Of a stretch of 64,000 nucleotides of DNA, positions 1 to 64,000 are shown in pieces. The translations under genes were made by a program, and so were the position numbers. Positions within the stretch are counted from its first letter, which is position 1. Every line of letters begins with the position of its first letter. The stretch is from positions 1 to 64,000 of the forward strand of contig JAOQAG010000014.1 of assembly GCA_025963715.1 (NCBI GenBank), read 5' to 3'. Source of the stretch: Bacteroidota bacterium. GTDB lineage: Bacteria > Bacteroidota > Bacteroidia > 2-12-FULL-35-15. The notes under the pieces are model-generated. The model did not search any database, was not told the DNA's origin, and saw nothing but the letters and a program-made list of their open reading frames with translations.

Positions 1-7
1 TCTTAAG

Positions 8-101
8 CTGTCATCCCGGGCTTGACCCGGGATCTGTTAAATACTTGCAGCGCCTACACAGTTCTTAATTGGCAGATCCCGGGTCAAGCCCGGGATGACA
101 G
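8..101. repeat. Family A palindromic repeat (copy 1), loop orientation 1
   Basis: Two perfect 29-bp inverted arms (8-36 and 73-101), built on GTCATCCCGGG / CCCGGGATGAC, enclose a 36-nt loop. The right flank up to about 147 (ending CTACAACATAACC) is also conserved in the copy at 22429-22622, so the element is longer than the palindrome and is cut by the window start. Relative to that copy the loop is inverted. It resembles the MITE/REP-like palindromes common in Bacteroidota. It is translated in some frames but is not a gene. Confidence 0.9.
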
Positions 102-173
102 TATTATTTGTGAATATTGTAAAAAAACATGTTACTACAACATAACCTTTTGTATTGCTAATTTTAATTTGCA

Positions 174-315
174 CGTCATTGCGAGGGCTTTTCGCCCGAA
201 GCAATCTCATTCTGGATTAAATACTGGTGTGAGATTGCTTCGGGCGAAAAGCCCTCGCAATGACGTTCTTAAAGGAATTCTTTTTTATGGTACAAAGTTC
301 CGGATACTCATTTAA
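174..315. repeat. Family B palindromic repeat (copy 1)
   Basis: Arms at 174-210 and about 229-265 (CGTCATTGCGAGGGC...GCCCTCGCAATGACG) form a long near-perfect inverted repeat. A conserved right tail (TTCTTAAA, then a TTTCTTTT-like tract and AAAGTTCCGGA) runs to about 315. Other copies lie at 4730, 6652, 22345 (mini, reversed) and 28913 (reversed). Confidence 0.9.
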
Positions 316-337
316 TAGTATAAAAAAAACAATGCTC

Positions 338-369
338 AAAAGCCACGATTTTCAACAATCGTGGCTTTT
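338..369. terminator. Bidirectional intrinsic terminator-like hairpin
   Basis: A perfect 13-bp stem (338-350 / 357-369) has a 6-nt loop and ends in T-runs on both strands. It probably ends a transcript from the left of the window, ahead of the TonB receptor gene. Confidence 0.75.
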
Positions 370-470
370 TATTTGGAGCGTAAAAGCGTTGCTAAAACAG
401 GATCAGCTGCTGATCTTCTATGTGTTTACGTCTAACTTCCATTATATTTTTTTAAGCAAAAAAGCCTGGA

Positions 471-478
471 TATGTTTG
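471..478 (+). promoter_or_regulatory. Putative -7 promoter element of the TonB receptor gene
   Basis: TATGTTTG matches the Bacteroidota -7 consensus TAnnTTTG exactly and lies 19 nt before the ATG at 498. No clear TTG is present at -33, so the call rests on the -7 box and its position. Confidence 0.45.
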
Positions 479-497
479 TGTAAAATATATTACAAAT

Positions 498-2942
498 ATG
501 ATAAAATCAATCATCCGGCTAAAGGCAAAACAGTGCATTATAATAAACATAATGTTATTCAGCTTCATTAGCAATGCAGCTCTGGCTCAATCAGACAGTA
601 TTCAAAAACCATTTAACCACAAGCTCTCCGGGATCATAAAAGATAAAGGTACAGGCGAAGCGCTTCCTTTTGCTATTATCCAGCTGAAAGGCACCACAAC
701 GGGTGTGACATCCAATGTGGATGGTTATTTTTCATTAACAAACATCCCGGCAGATACAAGTACCATTGTTGTATCCTACCCGGGATATTCGGCTACCGAG
801 ATCCAGTTAAAACCGGGACAGGCAACCACGGATTTTAAAATAGAAATGCTGCCTGCAGCAAAACAGTTAAAAGAAGTAACCGTTAGCGCAGAACGGGAAG
901 ATGTGATGCTGGTTGACCGCTCAAACGTAAGCATGATAAAAATGACTCCTAAAAAATTAGAGCAATTGCCTAACATAGGAGAAAAAGATATTCTACGCGC
1001 TTTTCAATTAATGCCGGGCATCAGCTCTTCCAATGAATCATCATCGGGCTTGTATGTCAGAGGAGGAACGCCCGATCAGAATCTTGTTCTTTATGATGGA
1101 TTTACGGTTTATCATGTGGATCACCTGTATGGATTTTACAGCGCATTTAATTCCAACGCGCTTAAAGATGTGCAGTTGTACAAAGGCGGATTCGAATCAA
1201 AATTCGGCGGACGGCTTTCGAGTGTTACTGAAATAACCGGTAAGGACGGGAATCAGAATAAATTTAATGTGGGTGCAGATGTAAGCTTGCTTAGCTTCAA
1301 TGTATTTGCGGAAGTTCCGATCGGAGATAAATTTTCTTCCATTGTTGCATTCCGCCGCTCTTACAGAGGGCTTTTATACAACCAGATCTTTGGGATGTTT
1401 AACGCTACAGGAGGTACAGCAAAAGCGGAAGGCGGAAGAGCGACCACCAGCACTACGGTTGCTTCTTTCTTTTATGATGTAAATGGAAAATTTACTTACC
1501 GGCCAACAAAAAAAGATATTATTTCGTTAAGCATTTATAACGGAACGGATAAGCTTGATAACAGCTCCGCAGCAACCGAGCAGCCGATCAGTGGCTCCAG
1601 CTCTACATTCAGCAACAGCAGCACCGATCTTACAAACTATGGAAATATCGGCAGCAGCCTTAAATGGTCGAGGCGCTGGAATGATAAATTATACAGCAAT
1701 ACCATTGCAAGCTATTCCAATTATTACAGCGACAGGAACAATTCACAAACCAAATCGATTACGGATTCACTGGGCGCTACCAATACAAGCAGCCAGGGGA
1801 TTTTTGAAACTAATAATTTACAGGATTACAGCTTAAAATCAGATTATCAATATGATCTGAAAAATAATGTGCAGCTGCAATTCGGAGGTTTTGGAACGTA
1901 TTACGATATACAATACACCTACGCTCAAAATGATACGGTCACTATTTTAAATAAAAACAACCAGGCTTATTTAACCGGAGCATACTTACAAAGTAAAATT
2001 GATTTATTGCATAACAAGATCCATTTTCTTCCCGGGATTCGCGCAAGCTATTTTACTACTACCAATAAAATGTATTACGAGCCGCGCGCATCGGTTGCCT
2101 ACAACATTAACGATAAAATAACGCTGAAAGCTGCAACGGGCTTGTATTACCAGTTTGCCAACCGTGTAACCCGGGAAGACATTCTTGCAGGAAGCCGCGA
2201 TTTTTGGCTGTTATCCGGTACAAACGATGTTCCGGTAAGTTCGGCAATGCATTACATCCTTGGCGCTGCTTATGAAAATGATAACTATCTTTTTAGTGTA
2301 GAAGGTTATTACAAAACGTTAAGCAATCTTACGGAATATTCGCTCCGGTTTAATCCCCAGCAAGGCAGCGATGTTAGCTACAGCGAAAACTTTTTTACCG
2401 GTAAAGGATTTTCAAGAGGTATTGAATTTTTAGTGCAGCGCAAAGTGGGTAAAATAAAAGGCTGGGTAAGCTATACGCTGGGGCAGGCACAAAATCTTTT
2501 CCCGGTTTATTCAACCGGTTATTTTCCGGCGGCACAGGATGTAACACACGAATTTAAAACGGTGCTGTTATACAAATATAAAAAATGGAATTTTTCAGCA
2601 ACCTGGGTATATGCCACAGGCAGGCCGTACACAGCGCCATCCGGGGCTTACAATGTAACACTGCTGGACGGTTCACAACAAAGCTTTTACACGGTTACAG
2701 CAAAAAACGGGCAACGCCTGCCAGCTTATCATCGTGCTGATATAGCTGTGAACTACAGCATATTTGCAGGAAAAAAGAACCGGCGCGAAATCGGGTACAT
2801 TGGTGTTTCGGTGTTTAATGTTTACAACAGAACAAATGTGTGGTATAAACAATATTCGATCACAAACGGACAGATCCTTCAGACAAATGTTAACTATTTA
2901 GGGATCACACCAAACTTAACATTATCATTTAAACTCAGATAA
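498..2942 (+). CDS. TonB-dependent receptor with carboxypeptidase-regulatory-like N-terminus
   Basis: Outer-membrane receptor of 814 residues for TonB-energised uptake of an unknown ligand. A signal peptide (residues 1-30, ALA before QSD) is followed by a carboxypeptidase-D-regulatory-like beta-sandwich (about 41-120), a plug domain (about 150-250, with LYVRGGTPDQN and VQLYKGGFESKFGGRLSS) and a long beta-barrel rich in alternating aromatic residues. The start at 498 gives a complete signal peptide and sits just after a good -7 box. The next gene begins one base after the stop and encodes a DUF4249 lipoprotein, the usual partner of this receptor subtype. It is not a SusC-type receptor: no SusD gene is nearby. 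The substrate cannot be read from the sequence. Confidence 0.93.
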   Translation: MIKSIIRLKAKQCIIINIMLFSFISNAALAQSDSIQKPFNHKLSGIIKDKGTGEALPFAIIQLKGTTTGVTSNVDGYFSLTNIPADTSTIVVSYPGYSATEIQLKPGQATTDFKIEMLPAAKQLKEVTVSAEREDVMLVDRSNVSMIKMTPKKLEQLPNIGEKDILRAFQLMPGISSSNESSSGLYVRGGTPDQNLVLYDGFTVYHVDHLYGFYSAFNSNALKDVQLYKGGFESKFGGRLSSVTEITGKDGNQNKFNVGADVSLLSFNVFAEVPIGDKFSSIVAFRRSYRGLLYNQIFGMFNATGGTAKAEGGRATTSTTVASFFYDVNGKFTYRPTKKDIISLSIYNGTDKLDNSSAATEQPISGSSSTFSNSSTDLTNYGNIGSSLKWSRRWNDKLYSNTIASYSNYYSDRNNSQTKSITDSLGATNTSSQGIFETNNLQDYSLKSDYQYDLKNNVQLQFGGFGTYYDIQYTYAQNDTVTILNKNNQAYLTGAYLQSKIDLLHNKIHFLPGIRASYFTTTNKMYYEPRASVAYNINDKITLKAATGLYYQFANRVTREDILAGSRDFWLLSGTNDVPVSSAMHYILGAAYENDNYLFSVEGYYKTLSNLTEYSLRFNPQQGSDVSYSENFFTGKGFSRGIEFLVQRKVGKIKGWVSYTLGQAQNLFPVYSTGYFPAAQDVTHEFKTVLLYKYKKWNFSATWVYATGRPYTAPSGAYNVTLLDGSQQSFYTVTAKNGQRLPAYHRADIAVNYSIFAGKKNRREIGYIGVSVFNVYNRTNVWYKQYSITNGQILQTNVNYLGITPNLTLSFKLR

Positions 2943-2943
2943 C

Positions 2944-3762
2944 ATGAAAATTTCAATGCCAAAAAAACCGATCTTCATTCTTGCCGTTTTATTTTTAAGC
3001 ATGGCGGTAAGCTGCACAAAAGAAGACAATACAGAGTTTACGGATGCCGCTATTATTGAAGCGTACCTCAATGATGGTCACTATTTTTCCCTTTCGGTGA
3101 GCCGCCAGATCCCCTTCTCCGATAACGTCACTTATTCTTCTGATGATATAAATAATTTATCGATCGCTATCAATTATAACGGCAGCACGCATACATTAAC
3201 ACCTTTAGGAAACGGGCAATATTCGGATAGCACGATTGTGATCAACCAGGGAAATGTTTACAATCTTTCATTTACATTCAATAATCAAAATGTAACCGCA
3301 ACAACCAGCATCCCTGCAAAACCAATTAATTTTCAGCAATCTGTAACCGGAATTACGGTTCCGCCACAAGTGGAATCCCATTCCGGGCCTACAGGAACAT
3401 TGCCTGATCCGGTGGAACTTTCCTGGAATAATCCCGATGGCAGCAATTATTTTGTTGTTATTCAAAATATGGAAACAAACCCGGTTCCAATCACAACGGG
3501 TGCAACCGGACAAAGTGATAAAACATTCCGGACACCGCCAACAAACTTAACGGTAACGGAAATACGGCCATTGGATTTTCAATATTATGGAATGCACCGC
3601 CTGATCCTGTATCACGTGTTGCCTGATTATGCTGCGTTATATGCAACCGGTAATAACAGCTCACAAAATCTTGCCAATCCCTCAACAGCAATTACCAACG
3701 GATATGGAATATTTACAGGATTAAATTCGGATACGCTGTTTATTGATGTGATACATCCCTAA
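2944..3762 (+). CDS. DUF4249 family lipoprotein
   Basis: A 272-residue lipoprotein. The lipobox is at LSMAVSC (cysteine about residue 24), followed by TKEDN. The body (AAIIEAYLNDG, VTATTSIPAKP, FFVVIQNME-like strands) fits the DUF4249 family, beta-rich proteins encoded directly downstream of carboxypeptidase-regulatory TonB receptors. It is co-transcribed with the receptor (one-base gap) and probably sits on the outer membrane as its accessory protein. At 272 residues it is shorter than many relatives (about 300-400). A hairpin follows the stop. The function is inferred from pairing only. Confidence 0.85.
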   Translation: MKISMPKKPIFILAVLFLSMAVSCTKEDNTEFTDAAIIEAYLNDGHYFSLSVSRQIPFSDNVTYSSDDINNLSIAINYNGSTHTLTPLGNGQYSDSTIVINQGNVYNLSFTFNNQNVTATTSIPAKPINFQQSVTGITVPPQVESHSGPTGTLPDPVELSWNNPDGSNYFVVIQNMETNPVPITTGATGQSDKTFRTPPTNLTVTEIRPLDFQYYGMHRLILYHVLPDYAALYATGNNSSQNLANPSTAITNGYGIFTGLNSDTLFIDVIHP

Positions 3763-3781
3763 CAGAAAACAGCCATCGGAG

Positions 3782-3808
3782 AAGGGCTGGTTTGTAGCGC
3801 CAGCCCTT
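3782..3808 (+). terminator. Hairpin after the receptor/DUF4249 pair
   Basis: Nine-bp stem AAGGGCTGG / CCAGCCCTT with a 9-nt loop, 20 bp after the DUF4249 stop. The T-tract is short (TTTA), so termination may be weak. Confidence 0.5.
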
Positions 3809-3851
3809 TAATGACGCTGAAATTTTATAACACAGGAAGCCCGGGAATAAT

Positions 3852-4727
3852 ATGAAAAGCAGGAACTTTGTAAGCCTAACAATTGCCTTCTCATTTTTAG
3901 CCATTTCTGTAACAGGCTTGTTATTATATTTTGGTGTAAAATCAGAATCAATAGAAACAATACATGTACTTTTTGGTTTGCTTTTTACCGGTTTTGCAAT
4001 TTTTCATATCTGGTATAATTTCAGCTCACTTAAAAATTATTCTAAAAACCGGAAAACAAACGTTATAAAAAAAGAGTTTGCTTTTGCTTCACTGATCTTT
4101 ATTTTTTTAACGATCGTCATGTGCCTGGGCTTTTCGTTTATTGAAGATCTTTCGCACGCAGGCAGAATACTTGCCGGGCATAACAAGAGCCATCAGCGCA
4201 AAGATGAAGGGCTAAGTTTTAGCCAGCTCTCTACCAATGAAAATGTGAAAGGCACTTCCCTGCATTTTGTTATATGGGAAAACGAAGAAGTGCTGGCTCC
4301 TTCAATAGTGATCTGGGTGGCAGATTCAAACAAAAAATATATTGAAAATATTTTTTTACCGGCAAAAGTGCTGACAGTACCGGCATCGGTTTTTGATAGC
4401 AGGGATTTCGAAAAACCGGATCTCAGAAAAGAACTGAAATTTAATGACTTTAATCCTGCATTGTTCCGGAAGTTCACAAAAAACAATCCCAATCTAAAAT
4501 TCAATTTCAGTAACGCCACACCCATCAGTAGTTTTATGCTGGAAACCAATACTCACGCAAAAAACAATTTTACTATTTGTCTTGAAATAATGTATGCAGG
4601 CACAACTGAATTTTACTATGCCACAATAAATGCCTCTAAAAACAGTACATTTCTGTTGCAGTCATCACAGAATAGATTTATCAAAAAGGGAGTGGTCATT
4701 ATTGATGATTTAAACAATTTTAATTAG
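3852..4727 (+). CDS. Membrane protein, DUF4405-like N-terminus with periplasmic C-terminal domain
   Basis: 291 residues. Three hydrophobic segments at about 8-27, 36-56 and 76-97 match the DUF4405-type membrane module, with a histidine in segment 2 (FHIW) that could be a haem or metal ligand in this fold. The soluble remainder (about 115-291) is probably periplasmic. Its strand IVIWVADSNKKYIENIF recalls the start of DUF2271 domains (predicted iron-related periplasmic domains), but I place this only tentatively. It stands alone between a hairpin and a family B repeat. An iron or redox role would be inference. Confidence 0.6.
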   Translation: MKSRNFVSLTIAFSFLAISVTGLLLYFGVKSESIETIHVLFGLLFTGFAIFHIWYNFSSLKNYSKNRKTNVIKKEFAFASLIFIFLTIVMCLGFSFIEDLSHAGRILAGHNKSHQRKDEGLSFSQLSTNENVKGTSLHFVIWENEEVLAPSIVIWVADSNKKYIENIFLPAKVLTVPASVFDSRDFEKPDLRKELKFNDFNPALFRKFTKNNPNLKFNFSNATPISSFMLETNTHAKNNFTICLEIMYAGTTEFYYATINASKNSTFLLQSSQNRFIKKGVVIIDDLNNFN

Positions 4728-4729
4728 TA

Positions 4730-4853
4730 CGTCATTGCGAGGGCTTTTCGCCCGAAGCAATCTCATTCTAGTTCATAATCTGGTGTGAGATTGCTTCGGG
4801 CGAAAAGCCCTGTGCCACCGCTAAAGCTATGGCGACACGCGGTCGCAATGACG
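4730..4853. repeat. Family B palindromic repeat (copy 2) with 33-nt insertion
   Basis: The same palindrome as at 174, but the right arm is split by a 33-nt segment (4811-4843, GTGCCACCGCTAAAGC...). The exact reverse complement of that segment is in the copy at 28923-28955. The conserved tail (TTCTTAAAATAATTTC) continues to about 4900. The element begins two bases after the preceding stop codon. Confidence 0.9.
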
Positions 4854-4899
4854 TTCTTAAAATAATTTCTTTTCAGGATGCAACCTTCCGGAACTCAAT

Positions 4900-5145
4900 A
4901 AATTTATTACGCACTTAATACGGCGCATTCATAGCTGCAGGCAATCTTCATACAGCCTGGCACTATTTATTTCTCTCTGCGCAGCAATTTATTTTAAAAA
5001 AAAATAGCGATTAAAGCCCTCCGGGCATTAAATGGCACAAATTATTCATTGGACAAATTGGGATAGCTGATCATAACACTTTCTGACTTCCCTCATTCAA
5101 CGGACTTTAAGCAAAGCCTGATTTTGTTTTACAAATTATAAAAAA
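4900..5145. other. Intergenic, no gene seen
   Basis: AT-rich sequence between the repeat and the DoxX-like gene. I see no convincing ORF; the ATG at 5031 gives only 12 codons. No clear promoter box stands out. Confidence 0.5.
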
Positions 5146-5580
5146 ATGGAAACACTCGCTCAACACCACGAATCAATAGCAGCACTAATTGCAAGGGTAT
5201 TCCTGGGCCTCCTTTTCTTCTTCCAGGGATATGATGCAGTATTTAAAATAAAAATATCCAATGTAATTGAAACGTATGAAAGCTCATTTGCGGACAAAGG
5301 CATTCCGCGTTTTTTAACCGTATGTGGTGCATGGTTTACTTCTTATGCAGAGCTGATCGGTGGCTTGTTCCTTATTACCGGATTGTTTGAATACTGGAGC
5401 TTATCCCTCCTTGGACTCGACCTGATTGTTGCTTCCATAGGATTTTGCATTGTTTCTTCGATTTGGGATACACGCCATGTTTTCCCACGGCTGGTATTGC
5501 TTATTTTTTTACTGGTAATACCTCCGGCATGGGACCATTACTCCCTTGATCATTTATTATCCATCATTTATAAAAACTAA
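5146..5580 (+). CDS. DoxX-like membrane protein
   Basis: 144 residues with four predicted membrane helices (about 12-32, 65-82, 86-105, 113-130). The first helix ARVFLGLLFFFQGYDAVFK and the motif AELIGGLFLITGLF are typical of the DoxX/SURF4-like superfamily, small inner-membrane proteins with redox or stress links in some bacteria. The universal stress protein gene starts 6 bp downstream, so the two are probably one transcript. The biochemical function is unknown. Confidence 0.75.
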   Translation: METLAQHHESIAALIARVFLGLLFFFQGYDAVFKIKISNVIETYESSFADKGIPRFLTVCGAWFTSYAELIGGLFLITGLFEYWSLSLLGLDLIVASIGFCIVSSIWDTRHVFPRLVLLIFLLVIPPAWDHYSLDHLLSIIYKN

Positions 5581-5586
5581 ATTATC

Positions 5587-6417
5587 ATGAAAACAATTCT
5601 CGCTCCCACAGACTTTTCAACATCCGCAGACAATGCCATTGATTATGCGGCAGAGATAGCAAAAGCAACCAATGCAAAACTTGTTCTTTTCCACGTGTAC
5701 AACATCCCGATAGTTCCTGCAGAAGCTCCTATTGCAATGCCAACAGAAGAAATAGAAAAAGATGCGATGGCTGAACTGCAAAAAATAAAACAGCGCCTGG
5801 ATATGAAACACGGAGAGCAGCTCTCTGTACGATGTGAATGTGAGCTTGGATTTCCGGTGGAAGAGATCAATTCATTTGCAAAGACGTGTAACGCCGACCT
5901 GATCGTGATGGGAATGGAAGGTACCGGGGCCTTAACCGAGAAACTAATCGGCAGCATTACAACAGCGCTTATAAAAAAAGCAAATTGCCCGGTGCTGGCG
6001 ATAGATGAACATGTACAATTTACCAGCATCGGAAAAATAGCTTTTGCTTCCGATTATAATCAAACAAACAATAAATTGGTGCTTGCACCTTTAAAAGAGT
6101 TCGCCGAATTGTTTAAATCCCACATCTACATTCTGAATGTGGTTCCGGAAGGTGAAGAAATTCCTTCTATAGACAAAGCGGTGGAAGGAATAAAACTGGA
6201 GCATTTGCTGGAAGGTACCGATCATTCGTTCCATTTCAAAAACAATAAAAATATTGTTGATGGGATCAATCAATTTGTGGAAGAACAAAAGATCAACATG
6301 GTGGCAATCATCCCGCGGAAACATCAGTTATTTCAAAATTTATTTCAGGAATCTACAACTAAACGCATGGCTTTTCATACAAAAATTCCTTTGCTGGCAT
6401 TGCACGAACAGGAATAA
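5587..6417 (+). CDS. Two-domain universal stress protein (UspA family)
   Basis: 276 residues containing two Usp folds in tandem. The first starts MKTILAPTDFS and ends with the nucleotide-binding pattern GMEGTG-ALTEKLIGS and then CPVLAID (about residues 110-142), which suggests an ATP-binding subtype. The second (about 146-276) ends TKIPLLALHE and lacks a clear G-2x-G-9x-G motif, so it is probably degenerate. A cytoplasmic role in stress or low-energy conditions is expected from the family. It is probably co-transcribed with the DoxX-like gene. Confidence 0.9.
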   Translation: MKTILAPTDFSTSADNAIDYAAEIAKATNAKLVLFHVYNIPIVPAEAPIAMPTEEIEKDAMAELQKIKQRLDMKHGEQLSVRCECELGFPVEEINSFAKTCNADLIVMGMEGTGALTEKLIGSITTALIKKANCPVLAIDEHVQFTSIGKIAFASDYNQTNNKLVLAPLKEFAELFKSHIYILNVVPEGEEIPSIDKAVEGIKLEHLLEGTDHSFHFKNNKNIVDGINQFVEEQKINMVAIIPRKHQLFQNLFQESTTKRMAFHTKIPLLALHEQE

Positions 6418-6536
6418 TTATAAAGCATACTATATCCTGATCAAAAATAAAAAATAAAATTGCACAGGATTGTTTTTATTCTGAATGACGATGCTCAGTT
6501 TCAGCCATGATTCAGATCAGTAACAAAAAAAATCCT

Positions 6537-6565
6537 GTTGGGCGTAGCGTCCCGCTACGCCCAAC
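6537..6565 (-). terminator. Perfect 13-bp hairpin
   Basis: Stem 6537-6549 / 6553-6565 (GTTGGGCGTAGCG) with a 3-nt loop. On the minus strand it is followed by AGGATTTTTTT, so it could terminate minus-strand transcripts that read past 6804. On the plus strand it has no T-run. It may instead be a degenerate repeat. Confidence 0.4.
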
Positions 6566-6651
6566 GACAAACACGACATTTAACATTGATTGACTATCCG
6601 AAAGTTTATACCAGGCTTATACTATTTTAATTGAAAAAACCTTAATTTGTG

Positions 6652-6743
6652 CGTCATTGCGAGGGCTTTTCGCCCGAAGCAATCTCATTCTGGTTCATAA
6701 TCTGCTGTGAGATTGCTTCGGGCGAAAAGCCCTCGCAATGACG
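6652..6743. repeat. Family B palindromic repeat (copy 3)
   Basis: A near-perfect palindrome CGTCATTGCGAGGGC...GCCCTCGCAATGACG with the usual tail (TTCTTAAAATAATTTC ... AAAGTTCCGGATACTCA) to about 6790. It is preceded by GTTTATACCA, a motif also found beside family A copies. Confidence 0.9.
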
Positions 6744-6803
6744 TTCTTAAAATAATTTCTTTTCATGGTGCAAAGTTCCGGATACTCAATAATATTATTC
6801 AAA

Positions 6804-6832
6804 AAAAAATCCGGCTGCTAACCGGATTTTTT
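6804..6832. terminator. Bidirectional terminator
   Basis: AAAAAATCCGG / CCGGATTTTTT stem with a 7-nt loop, 24 bp downstream of the stop of the minus-strand GloVer-repeat gene. Confidence 0.85.
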
Positions 6833-6855
6833 TATTTGAATGATTGATTTAAAAA

Positions 6856-9837
6856 TTACTTCGTCACCACAACTTTTTGTTGTACTGTTCCTTTATCATT
6901 TTTAATAAAGTAAATACCATTCTCTACATTGTCGATCTTAAAAGAATAATTATCGGCAGCCGTTAATCTGAATGTTTCCAATGTTTGTCCAAGACTGTTT
7001 ACCAGTACATACGTTCCTTCTGTATTTGCTTTGATCATAAATGCGCCGGTGTTCGGGTTTGGATAAATGCTGACCGCATTTTTCGCTGCAAGTTCTGCAA
7101 TGCCTGTTAATGTAATGTTGCTACAAGGCGATGTAGCGGTACAACTTCCAACAGTGATCACCACTGCATAATCGCCGGTGGATGCAGGAGTAAAATTGTA
7201 ACTGGTTGCTCCTGCAATTGGTGCATTGCCATTGTTACAATCCACCCACTGGTAAGTATCGGCACCTGCGTTTAAAGTAATGGTAATACCATCGGAAGTT
7301 ACGCTCGCATCAAGCGGCGCCAATGCATTAATGTGGATGGTTATAGTACTGTCGCAGCCGTTCGCTGCCGGATACACCTGCGTATAGGTCCCGCCGGAAG
7401 TATAGGTTGTTCCGGCAGCTGTTGCAGATCCACCATCACACATATCCGCGTTAATCGTGCTGGTTATAGCATCCAATAGTGTTAAGTTAGTGGTAACAAT
7501 ACTATCGCACGCGGCTATCGCATTAATGGTATCAGTGTACGTACCGCTTACGGTGTAAATATTGCTTCCAATAGTTAAACTTTGTCCGGCGCATAGTACC
7601 GGCGATTGTGTTCCCATTGCATACGGGCACATTTTGAAGATCGTTCCTGCATTTGTAGATGATCCTCCGTAATAAGTAGTTCCGTAAAAAGAAGTTCCAT
7701 CTGTGATCAGCGAGCCGTCCGGATAATTTCCTTCTCCATAATTAAATGAATGCAGAATGGAATAATCTGTTCCGTCGTCTTTAATTTTAAAGATCATGCC
7801 CAGGTAATTTGCGCCGCCTCGTTCGGTCATTCCATACATATAATTGCCTTTTTGTAAAAGCGTACATGCACGCGGGTATTGTCCATCAGCTACACTCAAT
7901 GCACGCAGCACGGTAAACCCTGTTCCGTCGGGCTGAATTTTAAAAATAGTACCTGCCATATTTACCCCACCCTGCAGTGCCATTCCATAAAGGAAAGTGC
8001 CATTGTAAGTTAAGCCGCCACCGGGGTTACCACCTGTCGTAGTATAATCAAAATCCTGCAGCTTGGTAAAACCGGTCCCGTCAGGCATTAATTTATAAAT
8101 GATCCCGTAATTGTATGCCCCTCCGTTGTATGTCATTCCGTACAGCGCAGTACCATCGCTCACTAGCCCATTCGGCTGGTTTCCGTTGGTATTGTCAAAA
8201 TCATGAAGATTGACAAAATTGCTTCCATCGGTCATTACTTTATATGCAGTCCCGTTCCCGTTCGCACCGCCAGATGATGTTGTTCCGTATAAATACGTTC
8301 CATCGCTGATAAGTGCGCCGCTACCCGGCATGCCGCCGGTAGCAGGATCAAAGCTATAGGCCACACTGTAATTTGTTCCGTCGGGCATCATCTTAAATAT
8401 CACGCCCTGGTAGTTTGATCCGCCACCCGTGGTGGTTCCGTACAAATAGGTACCATCGTAATAAAGTGATCCGGTAGGATTGTAGCCATCGTTAAAAACA
8501 AGATCACGCAATATGGTGTAACCTGTACCATCGGGATTGACCCTGTAGATCACACCAAAATTGTGTGCACCGCCATCATAAGTAGTTCCATATAAATAAG
8601 TACCATCAGAAACCAGGCTTCCATGAGGCGCATCTCCATTAATGTTCCCTGCGAAGTTAAACAGTGTTGTATAATTACTTCCGTCAGGCATTATTTTATA
8701 GATGGTCCCTTTGTTATTCGTTCCGCCCAGCCCTGACATAGAATACAAATATGTTCCGTCAGAAATAAAAGAGCTGCGCTGTATGCTTCCTGCGGAGCCA
8801 TCAAAGTTATACAGCGTTGTAAAACCTGTTCCGTCAGGCATGATCCTAAAAGCGGTTCCGTAGTAATTATAAGCACCACCTTGTGAAGTTGTTCCATAAA
8901 GGTATGTTCCGTCGGAGATAAAATGCCCCGGAGGCTGATTTCCGGTTAATGTATTTTGAAAATCAAAAAGTTTGCTATAACCGCTTCCGTCAGGCATCAT
9001 CTTAAAGATCACGCCATTGTTGTATGTTCCGCCATAAGGTGTTGATCCGTAAAGAAAAGTACCATCGTAATAAAAAGTATTTCCTTCCGGCGCGCTTCCG
9101 TTAGTACCGTCAAAATCAAGCAGTTTTGTATAAGCCGATCCGTCTTTCGCCATTTGAAATGCAACACCTTTGTCGTTTACCCCCGCATGGCTGGTCATAC
9201 CATAAACAAACCCGCCTATAGAGATAAGCGAACCGTATGGATATCCACCATCTGCACCGCCTGTAAAATTATATAAGGTAGCATAATTTGTTCCGTCAGG
9301 CATAAGTTTAAAAATAGAGCCCTGGCCGGAAACTCCTCCGTAAGCATTCATACCATACAGGTATGTTCCGTCAGAAACAAGCGCACAGGAAGGATTGGTC
9401 CCATCCGGGTCACTGGAAGTAAACGTATGCAGCTCGGTATAAGAAGTACCATCCGGCTTTACTTTAAAAACAGTTCCACTACCACCCGATCCACCGCCAA
9501 AAGTGGTACCGTACAGCCAGGTACCGTCATAAATTGGAGAGCCATACGGACTCCTACCTGTTCCCGGGCTGCCAAAATCTATGACCTTGGTATAACCGGT
9601 CCCATCCGGGTTTATTTTAAAGAGTGTTCCGTAATCGTACAGTCCGCCATTGCCGGTCATACCGTACATAACGCCGCCAACGTTAACCAGGTTTTGATCA
9701 CGCACAGGCCCGCCGCCGGAAAAAGCGCCATTACCGGTAAAATCATACAGCTGTGTGAACTGCGCATTGGAAAGCGCAGGCAATAAAAAGCAGGCAACAA
9801 CAAAGAGTGCCTTAAAAGATCGTAGTAATTTTTTCAT
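6856..9837 (-). CDS. T9SS-sorted GloVer tandem-repeat secreted protein
   Basis: 993 residues. A signal peptide (1-25, ALSNA before QFTQ) is followed by about 17 tandem repeats of roughly 38-42 residues (about 27-740), each with a pattern like DGTYLYGTT.GG, G.IFKMMPDGT and a phenylalanine-rich LYNF/LHDF end. This is the Gloeo_Verruco (GloVer) repeat of TIGR03803, probably beta-propeller-like. Cysteine-containing segments with a CDS(T/I)TI-type motif then lead into an Ig-like part (about 750-905). The last about 70 residues (SIYPNPNTGAFMI ... GIYFIKN ... QQKVVVTK) are a T9SS type A sorting domain, so the protein should be exported and anchored to or released from the surface. The repeats are also visible at DNA level, so copy number may vary between strains. 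The ligand is unknown. Confidence 0.92.
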   Translation of the reverse strand: MKKLLRSFKALFVVACFLLPALSNAQFTQLYDFTGNGAFSGGGPVRDQNLVNVGGVMYGMTGNGGLYDYGTLFKINPDGTGYTKVIDFGSPGTGRSPYGSPIYDGTWLYGTTFGGGSGGSGTVFKVKPDGTSYTELHTFTSSDPDGTNPSCALVSDGTYLYGMNAYGGVSGQGSIFKLMPDGTNYATLYNFTGGADGGYPYGSLISIGGFVYGMTSHAGVNDKGVAFQMAKDGSAYTKLLDFDGTNGSAPEGNTFYYDGTFLYGSTPYGGTYNNGVIFKMMPDGSGYSKLFDFQNTLTGNQPPGHFISDGTYLYGTTSQGGAYNYYGTAFRIMPDGTGFTTLYNFDGSAGSIQRSSFISDGTYLYSMSGLGGTNNKGTIYKIMPDGSNYTTLFNFAGNINGDAPHGSLVSDGTYLYGTTYDGGAHNFGVIYRVNPDGTGYTILRDLVFNDGYNPTGSLYYDGTYLYGTTTGGGSNYQGVIFKMMPDGTNYSVAYSFDPATGGMPGSGALISDGTYLYGTTSSGGANGNGTAYKVMTDGSNFVNLHDFDNTNGNQPNGLVSDGTALYGMTYNGGAYNYGIIYKLMPDGTGFTKLQDFDYTTTGGNPGGGLTYNGTFLYGMALQGGVNMAGTIFKIQPDGTGFTVLRALSVADGQYPRACTLLQKGNYMYGMTERGGANYLGMIFKIKDDGTDYSILHSFNYGEGNYPDGSLITDGTSFYGTTYYGGSSTNAGTIFKMCPYAMGTQSPVLCAGQSLTIGSNIYTVSGTYTDTINAIAACDSIVTTNLTLLDAITSTINADMCDGGSATAAGTTYTSGGTYTQVYPAANGCDSTITIHINALAPLDASVTSDGITITLNAGADTYQWVDCNNGNAPIAGATSYNFTPASTGDYAVVITVGSCTATSPCSNITLTGIAELAAKNAVSIYPNPNTGAFMIKANTEGTYVLVNSLGQTLETFRLTAADNYSFKIDNVENGIYFIKNDKGTVQQKVVVTK

Positions 9838-10474
9838 GATATTATTTTTATTCTTGTTTTTAAATCAACGCGGCAATTTACCTATACTCCGGAAGTTGAA
9901 AATAAAAATGTGCTGAACAGCAGAGTTATGTGTACAAACGACGGGGTTTCTACCACAGATAAGCGGTGACGTACCAACCTGTAATTTGAACCACAAAAGG
10001 AAACAAAAGGAAAACAAAAGGTGAAATATAACATGCCAACGTCAACATATCATCGATATCTTTAAACGCAGTTTAACATCTTGCTTCCTTTGTTTTTCTT
10101 CTGTGGTAAACCTTTTTTACACACCAGACCTTATGTATTTTTTTGTACGGTATGTTGTAGAAATTTGGTAATTGTGAGTGGAGCAATTGATCTCCGCTGG
10201 TGCGGGATTGCCCGCCCGGATGAAATAAATTTTCTCTTTCCATAAATAGTAGCAATTATCATAGGCCAGCTTCCCGCTAGCGGCAATACATCCGGCTGAT
10301 AATTCCAAAATCATCAGCAATTTACCATCATCCTATTCCAATTATTATGTGTAACATTATGCCCTGTTAATTTTATTAATACAAATAATCCGGGAAACGA
10401 TCTGCCATTCAAACAATGAGATGTAGCGCAAATTCCGGGCTTCCACTCAAAATTTTTACAAACTACTCCTCCTT
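9838..10474. other. Intergenic with degenerate family C inverted repeat (about 9950-10120)
   Basis: The stretch holds ACCACAGATAAG and AACCACAAAAGGAAACAAAAGG (9950-10021) facing CTTCCTTTGTTTTTCTTCTGTGGT (about 10083-10106). These are worn arms of the ACCACATAAGG-type repeat seen at 17123 and 22109. Between 10121 and 10474 I see no gene; the minus-strand ORFs there read through repeat sequence and have no recognisable content. Confidence 0.55.
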
Positions 10475-12007
10475 ATGAAATTTAAAAATTTATTGACGTT
10501 GGTTTTACTACTTGTTGCAGCAACTATTTTTGCACAAGCACCGCAACGATTTAACTACCAGGCGGTGGCCCGCAACAGCAGCGGCTTTATATTGGCAAAC
10601 CAGGCAGTAGGGATGCAAATCTCCCTTCGGCAGGGAACTGCTACAGGAACCATTGTTTATACCGAAACCCACGCCGTTACCACCAATGATTTAGGTTTAA
10701 TGAACCTTTCCATTGGTGGAGGAACAGTTACTGCAGGTACTTTTTCAAGCATTGATTGGTCGGCCGGACCCTATTTTATTGAGATCTCAATGGATGTAAC
10801 CGGCGGTACTTCTTATGTAATTATGGGCACACAGGAATTATTGAGTGTGCCTTATGCATTGTATGCAGCAAACAGCGGCACATCCGGGCCTGCGGGAATG
10901 CCAGGAACAACAGGTGTTACTGGTGCTGATGGAACAAACGGCGCTACCGGAGATAACGGAAGTACAGGTGCAACAGGCGTTACAGGAAATACGGGTATCG
11001 CAGGAGATGCAGGAGCAACGGGCGCAAACGGAACAACAGGCGCTACCGGAGATAATGGGAATACAGGTGCAACAGGAGTTACAGGAAATACGGGTATCGC
11101 AGGAGATGCAGGGGCAACGGGTGCGAACGGAACAACAGGAATTACAGGAACTCCGGGGATTGCTGGTACAACCGGTGTTACAGGAAATACAGGCATTGCA
11201 GGAAACACAGGAGTAACGGGTGCAAATGGAATAACAGGAGTTACAGGAACTCCGGGCATTGCCGGCATAACAGGTATTACAGGTGTTACAGGAAATACAG
11301 GCATTGCAGGAAACACAGGAGCAACAGGTACAAATGGAATAACAGGAGTTACAGGAAATACAGGCATTGCAGGCACTACGGGAACAACAGGAGCAACGGG
11401 CATTACAGGCCCTACCGGTGTAACCGGATCTTCCTTTTTTAGCGGTACAACCGCACCAGCAGCAGGATTAGGAGTAAACGGAGATTATTATCTTTCTACC
11501 CCCAACGATTATCTTTATAAAAAAACAAGCGGCACCTGGACATTTACCGCTTTTGCAGCCGGGCCAACGCTTTATGGCGGAGCATCCGGAGATGATTCTC
11601 CTGTTGTTGGCCAGGTAGGTGATTCATTTTTGAACCTTACTGATGGAACATATTCCGTAAAGACCGGCGTAAGCACCTGGAACACGTATGGGGCCATTGC
11701 AGGAGCGATCACCAATGTAAAACAGTTAAATTCCAACTACAACCTGGATCCCCTAAAGGATGGGGTTGTTTATACAAAAACGCCGGGTAACCAGTATGTG
11801 CTTCCCCTGGCAGCAACTGCAGGCAGAGGGAAGATCTATTACATCAGGGGCGATTTCGCAAATACATTTACAGTGACGGTAAACGGCAGTTCGGATTGGA
11901 TCAACGAGGCGACTGATGGTGTGGATGTATCTACCACAACTCAGCGTACATACGCTACCTATGTAAGTGATGGTATAGATCATTGGATCGAGCTGGATTA
12001 TCGTTAG
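10475..12007 (+). CDS. Secreted collagen-like triple-helix repeat protein
   Basis: 510 residues. A signal peptide (1-20, ATIFA before QAP) leads to an N-terminal domain (21-132; [21 protein letters not shown]) that is common in front of collagen-like or phage-fibre-like regions in Bacteroidota. About 61 uninterrupted Gly-X-Y triplets follow (about 135-318), dominated by threonine, alanine and asparagine ([17 protein letters not shown]) with very few prolines, then a non-collagenous C-terminal domain (319-510) ending HWIELDYR. The Gly-X-Y DNA is internally duplicated in blocks of 36-72 bp. No T9SS domain or lipobox is seen. A surface fibre or adhesion role is inference. It stands alone and is followed by a strong terminator. 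Confidence 0.9.
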
Positions 12008-12035
12008 CATATCACCAATGAATAATTTCAATACT

Positions 12036-12067
12036 AAAAAAGCACATCGGAAATGATGTGCTTTTTT
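12036..12067. terminator. Intrinsic terminator of the collagen-like gene
   Basis: AAAAAAGCACAT / ATGTGCTTTTTT stem with an 8-nt loop, 29 bp after the stop. It works in both orientations. Confidence 0.85.
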
Positions 12068-12145
12068 GTAACAAACCGGGTAAAGAATTTTCTATAGTGG
12101 CTTAGTTTGAGAAATTATAACGTACGATTTTTCAATCAATTACTC

Positions 12146-12190
12146 TTCGACAAGCTCAGTTGACTTTGTAGTCATGTTGAGCTTGTCGAA
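12146..12190. repeat. Inverted repeat with TTCGACAAGCTCA arms
   Basis: Perfect 13-bp arms (12146-12158 / 12178-12190) with an inner partial palindrome (TTGAC...GTCA). This kind of palindrome is scattered through many Bacteroidota genomes; only one copy is seen in this window. Confidence 0.7.
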
Positions 12191-12246
12191 ACATTTGGCG
12201 GATTCAAACGGAGCCACTACCGAATTTTCTATTTACATCTATTAAC

Positions 12247-12276
12247 TTGCATTTATCAATTATTGTTTTATTTTAG
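12247..12276 (+). promoter_or_regulatory. Putative promoter of the 12302 lipoprotein gene
   Basis: TTG (12247-12249), a 19-nt spacer and TATTTTAG (12269-12276; 7 of 8 matches to TAnnTTTG). The predicted transcript start (about 12283) lies downstream of the alternative ATG at 12263 and upstream of the ATG at 12302, so it decides the start codon. Confidence 0.5.
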
Positions 12277-12301
12277 CATCACCAACCAACTAACCACAAA
12301 C

Positions 12302-13723
12302 ATGAAAAACAAACTGATCATCCCCGGATTAGCACTCATCGCTATTTCCCTTTGGAGCTGCGGGCCTGCAGACACAACAACCAAACCCGAATTTACATTC
12401 ACGGTAACAGCAGATGCCAATCCGAATTACGCAAAATTACCGCCATTGCAATCCTTTATTTTTGAAAACTACAAAGGCAACTGGCTTATGTTCAGTGGCC
12501 GTACCAACGGCTTTCACAATTTTAGCGAACCGGGCCAGGACTTTCCTAAATTAATGGCCAATCAGTTTATTTTTGTTTTTAATCCAACTTCCGGACAGCT
12601 GGACAGCATTGCTATTCCAAGCTACGGCGGCGACACTGCCAATGTATTTCTTTCCACCAATCTTGCACATACTGCAAAAGATGGTTATTTGTACGCTTGC
12701 GGCGGATACGGTGTTTTATCGGGTGGCGACAGTGCCAGAACAACTTATAGCTATTTTATGAAGATGCAGATGGACAGCGCCATTGCAGCTGTTCAATCAC
12801 ACAATGCAAGCAGCGCAGCACGGTTTAAAAAATCCATCATCTGGGGACAAAGCCCTATGGTGTGCTCCACAGGAGGCGAATTATACCTATTGCCCGACAA
12901 CAATTTTTATATGTGTGTAGGACATAAATTTACCGGCAGCTATATAGATAGCACTGCAGTGCAACAGTACGTTGATAAGATCAACGTGTTTTCTGTAAGC
13001 GTGGCAAACAACAGCCTGGTACTCACTTCCAGCGCTAACGGCCCTATCACCGACGGATTGCCGGATTCAACAACACAATTCCGCCGCCGCGATTTAGTAG
13101 TTGCACCCAATGTACTGGCAAACGGAACGGACATTGGCCTTGCCATTTACGGAGGAGTGTTTACGTATGGAGGAGTGGGCTCACCTTTTAACACCGGCGG
13201 TAACCCATTTCCGCACCCGATCTATATGGATTATCACCAGGCGCCTTATTACAAAGTGGATCCTTACAGCCAACCGACAAATATTTATTCCACTGCTTTT
13301 TTATCCATGTATGATAGCGGCTCTCAATCTATGATCACCAGCTTGTTTGGTGGGCTTGGCGATTCGGTACAAAATTTCAACGCAGCCAACTGGTCAAAAA
13401 CAATCAGTTCCAACATCCGCTGTTTTGCAAACAATAAGGATACCACCACTACTTATGCAAATGTAGGAGGAGGACTACCTGCTTACATTGGTTCCGAAAG
13501 TATTTTTATTCCGGATGCAAGTGTTACCTATTACCAAAATTACGGTGACTATAAAATTATTGATTACAGCAGCTTAACAAATGGTCAAACGGTAGGCCGC
13601 ATTTATGGAGGCATTGTATGTACCACGCTTCCTATCGGAAACAACAACGCGATCACCTCTGCTTCCAACGTTGTTTATAAAGTAGTATTCAATAAACTGG
13701 AGCCCTTGCAAGCCAGCAAATAA
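12302..13723 (+). CDS. Uncharacterised lipoprotein, probable beta-propeller
   Basis: 473 residues from the ATG at 12302. The signal sequence MKNKLIIPGLALIAISLWSC has a lipobox ending at cysteine 20, while the longer ORF from 12263 would bury it and starts before the predicted promoter box. The rest is soluble, rich in Gly, Ser and Tyr, with phrases such as YACGGYGVLSGGD, LLPDNNFYMCVGHKFTG and AIYGGVFTYGG that recall kelch-like or propeller blades. I do not recognise the family. It is a single-gene transcript bounded by a promoter and a terminator. It probably sits on the outer membrane or faces the periplasm. Confidence 0.8.
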   Translation: MKNKLIIPGLALIAISLWSCGPADTTTKPEFTFTVTADANPNYAKLPPLQSFIFENYKGNWLMFSGRTNGFHNFSEPGQDFPKLMANQFIFVFNPTSGQLDSIAIPSYGGDTANVFLSTNLAHTAKDGYLYACGGYGVLSGGDSARTTYSYFMKMQMDSAIAAVQSHNASSAARFKKSIIWGQSPMVCSTGGELYLLPDNNFYMCVGHKFTGSYIDSTAVQQYVDKINVFSVSVANNSLVLTSSANGPITDGLPDSTTQFRRRDLVVAPNVLANGTDIGLAIYGGVFTYGGVGSPFNTGGNPFPHPIYMDYHQAPYYKVDPYSQPTNIYSTAFLSMYDSGSQSMITSLFGGLGDSVQNFNAANWSKTISSNIRCFANNKDTTTTYANVGGGLPAYIGSESIFIPDASVTYYQNYGDYKIIDYSSLTNGQTVGRIYGGIVCTTLPIGNNNAITSASNVVYKVVFNKLEPLQASK

Positions 13724-13749
13724 GAACTGATCCCGATTAAAAAATAAAA

Positions 13750-13785
13750 AAACGCCTTTGCACAAAATTTGTGTAAAGGCGTTTT
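13750..13785. terminator. Bidirectional terminator between convergent genes
   Basis: AACGCCTTTGCACAAA / TTTGTGTAAAGGCGTT stem (one mismatch) flanked by A- and T-runs. It separates the plus-strand lipoprotein gene from the minus-strand regulator gene ending at 13814. Confidence 0.85.
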
Positions 13786-13813
13786 TTGCATGTTTTTACA
13801 TTATAGGATTTGC

Positions 13814-14509
13814 CTACTTGCGTGTAAGGTCATCACGCAGTGAAAGCTCCGATACATCCACAAGTGCGGCAGTGATGGCAAACACCACCAACCCGGCGCT
13901 GTTGCGGATGCCTGTTTTTTCCAGGATGCGGTTTCGATGGCCTTCCACGGTGCGGATACTGAGGAATAATTTTCCGGCAATTTCCGTATTTGTATACTGC
14001 TTGCAGATGAGCCGGATGATCTCGATCTCGCGCGCCGACAAAGGAGAATGTGAAGTAAAATCGGGTTGGGCTGGTTGCGGGTCACGCAAAAAATCCTGGA
14101 TCAATGCAAGATCTTCCTGCCGGTAATAAATACCCGCTTCATGCACTTTGAAAATAGCCGCAGTTAATTCTGCACTGCTGCAGTTCTTTGGCATAAAAGC
14201 AGCAAATCCATTGCGCAATGCAGCAGCTACATACACTGGCTTGTAAAAACTCGACAGTGCGATCATGCGCAGATCCGGGTAACGCTGATGCAATGACTCC
14301 ATAAGGTCCAGCCCGCTCTCTGCTTTTAACTTAAGATCGGCAAGCAATATATCCGGCAATCCTTTTGCCTGGATCGCCTGTTCCAGGCCTTGCCCGTCGA
14401 ACACCCGGAAGAATATCTCAAATGAAATTTCCTTTGCAAGCAACAGGGCCAATGCTTCGGTGAACAATACATCATCATCCACAAAACCAACTTTTATTTT
14501 TTTTGTCAT
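13814..14509 (-). CDS. LuxR/NarL-type response regulator
   Basis: 231 residues. The receiver domain (about 5-122) has the acidic pocket DDD at 11-13, the phospho-acceptor aspartate 58 (LLADLKL), the Ser near 86 (ALSSF) and the Lys near 108 (MPKN). A LuxR-type helix-turn-helix follows (about 150-215; LSAREIEIIRLICK ... TNTEIAGKLFLSIRTVEGHRNRI). It is transcribed last in a minus-strand four-gene unit, with its ATG overlapping the kinase stop by 4 bp, so the two form a two-component pair. Target genes cannot be read from the sequence. Confidence 0.93.
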   Translation of the reverse strand: MTKKIKVGFVDDDVLFTEALALLLAKEISFEIFFRVFDGQGLEQAIQAKGLPDILLADLKLKAESGLDLMESLHQRYPDLRMIALSSFYKPVYVAAALRNGFAAFMPKNCSSAELTAAIFKVHEAGIYYRQEDLALIQDFLRDPQPAQPDFTSHSPLSAREIEIIRLICKQYTNTEIAGKLFLSIRTVEGHRNRILEKTGIRNSAGLVVFAITAALVDVSELSLRDDLTRK

Positions 14510-15285
14510 GCGTGTTGTTTCACAAGTAATAACGTTGTTCCTTTTCCGGGTGCCGCGCGCAGGCGACTCTTTGCTTCTATCGCTTTACAACGCTTATTAA
14601 TATTTATAAGCCCCGTTCCTTTTTTGAGTGTTGCCGGATCAAAACCGCAACCATTATCGCTCAGTAAAAGTACAGTATTGGAATTAAATATTCGAAAATG
14701 GATCGTGACCTGTTCCGCTTTTCCATGCCGCACGCTGTTGTGTATAAATTCCTGGCAGATCCGGAATAATTGCAACGTGGTCCATTCATCTGCCTGTAAA
14801 TTTTGTTTGGTATAAACGATCCTCAGTTTGGTTTTCTCTGCAAGATCTATCGCAATTTCTTTCAGCGCAAGTATAATTCCCCATTCTTTCAGCATCGGCG
14901 GGTAAATGCCGTGACTGAGATCGCGCATGTCTTCAATATTTTTATCGAGCAGCTGGTTGATCCCGGAAAGAAAACCGGATTGCTGATCTGCAGGAGCAGT
15001 ATACAGTTGCTGCACTTTCATTTTTAATGTGCTGAGACTTACGCCGAAATGATCGTGCAGATCGGAAGCAATGCGCTGCTTTTCCTCTTCGCTGGCATTG
15101 ATCTGCGCTTTTAATAATTCCTGCTGGTATTCCAATTGCTGGATCTGCTGCTCCATCTGCGCACGCTCCGCTTTTCGGAAACCCAAACGCACAAGCAGGA
15201 TCATGGATACCACCAGCAAGCCTATAAACACAAAAGCAATCAGGATCCAGGCACCAATGATGGACGTGTTTTGCCATTCTTCCAT
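14506..15285 (-). CDS. Sensor histidine kinase (HisKA_3/NarX-like)
   Basis: 259 residues. One N-terminal membrane helix (about 9-33) is followed by a coiled-coil linker rich in Glu and Gln (38-70), the dimerisation/phosphoacceptor motif IASDLHDHFGVSLS with His77, and an HATPase domain (N-box FIHNSVRHG, G1 DNGCGFD, G2 KKGTGLININ). There is no sensory domain beyond the helix, so the signal may come through the membrane protein encoded just upstream. The start at 15285 makes a 46-bp overlap with that gene; the next Met lies inside the helix, so I keep the longer form. Confidence 0.92.
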   Translation of the reverse strand: MEEWQNTSIIGAWILIAFVFIGLLVVSMILLVRLGFRKAERAQMEQQIQQLEYQQELLKAQINASEEEKQRIASDLHDHFGVSLSTLKMKVQQLYTAPADQQSGFLSGINQLLDKNIEDMRDLSHGIYPPMLKEWGIILALKEIAIDLAEKTKLRIVYTKQNLQADEWTTLQLFRICQEFIHNSVRHGKAEQVTIHFRIFNSNTVLLLSDNGCGFDPATLKKGTGLININKRCKAIEAKSRLRAAPGKGTTLLLVKQHA

Positions 15286-15911
15286 ATTTCAAAAATCAGG
15301 AATGTATAAAAAGCCATTGTCAGTATTAAATTTGCCAGCCAAAAATAAAATTTGAGCTGCGACGGTACGTTGATCAGAAAATTAACCGGTAAAAAAAATA
15401 CGAGGTTGAGCGAAAAGAAAAGCAGGATGGCCGAATTCATTCGCATGCGCTCTACCGCTAAGGGCACGGCATTGCCGATCTCCCTGAAATGAAGCATACA
15501 AAGAAACACAACAGTTACAGGATCCACCACCCGGCTGTATGCATTAAAATGCAGGGGATCCATCCACTCTCCCTGGTAAAATTCCCAGGCAATAAAACCA
15601 AGCCCAATAACAGGTACGATGAGCAAAAATCTGGATTGTGACGGAAGGAAATAACGGAAATATAACCAGGTAAAAAATGCAAGTTCAAGAAACCCGAACA
15701 ATGGAATAAAAAGCAGGTTGTTGTGCATTACAATTCCAAAGATCCGGCTCAGCACATCAATGATCAGTGCCATTGCCAGATAGCCCAGCAACAAACGGTG
15801 CACTGCATTCAAGGCTAAAAATCGAAAAAGCCCGATGATCACTCCGGCGATCAGAAGCAGCGGCATGCAATACGTAAATAGTTCGATAAAAAATTTGGCG
15901 CCCCCATTCAT
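15240..15911 (-). CDS. Polytopic membrane protein upstream of the kinase
   Basis: 223 residues with about seven hydrophobic helices (about 8-28, 33-52, 57-86, 93-108, 124-143, 159-178, 184-206) and a short C-terminal tail. I do not recognise a named family; the topology resembles the seven-helix sensory modules fused to or encoded beside kinases in Bacteroidota. Its 3' end overlaps the histidine kinase gene by 46 bp, which suggests translational coupling. Acting as the missing sensor for the kinase is inference. Confidence 0.75.
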   Translation of the reverse strand: MNGGAKFFIELFTYCMPLLLIAGVIIGLFRFLALNAVHRLLLGYLAMALIIDVLSRIFGIVMHNNLLFIPLFGFLELAFFTWLYFRYFLPSQSRFLLIVPVIGLGFIAWEFYQGEWMDPLHFNAYSRVVDPVTVVFLCMLHFREIGNAVPLAVERMRMNSAILLFFSLNLVFFLPVNFLINVPSQLKFYFWLANLILTMAFYTFLIFEIWKNGKTRPSLVPGS

Positions 15912-15925
15912 AGCTCTTATACGGG

Positions 15926-16522
15926 TTATGGCAACAATGCAAATCTTTTTCTGGCTGTAGCATCTTCTCCAAAAGGAGGAACCGGCATCACCGTATCTTC
16001 GAATACCAACGTTTTGGAAAAAGGAACCAATACCAGGTCTACAAAATAAGAAGCTTCATTACGTCTTAAATCCGGGATTAGCCCAAAATATGCAACGATG
16101 CTCTCTTCATTTTCATCCAGATCAGTTCCAGGAATTAAAAATGCTTCAACAACAGTTGCATCTTTAATAGTAGTATCTAACCACGACTTAAAATTAATCT
16201 CCCAGGCTCTGATCCGGGCCATTGCCGTCGGCAATGGGATGTCATTATCCCGGGGCGGTATGCGATCTACTCCAGCCTGAACAATATGTTCCGCTGTTTT
16301 AAGTTTGCTCTCCTGATCATACGTAGAGGATATAAGATAAAATTGAATGTCGTCATTTTTATCAATTGCAGGATAAGCATGCAGATCTATCGCAGGTTGC
16401 AGTATATCGCCAACCGGAAAATGAAACCCTGTAATGACACCCAATGCGTCCATTGCTTTGATGTTATTTTTGTTATCATTCCATTTTTTTATTGCAGCGC
16501 GAACCTCATTTATATCCAGCAT
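15926..16522 (-). CDS. Uncharacterised cytoplasmic protein, first gene of the kinase operon
   Basis: 198 residues, no signal peptide or membrane segment. It starts MLDINEVRAAIKKWND and contains LHAYPAIDKNDDIQFYLISSTYD and the C-terminal proline-rich MPVPPFGEDAT. I recognise no domain. A promoter lies immediately upstream and the membrane protein gene follows after 14 bp, so it is probably co-expressed with the two-component system. Confidence 0.75.
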   Translation of the reverse strand: MLDINEVRAAIKKWNDNKNNIKAMDALGVITGFHFPVGDILQPAIDLHAYPAIDKNDDIQFYLISSTYDQESKLKTAEHIVQAGVDRIPPRDNDIPLPTAMARIRAWEINFKSWLDTTIKDATVVEAFLIPGTDLDENEESIVAYFGLIPDLRRNEASYFVDLVLVPFSKTLVFEDTVMPVPPFGEDATARKRFALLP

Positions 16523-16542
16523 GTCTGTAAGTGTTTTTTTTA

Positions 16543-16572
16543 TAAAGATATAATTTTTCAGGAATAATGCAA
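16543..16572 (-). promoter_or_regulatory. Putative promoter of the kinase operon
   Basis: Read on the minus strand: TTG (16572-16570), a 19-nt spacer and TATCTTTA (16550-16543; 7 of 8 to TAnnTTTG). It would leave a leader of about 14 nt before the ATG at 16522. Confidence 0.5.
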
Positions 16573-16801
16573 TGATTTGACGAGCAGGATGAAAAGGAAA
16601 TTTTTATGACTCTTGAGCAGGATCATTTAAGCTACAACATCCGGAGCCACAGATTCACAGATTTCTGATCTGTGTAATGGCTTTATACTTTTTTAATCTG
16701 TAAATCTGTGGCAAAACAGCGCATAATTTCCACAATTCCTTCCTGGCATATTATTTTGGTAAGCATTTACAATGAATACTTAACCTCAACCCCCGAAGAC
16801 C

Positions 16802-17014
16802 ATGAACCACCTGACCTCTTCCAAAATCCGCCATTTCCTTGATGCTTTCACAGGAAAACACAATGAAACTATTAATTCCGGGCAAACCGTAAAAAATACG
16901 GCCGCTCCGCAAATGGGTTCCTCTACAAATTTTTGGGGACATGGTTTTGAAGCGGATGGGCTCAGCTGGGATGAATATGGAAATCCGTATGTGATAAATG
17001 ATACCGTTCATTAA
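16802..17014 (+). CDS. Possible small protein of 70 residues
   Basis: ORF starting MNHLTSSKIRHFLDAFTGKH and ending NPYVINDTVH, without signal peptide or membrane helix. In its favour, a TATTTTGG box (16752-16759) resembles a -7 element and the ORF fills an otherwise empty interval with plausible composition. Against it, no family is recognised and a minus-strand ORF overlaps. It lies just before repeat-rich sequence. Confidence 0.4.
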   Translation: MNHLTSSKIRHFLDAFTGKHNETINSGQTVKNTAAPQMGSSTNFWGHGFEADGLSWDEYGNPYVINDTVH

Positions 17015-17122
17015 CCGGAAAATGAATCTTTTAAAAAGAGCCATTCGGAGCTTTATACCATAAAAAGAAATTACTTAAAAAATGCCATTGCGCAGCCCAA
17101 GCGGAGAAGATCTTATTTAAAT

Positions 17123-17411
17123 CTACCACATAAGGCACAAAGAAACACATAAGGCAAGATATGCCATGCTAACATGTGCCCGCCCCTTTTGAACCAAAAG
17201 AAAACAAAAAAAACAAAAGAAAAGTAAAAGGCGATACGCAGCAATACCAACGTGTTTTGCTTACCCATTTCTACCACATAAGGCAACTTGTAAATTACCA
17301 ACATGTATTACATACAGTTTAACAATCGGGTCTTTTGTTTTTCTTTTGTTCCTTTTGTGGTGAACCTTTTTTCGCGCTACGCCTTATGTGTTTCTTTGTA
17401 CCTTATGTGGT
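17123..17411. repeat. Family C long inverted repeat (copy 1)
   Basis: Outer arms TACCACATAAGGCACAAAGA.. (17123-17152) and ..TTTGTACCTTATGTGGT (17381-17411) enclose a second pair of arms made of CAAAAGAAAACAAAA-like tracts (about 17190-17230) and TTTTGTTTTTCTTTTG-like tracts (about 17332-17365). Other family C copies are at 22109, 22635 and, as halves, 9950 and 63601. The ORFs across it are repeat translations. Confidence 0.8.
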
Positions 17412-17442
17412 TTAATCGGGTAATGGTGATTTCATTTCGATT

Positions 17443-17552
17443 TGTCATCCCGGGCCTGACCCGGGATGACAGCTCAGAAAAGTATTTCTGTTTCCATAGC
17501 AACATTGTTCTACAACATAACCATAAAAAACAATCATAAACTTGGTATAAAT
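17443..17552. repeat. Family A element, palindrome collapsed (copy 2)
   Basis: The core (17443-17471) is a single GTCATCCCGGG...CCCGGGATGACA palindrome without the 36-nt loop. The right side (AGTATTTCTGTTTCCATA, CTACAACATAACC at 17510-17522, then CTTGGTATAAA) is the reverse complement of the left side of the 22402-22480 copy, so this copy is in the opposite orientation. Confidence 0.8.
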
Positions 17553-17604
17553 CTTCCGATTTCATTATTTTTTAAACACCACAGGATATTTTCCCCGGAT
17601 TTAT

Positions 17605-17634
17605 TTTGAACAACAGCGCGATTTGTTAAATTTG
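17605..17634 (+). promoter_or_regulatory. Putative promoter of the large T9SS protein gene
   Basis: TTTG (17605-17608), an 18-nt spacer and TAAATTTG (17627-17634), a full match to the Bacteroidota consensus. The leader to the ATG at 17688 is about 47 nt. Confidence 0.6.
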
Positions 17635-17687
17635 AGTCGGCTTTACTTACTCCAAAATATTTTTTATAGAGCCGCTCCTTTAAAATC

Positions 17688-20600
17688 GTGAAACGTTTTT
17701 ATATATTTTTTTTAGTAGTGTGCTGTTGTTTTGGATCCAATTATTCCAAAGCCCAAACTACTTATACCTGGACCGGAGCCACCGGCGCAAGCTGGGCTGT
17801 ATCCACCAACTGGTCGCCAACACGCACCATACCCGCTACCACAGATGTTATTTTATTTAACAGCGGCACCACCTTAAACATCACTGCCGTTCCAACACAA
17901 ACTATCCGCTCCTTAACCATTACCAACAATAGTAACATTACATTAACCGGCGCTGCAGGTATTTTAACATTGGCCATCAACGGCCCCACGCTTACCAATA
18001 ACCTGTTGATCGATGCAGGTTCCACGCTGCTGCTTACATCAGCCGGAACAACACTCACACTTAACTTTTTAACTACAGCAAGCCAGCGCGGACAAATCGA
18101 CGGTAGCCTGCAATTAATAAAAGGGATTTTTAATACATCGGGCATTGCTACTACGCTTGTAACAGTTGGCAGCGGGGGAAACATTACCAACAATTCATCT
18201 GTTAGCGGCGGCACACCGGTTGCAGGATCAGCGACAACGCTTGTATTTGCAAGCGGTGCGGGCTACAACCACATTACTGCAACGCAGGTAGCCGTGCCCA
18301 CGGCAACGTACGACGTAAACTCTACCGCCAATTTTACGGCGGGCACTTCCAGCATCAATAACATGACGCAGGCCTTCGGGAACCTGACCGTAAATTCTGC
18401 GGGAACGCTCACGCTGGTAAGCGGCAGCCCTACCATTGCAGGAGTATTTACATTAACAACCGGTGTGTTTGCCGTAAATGCAAATGCGTTAACGCTTAAC
18501 GGAACCATTGCATCCACAGGAACAGGAACCATCACCGCAAGTGGCAGCATCAGCATCGGCGGAAGCGGCGGCGATTACGGCACGCTGCGTTTTACATCGG
18601 CGCCCACGCTTACGGCATTTACAATGAACAGGGCAGGCGCAGGCATGGTAAGCATTACACAAGCGGTAACCATCAGCACGGGCGGAACGCTCAATCTTAC
18701 AAACGGTGTGATCAACAGCAACGGAAATTTAATTTCGGTAACCAATGGCGCTGCAGCTGCTGTAACCAATAGCGGTGGCACGGCATCGTATGTGAACGGC
18801 GCATTGCAACGTACGCTTGCCGCGAATTTAAGCGCCGCTACCATTATTTTTCCGGTTGGAAAAACAGCTTGTCAGAAAGTTTCTTTTAACGGGCTTTCCA
18901 CCACCAGCTCTGCAAGTAACGCCGTTGTTAAGGTAGAAGCCTTTGATGCGGATTGCGGCGGAACATTCAGCTCCAGCCTCACCGCATTAAATACAGATAA
19001 TTATTGGAGCGCAACTGTTATCTCAAATGCAACAAGCCTCTCCAGCCCGGGCACCATCAGCCTTACAGATGCAGCACCGGTAGTGGATGCAACAAAAGTG
19101 ATTACTAATTGCAGCACACTTGCAGGGAGCTATTCATCGATCGGGGGCAGCAGCGCCGCACCTGTACTTACTTCTACACTGGCTATTCCTGCTGCTCTTG
19201 GTTATTTTGTGATCGGCACAAAAAATAATACACCGCTTTGCGGCAGCTACACCATCGGGCCAACCGGAACATTTGCAACGGTTACAGATGCGGTAAATTC
19301 ACTGAACACACGGCCGGTTACCTGCAGCGTGATCTTTGAACTGGAAACTACATATACGGGTGCCGGAGAAAGTTTCCCTATCAGTATTTTATATACCGGC
19401 TCCGCTTCCGCTACAGCGATCTTCCGTCCCATAACAGGTGCTGGAACACTTACCACCGCTGGTGATCCGGGATCGGGCAATGCGCTGATCAATTTTAACG
19501 GTGCCGATTATGTAACATTTGATGGAAGGCCGGGAGGCGCCGGAAGCACTGTTAACTGGGTTCTCCGCAATTCACGCACCGCTTCCATTGTTGGCCCCGC
19601 GATCCAGTTTTCCAACGGCGCTACCAATGATGTGCTGCAATATGTGCGTACAGAAAGTCAGAATTCAGCGGGAACCAGCGGCACTATTTACATCAGCAGC
19701 TATCCTTTGTGGGCGGCGGGAAATAATAATATCACCATTCAAAATTGCGACATTACAAAATATACAAGCGCCACCACCACACATGTAAACGCTATTTATG
19801 CATACGGCCAAACGGCAAACCCGAACAGTTACATCCAAGTCTTAAATAATAACATTCACAGCTTTACACCGGCCATCACTTCGGAAGCTACCGGCGTTAC
19901 CGTAACCGGTACCGGGCTTAACACCAATTACGGTGATAACTGGACGATCAGCGGAAATAGCTTTTACCTCGATTGTGTAGAGCAACAATTGTACAGGTAT
20001 ACGGTCATTAATTTTATTCCGGGATTAGGCTCCGCAGGAAATACGATCTCTAATAATTACATCGGCGGCACGGCGCCCTTGTGCGGAGGATCTACCTGGA
20101 CAACCGCTGTAGGCGGCGCAGGCAACACCATTCAAACCTTTGAAGGTATTTACGTAACGGCAGGAAGCACCGCAATTACCGGCAACACCATTCAGAGCAT
20201 CAGCCTCACAGGCATGGGTGGTACATCGTACGGAGCCATCCACCTTGCGAACGGAAGCTCTTCCGGCGTTTATTCCATCGCCAATAATTTAATAGGAAGC
20301 ACAGGAACCTGCAACAGCATTCAGAATGCGGGGCAATGGAAAACGGTTGGCATTTGGTGCGACAATACCTGCGGAACTGTTTCGGTGACGAATAATACCA
20401 TTGCCAACATGACGGAAATAAACGCGTTGAATGCTGCTGCTACGTTAACCGGCATTTATTCGGATTGCGGATCAAATACAATTACCGGGAATACCATTTA
20501 CAATTTAACGGGCGCCGTAACCACCAGCGTTGCACAATTGTACATTGCGCACGATGGCAGCGTGGTGGGCATTGCAGACAAAAGCATTAACAGCGGCAGC

Positions 20601-22076
20601 ACACAAACCATTTCCAACAACACGATCTATAATTTAAAAAGCACGTACACCGGTGGAACCGCCAATAAATTATACGGAATTTATACCGTCATCGGAGAAC
20701 CGGGACAAACACACGTGTACAACGCCAACTTAATTTACGGAATAGATGCTGCCGATGGAAGCAGCAATGCAAGGATCATTGGGATTGGTGCAGTAGGCTC
20801 CAGCTGGTCGAGTGCGGTTACTTCTGTTTTCAGCAACAACATGATCGATTTAGGTTATCGCATGGATGGGACTTCTATTATTTCGGGCGCGGAAATAACC
20901 GGGATCCTTGATAATACAGCGGGTTATACAAGCGGCGCTAACACTACTTTTATGGATTATTATTACAACAGCGTTTACATCGGCGGAAGCGGCGTTACCG
21001 GAACTACCAATAATACATATGCTTTCAGGCGGCTCAATACTAATTCCAGCCCGAAAAATACGGAAGACCTGCGGAATAATATTTTTGTAAATAACCGATC
21101 TAACAGCACGGGAATTAAAATCCATTACTCGATCTACCTCGATAATTCCAACACCATTACCAGCAATTACAATGATGGCTGGGGAAGCGGAACGGGTTAT
21201 AAATTTGGCAGTACGCTTGCCACAGATTATGTGACGCTTGCCAACTGGCAATCCGCAACCGGTTTCGACAACAATAGTATTTCTTCCAATCCGCTTTTTC
21301 AGCAAAGCACACTCCCTGCAGATCTGCATTTGCAAGCTGGCAGTCCCGCAACAGGTACTGGAATAAACATTACAGTTGCAGCGGATTATGATGCACAAAA
21401 CCGGCCGGGCGGTTATGATATAGGTGCTGATCAGTACGATGCCGCTTACAGCATGCCATCGCTTACAGTCACTCCCTGCGGCGGTGTGATTGCATTGCCG
21501 GTGGAGCTTTTATTTTTTAACGGAAAATTACAGAATAAAAAAGCGCTGCTATCCTGGGCCACCGCTACTGAAACCAATTGCGATCATTATACCATCGAAA
21601 GAAGTACGGATGCTGTAAATTTTATATCCGTTGGAACGGTAAGAGGCGCGGGGACTTCCAGCGCTGTACTAAATTATTCTTTCACAGATGATCTGCAAAA
21701 CGTTTACACGGATGATCAATCACAGATATTTTATTACCGCTTAAAACAAACGGATTACGATGGACATTTTGAATATTCCAATACCATTGCATTAAAAAGT
21801 ACAGCAGAAAATGATGTTGCTATGGATGCCTTTCCAAATCCTGTTACTGATCAACTGGAAATAAAAATTTCGGGATCCGGTTTGTTAAATTGCAGCTATA
21901 CGCTTACGGATGTGTTTGGAAGAGAAGTGATCAGGAAAAATGAATTTAGCATTGACAATAATCAATTGTATCAGCTTGACCTGTCGGACATACAACCGGG
22001 GATATATGTGTTAACGATTACTGTTAATGGAAGCAATTCTATGCAGCGTTTTACAAAAAAGATCATCAAAAAATAG
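17688..22076 (+). CDS. Large T9SS-sorted secreted protein with beta-helix region
   Basis: 1462 residues. A signal peptide (1-22, SNYSKA before QTTYTW) is followed by low-complexity beta-strand repeats rich in Thr, Ser, Asn and Gly (about 25-500; TWTGATGASWAVSTNWSP opening). A second part (about 515-1220) has phrases such as NNNITIQNCDI, NTISNNYIGG and ITGNTIQSI, typical of right-handed parallel beta-helix repeats. A linker domain follows (about 1270-1370; ELLFFNGKLQNKKALLSW, common before sorting domains), then a T9SS type A C-terminal domain (DAFPNPVTDQLEIKI ... GIYVLTI ... TKKIIKK). It should be exported by T9SS and act outside the cell, perhaps as an adhesin or glycan-binding protein; no catalytic motif is seen. 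It is a single-gene transcript. Confidence 0.92.
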   Translation: MKRFYIFFLVVCCCFGSNYSKAQTTYTWTGATGASWAVSTNWSPTRTIPATTDVILFNSGTTLNITAVPTQTIRSLTITNNSNITLTGAAGILTLAINGPTLTNNLLIDAGSTLLLTSAGTTLTLNFLTTASQRGQIDGSLQLIKGIFNTSGIATTLVTVGSGGNITNNSSVSGGTPVAGSATTLVFASGAGYNHITATQVAVPTATYDVNSTANFTAGTSSINNMTQAFGNLTVNSAGTLTLVSGSPTIAGVFTLTTGVFAVNANALTLNGTIASTGTGTITASGSISIGGSGGDYGTLRFTSAPTLTAFTMNRAGAGMVSITQAVTISTGGTLNLTNGVINSNGNLISVTNGAAAAVTNSGGTASYVNGALQRTLAANLSAATIIFPVGKTACQKVSFNGLSTTSSASNAVVKVEAFDADCGGTFSSSLTALNTDNYWSATVISNATSLSSPGTISLTDAAPVVDATKVITNCSTLAGSYSSIGGSSAAPVLTSTLAIPAALGYFVIGTKNNTPLCGSYTIGPTGTFATVTDAVNSLNTRPVTCSVIFELETTYTGAGESFPISILYTGSASATAIFRPITGAGTLTTAGDPGSGNALINFNGADYVTFDGRPGGAGSTVNWVLRNSRTASIVGPAIQFSNGATNDVLQYVRTESQNSAGTSGTIYISSYPLWAAGNNNITIQNCDITKYTSATTTHVNAIYAYGQTANPNSYIQVLNNNIHSFTPAITSEATGVTVTGTGLNTNYGDNWTISGNSFYLDCVEQQLYRYTVINFIPGLGSAGNTISNNYIGGTAPLCGGSTWTTAVGGAGNTIQTFEGIYVTAGSTAITGNTIQSISLTGMGGTSYGAIHLANGSSSGVYSIANNLIGSTGTCNSIQNAGQWKTVGIWCDNTCGTVSVTNNTIANMTEINALNAAATLTGIYSDCGSNTITGNTIYNLTGAVTTSVAQLYIAHDGSVVGIADKSINSGSTQTISNNTIYNLKSTYTGGTANKLYGIYTVIGEPGQTHVYNANLIYGIDAADGSSNARIIGIGAVGSSWSSAVTSVFSNNMIDLGYRMDGTSIISGAEITGILDNTAGYTSGANTTFMDYYYNSVYIGGSGVTGTTNNTYAFRRLNTNSSPKNTEDLRNNIFVNNRSNSTGIKIHYSIYLDNSNTITSNYNDGWGSGTGYKFGSTLATDYVTLANWQSATGFDNNSISSNPLFQQSTLPADLHLQAGSPATGTGINITVAADYDAQNRPGGYDIGADQYDAAYSMPSLTVTPCGGVIALPVELLFFNGKLQNKKALLSWATATETNCDHYTIERSTDAVNFISVGTVRGAGTSSAVLNYSFTDDLQNVYTDDQSQIFYYRLKQTDYDGHFEYSNTIALKSTAENDVAMDAFPNPVTDQLEIKISGSGLLNCSYTLTDVFGREVIRKNEFSIDNNQLYQLDLSDIQPGIYVLTITVNGSNSMQRFTKKIIKK

Positions 22077-22108
22077 ATCTGCTCTCTTGTATTAAAAAAA
22101 TAAAAATC

Positions 22109-22205
22109 TACCACATAAGGCACAAAGAAACACATAAGAGCAGAATGTAACATGCCAATGTTTATTATGTGTTTAACAGGGTGCTGTCTTATGTGTTCCT
22201 TTGTT
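22109..22205. repeat. Family C inverted repeat (copy 2)
   Basis: Arms TACCACATAAGGCACAAAG.. (from 22109) and CTTATGTGTTCCTTTGTT (to 22205) enclose a short AT-rich centre with AACATGCCAATGTT, a motif also near 10029. Confidence 0.75.
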
Positions 22206-22344
22206 GGAAAACAAAACGGAATTTATGAATTATAGTTTTTAAGAAAATTATAGAATAATAACGTGATCATTAGGTGTGCAGGATCAAATTCCCCTCTTGA
22301 GAGGGGTTAGGGGTGTGTTCATATAGAAAACATTATCTTAAGAA

Positions 22345-22373
22345 CGTCATTGCGACACGCGGTCGCAATGACG
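22345..22373. repeat. Family B mini-palindrome
   Basis: CGTCATTGCGACACGCGG plus TCGCAATGACG: only the outer arms of family B plus ten bases of the 33-nt insertion. It is preceded by TTAAGAA, so it runs opposite to the copies at 174, 4730 and 6652. It looks like a deletion derivative. Confidence 0.8.
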
Positions 22374-22428
22374 CGTTGATTAAAATTTTTTAATAAAACA
22401 GTTTATACCAAATGCTTTTATTTTGTAT

Positions 22429-22622
22429 GGTTATGTTGCAGAACATTATTGTTTATGGAAACAGAAATACTTTCTTAAGCTGTCATCCCGGGCTTGACCC
22501 GGGATCTGCCAATTAAGAACTGTGTAGGCGCTGCAAGTATTTAACAGATCCCGGGTCAAGCCCAGGATGACAGTATTATTTGTGAACATTGTAAAAAAAC
22601 AACATTTTACTACAACATAACC
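22429..22622. repeat. Family A element, full copy with terminal inverted repeats and flipped loop
   Basis: The element is bounded by GGTTATGTTGCAG (22429-22441) and CTACAACATAACC (22610-22622), imperfect terminal inverted repeats. Inside is the 29-bp-arm palindrome (22480-22508 / 22545-22573; one mismatch). The 36-nt loop (22509-22544) is the exact reverse complement of the loop at 37-72, although both flanks match copy 1 in the same orientation. It has no coding capacity, so it is MITE-like. Confidence 0.85.
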
Positions 22623-22634
22623 AAAAAGATTTAA

Positions 22635-22722
22635 ACCACATAAGACACAAAGAACACATAAGGCAAGGCTAAAGCTAAGCAATAACACTCAGAGCTTATG
22701 TGCTCTTTGTGTCTTATGTGGT
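22635..22722. repeat. Family C inverted repeat (copy 3)
   Basis: Near-perfect arms ACCACATAAGACACAAAG.. (from 22635) and ..CTTTGTGTCTTATGTGGT (to 22722) flank a 32-nt centre. It lies 12 bp after the family A copy. Confidence 0.85.
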
Positions 22723-22792
22723 AGAAGTAAGGGAGTAGATTTATGAGATTGTTCTCTGCCCTGGTGGAGAAACAATTTAAAAAAATAAGCGC

Positions 22793-23218
22793 TTAATAAT
22801 TACCGGATAAAACCGTGCGTTTTGATTCCGTCAGGTAAAGTGATTCCTGTAGCCATTCCATTGCTTTTTCTTCGGTAGAGAAGATCCTTGTTGGAATATT
22901 CGGGCGATTAATATTGATGTAAAAATTGCCAATTAGTTTATTGGCAGTGGATGTGATCAGCAGCGCCGTTGCAATGCAGCCTTCTTCTTTTTTTGATTGT
23001 GCGGCAAAGGAGCGTGCATCACGGGATACCGAAAGATTTTTCACACGGCCATCCACCAGCGCCAGGTAATGATCAGTATTGGTCAGCATTTTTGTAGCTT
23101 CATGATTTTGAAGCGCATCTGCCAGCTCCATTTCGGCTCCTTCCAGTATTTTGATGGTTAAAATCCTGGAAATGGCATTGTATGAAATTTCTGCTGTACG
23201 TGTGGTGATTGTGCTCAT
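22793..23218 (-). CDS. STAS/SpoIIAA-like small protein
   Basis: 141 residues, cytoplasmic. The pattern ISYNAISRILTIKILEGAEMEL, then YLALVDGRVKNLSVS and a C-terminal helix EEKAMEWLQESL, fits the SpoIIAA-like or DUF7793-type fold of Bacteroidota; the assignment is from pattern memory and moderate. Such proteins are often regulatory or of unknown function. It is divergent from pyrD and forms its own transcript. Confidence 0.7.
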   Translation of the reverse strand: MSTITTRTAEISYNAISRILTIKILEGAEMELADALQNHEATKMLTNTDHYLALVDGRVKNLSVSRDARSFAAQSKKEEGCIATALLITSTANKLIGNFYININRPNIPTRIFSTEEKAMEWLQESLYLTESKRTVLSGNY

Positions 23219-23365
23219 TTATCCGATTAAATAGATTTTAACATAGATTAATAAGGTAAATTTATAGATAAAAAATTGTTAAAGCAAGATTAATTATTGA
23301 CATTTTTTGCAAATTATTAACCAAGCGTTGTTTATCCTGATTTCATTGCGAACTTTAAGCCCGCT

Positions 23366-24403
23366 ATGTACAAAATCCTCTTAAAGCCCGTTTTTTTTCT
23401 CTTCGATCCCGAAAATATCCACCACTGGGTATTCAGTACCATCAAATTTTTATGCAAAATTCCGGGTGTGCCTGCATTGCTGAAAAGCGTGTATGTGGTA
23501 AATGATAAACGCCTGGAACAAACCCTGTTCGGCTTAACATTCCCCAACCCGGTTGGCCTGGCTGCAGGTTTTGATAAGGATGCAAAGCTGTTTGACGAGC
23601 TGGGATATTATGGCTTTGGGTTTATTGAAATAGGAACGCTTACGCCCGTTGCACAGCCCGGGAATGAGAAACCGCGCATGTTCCGGTTGCCCGAAGACGA
23701 AGGACTGATCAATCGCATGGGATTTAACAACGGTGGTGTGGCTGCTGCTGCTGAACGCCTGAAAAAACGAAAAACAAAGATCATCATTGGTGGAAACATC
23801 GGTAAAAATAAAGTAACGCCCAATGAAGAAGCCGTGAGCGATTACGAAAAATGCTTTGAAGCTTTATTTGATCACGTGGATTATTTTGTGGTTAACGTGA
23901 GCTCGCCCAATACGCCTAATCTCAGGGCACTGCAGGATAAAGAACCGCTCACGCATTTATTGAACCGCGTAAAAGAACTGAACGCAAAAAAGAACAATCC
24001 GAAGCCAATTTTGTTAAAGATAGCACCGGACCTTACCGACGGCCAGCTGGATGATATTATTGGGATTGTAAAAGAAACGAAGATCGATGGAGTAGTGGCG
24101 ACAAATACCACCATTTCGCGCGAAAATTTAAAAACATCCCCAACCCGTCTGGAAGAGATCGGTGCAGGCGGCTTGAGCGGAAAACCGGTGCGAAACCGAT
24201 CCACGGAAGTGATCCGGTATTTATCCGAAAAATCCGGTAAAGCATTCCCGATCATTGCAGTAGGTGGGATCCATACGGGCGAAGATGCCATCGAAAAATT
24301 AAATGCGGGAGCAAGCCTCGTGCAGATCTATACCGGTTTTATTTATGAAGGTCCGGGGATTGTAAAACGCATCAACAAAAAAATATTAAAACAACGCGCA
24401 TGA
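23366..24403 (+). CDS. pyrD: Dihydroorotate dehydrogenase, class 2 (quinone-dependent)
   Basis: 345 residues. It oxidises dihydroorotate to orotate in pyrimidine synthesis, passing electrons through FMN to the quinone pool at the inner membrane. The N-terminal helix ([21 protein letters not shown]) is the membrane-associating part of class 2. Visible signatures are [30 protein letters not shown], the catalytic region [12 protein letters not shown] (Ser in the class 2 position) and the FMN phosphate loop [11 protein letters not shown]. It overlaps the HMG-CoA lyase gene by 4 bp, so the two are co-translated. A degenerate dihydroorotase homologue is at 53171. Confidence 0.96.
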
Positions 24404-25248
24404 AATTAGTAGAATGTCCGCGCGATGCCATGCAAGGCATCCACGATTTTATCCCGACCGAAAAAAAAGTAGCTTACATCAATTCCATTTTAAAAGTGGG
24501 TTTTGATACCGTTGATTTCGGAAGCTTTGTGTCACCCAAAGCCATCCCGCAAATGCGTGATACTGCGCAGGTGCTGGATCAGCTGGATCTTACAAAAAGC
24601 AAATCTAAATTACTGGCGATCATCGCAAACGTACGCGGTGCGCAGGATGCCGTTGAGTTTGATGAGATCAGTTACCTTGGTTTTCCGTTTTCCATATCAG
24701 AAACATTCCAGCAACGCAATGCCAATTCAAGCATCAGCGAATCGTTGCAGCGGGTGGAGGAAATTCAAGATCTGTGTGTCCGTAATAAAAAAGAATTAGT
24801 CGTGTATGTTTCCATGGCCTTCGGAAATCCTTACGGAGATGAGTGGAGCAGCGATGTGGCGATCAACTGGACCAAACGCCTGGCACAGATGGGAATTAAG
24901 ATCATCGCCCTGAGCGATACCGTGGGCGTTTCCAACCCGGAGAACATTAACTATTTATTTTCAAAACTGGTTCCTGAATTTCCGGGAGTGGAGATAGGTG
25001 CGCATTTGCACACAACGCCCGGCACCTGGGAAGAAAAAATTCATGCAGCTTACAATGCCGGTTGCCGCCGGTTTGATAGCGCCATTAAAGGTTTTGGCGG
25101 TTGCCCGATGGCATCGGATGTGTTAACGGGAAACATGGCGACAGAAAACCTGCTGCATTATTTTAACAAGCACAACGTGATCACGGGCATTGACGAAAAT
25201 GCGTTTGCAGAAGCAATGCATTTGGCTTCTGCAACGTTCCCGGTGTAA
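24400..25248 (+). CDS. Hydroxymethylglutaryl-CoA lyase
   Basis: 282 residues. It cleaves HMG-CoA to acetyl-CoA and acetoacetate in leucine or ketone-body catabolism. It is a TIM-barrel of the HMGL-like family: ECPRDAMQG at the N-terminus carries the catalytic Arg-Asp pair and Gln, [11 protein letters not shown] carries the metal-binding His-x-His, and the HMG-CoA-lyase loop [18 protein letters not shown] holds the reactive cysteine. The length is slightly under the usual 295-300. It overlaps pyrD by 4 bp; the pairing is probably operonic rather than metabolic. Confidence 0.93.
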
Positions 25249-25307
25249 TTATTTCCCGGTTTCGGAGCGCATTAAGCATACCTTTATGATCAGATCTAAA
25301 GATAAAA

Positions 25308-25790
25308 ATGAAACCTACTAAATTTCAAAAACTCGTAACCAACAGCTTCCTTTTTCGGCTGTTCATGCTCAGGAAACTGCCAATGGTATACATTGCAGGC
25401 ATTCGTGTAAAGGAGCTTTCGGCCGAACGGTCGATCACAACGATCAGGTACAAATGGCTGACACAAAACCCGTTTAACTCCATGTATTTTGCCTGTCAGT
25501 CAATGGCAGCCGAATTAAGCACCGGTTTGCTGGTGATGAACGGTGTGTACGGTTCGCAACCGCCGGTATCCATGCTGGTGATCAAAAACGCATCGGTTTA
25601 TCATAAAAAAGCAGTAGGAAAAATTACGTTTACCTGCAACGACGGAAATCACATTGCCAAGATGATCGAACAGGCGAAACAGAGCACCGACGGGGTAATG
25701 ATGGAGTTAACATCTGTTGGAAAAGACGAAAAAGGAGAGGTGGTTTCCGAGTCTGTTTTCACTTGGTCGTTGAAAGCAAAGGTTAAATAG
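25308..25790 (+). CDS. DUF4442 hotdog-fold protein (thioesterase-like)
   Basis: 160 residues. It starts MKPTKFQKLVTNSFLFRLFMLRKLP and contains RYKWLTQNPFNSMYFACQSMAAELSTG, the characteristic core of DUF4442, a hotdog-fold family related to acyl-CoA thioesterases. No activity has to be assumed; some members may only bind acyl groups. It lies 59 bp after the HMG-CoA lyase gene and before a desaturase gene, so a role in acyl-CoA metabolism is plausible. Confidence 0.82.
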   Translation: MKPTKFQKLVTNSFLFRLFMLRKLPMVYIAGIRVKELSAERSITTIRYKWLTQNPFNSMYFACQSMAAELSTGLLVMNGVYGSQPPVSMLVIKNASVYHKKAVGKITFTCNDGNHIAKMIEQAKQSTDGVMMELTSVGKDEKGEVVSESVFTWSLKAKVK

Positions 25791-25873
25791 TTTTGAACAG
25801 CCCCTTTGTATAAATTAACATATTTTTACACGGTTTTATGCTTACCTTCGTGTATTATCAATAATCATTCTAA

Positions 25874-26941
25874 ATGCAAAAAGTCAGCTTTAACAACAAG
25901 AACAGTGTTTTTTTTAATGCGCTTAAAGAAAAAGTAGACACTTATTTCAAATCAAATAATATCAAAGAAACCGGGAATTATAAACTGTATTTAAAAACCA
26001 TTTTCCTTTCCCTTTCCGCCATCACTTTATACACCATTTTAGTGTTTTTTACCCCGTCCTTATGGATCTCCATTCTTTTATGCTGCCTGATGGGCGTTAA
26101 TCTTGCCGGGATTGGATTTAATGTAATGCATGATGGCGCTCACGGAAGCTTTTCCACTAAAACCTGGGTGAACGAATTAATGGGTTATTCGCTGAATGCG
26201 ATGGGCGGAAGCGTTTATTTATGGAAATACAAGCACAATGTTAATCATCACTCATTTACCAACATTGAAGGAATGGATGATGATATCGACATTAAACCCT
26301 GGATCCGTGTACATACCGACCAGAAAAAATACTGGTATCACCGTTTTCAGCATGTGTATTGGGCGATCCTTTACGGCGTTACTTATTTGCTGTGGATCTT
26401 CGTTCAGGATTTTAAAAAATATTTTACCGGTAAGATCGGCGATCTTCCTTTCCGCAAAATGGATGTGAAAGAGCATGTGATCTTCTGGGTAGGAAAATTG
26501 TTATACATCGCAGCATTCATTGTTTTACCGCTCTTTACAGTAGGAATTTTGGAAACCATTATCGGTTACCTTATCATTGCGTTTGTAACCGGTTTTATCA
26601 TTGCTATTGTTTTCCAGTTAGCGCACATTGTAGAAGATGCTTCGTTTGAAACGCCAACATCCACCAATCACAAAGTGGAATCGGAATGGGCGGTACACCA
26701 GATCCAAACCACAGCCAACTTTGCTACAAAAAGCAAAATTGTTTCCTGGTTCACAGGCGGTTTGAATTTCCAGGTAGAACACCATTTATTTCCACGCATC
26801 AGCCACATTCACTACCCGAAGATCAGCGAATTGGTACGTGAAACCTGCGCACAGTTTGGAATCCCTTACCTGGAATTTCCAACGGTATTAAGCGCGGTAC
26901 GTTCGCACGTAGTGCATTTGAAATATGTAGGAAGAGCTTAA
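25874..26941 (+). CDS. Membrane fatty acid desaturase (acyl-CoA/acyl-lipid type)
   Basis: 355 residues, integral membrane di-iron enzyme that introduces a double bond into fatty acyl chains. All three histidine boxes are present: HDGAH (86-90), HNVNHH (121-126) and QVEHH (about 302). The Q in box three is typical of front-end (delta-5/6-like, linoleoyl-CoA-type) desaturases. Membrane helices lie at about 42-80, 168-185 and 210-250. There is no cytochrome b5 domain. It probably adjusts membrane fluidity. It is monocistronic, and a hairpin pair follows. Confidence 0.93.
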   Translation: MQKVSFNNKNSVFFNALKEKVDTYFKSNNIKETGNYKLYLKTIFLSLSAITLYTILVFFTPSLWISILLCCLMGVNLAGIGFNVMHDGAHGSFSTKTWVNELMGYSLNAMGGSVYLWKYKHNVNHHSFTNIEGMDDDIDIKPWIRVHTDQKKYWYHRFQHVYWAILYGVTYLLWIFVQDFKKYFTGKIGDLPFRKMDVKEHVIFWVGKLLYIAAFIVLPLFTVGILETIIGYLIIAFVTGFIIAIVFQLAHIVEDASFETPTSTNHKVESEWAVHQIQTTANFATKSKIVSWFTGGLNFQVEHHLFPRISHIHYPKISELVRETCAQFGIPYLEFPTVLSAVRSHVVHLKYVGRA

Positions 26942-26963
26942 GAGGGAAGTTAAAAGAGAAGAA

Positions 26964-27030
26964 TCCCGATAGCTATCGGGATAAAATTCAAAAGATAAAA
27001 AAGAAGGAATCCGGTTGGGTTCCTTTTTTT
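26964..27030 (+). terminator. Palindrome and terminator after the desaturase gene
   Basis: A perfect 18-bp palindrome TCCCGATAGCTATCGGGA (26964-26981) is followed by the stem AAGGAATCC / GGGTTCCTT and T7 (27004-27030). Confidence 0.75.
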
Positions 27031-27246
27031 ATTGTGGTAGTTCGCCACGAAGGCGCAAAGGCGCGAAGAAAAGCTTTAGTGTCAGGATGCTAAATAAAAT
27101 TTGGTCACACACATTTAAAATTTGTTAAAAAAAAGAGATTACAATCTTTAAAATGAAAACACAATCATAATTAAAAACGGTCATCCCGTGCTTAGCCTGT
27201 CAGAATCTTCGGGAACACGGGATCTCATAAATGATAGTGGATAATT
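27031..27246. other. Intergenic with degraded repeats
   Basis: It contains a CCACGAAGGCGCAAAGGCGCGAAG fragment (from about 27043; compare 40828) and a degenerate family A half (GTCATCCCGTGC...CACGGGATCTCATAAATG, 27181-27235). No gene is seen. Confidence 0.6.
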
Positions 27247-28845
27247 TTATTCTTCACCATCATCATCCGTTGATTTTGTTTTCACCGCCGGAGTAATCGG
27301 CAGGTCAAAATCTTTTGACAGGAGTATTATACTTGCCCGCCTGCTTTTGATATTTATGGCAGCCTGATCTTGTTTAATGATCTTCCCATAATAATCTCTG
27401 AATTCATACGGATATTTATCTGAATACGATTTGTAAAACAACCGTTTTGGATCAATGCCTTTACTTACAAGCAAATCAAAAATCTTTTTTGCCCGGGCTT
27501 CGGATAATTCTTTTTTGTTGCTTTCATCTGCGGAAGCATGGCCCGAAATCTCCAATGTCCAATGCTCGTTTGCCATTAACAGGCCTACAAAACAATCAAC
27601 GGAAGTTGTATCAGAGGTTTCATCATTGCCCCAGGTAACAGTACTAATTTCCGAACTATTTTTCTTAAAGTGAAAATCAGGAAAAATATAATCAATGATC
27701 ATTGGCGCCAGGCAAACGTTGTATGTCCTGTTTTTAAGCGTATCCGAATATGTGAATTTTTTGTGATCGCTGCTGTTTAGATATCCGGGGTTTTCATAAT
27801 AAGCAGAAGGGCAGTTCCCATATTTAATTCCTTTGCTGCGCCCTGTGGAATCGACTGGCACTGCTTTTATAATATAAGTGATCCCGGTTTTAAAATAACT
27901 TTTTAAGGAATAATTTCCCAGCGAATCAGATGTTGTTTCTGCAGAACTGCCATCGCTTCCAATCATTTTTATTTTCACATCTTTAACAGGATTTTTCATT
28001 TTGCAGTCATATACATTTCCTGTTATTTCATCATTGTATTTTGGAACGTAATCTTTACTGATCACACTCAAAAAAATCCTCCGGTTCTCCTCGCTATTTT
28101 TAGCAGCGGTTTTTATAACCTGGCCTTTGTCATCTTTGTATTCGTAGGGTGCTTTGTCGGAAAAAGAAACACATTGTATCCGTTTCGGATCAATCCCCCT
28201 GGCGATCAGCATGTCCGCTATTCTTTTAGCCCTGGCCATTGCCAGCTGGTCTTTGTCTTTTTCATCCGATGCGGCATGTCCCGCAATTTCTATGACCCAG
28301 TTTTTTTTCGCCATCATCAGGGCAGTAAAACAATCCAGCGCCGTGTCATTACCATTTGTATACATCCATTCCTGAACAAGAAAAAAATCGGTGCTGTTTT
28401 TCTTGAATTTAAAATCCGGGAAGGGAAACATACATGAATATGTTGGTACAAGGCAAAAATCACTATGTTGTGTTTTTACACTCTCTGAAAATGAAAAAAT
28501 ATGTTTATCGCTGCTGTTTAAATATCCATAATCCTCATACCATGCCCAACTGCTATTTCCATAAGTAATACCTTTGTGCGGGCCTGTCATTGTATTTATA
28601 TTGATCATTGCAACATAACTAGTCTTGAGCTTAAAACAATTTACAAATGAATAATTTCCTGTTGAATCGGTCATCACTGAAACTTGAGTGCCATCACTGC
28701 CAACTACTTTGACAGTTACGCCAGAAACTCCTTCATGCGTTTTGCAATCATCCACTTTTCCTGAAAATGTAAAATTGTTTTCCTGCCCGTAAACCATTAC
28801 CGGCAGGCAAAACAAAACCATTAAAAGGAAAAATAGCTTTTTCAT
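27247..28845 (-). CDS. Secreted protein with two tandem (regulatory-like + OmpA-like) units
   Basis: 532 residues from the ATG at 28845; the longer ORF start (28899) would place 18 extra residues before a clean signal peptide (MKKLFFLLMVLFCLPVMVYG). Two homologous halves follow. Each has a carboxypeptidase-regulatory-like beta-sandwich (VSGVTVKVVGSDG / VKDVKIKMIGSDG), the shared phrase YGN(S/C)..(W/A)YE(D/N).GYLNSSD, and an OmpA-like domain (WVIEIAGHAASDE..RAKRIADMLIARGIDPKRI and WTLEISGHASADE..RAKKIFDLLVSKGIDPKRL). The peptidoglycan-contacting Arg (RAK) is kept, but the canonical TD..G motif is altered. It is likely periplasmic, attached to peptidoglycan. The two units arose by internal duplication. 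Confidence 0.85.
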   Translation of the reverse strand: MKKLFFLLMVLFCLPVMVYGQENNFTFSGKVDDCKTHEGVSGVTVKVVGSDGTQVSVMTDSTGNYSFVNCFKLKTSYVAMININTMTGPHKGITYGNSSWAWYEDYGYLNSSDKHIFSFSESVKTQHSDFCLVPTYSCMFPFPDFKFKKNSTDFFLVQEWMYTNGNDTALDCFTALMMAKKNWVIEIAGHAASDEKDKDQLAMARAKRIADMLIARGIDPKRIQCVSFSDKAPYEYKDDKGQVIKTAAKNSEENRRIFLSVISKDYVPKYNDEITGNVYDCKMKNPVKDVKIKMIGSDGSSAETTSDSLGNYSLKSYFKTGITYIIKAVPVDSTGRSKGIKYGNCPSAYYENPGYLNSSDHKKFTYSDTLKNRTYNVCLAPMIIDYIFPDFHFKKNSSEISTVTWGNDETSDTTSVDCFVGLLMANEHWTLEISGHASADESNKKELSEARAKKIFDLLVSKGIDPKRLFYKSYSDKYPYEFRDYYGKIIKQDQAAINIKSRRASIILLSKDFDLPITPAVKTKSTDDDGEE

Positions 28846-28912
28846 TCTACTGATAACTGCATTTATCTCATTTAGATACAAAACATCAAAATAAATCATT
28901 TGTTTTTTAGTA

Positions 28913-29032
28913 CGTCATTGCGACCGCGTGTCGCCATAGCTTTAGCGGTGGCACAGGGCTTTGCGCCCGAAGCAATCTCATTCCGGTTTTACATGCTGGT
29001 GTGAGATTGCTTCGCTCGCGCTCGCAATGACG
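28913..29032. repeat. Family B palindromic repeat (copy 4, reversed) with 33-nt insertion
   Basis: Outer arms CGTCATTGCGA / CGCAATGACG with GAAGCAATCTCA / TGAGATTGCTTC inside. The 33-nt insertion (28923-28955) is the exact reverse complement of 4811-4843, so this copy is the inverted version of copy 2. The far arm is worn (CGCTCGCGCTCGC). Confidence 0.9.
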
Positions 29033-29128
29033 TACTAATTTAATTTTGTTCAATACAACATCAAACAAAAAAGCCACACATTCCAGAAAAATCTGTGAAT
29101 CTGTGGCTCCGTTTTAATCTCAAAAATC

Positions 29129-29944
29129 TTATTGTTGAATTCCCAATTTTGTCATTACATCCATGCTCACGCCGGTAGTGGAATATCCGCCATCATGGAA
29201 TAAATTCTGCATCGTAACCATGCGGGTTAAATCGGAGAATAATGTAATGCAATAGTTAGCGCAATCTTCAGCTGTTGCATTTCCCAACGGAGCGATCGCG
29301 TTTGCATAATCATAAAAATCGCCAAAGCCTTTGATCCCGGTTCCTGCAGTTGTTTTTGTCGGCGATTGAGAAACGGTATTGATCCGTACTTTTTTCTCCA
29401 AACCATAGTGATATCCAAAGCTGCGTGCGATCGATTCCAGCATAGCTTTAATGTCTGCCATATCCGTGTAAAACGGGTAGGTGCGCTGTGCTGCCATATA
29501 CGTAAGAGCTACAACGCTTCCCCATTCGCTGATCGCATCCAGTTTTTTTGCAACCGCCAGCATTTTGTGAAAGGACATGGCCGATACATCGATCCCTTTC
29601 ATGAAATAATCATAATTGGATTCGGTATAAGGAATATTTTTACGGATGTTCACGCTCATGCCGATAGAGTGCAGCACAAAATCAATTTTGCCGCCCAGTA
29701 CTTCCTGCGATTGTGTAAATAAAGTGGTCAGTTCTTCCACGCTGGTAGCATCCGCCGGAATGATCTGTGAATTTGTTTTTTCTGCTAATTTTTTAATTTC
29801 GCCCATGCGCATGGCGATGGGTGCGTTTGTTAAAACAAAAGTAGCGCCTTCTTTATGCGCTTTTTCGGCTACTTTCCAGGCAATTGAATTTTCATCCAGC
29901 GCCCCGGTAATAATTCCGCGTTTTCCTTTTAATAAGTTATACAT
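29129..29944 (-). CDS. fabI: Enoyl-[acyl-carrier-protein] reductase (FabI type)
   Basis: 271 residues. It performs the last step of each fatty acid elongation cycle (NADH-dependent reduction of enoyl-ACP). It has an SDR fold with a Gly-rich N-terminus (GIITGALDENSIAW), the FabI-specific catalytic set Tyr149, Tyr159 and Lys166 (Y-x6-K), the substrate loop TVSQSPTKTTAG and the C-terminal DGGYSTTGVSMD. Length and motifs match Bacteroidota FabI. It is transcribed after recN on the same strand (102-bp gap containing a hairpin), so it may have its own promoter. Confidence 0.95.
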   Translation of the reverse strand: MYNLLKGKRGIITGALDENSIAWKVAEKAHKEGATFVLTNAPIAMRMGEIKKLAEKTNSQIIPADATSVEELTTLFTQSQEVLGGKIDFVLHSIGMSVNIRKNIPYTESNYDYFMKGIDVSAMSFHKMLAVAKKLDAISEWGSVVALTYMAAQRTYPFYTDMADIKAMLESIARSFGYHYGLEKKVRINTVSQSPTKTTAGTGIKGFGDFYDYANAIAPLGNATAEDCANYCITLFSDLTRMVTMQNLFHDGGYSTTGVSMDVMTKLGIQQ

Positions 29945-29987
29945 ATCGTTTGAAATTAGAGATTTATGTTCGATTTTTTAATTTAAT

Positions 29988-30013
29988 AGTTCCGGTAATT
30001 CTGCGCCGGAACT
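29988..30013 (-). terminator. Hairpin after recN
   Basis: AGTTCCGG / CCGGAACT stem with a 10-nt loop, followed on the minus strand by an A/T-rich stretch. Probably a weak terminator between recN and fabI. Confidence 0.4.
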
Positions 30014-30046
30014 CCTGTTCATGCAGCTACAAATATAACAATAAGT

Positions 30047-31702
30047 TTAATTCTTTAGTAACTCTTTTGCATTGCTGATTGCCGCTGCTGTTGGTGTTCC
30101 CGTGCTCAGCATTTTCGCAATTTCCTGCACGCGCTCATCCGCGCTCAGCTTTTTAATATTGCTATAGGTTTTATTGTTTTTATCTTCTTTGTAAACAAAT
30201 AAATGGGATCCGCCTTTGCTGGCGATCTGCGGTAAATGCGTGATCGTGATCACCTGCATTTTGTGCGCCATCTGGTTCATGATAATTCCTACTTTGTCCG
30301 CCACGTCACCGGAAACGCCGGTGTCGATCTCATCAAAAATAATAGTAGGCAAGGCCGTCAGTTGCGCGATCAGCGATTTAATGCTCAGCATCAAACGCGA
30401 AAGCTCACCGCCCGAAGCCACTTTGTTCAGCTCTTTAAAATCACTGCCTTTGTTAGCCGAGAACAGGAAATTTATTTTATCAATTCCGCTCCATGTAAAT
30501 GTTTCCAATGCGTTTTGGCTTACCTGCAGCTGTGCATTGGGCATGGATAAAGAGGCGAGGAGGGAAGCAATTTCTTTTTCAATTTTTGGGATCACTTTTT
30601 TACGGTTTTCCGAAATGGTTTTTGCCTGGGCCAAAAGTGTTTTGTTCAATTTTTCGATCCCCGCTTTTGCTTTTTCAATGGCCGTTTCCAGCGAACTGAA
30701 ATCAAGCAGCTTATTGCTGAGATCGTTTTTGATCGCTACTAATTCTTCAATTGTTTTTACCTGGTGTTTTTGTTGCAGGCGGTAAATCGCATCCAGCTTG
30801 TCATTCAGCAGCTCTATCTGTTTTGGATCATATACAATGTCCTGCTCCAGCGTTTCCAATTCGTTGGTAATGTCTTTGATCTCAATGTAAGTGCTGTTGA
30901 TACGTCCGCTCAGTTCGGCAATTTCCGGTTTGAATTTCGCCATCGCGTTCAGCATTGTGCGGATCTCGTTCAGGGAGGAGAGTAAATTTTGTTCGCCTCC
31001 GTTTAATCCGAATGCAGCTTTCGATAAATTGGATTTAATATCTTCCGCATTGTTCAGCGTTTCCAGTTCCTGCTCCATTCCGGTTTGTTCACCGGTTTTC
31101 AATTGCGCATCTTCCAGCTCGTTGAACTGGAACTGAAAATAATCCAGTTCTTTTTTTGCTTGTGATTCACGCTCAATCAAATTGTTCAATTCTTTTTCCA
31201 ATGCTTTGTAAGCCGTGTAATCCGACTGGTATTCTTCCAGCGCTTTTTCATTTTTCGCGAAAGCATCCACCACCGAAAGTTGAAAATCGGTTCCGTTCAA
31301 CGATAAGGTCTGGTGCTGCGAATGAATATCGATCAGCCGTTCTCCCAGCTCTTTTAATTGATTGAGTGTAACCGGTGTATCATTGATAAAAGCGCGTGAT
31401 TTCCCTTCCGGGTTGATTTCCCTGCGGATCGTGGTAATGGCTTCATAATCCAGTTCGTTTTCTTTAAAGAAGGATTTCAGCGCATATTCTTTGATGTTGA
31501 ATGCCGCTTCGATAATGCATTTTTTTGTTTTGTCCTGCAATGCCTGCGTATCCGCACGCGAACCGGCAATCAGCCCCAGTGCACCCAGTAAAATGGATTT
31601 TCCGGCGCCGGTTTCCCCGGTAATAATGGTCAGTCCCTCCGAAAGATCAACTTCCAGCTTATCGATCAGCGCGTAATTTTGTACAGATAAATGTTTGAGC
31701 AT
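30047..31702 (-). CDS. recN: DNA repair protein RecN
   Basis: 551 residues from the ATG at 31702 (MLKHLSVQNYALIDK); the upstream MCLCI start is unlikely. It is an SMC-like ATPase that acts early at double-strand breaks. The Walker A motif GETGAGKS (about 31-38), long coiled-coil halves with a short central turn, the ABC signature ASGGELSRLML and Walker B TIIFDEIDTGVSG are all present. It is the last gene of the cluster bamD-rpoZ-coaBC-porD-recN (minus strand), an order known in Bacteroidota; the 513-bp gap to porD suggests its own promoter here. Confidence 0.95.
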   Translation of the reverse strand: MLKHLSVQNYALIDKLEVDLSEGLTIITGETGAGKSILLGALGLIAGSRADTQALQDKTKKCIIEAAFNIKEYALKSFFKENELDYEAITTIRREINPEGKSRAFINDTPVTLNQLKELGERLIDIHSQHQTLSLNGTDFQLSVVDAFAKNEKALEEYQSDYTAYKALEKELNNLIERESQAKKELDYFQFQFNELEDAQLKTGEQTGMEQELETLNNAEDIKSNLSKAAFGLNGGEQNLLSSLNEIRTMLNAMAKFKPEIAELSGRINSTYIEIKDITNELETLEQDIVYDPKQIELLNDKLDAIYRLQQKHQVKTIEELVAIKNDLSNKLLDFSSLETAIEKAKAGIEKLNKTLLAQAKTISENRKKVIPKIEKEIASLLASLSMPNAQLQVSQNALETFTWSGIDKINFLFSANKGSDFKELNKVASGGELSRLMLSIKSLIAQLTALPTIIFDEIDTGVSGDVADKVGIIMNQMAHKMQVITITHLPQIASKGGSHLFVYKEDKNNKTYSNIKKLSADERVQEIAKMLSTGTPTAAAISNAKELLKN

Positions 31703-32215
31703 AATACATAAGCACAATACCGTTTTAACGAAGGCATGTACTGATCGCTAAATTAAAATTTTTAGTTGCTGATTAGAACAGAAGAGTGGAAAAGAAATCA
31801 ACAAAAGAGATGTTAGATATGAGATGTTAGATATTAGACTGTGTGTTGGAAAATTGATTACTGATGTGCAGATTATTGATATGCAGATGGACGTACTGAG
31901 TGAAAAGAGTTGGTGTGTGGAAAACGGGTTTAGCTCAACCACAATTAAAAATTACAATCACTCGGGCGGACGCTTTTGATCTTGTGCAGTAATAGGGGGA
32001 ATAATCGCCGGACGAATGTTGCAAAAGCAAAAAATATGTTTTTGCATGTATCAAATCAGTGCTGAGAATTGATTGGCGATTAATAACCGCGGTTCTTCTG
32101 AGCGCTAGCGGAAGAAGAAATTACATTACAAGATTATCCCGCACGTGCGGGATTGCTACTTTTTGGCCGCCAAAAAGTAGAGGAAAAAAATTTAACTACT
32201 TAACATTGCAGAATA
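31703..32215. other. Intergenic between porD and recN
   Basis: No credible gene. It holds direct repeats of GATGTTAGATATGAGATGTTAG (about 31809-31835) and two adjacent palindromes: ATCCCGCACGTGCGGGAT (about 32136-32153) and CTACTTTTTGGCCGCCAAAAAGTAG (about 32157-32181). Just downstream of the porD stop, the latter may act as its terminator. Confidence 0.55.
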
Positions 32216-33112
32216 TCAATTCGTCGTCTGCAAGATCTTCTGGTACTTATTACTATTGGTAGGATCTATCAAATTAAGTGTATTCACCACTTTGGCCTTT
32301 TCATCGGTAAAAGCACCCGAAAAAATATTGATCACTTCATCTGCTTTTGCATTAAAAAACACCTGCATGTTAAACGACAATGGTTTTGCATCGTGCACTT
32401 TCCTTAATGTTTCAATGCTTTCCGCAATCACAGCACGCCCTGCATCTTTATTCTCTACCATGGCATCCAGCCCTTTGCGGTGATAATTATACATGCATTC
32501 GCGCAATGGTACAAACGATGCATCCATCATGTTGTTGATCAGCCAGTAACGGTTTTTATTGCTTTCAAAAGCTCTCCAGCCTTTATCTGCTGCGTCCTGC
32601 GCGGTATTTACAATTGCCAGTGCTTTTTGAAGATAAGGCGTTCCGCCGTTCAATGCATACGTATCGTAATCCAGCCCTAAAATAATGTTTGCATAATACG
32701 CCAGTACAGACGTAAGATTGGAAGTATAAGAATTGTCGTTGTAATCCAGCGGCTGATTTTCCAGGTATTTGAAGGTGAAATCAGGATCGTTGTAATTCAG
32801 TAAAACAGATGTGTAGGAAGCTTTAAAAACCGGGCGGCGCGATTGGATCTGGATCGTGCCCGTAAATGCATCTGCATCACGCGAAGTAAGGTTGATCAGG
32901 ATACTGCAGTCAATACGCTCTTCCAGGCGGAAGGCATCATTGGTCCATTTACGGTTGTTCATAAATTCGTTGATCGCCGTTTGCAATACCTCGTAAATAT
33001 GTTTGTCGCTACCTGAGATCTGCTGAGAAAGCACCTGCACCTGGCAGTTCAATTCCTGCGCGTTGATCCTTACAACTGAAAAAAATAAAGCTATGAATAT
33101 AAATTTCCGCAC
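32216..33112 (-). CDS. porD: DUF4835 / PorD-like type IX secretion protein
   Basis: 298 residues with signal peptide (1-18, RINA before QELNCQ). It starts its mature part with ELNCQVQVLSQQISG and includes RLEERIDCSILINLTSR and YYANIILGLDYDTY, the DUF4835 core that Bacteroidota annotations link to PorD of the T9SS. Location between coaBC and recN is the family's usual place. It probably helps assemble the T9SS that exports the proteins encoded at 6856, 17688 and 42160. The assignment of PorD function rests on family knowledge. Confidence 0.83.
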   Translation of the reverse strand: MRKFIFIALFFSVVRINAQELNCQVQVLSQQISGSDKHIYEVLQTAINEFMNNRKWTNDAFRLEERIDCSILINLTSRDADAFTGTIQIQSRRPVFKASYTSVLLNYNDPDFTFKYLENQPLDYNDNSYTSNLTSVLAYYANIILGLDYDTYALNGGTPYLQKALAIVNTAQDAADKGWRAFESNKNRYWLINNMMDASFVPLRECMYNYHRKGLDAMVENKDAGRAVIAESIETLRKVHDAKPLSFNMQVFFNAKADEVINIFSGAFTDEKAKVVNTLNLIDPTNSNKYQKILQTTN

Positions 33113-33117
33113 GGTGT

Positions 33118-34326
33118 TTAGTTTTTAATTTTCAATGTATGTTTCACTATTTCCTTCACAATATCTTTCGCCACTTCCTGTTTACTTTTTAACTCAAATT
33201 TAATGGTTTTATTGTTCCTGTCAATGATGGTGATCTTGTTCGTATCGCCTTGAAATCCGGCACCCTTATCGTTTAACGAATTAAGAACGATCAGGTCCAG
33301 GTTTTTCTTTTTGATCTTTGCTTTTGCATTCTCCAGCTCATTGTTGGTTTCCAGTGCAAAGCCTACCAAAAATTGTTTCTTTTTTATTTTTCCTAATTCC
33401 GCCAGTGTATCTTTTGTCGGGATCAGGTCGATGTGCAGCGGCTGATTTGTTTTTTTTATTTTTTGTTTGGCTGCTGCCGATGGTTTGAAATCAGCCACCG
33501 CTGCCGAAAGAATGGCAATATCAGCTGTTTTAAAAGCTTTTATGGAAGCATCGTACAATTCTTCTGCCGATGTGATGTTGATCCGTGTAATGTTTTTATT
33601 GTTCGTATTTAAATTCGTTGGTCCGCATACAAGCGTAACGCTGGCACCTTGTTCCGCCAGTTCTTCCGCAATGGCAAATCCCATTTTGCCGCTGGAATGA
33701 TTCCCGATAAACCGAACCGGATCGATCGCTTCATACGTTGGCCCGGCGGTTACCAGTATTTTTTTTCCTTTTAAAAGTAAATTTTCAGAGAACACATTTT
33801 CTAAAAAATCACAGATCTCTTCCGGTTCTGCCATGCGGCCTTCGCCGTATAAGCCGCTTGCAAGCTCTCCGTTTCCAGGCTGGATTACCATGTTCCCGTA
33901 TGATTGCAGACGTTTTAAATTGTCGATAGTTGCCTTGTGTTTGTACATATCCACATCCATAGCGGGTGCAACATATACATTGCAGCGCGCCGACAAATAA
34001 ACAGCCAGCAGCAGATTGTCGCAAAGCCCGTTTGCCATTTTTGCCAGCGTATTGGCACTTGCAGGAGCAATCAGCATGGCATCGGCCCATAAGCCCAGTT
34101 CCACATGATTGTTCCATTCACCTTCTTTGTTTTTGGTGAAATCGATCATTACCGGATTTTTGGAAAGAGTGGAGAGGGTAAGCGGAGTAATAAATCCGGT
34201 AGCAGCGGTTGTCATCACCACTTTTACATTGGCACCGGCTTTTACCAGTAAACGGATCAGAACAGCCGATTTATAAGCAGCAATGCTGCCCGAAACGCCT
34301 ACAATTATATTTTTGTTCTTCAACAT
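33118..34326 (-). CDS. coaBC: Bifunctional phosphopantothenoylcysteine decarboxylase / phosphopantothenate-cysteine ligase
   Basis: 402 residues from the ATG at 34326 (MLKNKNIIVGVSGSIAAYK). It makes 4'-phosphopantetheine precursors for coenzyme A. The N-terminal CoaC flavoprotein domain shows NHVELG (active-site His), PASANTLAKMANG and PAMDVDMY. The CoaB domain starts at about 190 (KKILVTAGPTYEAIDPVRFIGNHSSGKMG) and has an NDKGAGF-type loop near the C-terminus. It is followed 5 bp later by porD. A structured spacer with T-run precedes it. Confidence 0.95.
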   Translation of the reverse strand: MLKNKNIIVGVSGSIAAYKSAVLIRLLVKAGANVKVVMTTAATGFITPLTLSTLSKNPVMIDFTKNKEGEWNNHVELGLWADAMLIAPASANTLAKMANGLCDNLLLAVYLSARCNVYVAPAMDVDMYKHKATIDNLKRLQSYGNMVIQPGNGELASGLYGEGRMAEPEEICDFLENVFSENLLLKGKKILVTAGPTYEAIDPVRFIGNHSSGKMGFAIAEELAEQGASVTLVCGPTNLNTNNKNITRINITSAEELYDASIKAFKTADIAILSAAVADFKPSAAAKQKIKKTNQPLHIDLIPTKDTLAELGKIKKKQFLVGFALETNNELENAKAKIKKKNLDLIVLNSLNDKGAGFQGDTNKITIIDRNNKTIKFELKSKQEVAKDIVKEIVKHTLKIKN

Positions 34327-34342
34327 CGTTTGTATGTAAAAA

Positions 34343-34400
34343 AAATTGGCAGTTAACAATTTGTTTTTGCGAAACGCAAAGCTAATTGAACTGCCAATTT
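34343..34400 (-). terminator. Nested hairpin between rpoZ and coaBC
   Basis: A 12-bp outer stem (AAATTGGCAGTT / AACTGCCAATTT) contains an AATTG/CAATT pair and an inner TTTGCG/CGCAAA hairpin. On the minus strand it ends in T8 just 17 nt before the coaBC start. It could be a partial terminator or attenuator within the bamD-rpoZ-coaBC run. Confidence 0.6.
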
Positions 34401-34416
34401 ATGAAAAAGTATTGGA

Positions 34417-34752
34417 TTATTTTTGTGTATCCGTTGCTGCTTGTGGATTACGATAGTAAATTTTGTTTTCCAAAAATTCGTTGATCGCGATCAAAGAAGG
34501 TTTTGGTAAACGCTCGTAATATTTAGAGATCTCAATTTGCTCACGGTTTTCAAAAATCTCTTCCAGATTGTCTGTATGAGAAGCAAATTCCGCTAACTTA
34601 TTGGTCAACTCTTCTTTCATTTCAGCACTGATCTGGTTGGCACGTTTAGAAACGATTGCAATACTTTCGTACAGATTTCCGGTTTTACTGTCTAAATCGC
34701 GTAAATCACGTGTAGTCGTTGTTAAGTCGGCATTTGTTTTTTTGTAGTCCAT
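34417..34752 (-). CDS. rpoZ: RNA polymerase omega subunit (RpoZ/Rpb6-like)
   Basis: 111 residues. The core GNLYESIAIVSKRANQISAEMKEELTNKL carries the conserved N/Y-x-A..(R)A.QI pattern of omega/Rpb6. The C-terminal KPSLIAINEFLENKIYYRNP is the extension typical of Bacteroidota, where the gene is often annotated only as a DUF. It follows bamD (74-bp gap) and precedes coaBC. Confidence 0.85.
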   Translation of the reverse strand: MDYKKTNADLTTTTRDLRDLDSKTGNLYESIAIVSKRANQISAEMKEELTNKLAEFASHTDNLEEIFENREQIEISKYYERLPKPSLIAINEFLENKIYYRNPQAATDTQK

Positions 34753-34826
34753 TATTGTCTGTTATTTATGATGTTGTTACTGTTTTTTTAATTGTTCAAC
34801 GGCACTTCGAGGCACCCAACTGTTAT

Positions 34827-35777
34827 TTATGATGATGATTTATTGTACTTTTCCAATGCTTTTTGTGCGCTGCTGTATACAAATTCAGCGTCCTTCAAAT
34901 AAATGCTTTTCGGATAACTTTCTACAAATTTAGTATAAGAATCCATAGCAGCCTTATATCGTTCCTGTTTTTTTGCTTCAATACTGATCAGTGCCAGCGA
35001 ATACCAGGCTCTGATAGTCAGGTAGCTCAATTGCTCGGCATGTTCCGTTCCCGGAAAATCCTTGATATGATTGCCAAAAGACGTGACAGCCGCTTTGTAA
35101 TCGGCCATATTGTAATACAGCATGGCATTTTCGTACGATTTCCGTTCCAGTTTGCCTCTCAGCTGATCGATCAGCTCATTGCACTTAGGGATACGCTCAC
35201 TTTTAGGATAACGGGTTACAAAGCTCTGAAATTCTTTGATAGCAAGCTTTGTATCGATCTGGTCCAGGCTGTATTCCGGTGAATTAAGGTAAAAGCAATA
35301 CGCATTCATATAAGCGCATTCTTCGGCATGTTTTCCGGAAGGAAATACCTTTACATAATTGCGGAATTGGTAACCGGCCACAAGGTAATCTTCGAGGTTG
35401 TAATTGCAATAAGCGTAATAATAATGTACTTCTTCGCCCCTGGCAGTACCGCGGTAAACAGCCATTAATTCTTCAAACAGGCCAAGCGCTTTGGTGTAAT
35501 CTTCGGCATCAAAATATTTGATGGCCGCTTCGTATTTCTGGTCAAGTGTTCCGTTTTTGGTCAGCTTGCTGTATTTCCCGAAGGATAAGCCCAATCCTCT
35601 TTCCTTGCGGTCGGGATTGCCTTTTTTGCCTAAGCGGTGGTGTACTTTTCCGGTGCTGTCGTTGTTCACTTTCGCTACGCCTCCGTCGGAGTAATAGATC
35701 TTACGGTTGCTGTTGCAGGAAACTGCTGTGATCAGCAAAACGACCAAAAAGGATATAAAAAGCTGTTTTTTTATCAT
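34827..35777 (-). CDS. bamD: Outer membrane assembly lipoprotein BamD
   Basis: 316 residues. Lipoprotein signal with lipobox ITAVSC (cysteine about 21), a charged linker, then five TPR-like repeats (about 75-310; e.g. AEDYTKALGLFEELMAVY, ADYKAAVTSFGNHIKDFPGTEHA, ERYKAAMDSYTKFVESYPKS). As part of the BAM complex it helps fold beta-barrels such as the TonB receptor. It is first in the minus-strand cluster, and a TATATTTG box lies just upstream. Confidence 0.9.
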   Translation of the reverse strand: MIKKQLFISFLVVLLITAVSCNSNRKIYYSDGGVAKVNNDSTGKVHHRLGKKGNPDRKERGLGLSFGKYSKLTKNGTLDQKYEAAIKYFDAEDYTKALGLFEELMAVYRGTARGEEVHYYYAYCNYNLEDYLVAGYQFRNYVKVFPSGKHAEECAYMNAYCFYLNSPEYSLDQIDTKLAIKEFQSFVTRYPKSERIPKCNELIDQLRGKLERKSYENAMLYYNMADYKAAVTSFGNHIKDFPGTEHAEQLSYLTIRAWYSLALISIEAKKQERYKAAMDSYTKFVESYPKSIYLKDAEFVYSSAQKALEKYNKSSS

Positions 35778-35787
35778 AAATGAGGCG

Positions 35788-35795
35788 CAAATATA
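35788..35795 (-). promoter_or_regulatory. Putative -7 box of the bamD cluster
   Basis: Minus strand TATATTTG, a full match to TAnnTTTG, 10 nt before the bamD ATG. The leader would be nearly absent, and no TTG is seen at -33, so the call is moderate. Confidence 0.4.
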
Positions 35796-35868
35796 GTGTT
35801 TTTTCCGCAGATAATCCGGTGTTTAGTTTTTTTAACTTTTTCAAGAATCCCCTGTTAATTAAAAAGGC

Positions 35869-35899
35869 TTTGAATATCTCTGATAAAGCATTAATTTCG
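35869..35899 (+). promoter_or_regulatory. Putative promoter of the serine palmitoyltransferase-like gene
   Basis: TTTG (35869-35872), a 19-nt spacer and TAATTTCG (35892-35899; 7 of 8). It leaves an untranslated leader of about 80 nt. Confidence 0.55.
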
Positions 35900-35984
35900 C
35901 ATCGCTAAACCTGAAAAACGACAATATCGATGCAAGTATGAAATTGATATTGCTTATAACCTCAAAAACACAATTATAGTATAT

Positions 35985-37232
35985 ATGAAAGATTTATTTG
36001 AAAAAATAAAAGCAAATCGTGGCCCGATCGGGATGCACGCAAAAGAATCACACGGTTATTTTACATTTCCGAAACTGGAAGGGGATATTTCCCCGAGAAT
36101 GATTTTCAGGGGAAAAGAACGTCTGAACTGGAGTTTGAACAATTATTTAGGATTGGCAAATCATCCGGAAGTTAGAAAAGCGGATGCGGAAGCTGCAGCA
36201 GAATTCGGTTTTGCAATGCCGATGGGTGCGCGTATGATGAGCGGAAATTCCAATAACCACGAAAAGCTGGAAGCTGGCTTATCTGCATTGGTGCAAAAAC
36301 AGGATACCATTCTTTGTAACTTCGGTTACCAGGCAATGGTTTCGGCGATCGATTGTTTGGTGGACCGTCACGATGTGATCGTGTACGATGCCGAATCACA
36401 TGCTTGTATCCTTGATGGTGTACGTTTGCACATGGGGAAACGCTATGTGTTCAAACACAACGACATGGCGGATTTTGAAAAACAAATGGTTCGCGCAACC
36501 AAATTAGCGGAAACGCAAAATGGCTCTATCTTAGTGATCACCGAAGGTGTTTTCGGGATGCGCGGCGACCAGGGAAAACTGAAAGAGATCGTGGAGATGA
36601 AGAAAAAATTCAGCTTCCGTTTATTTGTGGATGATGCGCATGGGTTGGGTACATTGGGTAAAACCGGTGCCGGAACAGGCGAAGAGCAAGGTTGCCAGGA
36701 TGGGATCGATATTTATTTCGGAACATTTGCAAAATCATTTGCGCTGATCGGTGGCTTTATTTCCAGCGATGAGCACATTGTAGAATATTTACGTTACAAC
36801 ATGCGTTCGCAGATCTTCGCGAAAGCATTGCCAATGCCATTGGTAGTAGGCGCGTTGAAACGCCTGGAGCTGATCCGGACACAACCGCAGCTGAAAGAAA
36901 AATTGTGGGAAATTACGCATGCATTGCAAAACGGCTTGAAAAATGCCGGTTTCGAGATCGGGGAAACAAACTCATGTGTAACGCCTGTGTATATGAACGG
37001 CTCCATTCCGGAAGCAACCAACCTGATCCTGGATCTGCGCGAAAATTATAACATTTTTTGCTCCATGGTGGTGTACCCGGTGGTGCCAAAAGGAATGATC
37101 ATTTTACGGATCATTCCAACTGCGGTGCATACGTTGGAAGATGTAAGCTATACGATCGAATGTTTCTCTAAAATTGTAGGGAAATTAAAATCCGGACAGT
37201 ATATCTCGGATAAGATCGCTGCGCACTCTTAA
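35985..37232 (+). CDS. Alpha-oxoamine synthase, probable serine palmitoyltransferase
   Basis: 415 residues, PLP-dependent enzyme that condenses an amino acid with an acyl-CoA. Visible motifs are NYLGLANHP, GARMMSGN, the FVDDAHGLGTLG site (Asp216/217, His219) and the PLP-binding Lys250 in FGTFAKSFALIGG. The N-terminal extension (MKDLFEKIKANRGPIG) and the chromosomal single-gene setting fit the Bacteroidota sphingolipid enzyme (serine palmitoyltransferase). The related 8-amino-7-oxononanoate synthase and Gly C-acetyltransferase are alternatives; no biotin or threonine genes are near. Confidence 0.85.
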   Translation: MKDLFEKIKANRGPIGMHAKESHGYFTFPKLEGDISPRMIFRGKERLNWSLNNYLGLANHPEVRKADAEAAAEFGFAMPMGARMMSGNSNNHEKLEAGLSALVQKQDTILCNFGYQAMVSAIDCLVDRHDVIVYDAESHACILDGVRLHMGKRYVFKHNDMADFEKQMVRATKLAETQNGSILVITEGVFGMRGDQGKLKEIVEMKKKFSFRLFVDDAHGLGTLGKTGAGTGEEQGCQDGIDIYFGTFAKSFALIGGFISSDEHIVEYLRYNMRSQIFAKALPMPLVVGALKRLELIRTQPQLKEKLWEITHALQNGLKNAGFEIGETNSCVTPVYMNGSIPEATNLILDLRENYNIFCSMVVYPVVPKGMIILRIIPTAVHTLEDVSYTIECFSKIVGKLKSGQYISDKIAAHS

Positions 37233-37329
37233 GTTGGCACGAGTGGGACACTCGCGCCTGCGTGAGCATTCGTAATGCAATAATGGCGTAGTTTTTTAGT
37301 TTCTTTTATAGAATCAATACATTGAGAAA

Positions 37330-37458
37330 ATGAAAAAGCGCATTTTATTTATTGTGGCACTATTAACGGGAGTCCTTTTGTTCGGTTCGTGCCGTGGACA
37401 TAAGGATTGCCAGGGCAGGAGACATACCGTGAAAACGGATATGGGTGGCTGGTTGTAA
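37330..37458 (+). CDS. Small lipoprotein of 42 residues
   Basis: An unannotated-size ORF: MKKRILFIVALLTGVLLFGSC is a complete lipoprotein signal with a lipobox at cysteine 21, and the mature peptide is only 22 residues (CRGHKDCQGRRHTVKTDMGGWL), with two cysteines and a Gly-Gly-Trp-Leu end. It fits the very short cysteine-containing lipoproteins found in Bacteroidota. It is followed 31 bp later by another secreted protein gene. Confidence 0.7.
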   Translation: MKKRILFIVALLTGVLLFGSCRGHKDCQGRRHTVKTDMGGWL

Positions 37459-37489
37459 GGAAAAAATTAAACATTTATAAACCAAAAAC

Positions 37490-37966
37490 ATGAAAAAAAC
37501 TCTGATTCTGGCGCTGGCATTGTTTGCAGGTGTAGCCGGTTTTGCACAGGCAAAAAAGAAAAGTCCGATCGACGGGCGTATTTATTCCATGACGCTTACT
37601 CCGCAGGGAGAGAAAAAAGCAGAACCGACGAAGGATGAAGCATCGCTTGCTACAAACAAATTCAAATCTACTTTTTTGCTGCAGGCCGGATTTCAGCCAA
37701 CGGATTATGAGTATGAAATAGATTCAACATCGGGTACACCGGTGATCCATTTCACAGTGGAAGCAAAAAATGAGAACCAGGAACGTTTTTCATGGGATGC
37801 AACTGTGGATGGCGATGCGATCACCGGGACTGCTATTATCCGCAGAAAAGGAAAAATTGAACATACGTACGCGATCACCGGCACCTGGAAAAATAAAAAG
37901 AAACCAAAGCCGCAAGCCAAACCGGCACCCAAAGCAGCAGCGGCGGATTCTACCAAAACAAATTAA
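37490..37966 (+). CDS. Secreted protein of unknown function
   Basis: 158 residues with a signal peptide (1-19, AGVAGFA before QAKKK). The mature part has two to three beta-strand stretches (DGRIYSMTLTPQGEKK, VIHFTVEAKNENQERFSW, DAITGTAIIRRKGK), and the last 25 residues are Lys/Pro/Ala-rich (KKPKPQAKPAPKAAA), a likely disordered tail. I do not recognise the family. It is periplasmic or exported. A strong terminator follows. Confidence 0.78.
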   Translation: MKKTLILALALFAGVAGFAQAKKKSPIDGRIYSMTLTPQGEKKAEPTKDEASLATNKFKSTFLLQAGFQPTDYEYEIDSTSGTPVIHFTVEAKNENQERFSWDATVDGDAITGTAIIRRKGKIEHTYAITGTWKNKKKPKPQAKPAPKAAAADSTKTN

Positions 37967-37984
37967 TTTAAAATAAGATCAATA

Positions 37985-38017
37985 AAAAATCCCCTTCCGG
38001 TTTGGAAGGGGATTTTT
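37985..38017. terminator. Bidirectional terminator
   Basis: AAAAATCCCCTTCC / GGAAGGGGATTTTT with a 5-nt loop. It serves the secreted-protein gene and, in the other direction, the cold-shock gene. Confidence 0.9.
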
Positions 38018-38048
38018 TTAAAGGAATTTGAAGTAATCTATATTCAGA

Positions 38049-38237
38049 TTAAGCTTTTTTTACATTCACTGCGTTTAAGCCTTTTTTACCTTCAGCTACT
38101 TCGAAAGTAACTGTGTCGTTTTCCTTAATTTTGTCAGTCAAGCCTGTAGCGTGAACAAAAATTTCCTGACCTGCGTCATCTTTAATAAAACCGAATCCTT
38201 TTGTTTCATTAAAAAATTTTACTGTACCTGTTTTCAT
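38049..38237 (-). CDS. Cold-shock domain protein
   Basis: 62 residues, a complete single cold-shock domain that binds single-stranded nucleic acid. RNP1 KGFGFI and RNP2 IFVHAT are intact. It starts MKTGTVKFFNETKGFG, typical of Bacteroidota Csp proteins. It has its own promoter with a clear -33/-7 pair, leaving only about 33 nt of leader, so the long cold-responsive leader known from E. coli cspA is absent. Confidence 0.95.
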   Translation of the reverse strand: MKTGTVKFFNETKGFGFIKDDAGQEIFVHATGLTDKIKENDTVTFEVAEGKKGLNAVNVKKA

Positions 38238-38276
38238 TTTAATTGGTGTTGATTAAATTAGTTTTAATTAGCAAGG

Positions 38277-38308
38277 CAAATTTATATCAATTATCTAAAA
38301 AAAACAAA
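38277..38308 (-). promoter_or_regulatory. Putative promoter of the cold-shock gene
   Basis: Minus strand: TTTG (38308-38305), a 20-nt spacer and TAAATTTG (38284-38277), a full consensus match for the Bacteroidota housekeeping sigma factor. Confidence 0.65.
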
Positions 38309-38417
38309 TTTTTAATTATTTTGATCGTTTTTTTATAAAATACCATCGATAGCAAAGCTTCATTCAGCGAAACTATGTTGACAATCAGGCGGTTTTAAGC
38401 CGGAAAATATCTGAAAA

Positions 38418-39080
38418 TCAGATTTTTTGATAATTACGCTCTCCAAAAATGGCGCTTCCCACTCGTACCATATTACTCCCGGCTTTTATAGCCAGTTGGT
38501 AATCGGAACTCATGCCCATGCTTAAAACGGAAAGTTGGAGGTTGGAAGCGTGCCGGTCGTAAAATTGTTTTAAGGAATTAAACTCCGCGCTGATCTGCTG
38601 CTGATCATCAGTATTAGTAGCCATTCCCATAAATCCCACAATTTTTATATTTTGTAGATCGCGGAATGCTTCGGAATGGAGGAGTGTTTCGGCTTCGGTA
38701 AAGCTTAACCCGAATTTGGTGTCTTCATTGGCAATGTAAATTTGCAGAAGACAGTTAATGATCCGGTTATTTTTTAATGCTTGTTTGTTGATCTCTTCCA
38801 ACAGTTTTAAACTGTCAACGGAATGAATGAGTGCAACAAACCGCGCAATGTATTTTATTTTGTTGGTTTGTAAATGCCCGATCAGGTGCCATTCGATGTT
38901 TTTTGGCAATTGTTCGTGTTTATCCGCCATTTCCTGCACTTTGTTTTCACCGAAAATGTGATGGCCTGCGTTATACACTTCCATGAGCTTTTCGGGCGGA
39001 TGTGTTTTGGTAACGGCAATAAGTGTTACATTTTCCGGTAAGGCTGATTTTATATGGTGGAGGTTTTCTTTGATGGACAT
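38418..39080 (-). CDS. YggS/PLPBP-family pyridoxal phosphate homeostasis protein
   Basis: 220 residues. A PLP-binding TIM-barrel protein that helps vitamin B6 and amino/keto-acid balance, with no firm enzyme activity. The PLP lysine lies in LIAVTKTHPPEK (about 21-26). GENKVQEMADKHEQ, IEWHLIGHLQTNKIKYI and LSMGMSSDYQLAIKAGSNMVRVGSAIFG are family hallmarks. The upstream region is a tandem duplication that also copies the first codons of this gene. Confidence 0.92.
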   Translation of the reverse strand: MSIKENLHHIKSALPENVTLIAVTKTHPPEKLMEVYNAGHHIFGENKVQEMADKHEQLPKNIEWHLIGHLQTNKIKYIARFVALIHSVDSLKLLEEINKQALKNNRIINCLLQIYIANEDTKFGLSFTEAETLLHSEAFRDLQNIKIVGFMGMATNTDDQQQISAEFNSLKQFYDRHASNLQLSVLSMGMSSDYQLAIKAGSNMVRVGSAIFGERNYQKI

Positions 39081-39280
39081 GGTGTGTGTCTTTGGTACGC
39101 AGATTTAAATGGAATTTTTATGCTGAAATTATGATCGCCTGCGGCGGATGATGATAAGGTTATGATTGCTTTATGGACATGCTGTGTGTTTTGGTACGCG
39201 GATTTTAAATGGAGTTTTTATGCTCAGGTTATGATCGCCTTCGGCGGATGATGATTTGTTATGATTGCTTTACGGACATG
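39075..39280. repeat. About 100-bp tandem duplication of the yggS-like gene's start region
   Basis: GGACAT is repeated at 39075, 39175 and 39274 (periods 100 and 99), and the stretches between (GTACGC, TTTTTATGCT, ATGATCGCC, GGCGGATGATGAT) match closely. On the minus strand each upstream copy has ATGTCC followed by a stop after a few codons (ATG TCC ATA AAG CAA TCA TAA), copying the real ATGTCCATC start at 39080. Confidence 0.85.
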
Positions 39281-39298
39281 GAATGACATTGTATTATT

Positions 39299-39571
39299 TA
39301 ATTAACAGATCCCGGGTCAGGCCCGGGATGACAACATAAAGTAGAGATTGCTTTTTCAAAATTAACATTCAACGTTCTTAAATTAGCCGATCCCGCAACA
39401 GGTGCGGGATGACAGTATAAAGGATCTTAGTACTCCGAATTAAACACAGCATCAGCGCACAGCTAACTTTAAACTTTGAACTTTAAACTTTGAACTACTT
39501 TTTACAAAGATTCGTAAAATTCGTTTCTGTTCCTGCCCGAATCGTTCAGGCGGGCGTTATCTGTACCGTAT
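39299..39571. other. Intergenic repeat patchwork
   Basis: It contains a family A half (CCCGGGTCAGGCCCGGGATGACA, 39307-39333), a second degenerate one (GATCCCGCAACAGGTGCGGGATGACAG, about 39386-39413), tandem CTTTAAACTTTGAA (39468-39497) and a reversed family D segment (TCGTAAAATTCGTTTCTGTTCC, with a CCTGCC..GGCGGG palindrome, 39510-39580). No gene is seen. Confidence 0.65.
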
Positions 39572-40819
39572 TTACTCACTTAAGCTATAAATTACCAACC
39601 CGCTCCTCATCTTTGGTTCCACCCAGGTTGTTTTGGGCGGCATGATGTTGTTGGTGTCTGCAATGTGTTTGAGCTGCTCCATTTCCACCGGGTACAGGCC
39701 AAACGCCACTTTAAAATTCCATTTATCCACCTGGTGTTTCAGCTCTTTCATTCCTTTAATGCCCGAAACAAAGCCAATGCGCTTATCGGTTTTCAGATCA
39801 TGCACATTTAAAACCGGGGCAAGGATCTGTTCTGTAAGGATGGATGCGTCAAGACTTCCAACGGGTTGCTCGTTGTGAACAATTTCTTTTTTTGCATCCA
39901 GCGAATACCAATTGCCATCCAGGTACATGCTGAAATTATGCTTTTTTACCGGCCGGTAAATCTCTTCGCCTTTGTTGGTGATGATAAATTTTTCCGATAA
40001 TTTTTCTAAAAATTCTTTTTCAGTAAGATTGTTCAAATCCCTTACCACACGATTGAAATCAAAGATCTTTAATTGTGTTTCCGGAAAAAATACACCTAAA
40101 TAATAATTGTAAGGTTCTTTTCCAGTATAGTTCGGATTTTTTGAGCGGCGTAATTTTCCAAGCAATCCGGAGGATGCAGAGCGGTGATGGCCATCGGCAA
40201 TATAAATTGCAGGAATATTTTCGAAACGTTCGCGAATGGTGCTTACTGTTTTTTTGTCGGTCACCAACCATAATTTATGGCGTACCCGATCGGTGGTCGT
40301 AAAATCATATACCGGCTCTTTGGCAATTGTTTTTGCAGTAATGTCGTCGATCACAGCATCATTCGGGTAACTGAACAATACCGGCTCTGCATTAAAATCG
40401 CATACTTCCAGGTAATGCATTAATTTTTCTTCGCGGTCGGTAAGTGTTTGTTCATGAATTTTTATTACGCCGTTAAAATAATCGTCGATGCTGCTGCAGC
40501 CAATGATGCCGGTGTAAATATTTCCTTCTTTTAATTGCTGATAAATGTAATAGGCCGGTTGTTCGTCCTTTATAAATACTTCCTCTTCTACAAATTTTAA
40601 ATATTTTATTTTTGCTTTTTGCAAACGCTCCATCGAACCCGGCTTGGATTTTTTTCCATCGCTGAAATCGGGGCTGATCACATGTAAAAAAGAGTAGGGG
40701 TTACTGGCCAGTTTGCTGTGCAATTCGGCTGTATTATAGCCATCTACAGAGCGGGATGCTACCAGGTGAACTTTATCTTTTGCAGGACGAATGCCTTTGA
40801 ACGGAATTATTGTTGCCAT
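39572..40819 (-). CDS. DUF1015 family protein
   Basis: 415 residues from the ATG at 40819 (MATIIPFKGIRPAKDKV); the upstream MVKK start is less likely. The family is recognised by the N-terminal IPFKG(I/L)RP, NPYSFLHVI, RLQKAKIKYL, IYIADGHHRSAS and KPMN-like later segments. It lies directly after serA, and in many bacteria DUF1015 genes sit with serine-synthesis genes, but its function is not established. No serC is nearby in this window. Confidence 0.88.
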   Translation of the reverse strand: MATIIPFKGIRPAKDKVHLVASRSVDGYNTAELHSKLASNPYSFLHVISPDFSDGKKSKPGSMERLQKAKIKYLKFVEEEVFIKDEQPAYYIYQQLKEGNIYTGIIGCSSIDDYFNGVIKIHEQTLTDREEKLMHYLEVCDFNAEPVLFSYPNDAVIDDITAKTIAKEPVYDFTTTDRVRHKLWLVTDKKTVSTIRERFENIPAIYIADGHHRSASSGLLGKLRRSKNPNYTGKEPYNYYLGVFFPETQLKIFDFNRVVRDLNNLTEKEFLEKLSEKFIITNKGEEIYRPVKKHNFSMYLDGNWYSLDAKKEIVHNEQPVGSLDASILTEQILAPVLNVHDLKTDKRIGFVSGIKGMKELKHQVDKWNFKVAFGLYPVEMEQLKHIADTNNIMPPKTTWVEPKMRSGLVIYSLSE

Positions 40820-40827
40820 TTTTTTTA

Positions 40828-40965
40828 CCACGAAGGCACTAAGCTCACTAAGGCTGATCTCTCAATGTCTGATGCTTTGTACTGAATTTTAAAAGCGTTT
40901 AAAATATTTTTATCAATCAAGTGCTAAGGCACAAGATCTTAGTGAACTTAGTGCCTTAGTGGTAA
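40828..40965. repeat. Inverted repeat with CCACGAAGGCACTAAG arms
   Basis: Arms ACCACGAAGGCACTAAG.. (about 40829-40855) and ..CTTAGTGCCTTAGTGGT (about 40940-40965) with one-base slips. It fills the serA/DUF1015 gap. A second fragment of this family lies at 27043 and a shorter one near 63555. Confidence 0.7.
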
Positions 40966-40969
40966 ACTC

Positions 40970-41923
40970 CTAACCTAACTTCTCTATAATAAGATCCGAG
41001 AGTTCAATCCCAATGCGTTCCTGCGCTTCTTCCGTAGCTGCGCCGATATGCGGTGTCAGGGAAATTTTCGGATGACTTAAAATTGCTTTGGAAGGTGTTG
41101 GTTCGTTTTCAAAAACATCTAATCCGGCGTGTGCAATTTTTCCGGAATTTAATCCTTCAATCAGATCGTTCTCATCGATCACGCCACCGCGTGCAATGTT
41201 TACGAGGATCACACCGTTTTTCATTTTTGCGATCTCGTTTTTTGTGATCGATTTTCCACCCGGAACGTGTACCGTGATCATATCGCTTTGCGTTAACAGA
41301 TCTTCCATGGAAATGGTAGAAACAGCAATTCTCACTTTTTCTTTTGCACCCTGGATCTCCAGGTCCAGCAATGCTTCTTTCAGGAACGGATCGTGCGCAA
41401 TTACCTTCATCCCGCAACCCAGTGCAATTTTTGCAACCGCCTGCCCGATGCGGCCAAAACCAATAATGCCGATCGTTTTACCTTTTAACTCAATTCCTTT
41501 TGCGTATTTCTTTTTTAATGTTTCAAATTGTGTATCGCCGTTTACAGGCATCTGGCGGTTGCTGTCGTCTAAAAAACGAACGGAAGTAAACAAATGTGCA
41601 AATACCAGTTCGGCTACCGAATGTGAGGATGCAGCAGGTGTGTTTACAACTGTAATGCCTTTGCTGCGGGCATATTCCACATCAATGTTATCCATTCCCA
41701 CGCCACCGCGGCCGATCAGCTTTAAGCCCGGACAGGCATCAATAACGTCTTTACGTACTTTGGTTGCACTGCGCACGGTTAGCCCGATGTAGTTGTGCTC
41801 GTTGATAGCTTGTGCTAAGTTTTCCTGTGCTACTTTTTCGGTGATCACTGTAAATCCGGCTTTTTCGAGCAGGGCTTTTCCCTGTGCATCGATGCCGTCG
41901 TTTGCTAATATTCTTTTGCTCAT
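40970..41923 (-). CDS. serA: D-3-phosphoglycerate dehydrogenase (D-2-hydroxyacid dehydrogenase)
   Basis: 317 residues. It oxidises 3-phosphoglycerate, the first step of serine synthesis, and has no ACT or extra regulatory domain (short type). The NAD-binding motif GFGRIG is at about 153-158, followed by an aspartate about 20 residues on (HDPF). The catalytic set RGGVGMDNID, VARGG(V)IDE and LTPHIGAATEEAQERIG is in place. It is followed by DUF1015 across a 150-bp repeat gap. The substrate could also be another 2-hydroxyacid, but the DUF1015 neighbour supports SerA. Confidence 0.88.
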   Translation of the reverse strand: MSKRILANDGIDAQGKALLEKAGFTVITEKVAQENLAQAINEHNYIGLTVRSATKVRKDVIDACPGLKLIGRGGVGMDNIDVEYARSKGITVVNTPAASSHSVAELVFAHLFTSVRFLDDSNRQMPVNGDTQFETLKKKYAKGIELKGKTIGIIGFGRIGQAVAKIALGCGMKVIAHDPFLKEALLDLEIQGAKEKVRIAVSTISMEDLLTQSDMITVHVPGGKSITKNEIAKMKNGVILVNIARGGVIDENDLIEGLNSGKIAHAGLDVFENEPTPSKAILSHPKISLTPHIGAATEEAQERIGIELSDLIIEKLG

Positions 41924-42105
41924 AAATTAAGTTTTGGAAGCTTTTGTAAAATCCCTGTAAAAATAACAGAAATGTTGCCTTTAAGAAAAAAATTGATCAT
42001 AAAATATCACATTCCATCCTGTTTTTTTAATCCTTTACAGAAGTTGCTGCGATCAGGTTTTCTTCTGTTTCAAATGTTGAAACAATTTACAGCCTTTCCT
42101 AAAAA

Positions 42106-42135
42106 CAGAAACAGCCTCCGAAGAGGCTGTTTCTG
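42106..42135 (-). terminator. Strong hairpin after the PKD/T9SS gene
   Basis: A perfect 13-bp stem CAGAAACAGCCTC / GAGGCTGTTTCTG with a CGAA loop, read from the minus-strand gene ending at 42160. No long T-run is present. Confidence 0.75.
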
Positions 42136-42159
42136 CAATCCAATTACAATTTAACTTAC

Positions 42160-44064
42160 TTAATTCTTAACCATTCTTTTCGAAGCAATCACTTTACCAT
42201 CAACGATAAGGCTGTACATGTACATGCCATTGGTAAGATTGTTTCCAAAAACAGTTAATTGTCCTTTCCCTTTTGTTGTAATGTTAAATGTTTTAACAAC
42301 AGTACCATTCAGGTTCACAATGTTAACCATTGCTTTGCTGAACGATGCAGGAATATCATAATTGATCACGGTGCTTTCTGCGAATGGGTTTGGTGCATTC
42401 TGATCCAGCACGATCATGTTTGGATTTGCCTGGTCTACTACTTTCGTAGGACTTGTTCCCACATGATCTCCCAGCACTTTAGCTTTGCAATCCAATACCC
42501 TGATCTCTCTGCAGAATTTAGTAAAGCAGCATTGGTCGCCTTGTTGCGAGAACAATGTTAAGCACACATTGTAAATGCCAGGATGTGCATACTGGTGAGT
42601 GGTTGTTGAACCCAAACCTGTTGTGCCATCGCCGTAATCCCATAACCAGCCGGTAATTGGTGAACCTGCGTATGTAACATACGCATTAAATGTGTACATG
42701 CAGTTATCCGTATTGAAGGTAATGTTTTCTGTTGCTTCAAAATGACATCCCTGGTCACAGGCTCTCTCAATTTTGATTTCTTTGCAAACGGTTTTCGTAC
42801 AGCATTGTTCACCGTTAAAGATCGTTACAGTTAAACATACAGTATATGTTCCCGGTGCGTTGTAATAATGGATTCCGTATTGAGTGTTTCCACCGCTCCC
42901 GTCGCCATAAGTCCATGCATAGGATACAACCTGGTAACCCGCCGGAATTCCGGAAACGCCTGCCAGCATATTGATGCCGCAATTGACAACGCTGCCGTCA
43001 AAATCAAGCCTGAAACCGCACTCCGGTGGTTCGGGGTTGCTGCAGTTTCCAAATACCGCATGGCCCACATCGCCTGCATTTACTGTAATGGTATACGTAC
43101 CTGCGCCTCCCGGAACGGTTTGTACCCAACCGGCTTGCGCTACTTCACTTACGGTATATGTGCCCGGATGTAAGCCTGTAAAGCAATAATCTCCAACACC
43201 GTCAGTTACGGCAGTACCAATCAAATGGCCAAGATTATCATATAAATTAATGGTCCAGCCTGGTAAACCCGGATCAACAGAGGGATTAACCGTTCCATCG
43301 CAATTTACATCCTGCAGTTTTGTTCCGCAAATGCTTGCATAAGGATTACAGCAGGAAGATGTAAGCAGGTCGGCGCCTGATATTGTTCCTTCCAGCGCAA
43401 AGCCCATCGCAACAGCGCCACTATTGTAAAGCTTTACGCTTAAGCAATGTCGCCCTGCCGTTACACTAAATGATTGGTTGAATGTAAGCCTGTTGGCCCA
43501 CCAAAACTGGTAACCTGCAAAAGCAGAAGCAATAGGTACTCCGTCTAAAAGCACTTCTCCTCCGTCATCTACCAGCATATCGAAGCTGATGGTAACGGTA
43601 GTTGCTTTACAAACACAGAAACATTTTTCAAATTCCCATGCACCGGCAGTTATTGGCCAGTTGTTGGTAATGTATGCACTGTTTTGAAATGGCGATACCC
43701 ATTGTGCATTCGGGCAGCTGTTCCATACCGGATAAGGAGTAATATCATAACAAGGCGCAGGTAAATGTACCGGCGAAATCCATGGCGTATCTACCAGTGT
43801 CCAGTTACTTTCATAAGCAAGCGGTGTGTTGTACGTACCTGTTGTTTGATTGTAGCCGGTACTGATGTTGAGCACATTCCCAAGGCAGGTGGCATCGCAC
43901 TGGTCGGTTCCGTCGCCTCCGGGTTGTGCTTTTTCCTGCGCACTTAAATTCAAATTTGTAAAAAATACAGCAAAAAATGTAAATACCAAAAGCATTGTTT
44001 TTTGCTTAACAAGGTCTGTGATCGCATGCACACGCCGTAGTTGTAAGGTTAGTTTTTTTTTCAT
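42160..44064 (-). CDS. T9SS-sorted secreted protein with PKD and SdrD-B-like domains
   Basis: 634 residues. Its signal peptide is unusually long (about 43 residues with a charged n-region RRVHAITDLVKQK before the hydrophobic core). The cysteine-rich N-terminal region (about 45-240) has a motif ISFDMLVDDGGEVLLDGV as in carbohydrate-like adhesion domains. It is followed by an SdrD-B-like domain (CDGTVNPSVDPGLPGWTINLYDNLGHLIG), two PKD-like domains (AWTYGDGSGGNTQYGIHYY and WLWDYGDGTTGLGSTTTHQ) and a C-terminal T9SS type A domain (QNAPNPFAESTVI ... GKVIASKRMVKN). It is exported by T9SS, and an adhesion or binding role is likely. A hairpin array lies directly upstream. Confidence 0.9.
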   Translation of the reverse strand: MKKKLTLQLRRVHAITDLVKQKTMLLVFTFFAVFFTNLNLSAQEKAQPGGDGTDQCDATCLGNVLNISTGYNQTTGTYNTPLAYESNWTLVDTPWISPVHLPAPCYDITPYPVWNSCPNAQWVSPFQNSAYITNNWPITAGAWEFEKCFCVCKATTVTISFDMLVDDGGEVLLDGVPIASAFAGYQFWWANRLTFNQSFSVTAGRHCLSVKLYNSGAVAMGFALEGTISGADLLTSSCCNPYASICGTKLQDVNCDGTVNPSVDPGLPGWTINLYDNLGHLIGTAVTDGVGDYCFTGLHPGTYTVSEVAQAGWVQTVPGGAGTYTITVNAGDVGHAVFGNCSNPEPPECGFRLDFDGSVVNCGINMLAGVSGIPAGYQVVSYAWTYGDGSGGNTQYGIHYYNAPGTYTVCLTVTIFNGEQCCTKTVCKEIKIERACDQGCHFEATENITFNTDNCMYTFNAYVTYAGSPITGWLWDYGDGTTGLGSTTTHQYAHPGIYNVCLTLFSQQGDQCCFTKFCREIRVLDCKAKVLGDHVGTSPTKVVDQANPNMIVLDQNAPNPFAESTVINYDIPASFSKAMVNIVNLNGTVVKTFNITTKGKGQLTVFGNNLTNGMYMYSLIVDGKVIASKRMVKN

Positions 44065-44165
44065 AACATGTAGTTTTTAGTTTTGCCTACTCTCTTGAAA
44101 GCTTTTCGGCACCCGCTTTATTATTTTACTGATACTGAATAAATAAAAGATCAAAAAAATAATAC

Positions 44166-44445
44166 ATGCACGGAGAGAGCATAACATGAGCACGATCATA
44201 CACGGAGAGAGTATAATCTCAAACAAAAAAACACTAAAAGAAAAAATAAACCGGGTAAAGGAGTAGGAGGTATACCCGCGGTAATAATTGTTTAAAAAAG
44301 TAAAACAGGTAGGAGAGAAGTGAAACCTGCAGCAAAAAATTATTTTATAAATAAAATAATTTAAAGTGCTCAGAGAGAATAAACACTTGTGAAATCAACT
44401 GTTTCGGAAGAAACAGAACAGGTAAAAAGAGAGAATGAATACCTG
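44166..44445. ncRNA. Array of small hairpins with GAGAGA/GGAG loops
   Basis: Six short hairpins (read on the plus strand): ATGC..GCAT (44166-44182), GATCATAC..GTATAATC (44194-44218), CGGGTA..TACCCG (44252-44278), CAGGT..ACCTG (44306-44329), AAGTG..CACTT (44364-44388) and CAGGTA..TACCTG (44419-44445). Stem sequences differ but each loop is purine-rich with GAGAGA, GGAGAGA or GGAGTAGGAGG. From the second onwards they start 58, 54, 58 and 55 nt apart. A further perfect hairpin CTGTTTC-GGAA-GAAACAG is at 44399-44416. Direction, transcription and function are not known. Confidence 0.45.
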
Positions 44446-44552
44446 CAGCAATAATTTTATTTGGCTAACGTAGATCATTTTTTTCTTTTATGCAAATTTT
44501 CATTTTAAAAAAAAATGTCACTGGTCTGTTTTTCTATCTAACGGTCGTCTGC

Positions 44553-45938
44553 TTATTTAGAGATCACATGAAATTTCAGCTCATATCCCAGGCGCAATTC
44601 CTTGTTGGTGAAATGACTGGTATCGGTCTGTATTTCCGATGAATAAAGCATCCCGCTCCGTGGCAGCGGGTTTACAACAATGATTGTATCGTGCTTTAGT
44701 GTATTGTTGAGGCGGGTTAAGCTGGTAATACGTTCGTCATGCGCTTTTGCGTATACGCTTGCAACCGGGTATTGGTTAATAATATGAAAGATCATGATCC
44801 CGCATCCTAAAAACAATCCGCCATACTTTAAAATGTTAATTTTCTGATCGTTGAAAAATCCGGTGTAACCGCAATAAAAACAAATGCAGCTGCTGTATAC
44901 TGCCAGTAAAAAGGATACAATGAACCAGATGCGCGGCGGGCCGGTTTCCACCATCACATAGGCAACGGTATAGAAAAAAATAAGCAGTAATCCCATCAGC
45001 AGGAGCGTTGCTTTTGTAAAAAACATTTTTAATGAAACATCCGGAGCTGTTGTTTTTGATAATGATTGCCCGGCTACAATAAAAGGAATGGCGAAAATAA
45101 CAATATAGATGAGCCTGAACGGCAGATACAATGCTGTAAATTTTACAATGGATTTTGCAGTGATAAAAAACGAGTAGGCAAATTGATGTTTCGGAAATAA
45201 TTCGTCACGCAGGTAATTGCCGGGAGCGATCAGAAAAATAATAAAGGAAATTCCTAAAATGCTGTAAACAATTAGTAAACGACGATTCAAAAAGTTCGAT
45301 ATAAATGCCTTGAAATTATTTGCCTGTTTGTATCTGTAAATAATAAAGATTAAAAATAAAATCCCGTAAAGCATAGAATATACTTCAGAGGAACCGCCGA
45401 CATAAATAAAACAAAGCGAAGAAAATAAAATGGCTACAGCGTTGTTCCCCTTTGAAAATAAAAATGCAAGTCCCCAAACAAACGCGATCACGCTCCACAG
45501 GTAGGAAGTGAGGCTGCAATACCAAAACCAGGTTTCGGCAATATCGATGCTTAAAAAATACAGCAGGGCCGTGAAGGATATCGATAAAAGAATAGTTTGC
45601 AAGCGGCTGATCTTTAAATCCAGCCGTACTGCAGCGTTAGTCATTAATTTATAAATACCTGCGATCAATAACAGGAAAGAAACGAACGGGAATAAAATAT
45701 ATCCGGCCTGGTGTACATCCAATATTTTGTAGATCACATCCATTAAAAAAGTAGCGGCAAAGCGTCCGCACCATTCCATATATTGGGAAGTAACACCTGT
45801 AATAATTCCATGGTGGCGCACATCCCAGATAAAATAATAATCATCTGTCGCCAGCCGACTGTAATAACAAAGCATACCGTACAGCGCAACAAATAAAATC
45901 AAAACGAAAGAGAGTAGGAGGGTGTAGCGCTTGCTCAT
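44553..45938 (-). CDS. Polytopic membrane protein, possible GT-C-like (DUF6056-type)
   Basis: 461 residues from the ATG at 45938 (MSKRYTLLLSFVL); the longer ORF adds 17 residues before it. It has about ten to twelve membrane helices and a first extracytoplasmic loop with LATDDYYFIWDVRHHGI and the WCGRFAATFL segment. An acidic pair after helix 1 is the place where GT-C glycosyltransferases keep their catalytic Asp, and the pattern is like DUF6056, but the call is tentative. A soluble C-terminus (about 395-461) ends in beta-strand-like sequence (TNKELRLGYELKFHVIS). It probably handles lipid-linked sugars. It is divergent from the lipoprotein gene at 46007. Confidence 0.65.
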   Translation of the reverse strand: MSKRYTLLLSFVLILFVALYGMLCYYSRLATDDYYFIWDVRHHGIITGVTSQYMEWCGRFAATFLMDVIYKILDVHQAGYILFPFVSFLLLIAGIYKLMTNAAVRLDLKISRLQTILLSISFTALLYFLSIDIAETWFWYCSLTSYLWSVIAFVWGLAFLFSKGNNAVAILFSSLCFIYVGGSSEVYSMLYGILFLIFIIYRYKQANNFKAFISNFLNRRLLIVYSILGISFIIFLIAPGNYLRDELFPKHQFAYSFFITAKSIVKFTALYLPFRLIYIVIFAIPFIVAGQSLSKTTAPDVSLKMFFTKATLLLMGLLLIFFYTVAYVMVETGPPRIWFIVSFLLAVYSSCICFYCGYTGFFNDQKINILKYGGLFLGCGIMIFHIINQYPVASVYAKAHDERITSLTRLNNTLKHDTIIVVNPLPRSGMLYSSEIQTDTSHFTNKELRLGYELKFHVISK

Positions 45939-46006
45939 AAAATCAAAACTACTGAAAAAAAATAGTATTTTTATCAAATTATAAATCATCCGTTATTTCT
46001 AAACAC

Positions 46007-46597
46007 ATGATCAGGTTAATTACATTTTCCTTTTTAATTGCAGCGGCCGTTTGTATGTATAGCTCCTGCAAAAACACTTCTTCCGGCAATGCGTTTACTG
46101 CTTGCGATACAGCTCATTTTAAGCAGAAAGAAAACCTGTCGGCGCACTATCATTTTTGTTATCCAAAAGAATGGAAAGGTTTGCCGCCGAATAAATTTTT
46201 TGACGAATTTTTAGGCGAATCTTTTGCAGACAGTGCCACTCAGTATAAAAAAATATTTTCAATAAGGTTGGAAAGCACTACAAATGGCCGCTCGGCATTG
46301 GGCGATTTTAAAGGATATATTGATTCTTCGCGGAAAATGATCAATCTGTATGTTCCAAATGTAAGGGTCCGCACGGATAAGGATACAACCTGGAACGACC
46401 TGAAAGCGCACGTTTTTGAATTTACCGGAACGATCTCCGACCGCCCGTTATGGACATCTCAATTGATCATTGACGGTGCCAGCCTCAATTATTTTTATGT
46501 ATTGAATTTTCAGCAACGCTTGGATGATCCGCAAGGATCGGATTATGACCTGAAAAGGAGGAATGATATTTTTAATTCATTTGTGCTGAAAAATTAA
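46007..46597 (+). CDS. Lipoprotein of unknown function
   Basis: 196 residues. Lipobox CMYSSC (cysteine about 21), then a soluble part with FKQKENLSAHYHFCYPKEWKG, a pattern like the start of PsbP/DUF1795-type domains (FxYPxxW), followed by IFSIRLESTTNGRSALGDFKGYIDSSRK and SQLIIDGASLNYFYVLNFQQ. The match is suggestive only. It is likely anchored in the inner or outer membrane and single-gene. Confidence 0.75.
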   Translation: MIRLITFSFLIAAAVCMYSSCKNTSSGNAFTACDTAHFKQKENLSAHYHFCYPKEWKGLPPNKFFDEFLGESFADSATQYKKIFSIRLESTTNGRSALGDFKGYIDSSRKMINLYVPNVRVRTDKDTTWNDLKAHVFEFTGTISDRPLWTSQLIIDGASLNYFYVLNFQQRLDDPQGSDYDLKRRNDIFNSFVLKN

Positions 46598-46613
46598 GAT
46601 ATACAGGTTGCAC

Positions 46614-46722
46614 TGGCGCGAGTATCCCAACGTGCCGTTTATTTATAGAGCGTCCCGCTCTTTGCTTAAAAGAGGGCGGGACGCCCTCAAATAGTTCGGC
46701 ACGTTGGGACACTCGCGCTTGC
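46614..46722. repeat. Nested inverted repeat (family E)
   Basis: Outer arms GGCGCGAGTATCCCAACGTGCCG (46614-46636) and CGGCACGTTGGGACACTCGCGC (about 46700-46722) enclose a second pair GAGCGTCCCGCTC / GAGGGCGGGACGCCCTC (about 46658-46690). A partial copy (GGCACGAGTGGGACACTCGCGC) follows the serine-palmitoyltransferase gene at about 37236. Confidence 0.8.
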
Positions 46723-46794
46723 CGGGAAATTAAGATATACATGTATTGCAATTTTAGAAGATATTCCGCATTTCTCTGCCGCCCTGGACGTTAG

Positions 46795-46893
46795 CAAGTC
46801 CCGAGTCTTCGGGAATCCCGGAATCTGCCAATTAAAAACTATAAAACACATGCTGCAAACATTTATGAGATCCGGGTCAAGCCCGGGATGACA
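46795..46893. repeat. Family A palindrome, worn copy, second loop type
   Basis: The right arm CCGGGTCAAGCCCGGGATGACA (46872-46893) is good; the left arm is degenerate (GTCCCGAGTCTTCGGGAATCCCGG). The loop is a different type (AATTAAAAACTATAAAACAC..GCAAACATTTATGAG) and is the reverse complement of the loop in the 58802 copy. Confidence 0.75.
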
Positions 46894-46970
46894 TTACAAA
46901 AAGAGATTCCGGTTTGATTTACACACAGCAAAACTTTGAACTTTCCAACTTTAAACTTATCATCTAAAAC

Positions 46971-47002
46971 AAAAAAGGTTTCGCAATCGCGAAACCTTTT
47001 TT
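46971..47002. terminator. Bidirectional terminator
   Basis: AAAAAAGGTTTCGC / GCGAAACCTTTTTT with loop AATC. It follows the minus-strand rplT and faces the plus-strand lipoprotein gene. Confidence 0.92.
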
Positions 47003-47066
47003 GTCGTAGCATTAATTATTAATATTCTTCCTGATCTTTATTATAAAATCCGGGAGAGAGAATATT

Positions 47067-47411
47067 CTATTTTACTGATTCAACCACCGCTTTGAAAGCA
47101 TCCGGGTTGTTCATCGCTAAATCGGCCAACACCTTGCGGTTTAAGTCAATATTTTTAGCATGGATTTTTCCCATAAATTGAGAGTAAGACATTCCATAAG
47201 GACGAACACCTGCATTGATACGTTGGATCCAGATTCCGCGGAAATTGCGTTTTTTCTGTTTTCTATCGCGGTATGCGTATGTTAAACCTTTTTCTAAAAC
47301 GTTTTTAGCAATTGTAAGAACGTTTTTGCGGGCGCCCCAATACCCTTTAGTTTGTTTAAGGACTTTTTTTCTTCTGGCTCTTGAGGCCACCGAGTTAACC
47401 GATCTAGGCAT
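47067..47411 (-). CDS. rplT: Ribosomal protein bL20
   Basis: 114 residues. It binds 23S rRNA and is needed for 50S assembly. The basic N-terminus ([31 protein letters not shown]) and the core [19 protein letters not shown] are diagnostic. It is last in the thrS-infC-rpmI-rplT unit (minus strand), with a strong terminator after it. In E. coli L20 represses the rpmI-rplT part; whether it does here is unknown. Confidence 0.97.
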
Positions 47412-47549
47412 TTCTTTTGAGTTTTTTTGGTTTCAGCGCTCTTACAGTTAAAAGAGACTTAGTACTGAGGACCTGGTTATTATTAGTTAAACTGTAATTA
47501 ATTGTTTTTTGGTATTCTAATTATTGGTGGATTTATAAATCCCGGATAA

Positions 47550-47750
47550 TTATTTACCGATAGTCAACATTGCTTTTACGCGAGGCAAATCCGTTTTGTC
47601 AACCAAGCCAGTGTGAGTTAAAGCACGTTTAGCTTTTGTTGATTTTTTGGTCAGGATGTGGCTTTTGAAAGCATGCTTTCTTTTCACTTTTCCAGTTCCG
47701 GTCAAAGAAAATCTTTTCTTCGCACCAGACATTGTTTTCATTTTAGGCAT
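47550..47750 (-). CDS. rpmI: Ribosomal protein bL35
   Basis: 66 residues, basic. It starts [37 protein letters not shown], a clear bL35 signature. It lies between infC and rplT (111 bp after infC and 138 bp before rplT), the conserved order of this operon. The 47412-47549 gap contains a CTCTTACAGTTAAAAGAG palindrome. Confidence 0.96.
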
Positions 47751-47861
47751 CTGATTAATTTTTGATTTGTTGAATTCCTGAGTTGTTGAATCTCAAAAAT
47801 GTTTTTAATTATTATTTAATTTACTCTTGTATTACTCTTCTGAAATTCAGAAATTCTGAAT

Positions 47862-48500
47862 TTATTTTGTTTTTTTCGGCGCGATCACCATGATCATTTT
47901 TTTACCTTCCAGCAATGGTAATTGTTCTGCTTTGCCGTAATCTTCCAGTTCATTCACAAAGCGCAATAATAAGATCTCACCTTGTTCTTTAAATAAAATG
48001 GAACGTCCTTTAAAGAATACAAATGCTTTAACTTTTGAGCCTTCCTGCAAAAATTTAATGGCGTGATTTTTCTTGAAATTAAAATCGTGCTCATCAGTTT
48101 GCGGTCCAAAACGGATCTCTTTGATCACAGTTTTTTGCGCTTTTGCTTTCAGCTCTTTTTGTTTCTTTTTCTGATCGTATAAAAACTTTTTATAATCGAC
48201 TACTTTACAAACGGGCGGTTCTGCATTCGGAGAGATCTCCACCAGGTCCAAACCGACTTCTTTTGCAATCTCCAATGCTCTTGCGATCGGGTACACGCCT
48301 TGTTCTATTCCTTCTCCCACAACACGTACTTCACGTGCCCTGATGCGATCATTGATGTTATGCAGGTCCTCTTTACGAACCCTTCCGCCTCTTCCAAAAC
48401 GATTATCAGGACGTGGCCCTGCCGGTGTTGCCGGTTTGTTCGTTGTTGGCTTGTTAAATGGCGGTTTATTGTTACTGCTGTTGTTAAATGGTGCTGCTAT
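47862..48500 (-). CDS. infC: Translation initiation factor IF-3
   Basis: 212 residues if read from ATA at 48500. The ATG-like start at 48320 (GTG) would drop the first 60 residues, including the conserved [21 protein letters not shown] and a basic Asn/Pro/Arg-rich extension. No ATG, GTG or TTG occurs in frame between the upstream stop (48515-48513) and that segment except codons inside it, so a non-AUG start is needed; ATA lies 8 nt after AGGAGG. IF-3 starts at AUU in E. coli, where it limits its own synthesis. C-terminal landmarks are [14 protein letters not shown] and [14 protein letters not shown]. It is second in the thrS operon (38 bp after thrS). Confidence 0.9.
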
Positions 48501-48508
48501 TGTTAATT

Positions 48509-48514
48509 CCTCCT
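48509..48514 (-). promoter_or_regulatory. Perfect Shine-Dalgarno ahead of infC
   Basis: AGGAGG followed by AATTAACA and ATA on the minus strand. Strong Shine-Dalgarno sites are uncommon in Bacteroidota, so this placement argues for ATA (48500) as the real start. Confidence 0.75.
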
Positions 48515-48538
48515 AAAATTTGTTTATACTTTATTTTA

Positions 48539-50479
48539 TTAAAATGTGCTTACTCTGTTCTGAATTTCAGTGTTAATGATCTTTGCAAAGTCTTCCAGGC
48601 TAAAACTACCCAAATCGCCATCGCCTTGTTTACGCACCGAAACCTGATTTTCCGCTTCTTCTTTCTCCCCAACGATCAGCATATACGGTACTTTCTGCAA
48701 TTCAGTGTCACGTATTTTCTTACCGATTTTCTCATTACGGTCGTCAACGAGCCCGCGAATATCGTAATTTTTTAACAATTCTAAAACTTTTTTTGCGTAA
48801 TCGTTATATTTTTCACTGATCGGCAGGATCGCAATTTGTTCCGGGGTAAGCCATAATGGAAATTTTCCAGCGCAATGTTCGATCAAAACGGCGATAAACC
48901 GCTCCAGTGAACCAAATGGTGCACGGTGGATCATTACCGGGCGGTGTTTCATATTATCGGCACCGGTATACTCCAGCTCAAAACGCTCCGGCAGGTTGTA
49001 ATCCACCTGGATGGTTCCCAGCTGCCATTTTCGTCCCAATGCATCTTTTACCATAAAATCCAGCTTAGGGCCATAAAATGCTGCTTCGCCTAATTCTACC
49101 ACAGTTTTTAAGCCTTTTTCAGCTGACGATTCCACGATGGCTTGTTCTGCCAGGGCCCAGTTTTCATCGCTTCCGATGTATTTGGTCTTGTTTTCCGGGT
49201 CACGCAGGGAAATCTGTGCTGTAAAGTCATTAAAATCAAGTGCTTTGAACACATAAAGCACCAGGTCAATTACTTTGCAAAATTCTTCTTTTACCTGGTC
49301 GGGGCGACAGAATAAATGTGCATCATCCTGTGTAAAGCCGCGTACGCGGGTCAATCCGTGTAATTCGCCCGCCATTTCGTAACGGTAAACGGTACCAAAT
49401 TCCGCAAAACGAAGCGGCAGGTCTTTGTAGGAGCGGGGCGATGTTTTATAAATTTCGCAGTGATGCGGACAGTTCATCGGTTTCAGGAAAAATTCTTCTC
49501 CTTCATGCGGTGTTAAGATCGGCTGGAATGAATCTTTTCCGTATTTTTCATAATGTCCGGATGTAACGTATAATTTTTTATTCCCGATGTGCGGCGTTAC
49601 CACTGGTAAATAACCGGCTTTCATCTGTGCTTTTTGCAGGAATTGTATCAAACGCTCCCGCAGCATAGCGCCTTTCGGCAACCACAATGGCAAACCCATT
49701 CCAACGTTTTCGGAGAATGCGAACAATTCCAGCTCTTTTCCTAATTTACGGTGATCACGTTTTTTCGCTTCTTCCAGCAATACCAGGTAATCGGTCAGGT
49801 CTTTTTGTTTCGGAAATGTAACAGCGTAGACACGTGTCAGCTGTTTGTTTTTTTCATCGCCTCTCCAGTAGGCACCGGCAACATTCATCAGTTTTACTGC
49901 TTTTATAAAACCGGTATTCGGGATGTGTGGGCCGCGACATAAATCGGTAAAATTTCCTTGTTTGTAAAACGTAATGCTTCCGTCTTCCAAACCTTCGAGC
50001 AGGTCTAATTTATATTCGTCGTTTTTTTCTTTGAAATAGGCAATGGCATCCGCTTTCCCAACTTCCGTGCGGATGTATGGATTGCTTTGGCGTGCCAGCT
50101 CCAGCATTTTGTCTTCTACTTTTTTGAAATCTTCCTGTGAAAATGCTTTGCCGCCCAAATCGATGTCGTAATAAAAACCATTTTCAACGGCCGGGCCAAT
50201 TCCAAATTTTGTTCCCGGATACAGTGCTTCCAGCGCTTCTGCCATTAAATGGGCGGAAGAATGCCACATGGTTGCTTTTCCTTCGGGATCATTCCAGGTA
50301 AGCAGTACTAATTTTGCATCATCGTTGATAGGGCGCGTAGCATCCCATACTTCGCCGTTTACTTTGGCGGATAATACGTTTCTTGCTAAGCCTTCGGAGA
50401 TGGATTGCGCTACTTGCAGCGCTGTGGTTCCTTTTTCGTATTCACGGATGGAACCATCGGGAAGTGTAATTTTAATCAT
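48539..50479 (-). CDS. thrS: Threonine-tRNA ligase
   Basis: 646 residues from the ATG at 50479 ([17 protein letters not shown]); the longer ORF start is unneeded. It charges tRNA-Thr. It has an N-terminal TGS domain, an editing domain with [13 protein letters not shown] (the HxxxH editing motif), and a class II core with motif 2 [14 protein letters not shown]-like [12 protein letters not shown], then [14 protein letters not shown], motif 3 [15 protein letters not shown] and an anticodon-binding domain (about 555-646). It is first in the operon; a TATCTTTG promoter box lies upstream. Confidence 0.97.
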
Positions 50480-50540
50480 AGTTGTTGTTTTATCCAAACA
50501 CCCAAACAAACGGGCGCAGGTAGTTAATTTTATAAGTGTG

Positions 50541-50548
50541 CAAAGATA
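50541..50548 (-). promoter_or_regulatory. Putative -7 box of the thrS operon
   Basis: TATCTTTG on the minus strand, a full consensus match, 61 nt before the thrS ATG. The -33 element is not clear. Confidence 0.5.
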
Positions 50549-50574
50549 AGATTATTAATTGATTTGCTGATTTC

Positions 50575-50650
50575 TGATGTACAGATTTCTGATCTACTAA
50601 ATACCAATTGGTACTAATATACCAATCTGTGTGGTGCTGTGTGTGATGGA
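50575..50650. repeat. Family D repeat segment
   Basis: GATCTACTAAATACCAATTGGTACTAATATACCAATCTGTGTGGTGCTGTGTG, with an ACCAATTGGT palindrome. It shares TACTAAATAC..TACTAATATACTAATCTGTGTG with the segments at 54449, 58655, 61140 and 62680. Confidence 0.75.
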
Positions 50651-50715
50651 ACGCGCATGAAGCAGATGGAGCGGATTAATCTAAGAACTAGCATCTAATT
50701 ACTAAAGACTAGCTA

Positions 50716-51186
50716 CTAACGACTATTCTTATACGAGATCAGCATCACAATGCATTCGTTTTTTGTAACGCCGTATTCGGCATTTTCGCAGGTGGGGATG
50801 GCGTATTCTACTGTGTAAGTGCCAGCTTTGCTGACTTCAAACATGAGCGTCTGGCCATTGATGATCCTGGTATCGAGGATGTTTTCGCGTTCCGGTTTTT
50901 CGGGTTTGGCGGCATTGAATACTGTTAGGCCAAGCGTATCTTCGGAAGTAGATGTACAAAAATAAAGTTTGTAAAGTTGTCCTTTTAACGCCGAGAATTG
51001 CGCCTGCATGGTTTTTGTTTTATTGTCCATGGTAAACTCGGTAAGTGCAAAACCATCGTAGAGATAAGGCGCTTCAATTTTATTTTTGTTTGCATCGATC
51101 AGCTTTGAAACTGTTGATTGTGCATGTGAAGCTGCCGGGAAAAAAAAAGAGATCACAAAAAGAAAAGAAATGGAACGCAGGCTCAT
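50716..51186 (-). CDS. Secreted protein of a three-member paralogue set (member 3)
   Basis: 156 residues from the ATG at 51186 (MSLRSISFLFVIS); the longer start would overlap the gene upstream by 32 bp. Signal peptide ends at about 23 (ASHA before QST). The mature part shares with its neighbours an APY(L)YD motif, a central QFSALKGQLYKLYFCTS strand and an ending ECIVMLISYKNS. I know no function for the family. It is transcribed last in a four-gene minus-strand operon. Confidence 0.8.
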   Translation of the reverse strand: MSLRSISFLFVISFFFPAASHAQSTVSKLIDANKNKIEAPYLYDGFALTEFTMDNKTKTMQAQFSALKGQLYKLYFCTSTSEDTLGLTVFNAAKPEKPERENILDTRIINGQTLMFEVSKAGTYTVEYAIPTCENAEYGVTKNECIVMLISYKNSR

Positions 51187-51193
51187 AAAAAAA

Positions 51194-51691
51194 TTATTTA
51201 GCATCGGGTGCGGGTGCCGATTCAATGTAACTGATAAGCATGATCACACATCCTGTTTTTACAACACCCGGTGTAGAGCTGACAGGTACATCGTATTCGA
51301 TGTAATAATTGCCGGATTTGGTAGGCTCGAATGACCAGAAGTTATTATCGATTCCCTGCGAATTGTCGAATACTTTGTGACGATTGTTTTTTACACGATA
51401 GCTTTTATCGTAAATGTTCATGGTCAGCGGCTCTTCAAAACCGGAGGAACAAAATACGATCTTGTATTTTTGTCCCTGGAAAGCGCAGAATTGCACTTCT
51501 ACAGTTTTGGCTTTGGCATCGAATGTAAATTCGTTTACCACATAGCTGTCGTACTTGTAAGGTGGCTTGATATTGGGTTTGCAGGATTTCATAATCTGTT
51601 TTGCCTTGCATTGGGCAAAAGAATAATGATTGGTACAAACTAATGCACCAATCATTATCAGTATGAGGTATATAACCCTGTTTTTTGTCAT
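51194..51691 (-). CDS. Secreted protein of a three-member paralogue set (member 2)
   Basis: 165 residues with a signal peptide (about 1-26, HYSFA before QCKA). Shared motifs are PPYKYDSYVVNEFTFD, VQFCAFQGQKYKIVFCSS and CVIMLISYIES. Cysteines at the same places (after the signal, centre, end) suggest disulfides. It lies 7 bp before member 3 and 6 bp after member 1. Confidence 0.8.
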   Translation of the reverse strand: MTKNRVIYLILIMIGALVCTNHYSFAQCKAKQIMKSCKPNIKPPYKYDSYVVNEFTFDAKAKTVEVQFCAFQGQKYKIVFCSSGFEEPLTMNIYDKSYRVKNNRHKVFDNSQGIDNNFWSFEPTKSGNYYIEYDVPVSSTPGVVKTGCVIMLISYIESAPAPDAK

Positions 51692-51697
51692 TTTGGT

Positions 51698-52153
51698 TTA
51701 TTTATATCCAACCATAAACACCATGCAGCCGCTGCCGCCTTTTTGTGCAAGAGTATCTGCAGGTACATCATAATCTACAAATAATTTACGTGCTCTCGGA
51801 ACATCAAATGTCATTTCGGTATCACCGGCTTTGCTGGTATAGATCGGCTCACGTTTTTTAGAATCTTTATCTTTTGTATACACGTTGATCTGGATCGCTT
51901 TTGGCAATGCCGTTGTATTGAAGATCAGGCGATATTTTTCGCCGATAAATACAGGCACTTCCACTTCCAGTTGCTGTGCTTTTTTTGTGAAGCTGATCTT
52001 TGTAAATTTCTGGCTGTCGTATTTGTACGGCTCCATTTTTTTCTTGCAGCTTGCGGTCAGTGCTTTTTTATCACAGTTGTCAGGGCTTTGTATGGTGGTA
52101 AATCCGAATACAAACACAAGACCAACCAAACCCGCATAAACTATTTTTTTCAT
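51698..52153 (-). CDS. Secreted protein of a three-member paralogue set (member 1)
   Basis: 151 residues with a signal segment (about 1-22). It has EPYKYDSQKFTKISF, the central VPVFIGEKYRLIFNT and the C-terminal SGCMVFMVGYK. It is more divergent than members 2 and 3, lacking the central cysteine. It lies 35 bp after the lipoprotein gene that starts this operon. Confidence 0.8.
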   Translation of the reverse strand: MKKIVYAGLVGLVFVFGFTTIQSPDNCDKKALTASCKKKMEPYKYDSQKFTKISFTKKAQQLEVEVPVFIGEKYRLIFNTTALPKAIQINVYTKDKDSKKREPIYTSKAGDTEMTFDVPRARKLFVDYDVPADTLAQKGGSGCMVFMVGYK

Positions 52154-52188
52154 AATCTTAAATTTTAATGTTAGTAATTCAGGTTTGA

Positions 52189-53070
52189 TTATCCGTTGAT
52201 GAATTTGGTTCTTAATTCTTCAATTTTCTTCGTCAGCGTGCTTACTTCATCATCTGTTAAGGTCATTTCTTTATCAGTATCGTCCGCTGCAGCAGGGTTG
52301 TTTTTTACAGATGGAAGCGCATCGTAAACTGTTTTTATGCTTTCCAGATCTGCTACCAAACCACCAATGGTCGGGTCTTTTTTCTCTTGTGATTTTAAGG
52401 AATTGATGATGCTTCCCAAAATGGTCATTTGTTCTGCCAGTTTGCTGTTCAGCGATTTATCTTTTCCTTTTTCGTAAACTTTAGAACCTACATACATACT
52501 TTCTACCCATGCACCTGCAAATACGATGGAAGTAACCTGTTGCTGGTCGTTTTCATCAAGATACATATCGGTTACCATTTGCAATTCTGCAATGATGTAA
52601 GCCAGTGAATCTTCGTTGCCAATGTTTTTTTCGAAGCGTTTTGACAAATTACTTTGTTCAAAAACAGAGCCCATTCCAAGGTTATCAGCCATAGAGCGGC
52701 AAAGTTTCATATAGTTCATTGCTTCCTGATTTTGTTTGTTCAAAACCGTGTAGGAAAGATCGGCGCTGTAAACACCAAGATTTAATGCTTTGCTTAAGTT
52801 GGTTGTGTATTTCGAAGGATCTTTTTGAGAGCTGGTTACGCCGTCTTTGTATTTTAATCCCGATTTTTTGAATATAGATGCAATTTGCAAAGGAGAAGGA
52901 AGCGAGTAAGATACTTCTTCAGTTTCAGCGCTCGCAGTTTTTACCGTATCGGCCGGGGGAGTAATTACAGTATCTTCTTTAGGAGTTTCGCTGCCACATG
53001 ATGCCAATAGCATTCCAGCGGCAATAAGCATTGTACCTTTAAGCACGAATGATTTTTTGTTTACAAGCAT
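52189..53070 (-). CDS. Lipoprotein of unknown function, first gene of a four-gene operon
   Basis: 293 residues. Lipobox LLASC (cysteine about 25), a disordered acidic segment, then a helical body starting SYSLPSPLQIASIFKKSGLKY and containing LNLGVYSADLSYTVLNKQ, MTDMYLDENDQQQ-like and AGAWVESMYVGSKVYE segments; the last 60 residues form a coiled-coil-like helix (DDEVSTLTKKIEELRTKF). I recall related lipoproteins in Bacteroidota but no assigned function. It probably works with the three secreted paralogues encoded next to it. Confidence 0.8.
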   Translation of the reverse strand: MLVNKKSFVLKGTMLIAAGMLLASCGSETPKEDTVITPPADTVKTASAETEEVSYSLPSPLQIASIFKKSGLKYKDGVTSSQKDPSKYTTNLSKALNLGVYSADLSYTVLNKQNQEAMNYMKLCRSMADNLGMGSVFEQSNLSKRFEKNIGNEDSLAYIIAELQMVTDMYLDENDQQQVTSIVFAGAWVESMYVGSKVYEKGKDKSLNSKLAEQMTILGSIINSLKSQEKKDPTIGGLVADLESIKTVYDALPSVKNNPAAADDTDKEMTLTDDEVSTLTKKIEELRTKFING

Positions 53071-53170
53071 TTTTTTCGGTTAATAATTGGTTAATAACGA
53101 TGTATTTGGAAAATTCAGGGCTAAACTACAAAAAAATATTAAAGTACAAAATTCCAAAGGGCTTAATATC

Positions 53171-54442
53171 TTAATATTTATTGAGCGTTATTTGTTTTTT
53201 ATTGATGATCCCGATCACTTTTCCTTTGAAGGTGGTTCCGGTAAACGGTGTGTTTGCCGATTTGGATAAAATATGCTTTTTTTCAAGCGTATATTCCTGT
53301 TCCGGGTCAAACAAAGTGATGTTAGCCGGTTCGCCTTCCCTGATCAGCGGCTGTTTCAGCTTTAAAATGTTCCTGGGATTGCTGGTAAGCGTTTCAATGA
53401 TGGTTTCCAGTTTTACTTTTCCTTTGTTGGAATTGATCAGCCCGAATGCGGTTTGCAGCCCGATCATGCCATTGGAAGCGTGATCGAATTCCACTTCCTT
53501 GGATTCAATATCCTGCGGGCGGTGATCGCTGGTGATCGCGTCGATGGTGCCATCTGCAATCCCTTTGCGGATCGCTTCCAGGTCGGTTTTGGTGCGTAAA
53601 GGCGGACTCAGCTTATAATTGCTGTCGAAGCCGGTAAGTAAGCCATCGTGCAGCGCAATGTTATAAGCAGTTACAGAGCTGGTTACTTTTAATCCTTTGG
53701 CTTTTGCCTGGCGGATCAGCTCTACTGATCGTTGTGTGGAAATATTTGAAATGTGGATGGGCGCATCGGTATATTCTGCAAGGGAAATGTTCCGGGCTAT
53801 CATCAGCTCTTCTGCCAGGGCGGGAATACCTTTGAGTCCAAGCCGTGTGGAGATCTCGCCTTCGTTCATTTTTCCGTCCTGCGAAATGCTTTTGTCATCG
53901 CAGTGCGTCATCACCAGTCCGTCGAAATTTTTTGAATAGAGGAGCGCGCGCATCAGTATGCCTGCATTGGCGATCGCGTTTTTATCGTCGGAAAATGCTA
54001 CTGCGCCCGCCTGCTGCATGTCGTACATCTCCGATAATTCTTTTCCTTCGCGGTTTTGCGTGGTTGTGCCTACCGGGTATACATCCACAATGGCTCCGTC
54101 AGTATTGTTTTTAATGTACTGGATCTGTGCTTTTGAATGTACGGGCGGGTTGGTGCCAGATACTACTGCAACGCCTGTAAAGCCGCCTGCTGCAGCTGCT
54201 TTCATTCCGCTCTGCAGATCTTCTTTGTGCTCAAAACCCGGATCGCAAAAATTAGCCTGCAGATCCAGCCAGCCATTGGAAAGATGAAGATTGGCGGCTT
54301 CAATTGTTTTTACATTCTTATCGGCCGTGATCTTTGATTTGATGGAAGTGATGGTTCCATTCTCGATCAGTACATCCATTGTTTTGCCATGGTGCGGCGA
54401 ATTGGGATCGATGATGTGCGCTTGTTTGATGAGTATATTCAT
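53171..54442 (-). CDS. Dihydroorotase homologue lacking the metal-ligand motif
   Basis: 423 residues, amidohydrolase-fold homologue of type I dihydroorotase. In active enzymes the metal site begins D-x-H-x-H-x-R; here D60-L-Q-A-N-F-C puts Gln62 and Asn64 in place of the His pair and Cys66 in place of the substrate Arg. The HIS(H)-S motif reads HISNIST (Asn for His) and the DHAPH motif reads DHRPQ. The rest (FSDDKNAIANAG, MTHCDD, SPPLRTKTDLEAIRKG) still matches. It is probably catalytically inactive, comparable to non-catalytic PyrC' partners that support aspartate transcarbamoylase, but no pyrB is near. Annotation as plain pyrC would be misleading. Confidence 0.88.
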   Translation of the reverse strand: MNILIKQAHIIDPNSPHHGKTMDVLIENGTITSIKSKITADKNVKTIEAANLHLSNGWLDLQANFCDPGFEHKEDLQSGMKAAAAGGFTGVAVVSGTNPPVHSKAQIQYIKNNTDGAIVDVYPVGTTTQNREGKELSEMYDMQQAGAVAFSDDKNAIANAGILMRALLYSKNFDGLVMTHCDDKSISQDGKMNEGEISTRLGLKGIPALAEELMIARNISLAEYTDAPIHISNISTQRSVELIRQAKAKGLKVTSSVTAYNIALHDGLLTGFDSNYKLSPPLRTKTDLEAIRKGIADGTIDAITSDHRPQDIESKEVEFDHASNGMIGLQTAFGLINSNKGKVKLETIIETLTSNPRNILKLKQPLIREGEPANITLFDPEQEYTLEKKHILSKSANTPFTGTTFKGKVIGIINKKQITLNKY

Positions 54443-54446
54443 GGAT

Positions 54447-54580
54447 CTACTAAATACTAATGTTTACTAATTTACTAATCTGGGTACGGATAACGAACAG
54501 GAACGAAACTACGAATCTGTGTAAAGAAAGTTCAAAGTTCAAAGTTTAAAGTTCAAAGTTTGCTGTGCGCTGATGTTGTG
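54447..54580. repeat. Family D repeat segment with GTTCAAAGTT tract
   Basis: TCTACTAAATACTAATGTTTACTAATTTACTAATCTG, TACGGATAACGAACAGGAACGAAACTACGAATCTGTG, then AAAGTTCAAAGTTTAAAGTTCAAAGTTTGC (54529-54561). It is the complete form of family D in this window. No gene occurs in 54443-54665. Confidence 0.75.
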
Positions 54581-54665
54581 TTTACCTTTTTGTTTTGTCT
54601 ATTGTCTACTTTTTTGTTTGTTGTCTACTTTTCTTTTGCCATTACCTGTTTACTTTCTTCTTTCC

Positions 54666-56726
54666 TTATTTCAATAATCTTAATAATGCAATCTCTATCG
54701 CTAAAAATAAGAGTGCGAGAACCAAACAAAGCTTCCACAATTTTTTTCCCTGGTCGATCTCCGCTAATGTGTTAGTGATGCTTCGTTCGCTGCTATTTAA
54801 GATGTTGAAATTCATGTAATTGTTTTTATCTACCTGTTCTTTTAACTGATCGGAAGTAAAGCAGGTTAAATCCGATTCGTTGCGGTTAAAATTATAGGAA
54901 ATGCCCATGATCAGGTCTTTATCAGCATATACATTGTAATTGCCTGCTTCGGTAATTTGGTTGTGAACCATGATCTCCGTGCGGGAATCCAGTACTTTGT
55001 GCTCCGGGATGATGTCAAAATTAGGGTTGATGCCTTTGATGTGGTATACATTTTCTCCGGTAAGCACATTGTTGGTTTCAATGGCATCTTCATTGCCAAT
55101 GGTATAAAACAAGGGCGCAGCGCTTAGGCTGTACATCCCGATCTTGTACATGGTTGGAACAAAAATGGCATGTTTGGCAAAGTTGCTGAAATCATCGCCC
55201 AGAGCGGCCGTACTCAGGTACAGCTTGCCTTTTCCTACGGAATATTTGGCAAGGAACACATCGCCGTTCTGCAATTTCAATAAATATTCTTCGTTGCTGC
55301 GCGTTGCTTTTGAAATAACATAATGGGCGCTTACTTTTGGCAGATCGAGGTTGGTGGCGCTGAATGTTTTTTTCTCGAACACATCTTTGTAGATCTCATT
55401 ATCAAGATTGATCTTATCCACTTTGGTATTGGCCGTGTCCAGCTTTTCGAAATAATTGGCGCGGGCTGCGGTTAAAAATTCTTTATAGGAATTTAAATCG
55501 CTTTGCGCGGATGGAAAAACCAGCACGCTGCCGCCGTTTTCCATAAAGCGTTTGAGCTCTTGTGACAAGCCGGAAGAAACTGTTTTTAATTCGTTGAGAA
55601 TGATAAGTTTGTTAGTGGAAAGTGTGGAATAATCCAACTTGTCTTCCACTGCATTTTTGAAAATGAACAGCGAATCGCCTCCGAATAATTTTTTTAAATA
55701 CAAACTCTCGGTGGAAACCGCAGCTGCAGCATTAATGCAGAGTACCGGAATATTTTTTGCCACTTCAAAGCTGAAATAAAATTTGTCGTCGAATGTTACC
55801 GGGTAATCGTTCAGCTCGATGCGGCAGTGCTGGATGCCGGTTTCTTTGGATGCAAAAGAAAGGATCACTTCGGTTTGTGATTCTTTATCGACATTAAAAC
55901 TGGCAGGTGTTTTCTGAATGTTGTTAATGAACAATTTAATGGGATTGTTCTCGATCACTTTGTCGGAAACATTTTTAATGCGCACGTGCAGTTTTTCCAC
56001 CTGGTTGAATTGCCTTACGGGTGTTTCAAACCAGCAGGTATCGATGTATACGTTGCTTTTTTCTGTCGCGGTAAGCGGAATTAAATTGACGCGGATGCTC
56101 GTGTCGTTTTTTACCTGCGGGAGGTTGGTATTGCTTTTTTGAAAATCGGAAAGGATGAAAGCGGTTTTGTTTTTATTGCCGCTTTGCTGCAGTACATCAA
56201 ATGCACGGGAGGTGATCGCCGAAAGGCTGCGTGTAGCGGGCGTGATCTTTATTTCATCCAGCAATTCAACAAATTCTTCTTTGTTGACCAGGCGCTGGTG
56301 TTTTCCTTCAAAATCGTTGCTGAGCAGCTGAAAGCGGTCGGTTGGCTTGTAGGCTGCCACAATTTCGATCGCGCGTTTTTTTGCTTCATCCAGCAAGGTG
56401 CCATTTTTATTGATGGCATCCATGCTAAAGGAATTATCGATAAAAATGCTGATGGCTTTATCGCCGGTAATAATTTTTTTATTCTCAACCGGAATAAAAG
56501 GTTGTGCAAATGCGAGAACGAGAAAGGTGATGAACAGGATGCGTGCTGCTAAAACGAGTAAATGTTTGAGCTTTGATTTGGCTTGTGTTTCCTGCTTTAC
56601 TTCTTTCAAAAAACGAACGTTGCTGAAATAAACGGTCTTGAATTTCCTGAAATTAAATAAGTGAATGATTATAGGAATGGCAATTGCCGAAAGTGCAAAT
56701 AAAAATGCTGGATAGGTAAAGCTCAT
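54666..56726 (-). CDS. BatA/VWA-domain membrane protein
   Basis: 686 residues from the ATG at 56726 (MSFTYPAFLFALSAIAIP); the upstream start adds 20 poorly placed residues. N-terminal BatA module: a helix (about 5-25) then PIIIHLFNFRKFKTVYFSNVRFLKEV and a second helix (about 58-78). A VWA-like domain follows with the MIDAS start IDNSFSMDAI (D-x-S-x-S) and FILSDFQKS. The later part is a large extracytoplasmic glutamine-amidotransferase-like or beta-rich stretch (about 280-650), and a C-terminal membrane helix ends the protein. Such proteins occur in aerotolerance-like or envelope complexes of Bacteroidota; here no other bat genes flank it. Confidence 0.85.
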   Translation of the reverse strand: MSFTYPAFLFALSAIAIPIIIHLFNFRKFKTVYFSNVRFLKEVKQETQAKSKLKHLLVLAARILFITFLVLAFAQPFIPVENKKIITGDKAISIFIDNSFSMDAINKNGTLLDEAKKRAIEIVAAYKPTDRFQLLSNDFEGKHQRLVNKEEFVELLDEIKITPATRSLSAITSRAFDVLQQSGNKNKTAFILSDFQKSNTNLPQVKNDTSIRVNLIPLTATEKSNVYIDTCWFETPVRQFNQVEKLHVRIKNVSDKVIENNPIKLFINNIQKTPASFNVDKESQTEVILSFASKETGIQHCRIELNDYPVTFDDKFYFSFEVAKNIPVLCINAAAAVSTESLYLKKLFGGDSLFIFKNAVEDKLDYSTLSTNKLIILNELKTVSSGLSQELKRFMENGGSVLVFPSAQSDLNSYKEFLTAARANYFEKLDTANTKVDKINLDNEIYKDVFEKKTFSATNLDLPKVSAHYVISKATRSNEEYLLKLQNGDVFLAKYSVGKGKLYLSTAALGDDFSNFAKHAIFVPTMYKIGMYSLSAAPLFYTIGNEDAIETNNVLTGENVYHIKGINPNFDIIPEHKVLDSRTEIMVHNQITEAGNYNVYADKDLIMGISYNFNRNESDLTCFTSDQLKEQVDKNNYMNFNILNSSERSITNTLAEIDQGKKLWKLCLVLALLFLAIEIALLRLLK

Positions 56727-56863
56727 CAAAGCCCAAAGATAATAAATTTTGGCGGATGTAAAATTTCTGCCGCGAAATGTTTTCAATGTTGAATTTAATT
56801 AAGGAAAATAGGCTGTTTTTTCTGTAAATTGTGTACAATTGTTCTTTCACAAACCACTATTCC

Positions 56864-57574
56864 ATGAAAACCACTACACGTTTCTTTATTGTCTTTGCCA
56901 TTATTATTTCATCTATTTCTGCTAAAGCTCAGGATACTTTGTATTTAAAAAGCGGCTTAAAAGTGGCTTCCCAGATCACAGAAATAACGCCTTCGGAGGT
57001 GCGTTATAAAAAAGCAAGTAATCCCGACGGACCAACGTATGTGATCGATGCGGTGGATATTCATTTTATTAAATACCGGAACGGAACAACAGATACGATC
57101 AATGCCAAAGCACCGGTTGTTGCAATAACTCCGGCCAACGAGCAAAAAGCTCCTGTATATGTTCAAGCACCTGTTCCGGCGGCACCGATTGATTTGCATC
57201 CGCCGATCTATACTGCAGGAATGTTTTATAGATATAATAACAGGCGCATGAAAACAAGGGAAATGCAAGGGATATTGTTGAGTGTGCACGATCCTGAGAT
57301 CGATTTGCATGTGAAAAAGGCAAAATTGGACAAGGGCCTGGAATATATAGGATTTGTGGGAGTTCCGGCTTTAGCGTTCGGATTAGGGTATACTGCTTAT
57401 GCATTTTTTAATAACGATGGAATTGCTTACGATAATCGTGCTCCAACATCGTATGCACCGGGAGTGGCAGCTATAGCCTTAGCTGCGGCTGCGCTGGCAA
57501 CATCCATTACGGTTAAGATCGTAGGGAAAAATCACAACAAAGCGGCGATCGAGATTTACAATCAGAAATATTAA
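56864..57574 (+). CDS. Secreted/membrane protein, paralogue of the 60406 gene
   Basis: 236 residues from the ATG at 56864 (MKTTTRFFIVFAIII); the longer start is weaker. Signal peptide ends KAQ before DTLYLKSG. The N-terminal domain has DTLYLKSGLKVASQITEITPSEVRYKK and GPTYVIDAVDIHFIKYRNGTTDTI, a pattern frequent in small Bacteroidota secreted proteins. A proline-rich spacer and a domain with two hydrophobic helices (about 158-175, 193-213) follow, and the end KAAIEIYNQKY matches the paralogue (AAAVKLYNESY). No function is known. It is single-gene with repeats behind it. Confidence 0.8.
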   Translation: MKTTTRFFIVFAIIISSISAKAQDTLYLKSGLKVASQITEITPSEVRYKKASNPDGPTYVIDAVDIHFIKYRNGTTDTINAKAPVVAITPANEQKAPVYVQAPVPAAPIDLHPPIYTAGMFYRYNNRRMKTREMQGILLSVHDPEIDLHVKKAKLDKGLEYIGFVGVPALAFGLGYTAYAFFNNDGIAYDNRAPTSYAPGVAAIALAAAALATSITVKIVGKNHNKAAIEIYNQKY

Positions 57575-57584
57575 GGTACAGATA

Positions 57585-57688
57585 GCGAACAGTACGGATA
57601 ACGAATAAAAACGAAACTACGAATCTGTGTGTTTGCTGTGTGCTAAAAAGAACTACCCCCTTCAAGGGTTTCAATCCCTTGATGGGGT
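57585..57688. repeat. Family D segment and a stem-loop
   Basis: CAGATAGCGAACAGTACGGATAACGAATAAAAACGAAACTACGAATCTGTG (57588-57638) precedes a stem ACCCCCTTCAAGGG / CCCTTGATGGGGT (57654-57688), which may terminate the plus-strand gene. No T-run follows. Confidence 0.6.
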
Positions 57689-57813
57689 GATAGCAAACAT
57701 TGGTATGTAATGTTGTGTGAAACGATATGCAAATCTGTGTTTTTGTTGTGTACTTTCCGCTCTTTGCGGCTTTGCGTGAAATCAATTCTGCGCTCCCTGC
57801 GTGAAAAACCAAG

Positions 57814-58599
57814 CTAAAATTTTTCAAAAGCACCCAACCCAAACAATGCAAAATCATATTTAACCGGGTCTGTTGCATCCAGCTTGCGTAGATTGGCGCT
57901 TAATTCTTCCACTGCTTTCCAGTCGTTTTGTGTACGTTTTAATAAGCCCAGCTTGCGTGCAACATTACCGGAATGCACATCCAACGGGCACATTAAATGG
58001 CTGGCATCCAGGTTTTTATTTTTCCAGATCCCAAAATCCACACCTCGCTTATCCGAACGGACCATCCAGCGCAGGTACATGCACAGGCGCTTTGCAGAAG
58101 AATTTTCCGAAGGATTGGAAACATGTTTTCCTGTACGTGCCGGATGCGGAATGGAAAAAAATATTTCGCGAAAATGAGTAATGGAATGGAGAAGTACTTC
58201 ATTTTTTGTTCCGCTTGCTGCCGGACTGAATGCCTGCTCGAGCCCTCCGTGTTTTTTATAAATATTTTTTAAGGAAGCCATAAAAAAAGTGGCATCCACG
58301 CCGTTAAAAGTACGGTGTACAAAATCATCGAAACGGCTTATTTCCTTTTTGCCTGCGGATAAAATAAACTCATGCGGACTGTTATCCATTAACCGCATCA
58401 TTTTATTTGCATTGTTGATTATGGTAACGCGTTGCCCCCAGGCGATAGTGGCTGCTAAAAAACCGGCAATTTCAATGTCTTCTTTTTTTGTAAATAAATG
58501 CGGAATCGAGATCGGGTCGGTTTCAATAAAATCGAGCCGGTTGTATTTATCGTATTTTTCTTCGAGGAAAATTTTTAATTCTTTACTGTTCAGTTTCAT
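57814..58599 (-). CDS. TIGR02757 / DUF2400 family protein
   Basis: 261 residues, soluble. Family markers are IETDPISIPHLFTKKEDIEIAGFLAATIAWGQR, RFDDFVHRTFNG, KRLCMYLRWMVRSDKRGVDFGIWK and CPLDVHSGNVARKLGLLKR. It is conserved in Bacteroidota and some other phyla, and fold predictions link it to helix-hairpin-helix or DNA-glycosylase-like proteins, but the function is unproven. Length fits the family. Confidence 0.9.
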   Translation of the reverse strand: MKLNSKELKIFLEEKYDKYNRLDFIETDPISIPHLFTKKEDIEIAGFLAATIAWGQRVTIINNANKMMRLMDNSPHEFILSAGKKEISRFDDFVHRTFNGVDATFFMASLKNIYKKHGGLEQAFSPAASGTKNEVLLHSITHFREIFFSIPHPARTGKHVSNPSENSSAKRLCMYLRWMVRSDKRGVDFGIWKNKNLDASHLMCPLDVHSGNVARKLGLLKRTQNDWKAVEELSANLRKLDATDPVKYDFALFGLGAFEKF

Positions 58600-58616
58600 T
58601 TTTTTGATTTATGATT

Positions 58617-58976
58617 TGTACAGATAACGAACAGGAACGAAACTACGAATCTGTGCATCTACTAAATACCAATTATTACTAATATACTAATCTGTGTGTA
58701 TGCTGTGTGTTAAATTAGTTCAATGTTTAAAGTTCAAAAGTTTAAAGTTTGCTGTGCGCAGATGCTGCGTTTGCTGATCGGAGCTCAATCTCCCTTTATC
58801 GTGTCATCCCGGGCCTGACCCGGGATCTCATAAATGTTTGCAAGACGTGTTTTATAGTTTTTAATTGGCAGATCCCGGGTCAGGCCCGGGATGACAACAC
58901 GGAGGAAAAAATTGGACTTCGAAATAAACACAGTACGTGCTTCGATTCGTAGTTTCGTTCCTGTTCGTTATCCGTA
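58617..58976. repeat. Repeat island: family D, family A (58802-58896), reversed family D
   Basis: Family D segments run 58617-58712. A family A palindrome has perfect 27-bp arms (58802-58828 / 58870-58896) and a 41-nt loop of the second type. From 58937 a family D segment runs in reverse orientation (GATTCGTAGTTTCGTTCCTGTTCGTTATCCG). The ORF across 58749-58952 is palindrome translation and not a gene. Confidence 0.85.
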
Positions 58977-59993
58977 TTATTCACTTTCTATCTTATCCCT
59001 CAGTTTTTTCATCAGGTCCTCGATCTTTTTAAAATAGCGGTAGCGCTGCTTTTCAGCTACGCCGCTGATCAGGTTGGATTTGCGGATCAGGTTTTTGAGC
59101 CACAGGTCGGTTTCCCCGCAAAATGCGGTGTTGGTGGTAAGGATCGTGTTAAACGTGTGGTAGGAAAGGTAGGTAGCCTTGAGTCCGGCAGTGGTTACCA
59201 GCACACAATTGTTTCCGATCATTACATCGCTGTGGTACAGTGCGTAATTATTTTCGGCAGAGGTCGGTTTGTCGTTTGCATCCAGCTTTATGTTCAGCTC
59301 CGCCTGGCGTTTGATCCTGTCAAGCATTTGCGATACATGGTCGCAGATGAGTAAAGCGTCCGCTTTTGATTTAAAGATCCCGGCTTCCCAGTAAAATTCA
59401 ATCTGTTTGATGGTGCTGTTTGCGGTATCGTCGCTCCAGATCTCAATGGAAGGTACTTTTGAATACATTTCGTAGATCGCGGCAGCGGTTTCCTTTAGCT
59501 CGTCATCAATTAAAGTACTGTCGTATTTTTTATCTTCAAAATCCTTTGCATTCAGGATGGATTTATTCCAGTAAAACATTTTAAAGGCGGTAAGCTCGGG
59601 GCTGACGAAGTGGTGAAATACTGGAATATCCTCGGCTGCAAAAATTACTTCTTTTTCATCAAAGTGCATGATCTTGCTGAGATCGTGGCGGATGGATTTA
59701 AAATAAGCTTTGAATCCATCAGGATGTCCGTCCATTTTATTGTATTTGAAATGGGCAGAACCATCGTCGTTGCTGTTGATAAAGGAATCGAAGGAGAATT
59801 TAAAATGTTTGCAAATGGCGGAGATCTCTTCGATGCTCAATGCTGTTTCGCCGCGCATACGCCTGTAAGCACTGTCGTTGCTCACCTGCAGTAAATCTGC
59901 AAGAGCATCCACCAGGGAAATATTGGAAGGCAAAGCATCTTTTAAACGCTGCATCAAGATCAATTGAGCAGATTCCGGTGTTTTTTTAGCCAT
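58977..59993 (-). CDS. Helix-turn-helix protein with large uncharacterised C-terminal domain
   Basis: 338 residues. The first about 70 residues form an XRE-like helix-turn-helix (SLVDALADLLQVSNDSAYRRMRGETALSIEEISAICKHF). The rest (about 75-338) is helical and includes SIRHDLSKIMHFDEKEVIFAAEDIPVFHHF, IKQIEFYWEAGIFKS and HVSQMLDRIKRQAEL. I recognise it as a recurrent architecture in Bacteroidota but cannot name it. It is a likely transcription regulator; the divergent small gene and 60406 are its nearest possible targets. Confidence 0.8.
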   Translation of the reverse strand: MAKKTPESAQLILMQRLKDALPSNISLVDALADLLQVSNDSAYRRMRGETALSIEEISAICKHFKFSFDSFINSNDDGSAHFKYNKMDGHPDGFKAYFKSIRHDLSKIMHFDEKEVIFAAEDIPVFHHFVSPELTAFKMFYWNKSILNAKDFEDKKYDSTLIDDELKETAAAIYEMYSKVPSIEIWSDDTANSTIKQIEFYWEAGIFKSKADALLICDHVSQMLDRIKRQAELNIKLDANDKPTSAENNYALYHSDVMIGNNCVLVTTAGLKATYLSYHTFNTILTTNTAFCGETDLWLKNLIRKSNLISGVAEKQRYRYFKKIEDLMKKLRDKIESE

Positions 59994-60232
59994 AAAATTG
60001 TCGCATTAAGTGATAATGGAGTAAGGAATTATTTGCAATTATTCATAAAAATACGAAATGAATTTGCAAAAATCGCAAAAATTAACAATTGCCGGGAGTA
60101 AGCCCCACTGTTTTTTTGCAGGGAATGCTTCAAATCTGTGAACAGGAGCGGGATGCCGTTTCTGCAGCCCGGAAAGCCGGAGTAGTTTTGCTTCAGAAAA
60201 TAACACAAATCAATTACCAAAATCTTAAAGCC

Positions 60233-60385
60233 ATGAAAACTCAAACCTTTCGCCTTTCAAAAACAAAAGCCATTTTTCAATGCTGTGCGGTTGCATTTTG
60301 TATTGCCGCAGCTGTAAGCTTTATCGGACAAATAGATCTGCGTGAATTTGTAACTAACATTTTAACCAGCTGGGATTCTATTTAA
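60233..60385 (+). CDS. Small membrane protein of 50 residues
   Basis: MKTQTFRLSKTKAIFQC, then one hydrophobic helix (about 18-33, AVAFCIAAAVSFIG), then QIDLREFVTNILTSW. The ATG follows AAAGCC; the longer in-frame ORF upstream has no support. It ends 20 bp before the 60406 gene and may be co-transcribed. No family recognised. Confidence 0.5.
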   Translation: MKTQTFRLSKTKAIFQCCAVAFCIAAAVSFIGQIDLREFVTNILTSWDSI

Positions 60386-60405
60386 TTTTTTTAAACCACA
60401 CCATC

Positions 60406-61074
60406 ATGACTATCACCAAAAAACGCTTAATGAAGATCATCATCGGACTGATCCTAAATTCATTTTCACTGGCGGCTTTGTCGCAGGATACTATTGTAAT
60501 GAATGATGGAACACAGCGGCTCGCGAAAGTGCTGGAAATTACAACGACGGAAGTAAAATTTAAAAAAGCCGATAATCTGTCCGGCCCGCTTTACATCGAG
60601 AACAAATCCAGTATTACCCGGATCAATTATGCAAACGGAATAAAAGATGAATTTACAGCATCGCCTGTAATAGTTGCGGCAGCTCCGGAACCTGTTTCTT
60701 ATATCCGTAAATACCCGCGAATCTTCAAATCGGGCAACGTTTATTTATATGGCGATCAAACGCTGAGAGAAAATGAGATCCAGGCAAAATTGCAGAGCCT
60801 GAATAACCCGGAGATTGCGGAACATGTGCGGAATGCCAAATTGTACCGGGGGCTGCAGAATATCGGATTTGTGGCGCTTCCGCTAATGGCAGCAGCTAAC
60901 TTAAGCTTTATACAAAATTACGATGTATATACTGACAGGCCTACTTCCCAGTTCAGGCAAGCGGAAACTCTCCTTGCATTAAGCGCCATTTGCGTGGTAG
61001 GCTCTGTTTATTTTAAGATCCAGCGCTCTCATCACAATGCTGCTGCCGTGAAATTATACAACGAATCATACTAA
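60406..61074 (+). CDS. Secreted/membrane protein, paralogue of the 56864 gene
   Basis: 222 residues. Signal peptide (AALS before QDTIVM), then the same core as 56864: QDTIVMNDGTQRLAKVLEITTTEVKFKKADNLSGPLYIE and SSITRINYANGIKDEF. A hydrophobic helix lies at about 150-168 and the end is HHNAAAVKLYNESY. The ATG at 60430 (MKIIIGL) is an alternative start and gives a more compact signal peptide. It lies behind the small membrane gene, divergent from the helix-turn-helix gene. Confidence 0.8.
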   Translation: MTITKKRLMKIIIGLILNSFSLAALSQDTIVMNDGTQRLAKVLEITTTEVKFKKADNLSGPLYIENKSSITRINYANGIKDEFTASPVIVAAAPEPVSYIRKYPRIFKSGNVYLYGDQTLRENEIQAKLQSLNNPEIAEHVRNAKLYRGLQNIGFVALPLMAAANLSFIQNYDVYTDRPTSQFRQAETLLALSAICVVGSVYFKIQRSHHNAAAVKLYNESY

Positions 61075-61079
61075 CATTT

Positions 61080-61205
61080 TGTACGGATAACGCCCGCCTG
61101 AACGATTCGGGCAGGAACAGAAACAAAATTGCGAATCTGTACATCTACTAAATACCAATCCCCGCACGCGCGGGACTAATATACTAATCTGTGTGTATGC
61201 TGTGT
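61080..61205. repeat. Family D segment with GC-rich palindromes
   Basis: TACGGATAACGCCCGCCTGAACGATTCGGGCAGG and AGAAACAAAATTGCGAATCTG, then CCCCGCACGCGCGGGACTAATATACTAATCTGTGTG. The inserts CGCCCGCCTGAAC..GGGC and CCCGCACGCGCGGG suggest later insertion of short palindromes into the family D unit. No gene in 61075-61308. Confidence 0.7.
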
Positions 61206-61308
61206 ATCAAATATTCGATGAATGCTTACAATTCAAATAACATTTTACACATAGTCTGATTACTAAAGACTAACAACTCAATACTATTCACTCTTTAAAT
61301 CTAAAACC

Positions 61309-62580
61309 ATGAAAACAACGGATAAAACATCTATTATTTCTTCTGAAAAAACAAAGAAACAAGAGGAAATCTCGACCGATAATTTATTATTGTTCCTGAA
61401 CCTGAATGTGCTGGAAAAGTATTGCAAACAAACATTTGAGCTATATGCAAATGTGTTCAAGATCAAACGGTTTACTTTATTAATGGTTTTTATTGTAGCA
61501 GCATTTAGCATGAATGCACAGCAAACTACTTTGAAAAAAAGCGGGAGCCGCGCCAGTGTAACGGTATTGAATATTGATACAAAGGGCTTAATGCTGGATC
61601 CGGCACAAATGGGAAACATGGTGCGCCTGGAGCTGGAAAAGCTGGATACATTTGAGGTAATGGACCGTTACGATGTATCGTACGTGGTGGAAAAAAATAA
61701 GCTGAACATCAATAATTGTTACGGAAAAATTTGTTTGGTGGAAGTGGGGAGTCTCATTAATTCCGATAAAATGTTTACCGGCAGCGTGGAGCTGATCGGG
61801 GAAACCGTGGTGGTAACGTTCCGGCTGATCGATGTAAAAACTGCAACCATTGAGCGAACACAGGTGAATGAATATTTGAATTTGCCGAGAGAAGTGCAAT
61901 CGATGGTAAAAATTTCTGTCCGTGACCTGTTTCATTTAAAGAACGATGAGCCGCTGGTAACGTACCTGACAAAGAAAAATAATTTTGAAAGCTCTACAAA
62001 TAATAACAATCGTTCGAAAGTAAATTTATCGGGGCCACGCAGCGGGTTTACATATTTTACAGGCGAAACAGCGCGTTTGCTGCAGGCACCCCGCAGTCAG
62101 GGTGGTTACGGCTCATACCCGCTGATGTTCCAGTTCGGCTACCAGTTTGAAGCGCAATATTTAAATGAAGGAAATTACCAGGCTTTGTTCGAATTTTTAC
62201 CAACGGTTTCGGGCTTCAATCAAAATGTATTTATTCCGAGCATTACGATCATGAACGGTTTCCGGAACAACAAACACGGTTGGGAAATTGCGTTTGGGCC
62301 AACGTTTGGACTGATCAATAAGGCAAGCGGTTATTACGATGCCAACAACGACTGGCACCTGGCAAGCGAATGGAAGGATGATGTAAATCCCAATCCGTAT
62401 AAAACGCAGCAGCGGATCGATAGTCGCGGTGGATACGAATTGCAGGCCGGTTTTATTATAGCGGCAGGCCGCACTTTTAAATCCGGTAAATTAAATATTC
62501 CGGTAAATGTATATGTGGTTCCGAGCAAGGACGGGATCAGGATGGGCGCTTCTTTTGGCTTTAATGCTAAGAGGCGGTAA
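61309..62580 (+). CDS. TolB-N/CsgG-like domain fused to a beta-rich outer-membrane-like domain
   Basis: 423 residues. The N-terminus is odd: about 50 polar residues (MKTTDKTSIISSEKTKKQEE) precede a hydrophobic core (about 54-70, RFTLLMVFIVAAFSMNAQ) that looks like a signal peptide, with no nearer ATG. After it comes a small alpha/beta domain (about 76-200; ASVTVLNIDTKGLMLDPAQMGNMVRLELEKLDTFEVMDRYDV, FTGSVELIGETVVVTFRLIDV) of the TolB-N/CsgG/LpoB type. The rest (about 235-423) has alternating strands ending KDGIRMGASFGFNAKR, like an 8-stranded barrel. An envelope role is likely. Confidence 0.75.
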   Translation: MKTTDKTSIISSEKTKKQEEISTDNLLLFLNLNVLEKYCKQTFELYANVFKIKRFTLLMVFIVAAFSMNAQQTTLKKSGSRASVTVLNIDTKGLMLDPAQMGNMVRLELEKLDTFEVMDRYDVSYVVEKNKLNINNCYGKICLVEVGSLINSDKMFTGSVELIGETVVVTFRLIDVKTATIERTQVNEYLNLPREVQSMVKISVRDLFHLKNDEPLVTYLTKKNNFESSTNNNNRSKVNLSGPRSGFTYFTGETARLLQAPRSQGGYGSYPLMFQFGYQFEAQYLNEGNYQALFEFLPTVSGFNQNVFIPSITIMNGFRNNKHGWEIAFGPTFGLINKASGYYDANNDWHLASEWKDDVNPNPYKTQQRIDSRGGYELQAGFIIAAGRTFKSGKLNIPVNVYVVPSKDGIRMGASFGFNAKRR

Positions 62581-62599
62581 AAAGTGATTTGCTTTTTAG

Positions 62600-62630
62600 G
62601 CTCCGGCTGCGGAATGTGGCCGGGGCTTTT
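62600..62630 (+). terminator. Terminator after the 61309 gene
   Basis: GCTCCGGC / GCCGGGGC stem (one G-T) with an 11-nt loop and TTTTT, 20 bp after the stop. Confidence 0.65.
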
Positions 62631-62639
62631 TAGATACGA

Positions 62640-62800
62640 ATTGTACGAATCTGAAAGACGAATTTTTACGAATCTGTATCTACTAAATACGAATAAATAC
62701 TAATATACTAATCTGTGTGGTGCTATGTTTATTTGTATTAAAACTCTTAAAAAATACTGTCATCCCGCAATGTTGTGGGATCTCATAAATGTTTGCAGTA
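62640..62800. repeat. Family D segment and worn family A half
   Basis: ACGAATCTGTATCTACTAAATACGAATAAATACTAATATACTAATCTGTGTGG (about 62669-62722) and CTGTCATCCCGCAATGTTGTGGGATCTCATAAATGTTTGC (62759-62798). No gene is seen between 62581 and 62836. Confidence 0.75.
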
Positions 62801-62836
62801 AATTATACCAACCTGTCTGTCAAAATTATTATAAAA

Positions 62837-63553
62837 ATGAAACTATTATTTTTTTCTTTTCTGCTTGTTTGCTCAACATTGCAGGCGCAGCAACTGGATG
62901 ATTTTGTTGCTGACGATTTGGGTAAAACCAATTTTTTTAATTACAAGTATTTCCCCTATAATTATTCCTATAAATGGATTGCCGATAGCGGAAATGCCAT
63001 CGTCGTTACTGTTGATACCCTGAATTACTGCCGTATTATCCGGAATAAAATTAAAAAAATACGCATTTATGAATTTAAAAATGAGAATGATTCGGTATTG
63101 ATACAAACAATAGATTATGCGAATTATCATTTGGATACAATTCAGCTGGATTGTCCCGGCAGTAGCCACCACCGCGTTGTAAAAAAGAAAAAAATAAAAG
63201 TGTACGATGATTTTTTCAGAAATAAAAAAGTGTATAAGTATGATCGCTATGGGTATTTAATTGAATGCAGCACTTACAACCGCGGTATTTTATATAAGAT
63301 CTGGAAACAGGCAATTGGCCTGGGAAACAACAGAGTCTATTATCAGTATGCTGAAAATTACACGGAAGTAACAGTATTTGTGAGCTTTTCGGAGCTGAAC
63401 CTTTTTAAAAGTGATGTTAAAAAAGCGCCGGGTTATTCTGTGCATACAAAAAATGCAAACGGTGATTTGCTTTCTGTGTTTGACTATTTAAAGTTGCCTT
63501 CCGGAGATTTTCAACTGGCAGGCGGATATAAATATGTTTATGAGTATGATTGA
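62837..63553 (+). CDS. Secreted protein of unknown function
   Basis: 238 residues from the ATG at 62837 (MKLLFFSFLLVCSTLQA); an ORF start 48 nt upstream adds 16 residues and lies on a family A half. Signal peptide ends at about 17 before QQLDDF. The mature part is Tyr- and Lys-rich (KIKVYDDFFRNKKVYKYDRYGYLIE; GGYKYVYEYD at the end) and carries a strand-Asp/Tyr pattern that recalls RHS/YD-like or toast-rack proteins, but no repeat is clear. No function assigned. Confidence 0.7.
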   Translation: MKLLFFSFLLVCSTLQAQQLDDFVADDLGKTNFFNYKYFPYNYSYKWIADSGNAIVVTVDTLNYCRIIRNKIKKIRIYEFKNENDSVLIQTIDYANYHLDTIQLDCPGSSHHRVVKKKKIKVYDDFFRNKKVYKYDRYGYLIECSTYNRGILYKIWKQAIGLGNNRVYYQYAENYTEVTVFVSFSELNLFKSDVKKAPGYSVHTKNANGDLLSVFDYLKLPSGDFQLAGGYKYVYEYD

Positions 63554-63600
63554 TTTTCTCGCAAAGGCGCAAAGTTCGCAAAGCTCTCAAATTATAGAGG

Positions 63601-63652
63601 CTGTATATCAAGCTTCGCCTTATGTTTTCTTTGTGCCTTATGTGGTAGAAAA
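63601..63652. repeat. Family C half repeat
   Basis: GCTTCGCCTTATGTTTTCTTTGTGCCTTATGTGGTAGAAAAA is one arm of the ACCACATAAGG family with a missing partner. A CGCAAAGGCGCAAAG fragment lies at 63559. Confidence 0.7.
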
Positions 63653-63735
63653 AAATGCGCTTGTAAAAGCAGCACGAAACATGGAGCCATTTCCATAAAA
63701 TTGTTTTAGAAATTGCTTTAAAGGGAAAAATTTAT

Positions 63736-64000
63736 TTATTCAATGTTTTTCAGGTTGAGCTTGCGTAGTTTCGGCGCAAATTTGGCCGTTCCGCTCACGA
63801 TCAGCACCGTCATAATGCCGCCAAAAACTACGGAGCGCACCAATCCCATTGCTTTTGCGGTTACGCCGGATTCGAGCGCACCGATCTCATTAGAGGAACC
63901 TATAAAAATACTGTTGACTGCTGAAACCCTTCCGCGCATTTCATTGGGTGTTGAAAGCTGTAATACGGTATGCCGGATCACTACGCTGACATTATCGAAT
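63736..64000 (-). CDS. MFS transporter, C-terminal part (cut by the window end)
   Basis: The reading frame is open to position 64000. The last about 88 residues read (F)[31 protein letters not shown], then [21 protein letters not shown] and a final helix [13 protein letters not shown] ending [12 protein letters not shown]. The [15 protein letters not shown] segment is diagnostic for MFS exporters of the EntS/DUF894-like type. The codon translated as Met at 63981 is an internal GTG; the real start is beyond the window. A role in efflux is expected; the substrate is unknown. Confidence 0.88.

Follow-up and report, generated by a model that had tools for sequence, protein, structure and literature searches.

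How can the loop of a palindrome be turned around while the sequence on either side keeps its direction? The question is raised by two palindromes, at 8-101 and 22480-22573 of the window, by which we mean the whole 64,000-nucleotide stretch analysed (Table 1). As the original prediction had it, the loop at 37-72 is the reverse complement of that at 22509-22544, letter for letter, and the flanks are collinear, with TCTTAAG on the left and TATTATTTGTGAA.ATTGTAAAAAAAC on the right running in the same direction at both. The 29-bp arms, described there as near-identical, pair at 29 of 29 positions in the first palindrome (8-36 with 73-101), and a single mismatch falls in the arm at 22545-22573 of the second. 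The 94-bp copy at 8-101 differs by 1 base from the reverse complement of 22480-22573, as against 23 bases from its direct strand, and the strand of a MITE-1 copy (the element described below) folds at -39.9 kcal/mol, compared with a shuffled mean of -10.8. The loop inversion between the two lies far beyond chance, and the genome contains dozens of copies of the element.

Both palindromes sit in MITE-1, a mobile element of ~194 bp with terminal inverted repeats, GGTTATGTTGTAG, at both ends and 8-bp target duplications. Because the flanks lie inside this element, their collinearity does not imply a common locus, and the two elements in fact occupy different loci. That the loop flipped in place at these two loci, as had been proposed, is not supported; moreover, the outer 8-mers of the copy at 22429-22622, TTTTGTAT and AAAAAGAT, are mismatched at 6 of 8 positions. 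Position 1 of the window is a contig start, and since bases 1-127 form an exact 127-bp overlap with the starts of contigs C9 and C35, the left neighbour of the first copy is not fixed.

Table 1. Palindromic elements and their parts in the window
Feature	Position	Strand	Remarks
MITE-1 copy truncated by contig start	1..147	-	7 bases of R flank, REP dimer 8-101, L flank and terminal inverted repeat up to 147; loop inverted relative to L flank
Left arm	8..36	.	One REP unit, TGTC-ATCCCGGG-CTTGA-CCCGGGAT
Loop type A	37..72	+	36 nt; inverted relative to element ends
Right arm	73..101	.	29/29 complementary to 8-36
Second-family REP dimer (CGTCATTGCGAG)	173..266	+	20-nt loop 210-229; MITE-2 R flank at right
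Second-family REP dimer	4730..4854 (boundaries approximate)	+	MITE-2 R flank; loop 4766-4785
Full-length MITE-2	6590..6790 (ends approximate)	+	REP dimer 6652-6743; loop in F orientation
MITE-1 R half	17443..17522 (boundaries approximate)	-	Loop-less single palindrome
Full MITE-1 copy, 194 bp	22429..22622	-	R end 22429, L end 22622; standard loop
REP dimer arm	22480..22508	.	
Loop type A	22509..22544	-	36 nt; standard orientation
REP dimer arm	22545..22573	.	One mismatch
Degraded REP dimer	46795..46896	-	Loop type B; no MITE-1 flanks
REP dimer	58802..58897	+	Loop type B; no MITE-1 flanks

At the core of MITE-1, two CGTC-type REPs lie in inverted orientation on either side of a spacer of 36-41 nt, although shorter forms exist. 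Each MITE-1 unit fits the pattern of a stem of 8-9 bp starting with AT and a loop of 4-5 nt (ATCCCGGG-CTTGA/CCTGA-CCCGGGAT), with a CGTC/TGTC tag beside the stem that reads TGTC-ATCCCGGG in MITE-1 and CGTC-ATTGCGAG in the second element, MITE-2. CGTC-tagged REPs have been reported in Bacteroidetes (Di Nocera et al. 2013, PMC3733652), and they share the TGTC/CGTC tag, the 8-bp stem starting with AT, the 5-nt loop and the arrangement as inverted dimers, whose spacers are mostly 20-100 bp and in some cases conserved. The tail differs: it reads CTG or CTC after the stem here, off the CCA-like pattern that fits most, but not all, of the published repeats. REP dimers inside other palindromic tracts are described there for A. 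variabilis and H. neapolitanus; in our case, however, two MITEs with target duplications have such dimers at their centre, and which way the spacer points with respect to the MITE ends varies. The main text of PMC3733652 nowhere uses the word "inversion". Bacterial MITEs listed in the same source, such as RUP, NEMIS and ERIC, are likewise non-coding, 70-300 bp long and bounded by terminal inverted repeats, but the interior of the elements described here is an exchangeable REP dimer.

Across the 1.65 of 4.91 Mb examined, 35 loop-bearing MITE-1 copies with both flanks carry the loop in the standard orientation and 5 carry it inverted between element ends in normal order, these being type A (at two loci), type B and short-loop forms. 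Inversion in MITE-1 is therefore real and recurrent, yet a minority state. Free flipping would give 1:1, and 5:35 is far from that (p 7e-7); an ongoing switch is not supported. The count includes C27:85200, whose flanks are weak, with 5 and 6 mismatches, and C16:168631, which was taken as inverted on the basis of the raw view and the list of unpaired copies; the contig-end copies of C8, C9 and C35 were counted once, and the inverted copy there rests on contig-end 127-mers. Among 18 unscored pairs, three clear loops (C13:22237, C4:114341 and C42:111277) read as standard by eye, 14 are loop-less and C3:37733 is spurious. The inverted-looking C20:87470 (L flank only, 6 mismatches) and the spurious symmetric pair C24:32658 were left out, and the other single-flank copies, mostly standard, stand outside the 35:5 count.

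Several features of MITE-1 bear on how the arms behave. Three copies (C2:3201, C5:18479 and C15:213339) are symmetric, with an L flank at either end, which is the expected outcome of arm exchange in the wrong register. Arms within one copy resemble each other more closely (0.964) than shuffled arms do (0.924), a value that none of 10,000 shuffles of the 38 copies reached; within the limits of a shuffle that ignores subfamily structure, the arms are thus homogenised within copies, a feature of spacer inversion by template switching. In C3:40849 the loop holds TTCTTAAGCTGTCATCCCGGG, the opposite strand of that copy's own R flank, and this sequence is the signature of a quasi-palindrome template switch.

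Target duplications offer a view of what happened after insertion. Among standard loop-bearing MITE-1 copies, 11 of 21 have an 8-bp duplication at 0-1 mismatch, two of the 11 (C24:15807 and C30:13716) sharing one insertion's duplication and so not being independent. None of the six scoreable inverted or symmetric copies, three of each, has such a duplication (one-sided Fisher p 0.027), which points to exchange with other copies; for the inverted copies alone, 0 of 3 makes a weak test (p 0.14). The R/R copy C17:31 at a contig end, with no complete end pair, fell outside the comparison. A search for split target duplications of distant halves gave 8 matches in 625 L-R pairs, not clearly above the 4 in 644 of a same-type control, and because this matching brought no gain, the suggestive partners C2-C30, C2-C35 and C8-C24 are not used as proof.

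MITE-2, which has TATCGGAAAGTTTATACCA-like sequence at both ends and a REP dimer spacer of 20-23 nt, is the stronger case for inversion. Its 15 full-length copies divide into 9 with the loop in F and 6 in R orientation (p 0.61 against 1:1), and the 15-row flank tree, in which no branch is starred, needs 6 orientation changes, the maximum for six minority rows. In a tree built on the R flanks of 32 copies (17 F and 15 R), orientation changes 11 times. Target duplications of 8 bp are recovered at the best offset in 5 of 17 cases, whereas the other offsets average 0.41, and 3 of the 6 R-orientation copies have them at 0-1 mismatch at the fixed offset. Second-family dimers hold 34 different loops among 39, and the nearest flank sisters with opposite loops often differ in loop sequence too; flank distance is unlinked both to loop distance and to orientation (r -0.08 in each case). 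Fast loop divergence together with in-place flips could likewise produce such an absent correlation between loop and flank.

Spacer orientation relative to the element ends thus varies in both families and in several element lineages. The reading we favour, with somewhat better than even confidence, is that the spacers were turned over evolution through their arms, by template switching or by gene conversion, be it inside one copy or from one copy to another. The REP dimer and its spacer occupy the centre of short transposable elements that are non-autonomous; template switching during replication, or recombination or gene conversion, can bring an arm together with its opposite counterpart in the same or another copy, and rejoining of the mispaired arms would leave the spacer reversed relative to the element ends. 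The near-perfect inverted repetition of the arms makes this feasible, and we infer that they mediate the inversion with no dedicated invertase. Exchange between copies is the likelier main route, because MITE-2 loop sequence and orientation are unlinked to flank ancestry and because the scoreable inverted MITE-1 copies are without matching target duplications. The suggestion of flipping between inverted arms therefore named the right class of mechanism, with repeated events (5 of 40 copies in MITE-1, 6 of 15 in MITE-2), even if an in-place flip at these two loci, or an ongoing switch, is not supported.

That form deserves weighing in its own right. In it, one copy's loop would invert between its own arms, through a cruciform or by strand switching at the fork, with no second copy involved and possibly still today within a population. 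In its favour are the reversed-loop MITE-2 copies with intact target duplications, half of the R copies at the fixed offset; the near-1:1 ratio that accompanies the shorter loop, the strong hairpin of a MITE-1 copy and the spacer inversion already described in PMC8604942 are further points for it. Against these stand the skewed MITE-1 ratio, the scoreable inverted MITE-1 copies devoid of matching duplications and the often different loops of the nearest opposite-loop MITE-2 sisters, and we consider in-place flipping rather unlikely.

Independent capture of REP dimers by the MITEs in either orientation would call for no inversion at all. Dimers with the same loop ends and no MITE flanks do exist, in two related Bacteroidetes MAGs and in this genome, from which the REP dimer is probably older than MITE-1; even so, standard and inverted copies have their flank-arm junctions at equal positions, and loop A is identical in 8-101 and 22509-22544. 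Neither is what one would expect of separate captures, and this account is improbable. More doubtful still is an artefact at 8-101, whether a hairpin-driven library chimera or an incorrect joining of the assembly graph where the contig ends. The copy does lie in the overlap common to three contig starts, and at another contig end C17:1-140 folds back as R/R with many errors, but only the inverted 127-mer is present in the three contigs meeting there. In addition, the MITE-2 R copies and four further inverted copies of MITE-1 are internal to their contigs and have sequence differences of their own. Least credible is a programmed, phase-variable switch worked by a site-specific recombinase: a short reversible segment flanked by inverted repeats has the appearance of one, yet the copies are dispersed in their dozens and the loops are varied. 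Copies 22480 and 46795 both lie between convergent ORFs, so no promoter role is evident for either.

The loops at 46795 and 58802, also cited as oppositely oriented, are indeed related and on opposite strands, but the two share no element flanks; their strands are consequently uninformative on flipping, and we rejected them as a flip pair. Candidate sources of mobility were considered as well. The ends of MITE-1 presumably resemble IS6-type ends, and with the 8-bp duplications this suggested an IS6-type transposase, a candidate discarded when DDE_Tnp_IS240 (PF13610) found no match in the genome. A RAYT link was also rejected: the genome has two Y1_Tnp genes, neither flanked by these palindromes, and neither 3.2-kb locus contains exact GTCATCCCG or GTCATTGCG; CGTC-tagged REPs likewise flank no transposase gene. 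No plausible autonomous partner with MITE-1 ends was found in the 1.65 Mb, where two candidates were chance-like. An exact-flank scan of named genomes returned 0 matches, in a collection from which records of this or a very near genome may be absent, and comparison of orthologous loci gave matches in 5 of 59 and 8 of 36 genomes, own genome included, those in relatives being weak and partial.

Most of what is known about inverted spacers at short inverted repeats comes from reporter assays, from coding sequences of yeast and from comparisons of plastids. Chloroplast DNA, for example, contains small hairpin-loop inversions in which a loop between short inverted repeats occurs in either orientation, although these are single organelle loci whereas ours are mobile elements. 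In yeast, template switching homogenises arms and inverts spacers (PMC8604942); perfect or perfected arms, a reversed spacer and homogenised arms are common to both systems, but in yeast the events are spacer changes of 2-5 bp at single loci between strains, and here they concern 20-41-nt spacers in dispersed bacterial repeats of one genome. In the literature searched, no account came up of such inverted loops in REP or MITE elements of bacteria, which falls short of proving their absence.

What MITE-1 and MITE-2 offer is two mobile families with dozens of copies in one bacterial genome, each copy combining an internal orientation marker with a target duplication that records its insertion; with such copies one could ask how the rate of inversion depends on spacer length, and tell exchange between copies from flipping in place. 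It is conceivable, and we put it forward tentatively, that both are built as chassis and cassette. The ends would transpose, and the REP-dimer core would pass from copy to copy and turn via its arms so frequently that MITE-2 loop sequence and orientation are randomised relative to the ends. Were that so, the genome would be a natural record of the rates of palindrome-driven inversion and conversion, one in which the 20-nt spacer inverts more often than the 36-41-nt spacer. A practical caution also follows for similar loci: collinear flanks around such loops can be part of the repeat, and this draft assembly breaks at such copies.

Sequence comparison bears out that loop 37-72 is the exact reverse complement of loop 22509-22544, and the flanks common to the copies at 8-101 and 22480-22573 are as the original prediction gave them. 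Those flanks are themselves part of a repeat, as seen in 40 fetched matches oriented by loop, and the 94-bp unit at 8-101 lies 1 base from the reverse complement of 22480-22573 and 23 from its direct strand. Copy 8-101 sits at a contig end, within an exact 127-bp overlap common to three contig starts. All three contigs carry the inverted form only, which is evidence that the inverted junction there is real. As a single strand this copy has a strong predicted fold (z -11.7); the 22480 copy is without a matching target duplication, its outer 8-mers differing at 6/8 positions.

The repeat in question, the mobile element MITE-1, spans ~194 bp, too small for a gene, and is laid out as GGTTATGTTGTAG...TTCACAAATAATA, palindrome, CTTAAGAAAGTATTTCTGTTTCC...CTACAACATAACC, with an 8-bp target duplication in many copies. 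Across the 4.91-Mb draft genome (51 contigs, the window being C8:1-64000), a left-flank-plus-arm pattern allowing <=3 mismatches finds 58 matches, versus 0 for a control pattern. Each palindrome arm reads TGTC-ATCCCGGG-CTTGA-CCCGGGAT. Because the arms agree, tail excepted, with the CGTC-tagged REP class as described in PMC3733652, the looped palindrome is a pair of inverted REPs (a REP dimer) with a spacer between them. Dimers whose loop ends are the same (CATAAATGTT.GCAG ... AACAGATC) but which lack MITE flanks occur in this genome and in the "Bacteroidetes bacterium" MAGs RYN_273 and RYN_274, the nearest named relatives found, and the palindrome probably predates MITE-1. In loop-less copies one short palindrome, for example CTGTCATCCCGGGTCAAGCCCGGGATGACAG, replaces the dimer, several of these copies having intact target duplications. 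Two loop-B copies, C16:124294 and C16:124638, point the same way at a distance of 344 bp.

Loop direction relative to the element ends was scored in 1,650,486 bases (54 segments, about one third of the genome), picked partly via MITE-1 matches, with no obvious bias of such searches toward either direction. Of the 59 pairs that flank pairing yielded, 32 were standard, 4 inverted and 5 symmetric, with 18 left unscored. The raw view added one inverted copy on C16, and three unscored loops were read as standard, which brings the two-flank copies with a loop to 35 standard and 5 inverted. This 5/40 is far off 1:1 (p 7e-7), which makes the standard orientation the probable ancestral state and that of copy 8-101 the probable derived one. 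Since inverted copies bear loop types A and B as well as short forms, several independent inversion events are needed.

The strongest evidence for loop inversion, and a better case than the MITE-1 pair first proposed, is MITE-2, a second mobile repeat family with CGTCATTGCGAG-type dimers and ends (TATCGGAAAGTTTATACCA... and ...ATGGTACAAAGTTCCGGATAC) unlike those of MITE-1. When offsets are compared, its 8-bp duplications match in 5/17 copies at the best one, whereas the others average 0.41. Among 15 full-length loop-bearing copies, the loop has one direction in 9 and the reverse in 6 (test against 1:1, p 0.61); the inverted fraction differs from that of MITE-1 (6/15 versus 5/40) at a borderline level (Fisher p 0.052). 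A flank-only tree shows 6 orientation changes over its 15 rows, the maximum possible, with no branch strongly supported; 11 changes appear on a tree built from the R flanks of 32 copies (17 in one direction, 15 in the other). Neither loop distance (r -0.08, p 0.70) nor orientation (r -0.08, p 0.83) correlates with flank distance, and C7:105419 and C8:82724 carry an identical 20-nt loop in opposite directions.

Such reversal most likely arises through the arms, whose homology allows equally good pairing with either arm of any copy, so that the spacer can be reversed by template switching or gene conversion. We prefer exchange between copies to flipping inside a single copy on two grounds: in MITE-2, loop sequence and direction are unlinked to flank ancestry, and the scoreable inverted MITE-1 copies are without matching duplications. 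Among MITE-1 copies with both ends found, the outer 8-mers agree to within one mismatch in 11/21 standard loop-bearing copies, 0/3 inverted and 0/3 symmetric (one-sided Fisher against standard, p 0.027 for the latter two together, 0/6; p 0.14 for inverted alone). In-place flipping, the less favoured reading, agrees above all with MITE-2, where the spacer is shorter and duplications are intact: a match at 0-1 mismatch is kept in 3/6 second-orientation and 2/9 first-orientation copies. Exchange between copies, joining an arm to the wrong arm, would leave copies with two L (left) ends, of which three are found. Split duplications matched genome-wide in 8/625 L-R pairs versus 4/644 control pairs, and are not counted as evidence.

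Coordinates of MITE-1 and MITE-2 copies by class (C-numbers are contigs of the draft genome, L-numbers fetched loci; further loop-less copies exist)
Class	Position	Remarks
MITE-1, inverted	C35:27-128	same 127-mer as C8:1-127 and C9:1-127
MITE-1, inverted	C13:38784-38889	
MITE-1, inverted	C21:24713-24803	
MITE-1, inverted	C27:85200-85290	
MITE-1, inverted	C16:168631-168722	from raw view
MITE-1, symmetric, two L ends	C2:3201-3294	L017, C2:3152-3343
MITE-1, symmetric, two L ends	C5:18479-18561	L235, C5:18434 onward
MITE-1, symmetric, two L ends	C15:213339-213368	C15:213292-213414; symmetry runs past element ends into flanking repeats
MITE-1, loop-less	C10:164204-164242	
MITE-1, loop-less	C13:22855-22893	
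MITE-1, loop-less	window 17443-17480	
MITE-2, CGTCATTGCGAG dimer	window 173-266	
MITE-2, CGTCATTGCGAG dimer	window ~4730-4854	
MITE-2, CGTCATTGCGAG dimer	window 6652-6743	

Template switching yields both arm homogenisation and spacer inversion, according to PMC8604942. In 38 copies, arm agreement within a copy (0.964) exceeds that between copies (0.924, shuffled), with 0/10,000 shuffles as high. At C3:40849-40941 (L033:301-393), some of the loop and arm has given way to the opposite strand of the copy's own R flank, which creates a new inverted repeat (TTCTTAAGCTGTCATCCCGGG-TCAAG-CCCGGGATGACAGCTTAAGAA), a change that looks like a quasi-palindrome template switch. A contig-end R/R fold-back with scattered mismatches (L029, C17:1-140) may have arisen at the hairpin as an artefact of sequencing or assembly. 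Directly upstream of the 46795 copy, window 46616-46718 holds another, distinct inverted repeat, imperfect and 46 nt long (GCGCGAGTATCCCAACGTGCCG), and a similar palindrome, GCGCGAGTGTCCCACTCG, adjoins a Y1_Tnp gene in fetched locus L050.

Follow-up and report, generated by a model that had tools for sequence, protein, structure and literature searches.

Ahead of an orphan T9SS gene, the 64,000-nt stretch of DNA analyzed here (the window) carries a row of hairpins with GAGAGA-type loops, and between the hairpins and the gene lies a member of the DUF805b RNA family. The array comprises four to six related hairpins. In the reading that we tentatively prefer, and to which we give a little less than an even chance, it would be the minus-strand leader RNA of the T9SS gene, the transcript itself being presumed. 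The features are listed below in the order in which the minus strand would be read.

44465 to 44496, minus strand: promoter-like TTTG-N20-TACGTTAG, just ahead of u6; a weak candidate for the start of the leader
44419 to 44445, minus strand: hairpin u6, stem CAGGTA/TACCTG; outer G-U pair added on the minus strand
44399 to 44416, minus strand: linker hairpin between u5 and u6, CTGTTTC/GAAACAG, 7 bp
44364 to 44388, minus strand: hairpin u5, 5 bp on the plus strand and 9 bp on the minus strand through two G-U pairs; loop UUCUCUC
44337 to 44362, minus strand: linker hairpin between u4 and u5, an A/T palindrome of 11 to 12 bp
44306 to 44329, minus strand: hairpin u4, stem CAGGT/ACCTG; outer G-U pair added on the minus strand
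44252 to 44278, minus strand: hairpin u3, stem CGGGTA/TACCCG; CCUACUC within the minus-strand loop
44198 to 44214, minus strand: hairpin u2, stem ATAC/GTAT; loop identical to that of u1
44166 to 44182, minus strand: hairpin u1, stem ATGC/GCAT; loop ACGGAGAGA (plus strand), UCUCUCCGU (minus strand)
44128 to 44156, minus strand: rival promoter-like TTTG-N17-TATCAGTA, between the array and DUF805b; its sole use would place the array outside the gene's transcript
44084 to 44119, minus strand: DUF805b RNA element (RF02914, clan CL00115), 44.1 bits; tail AAGAGAGUAGG
42160 to 44064, minus strand: orphan T9SS gene, encoding a 634-aa protein with SdrD_B, two PKD domains, and Por_Secre_tail (the T9SS sorting tail)

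A first-pass annotation, made from the letters alone, had reported six hairpins at 44166-44445, and all six were found there. From u1 to u6, successive units start 32, 54, 54, 58, and 55 nt apart. The spacing reported earlier for the last five (58, 54, 58, and 55 nt) was recovered in its last three values; the first 58 is obtained only with u2 counted from 44194 and is otherwise 54. Units u1 and u2 are 4-bp cores that make marginal RNA hairpins (plus-strand folding energies of -1.2 and +0.8 kcal/mol). We shuffled the 488-nt intergenic region 2,000 times at the dinucleotide level and counted hairpins with a GA core and a stem of 5 bp or more. The array has four such hairpins, compared with a mean of 0.02 in the shuffles, none of which (0/2,000) reached four. 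When the GA cores were kept fixed and the remainder was shuffled, four hairpins appeared in 1/2,000. By both tests, the array thus exceeds chance in its repeated loop and in its stems. In a sparsely sampled fold scan of the window, 4 of 214 sampled segments folded better than the minus strand of the array region, so its foldedness is high and not unique. No second cluster of such hairpins was found within the 64 kb.

We then compared the units with one another. Over 46 to 49 aligned columns, u3, u4, and u6 are 63 to 74% identical (z = 5.8 to 7.0 versus shuffled sequences). Since this identity is far above that of shuffled sequences and includes the linkers, we regard these units as tandem duplicates that have diverged, repeating about every 55 nt. 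The homology of u5 to the other units is confined to the loop and is not detectable outside it (z = 0.3 to 2.6). Judged by sequence, u1 and u2 are copies of each other as well: 18 of 20 nt are identical, and both differing bases are the partners of one stem pair (G-C to A-T). In the alignment of u3 to u6, three of the six pairs are altered on both sides, a result seen in 4 of 500 shuffles; of these three changes, that of u3 alone lies between clear homologues, and the two in u5 hang on the loop-only alignment. The first-pass annotation had taken compensated stem changes as a sign of selection on pairing. The change between u1 and u2, together with those in u3 to u6, bears this out, and at this one locus they provide modest but real evidence for such selection. 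Even if the leader reading is wrong, the array would still be a clear example of hairpin repeats that stay paired while their sequence drifts.

To compare the strands, we folded the same 301 bases in both orientations. The minus strand gave -59.5 kcal/mol (z = -6.2) and the plus strand -51.3 kcal/mol (z = -3.8). With local pairing, the mean pair probabilities of u3, u4, u5, and u6 were 0.92, 0.99, 0.92, and 0.99 on the minus strand, compared with 0.72, 0.15, 0.04, and 0.98 on the plus strand. The better folding of the minus strand is due in part to wobble pairs. On that strand u5 is four pairs longer, including U-G at 44383/44369 and 44381/44371, and the outer G-U pairs of u4 and u6, one each, are likewise found on the minus strand only. 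These pairs are A-C mismatches on the plus strand; four of them favor the minus strand, and none was seen that favors the plus strand. From these four wobble pairs in one locus, the best strand evidence at hand, we infer that the array belongs to the minus strand. Of the two options first offered, a plus-strand RNA and, for the gene at 42160, a minus-strand leader, the latter is better supported, as all of u3 to u6 form in the minus-strand fold.

Beyond shared domains, we found no orthologue of the T9SS gene in 35 congeners, and a search of GTDB contigs returned nothing useful. The DUF6056 and 2-hydroxyacid dehydrogenase genes that flank the unit are separated by about 60 to 230 nt in the six relatives checked; here, the array, the DUF805b element, and the T9SS gene sit between them (window 41924-44552). 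Because the flanking genes are nearly adjacent in relatives and the T9SS gene lacks an orthologue in the congeners, we interpret all three features as a lineage-specific insertion of ~2.6 kb. The array probably arose with the lineage-specific surface gene. Phage and plasmid records yielded short A/T matches only. Both the insertion and the DUF805b element are new relative to the first reading.

The score of the DUF805b element exceeds the Rfam gathering cutoff of 35.6 bits, which identifies it as a member of the family. It is on the same strand as the T9SS gene, 19 nt ahead of the ATG at 44064. The genome contains ten DUF805b copies, eight of them above the cutoff; most lie 13 to 34 nt before a start codon, and many precede genes with signal-peptide-like starts. 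The Rfam consensus structure draws the first stem only. Among 34 copies from the genus, we detected a second, crossing helix, in which the three bases before GAAAA pair with the three after AGAGUA in 32 to 33 of the 34. Covariation is strong at the third pair of this helix, which is GC, UA, CG, AU, or GU in different copies, and none of 2,000 shuffles paired as well (mean, 17.7). Together, the Rfam-drawn stem and the crossing helix make an H-type pseudoknot. Using the DUF805b positions to seek a start site, we observed that A+T content climbs towards the element and that promoter-like scores are slightly above those of controls; no clean start-site motif was found at the DUF805b loci of this genome. 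No paper on this curated RNA family was found in the literature collection searched. An 11-mer of the tail, AAGAGAGTAGG, apparently recurs within the DUF6056 gene, at window 45908-45918 of the plus strand, as read from overlapping 7- and 8-mer matches. This recurrence would put the complement of the tail in the DUF6056 mRNA and is probably due to chance.

We favor the leader reading because of the strand, the position, and the promoter-like TTTG-N20-TACGTTAG upstream of u6, and the placement of the array in a leader is moderately supported. According to our model, a leader of about 390 nt would start on the minus strand from the promoter near 44496-44465. Its hairpins would fold one after another, displaying CU-rich loops (UUCUCUC, CUCUCUU, and CCUACUC), and two plain hairpins would serve as spacers among them. 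Downstream, immediately before the start codon, would follow the DUF805b pseudoknot, whose conserved tail is AAGAGAGUAGG here. One CU loop or another would pair in cis with this tail, and the array would thereby compete with the pseudoknot, or with its binder, and tune translation. All six minus-strand loops are CU-rich and complementary to the tail over 5 to 7 nt. As a duplex with the tail, the u3 loop beats about 98% of shuffled loops and the u5 loop about 97%, but those of u1, u2, u4, and u6 pair no better than shuffled loops, and we consider the loop-tail pairing doubtful. That the leader represents a new kind, in which tandem CU-loop hairpins act as a built-in multicopy antisense to the DUF805b pseudoknot for graded control of a surface protein, is a long shot. 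If true, this antisense-leader reading would give a first handle on the role of DUF805b, and the locus offers a testable case for what DUF805b responds to.

Several observations speak against a leader. The strand case consists of four wobble pairs in a single locus, the other nine DUF805b loci in the genome all lack such an array, and promoter-like sites such as TTTG-N20-TACGTTAG are common. Moreover, leaders look short at several other DUF805b loci, and the promoter-like site between the array and DUF805b would exclude the array from the mRNA. The main rival builds on that site: if the gene started there (44156-44128), the array would be upstream DNA outside the transcript, left by tandem duplication of a palindromic segment long ago, and would either decay slowly or provide repeated DNA sites for a protein. 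In keeping with this, TTTG-N17-TATCAGTA stands directly ahead of DUF805b, u3, u4, and u6 are clear duplicates, and the entire unit is a lineage-specific insertion. However, compensation on both arms is unexpected under neutral decay and unneeded for binding sites, the stems around the GA cores are kept beyond chance even with these cores fixed, and one strand folds better than the other. We consider this explanation somewhat unlikely.

Alternatively, the array may encode a separate minus-strand sRNA running from about 44458 to the U-rich stretch that follows u3 (44251-44218). Its several CU loops would pair in trans with DUF805b elements in about ten mRNAs of this genome, at their AGAGUAGG tail. 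On the minus strand, the GC-rich hairpin u3 is followed by GTTTATTTTTTC, the loop of u3, CCUACUC, is exactly complementary to the conserved GAGUAGG, and the ten DUF805b copies of the genome would supply targets. There is also a precedent in LhrC of Listeria, which acts through three redundant CU-rich sites and whose CU-rich loops target purine-rich sites close to the start codon in the mRNA for a surface protein (PMC4132741). LhrC and the array share CU-rich motifs in several hairpin loops (here all six minus-strand loops), but the LhrC sRNA acts in trans, is multicopy, and has two stem-loops, whereas here a single locus has six hairpins that probably act in cis; the likeness is an analogy of working only. 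Against an sRNA, u3 was not called by a terminator scan, although its loop is longer than the limit of the scan. Relatives with DUF805b but without the array exist, so the array is no general DUF805b partner. Such an sRNA is distinctly improbable.

The first-pass annotation had likened the array to CsrB/RsmZ, and a plus-strand decoy RNA with such a layout could titrate a GA-binding protein. In CsrB, GGA occurs 22 times, mostly as CsrA sites, and is found in hairpin loops (PMC7652899). The array is also a hairpin series with repeated loop motifs; its plus-strand loops are purine rich, with GGA in four of six and ANGGA in three. The array differs in that its loops are 9 to 15 nt rather than 6, its opposite strand folds better, and u5 and u6 lack GGA. 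In addition, u4 and u5 are mostly unformed in the plus-strand fold. CsrA (PF02599) was found in 0 of 36 genus genomes, including this one, by a search that detected its positive controls. A literal CsrB-type function is excluded because the partner protein is missing from the genus. The -7 box TAGTTTTG proposed as a plus-strand start is present and perfect at 44078-44085. Such boxes are common by chance, the plus strand of the 64 kb having 33 perfect ones, and this promoter would overlap the start region of the opposite gene and DUF805b. We regard a decoy for any GA-binding protein as very unlikely. A CRISPR array, which the palindromic repeats and steady 54- to 58-nt spacing resemble, is rejected because u3, u4, and u6 are only about 63 to 74% identical, their similarity extends into the linkers, and u5 is near chance outside the loop.

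To look for relatives of the array, we built a covariance model (R1) from u3 to u6, which recovers the four units at 49 to 58 bits. A covariance-model search, as the first-pass annotation had suggested, covered 36 genus genomes and 395 class genomes. Its hits were isolated and weak, none scoring above roughly 33 bits, and those inspected appeared to be coding. No further copy of the array turned up in its own genome, in 35 congeners, or in ~380 more distant genomes (about 415 other genomes), which also counts against a leader. No Rfam family matched the array, and the DUF805b model gave no match over its units at E values up to 10. DUF805b has a true member just ahead of the start codon, as at other copies in this genome, but the array itself is not DUF805b. 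With no Rfam match and no counterpart in about 415 other class genomes searched, the array is an orphan structure. BLAST searches for homologous arrays in this genome and the genus returned mainly A/T-rich chance matches and DUF805b, and a GAGAGA triple pattern across the genus hit mostly other, unrelated tandem repeats.

A lone weak hairpin was seen in the same genome at C7:139894-139943 on the minus strand (positions 995-1044 of locus L158), with stem AACAAGGG/CCCTTGTT and loop CTCCAGGAGAGGAAA. It is intergenic, right after a stop codon, and scores 27.5 bits against the array model, with a similar loop. Two other repeats were noted in the window. At 39068-39280, two tandem 100-nt copies, 87% alike, precede repeat-like sequence that contains the palindrome GATCCCGGGTCAGGCCCGGGATGAC. 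At 10931-11410, a tandem repeat with units of 36 to 108 nt (ACAGGAGTTACAGGAAATACAGG...) possibly codes for a collagen-like Gly-X-Y stretch.
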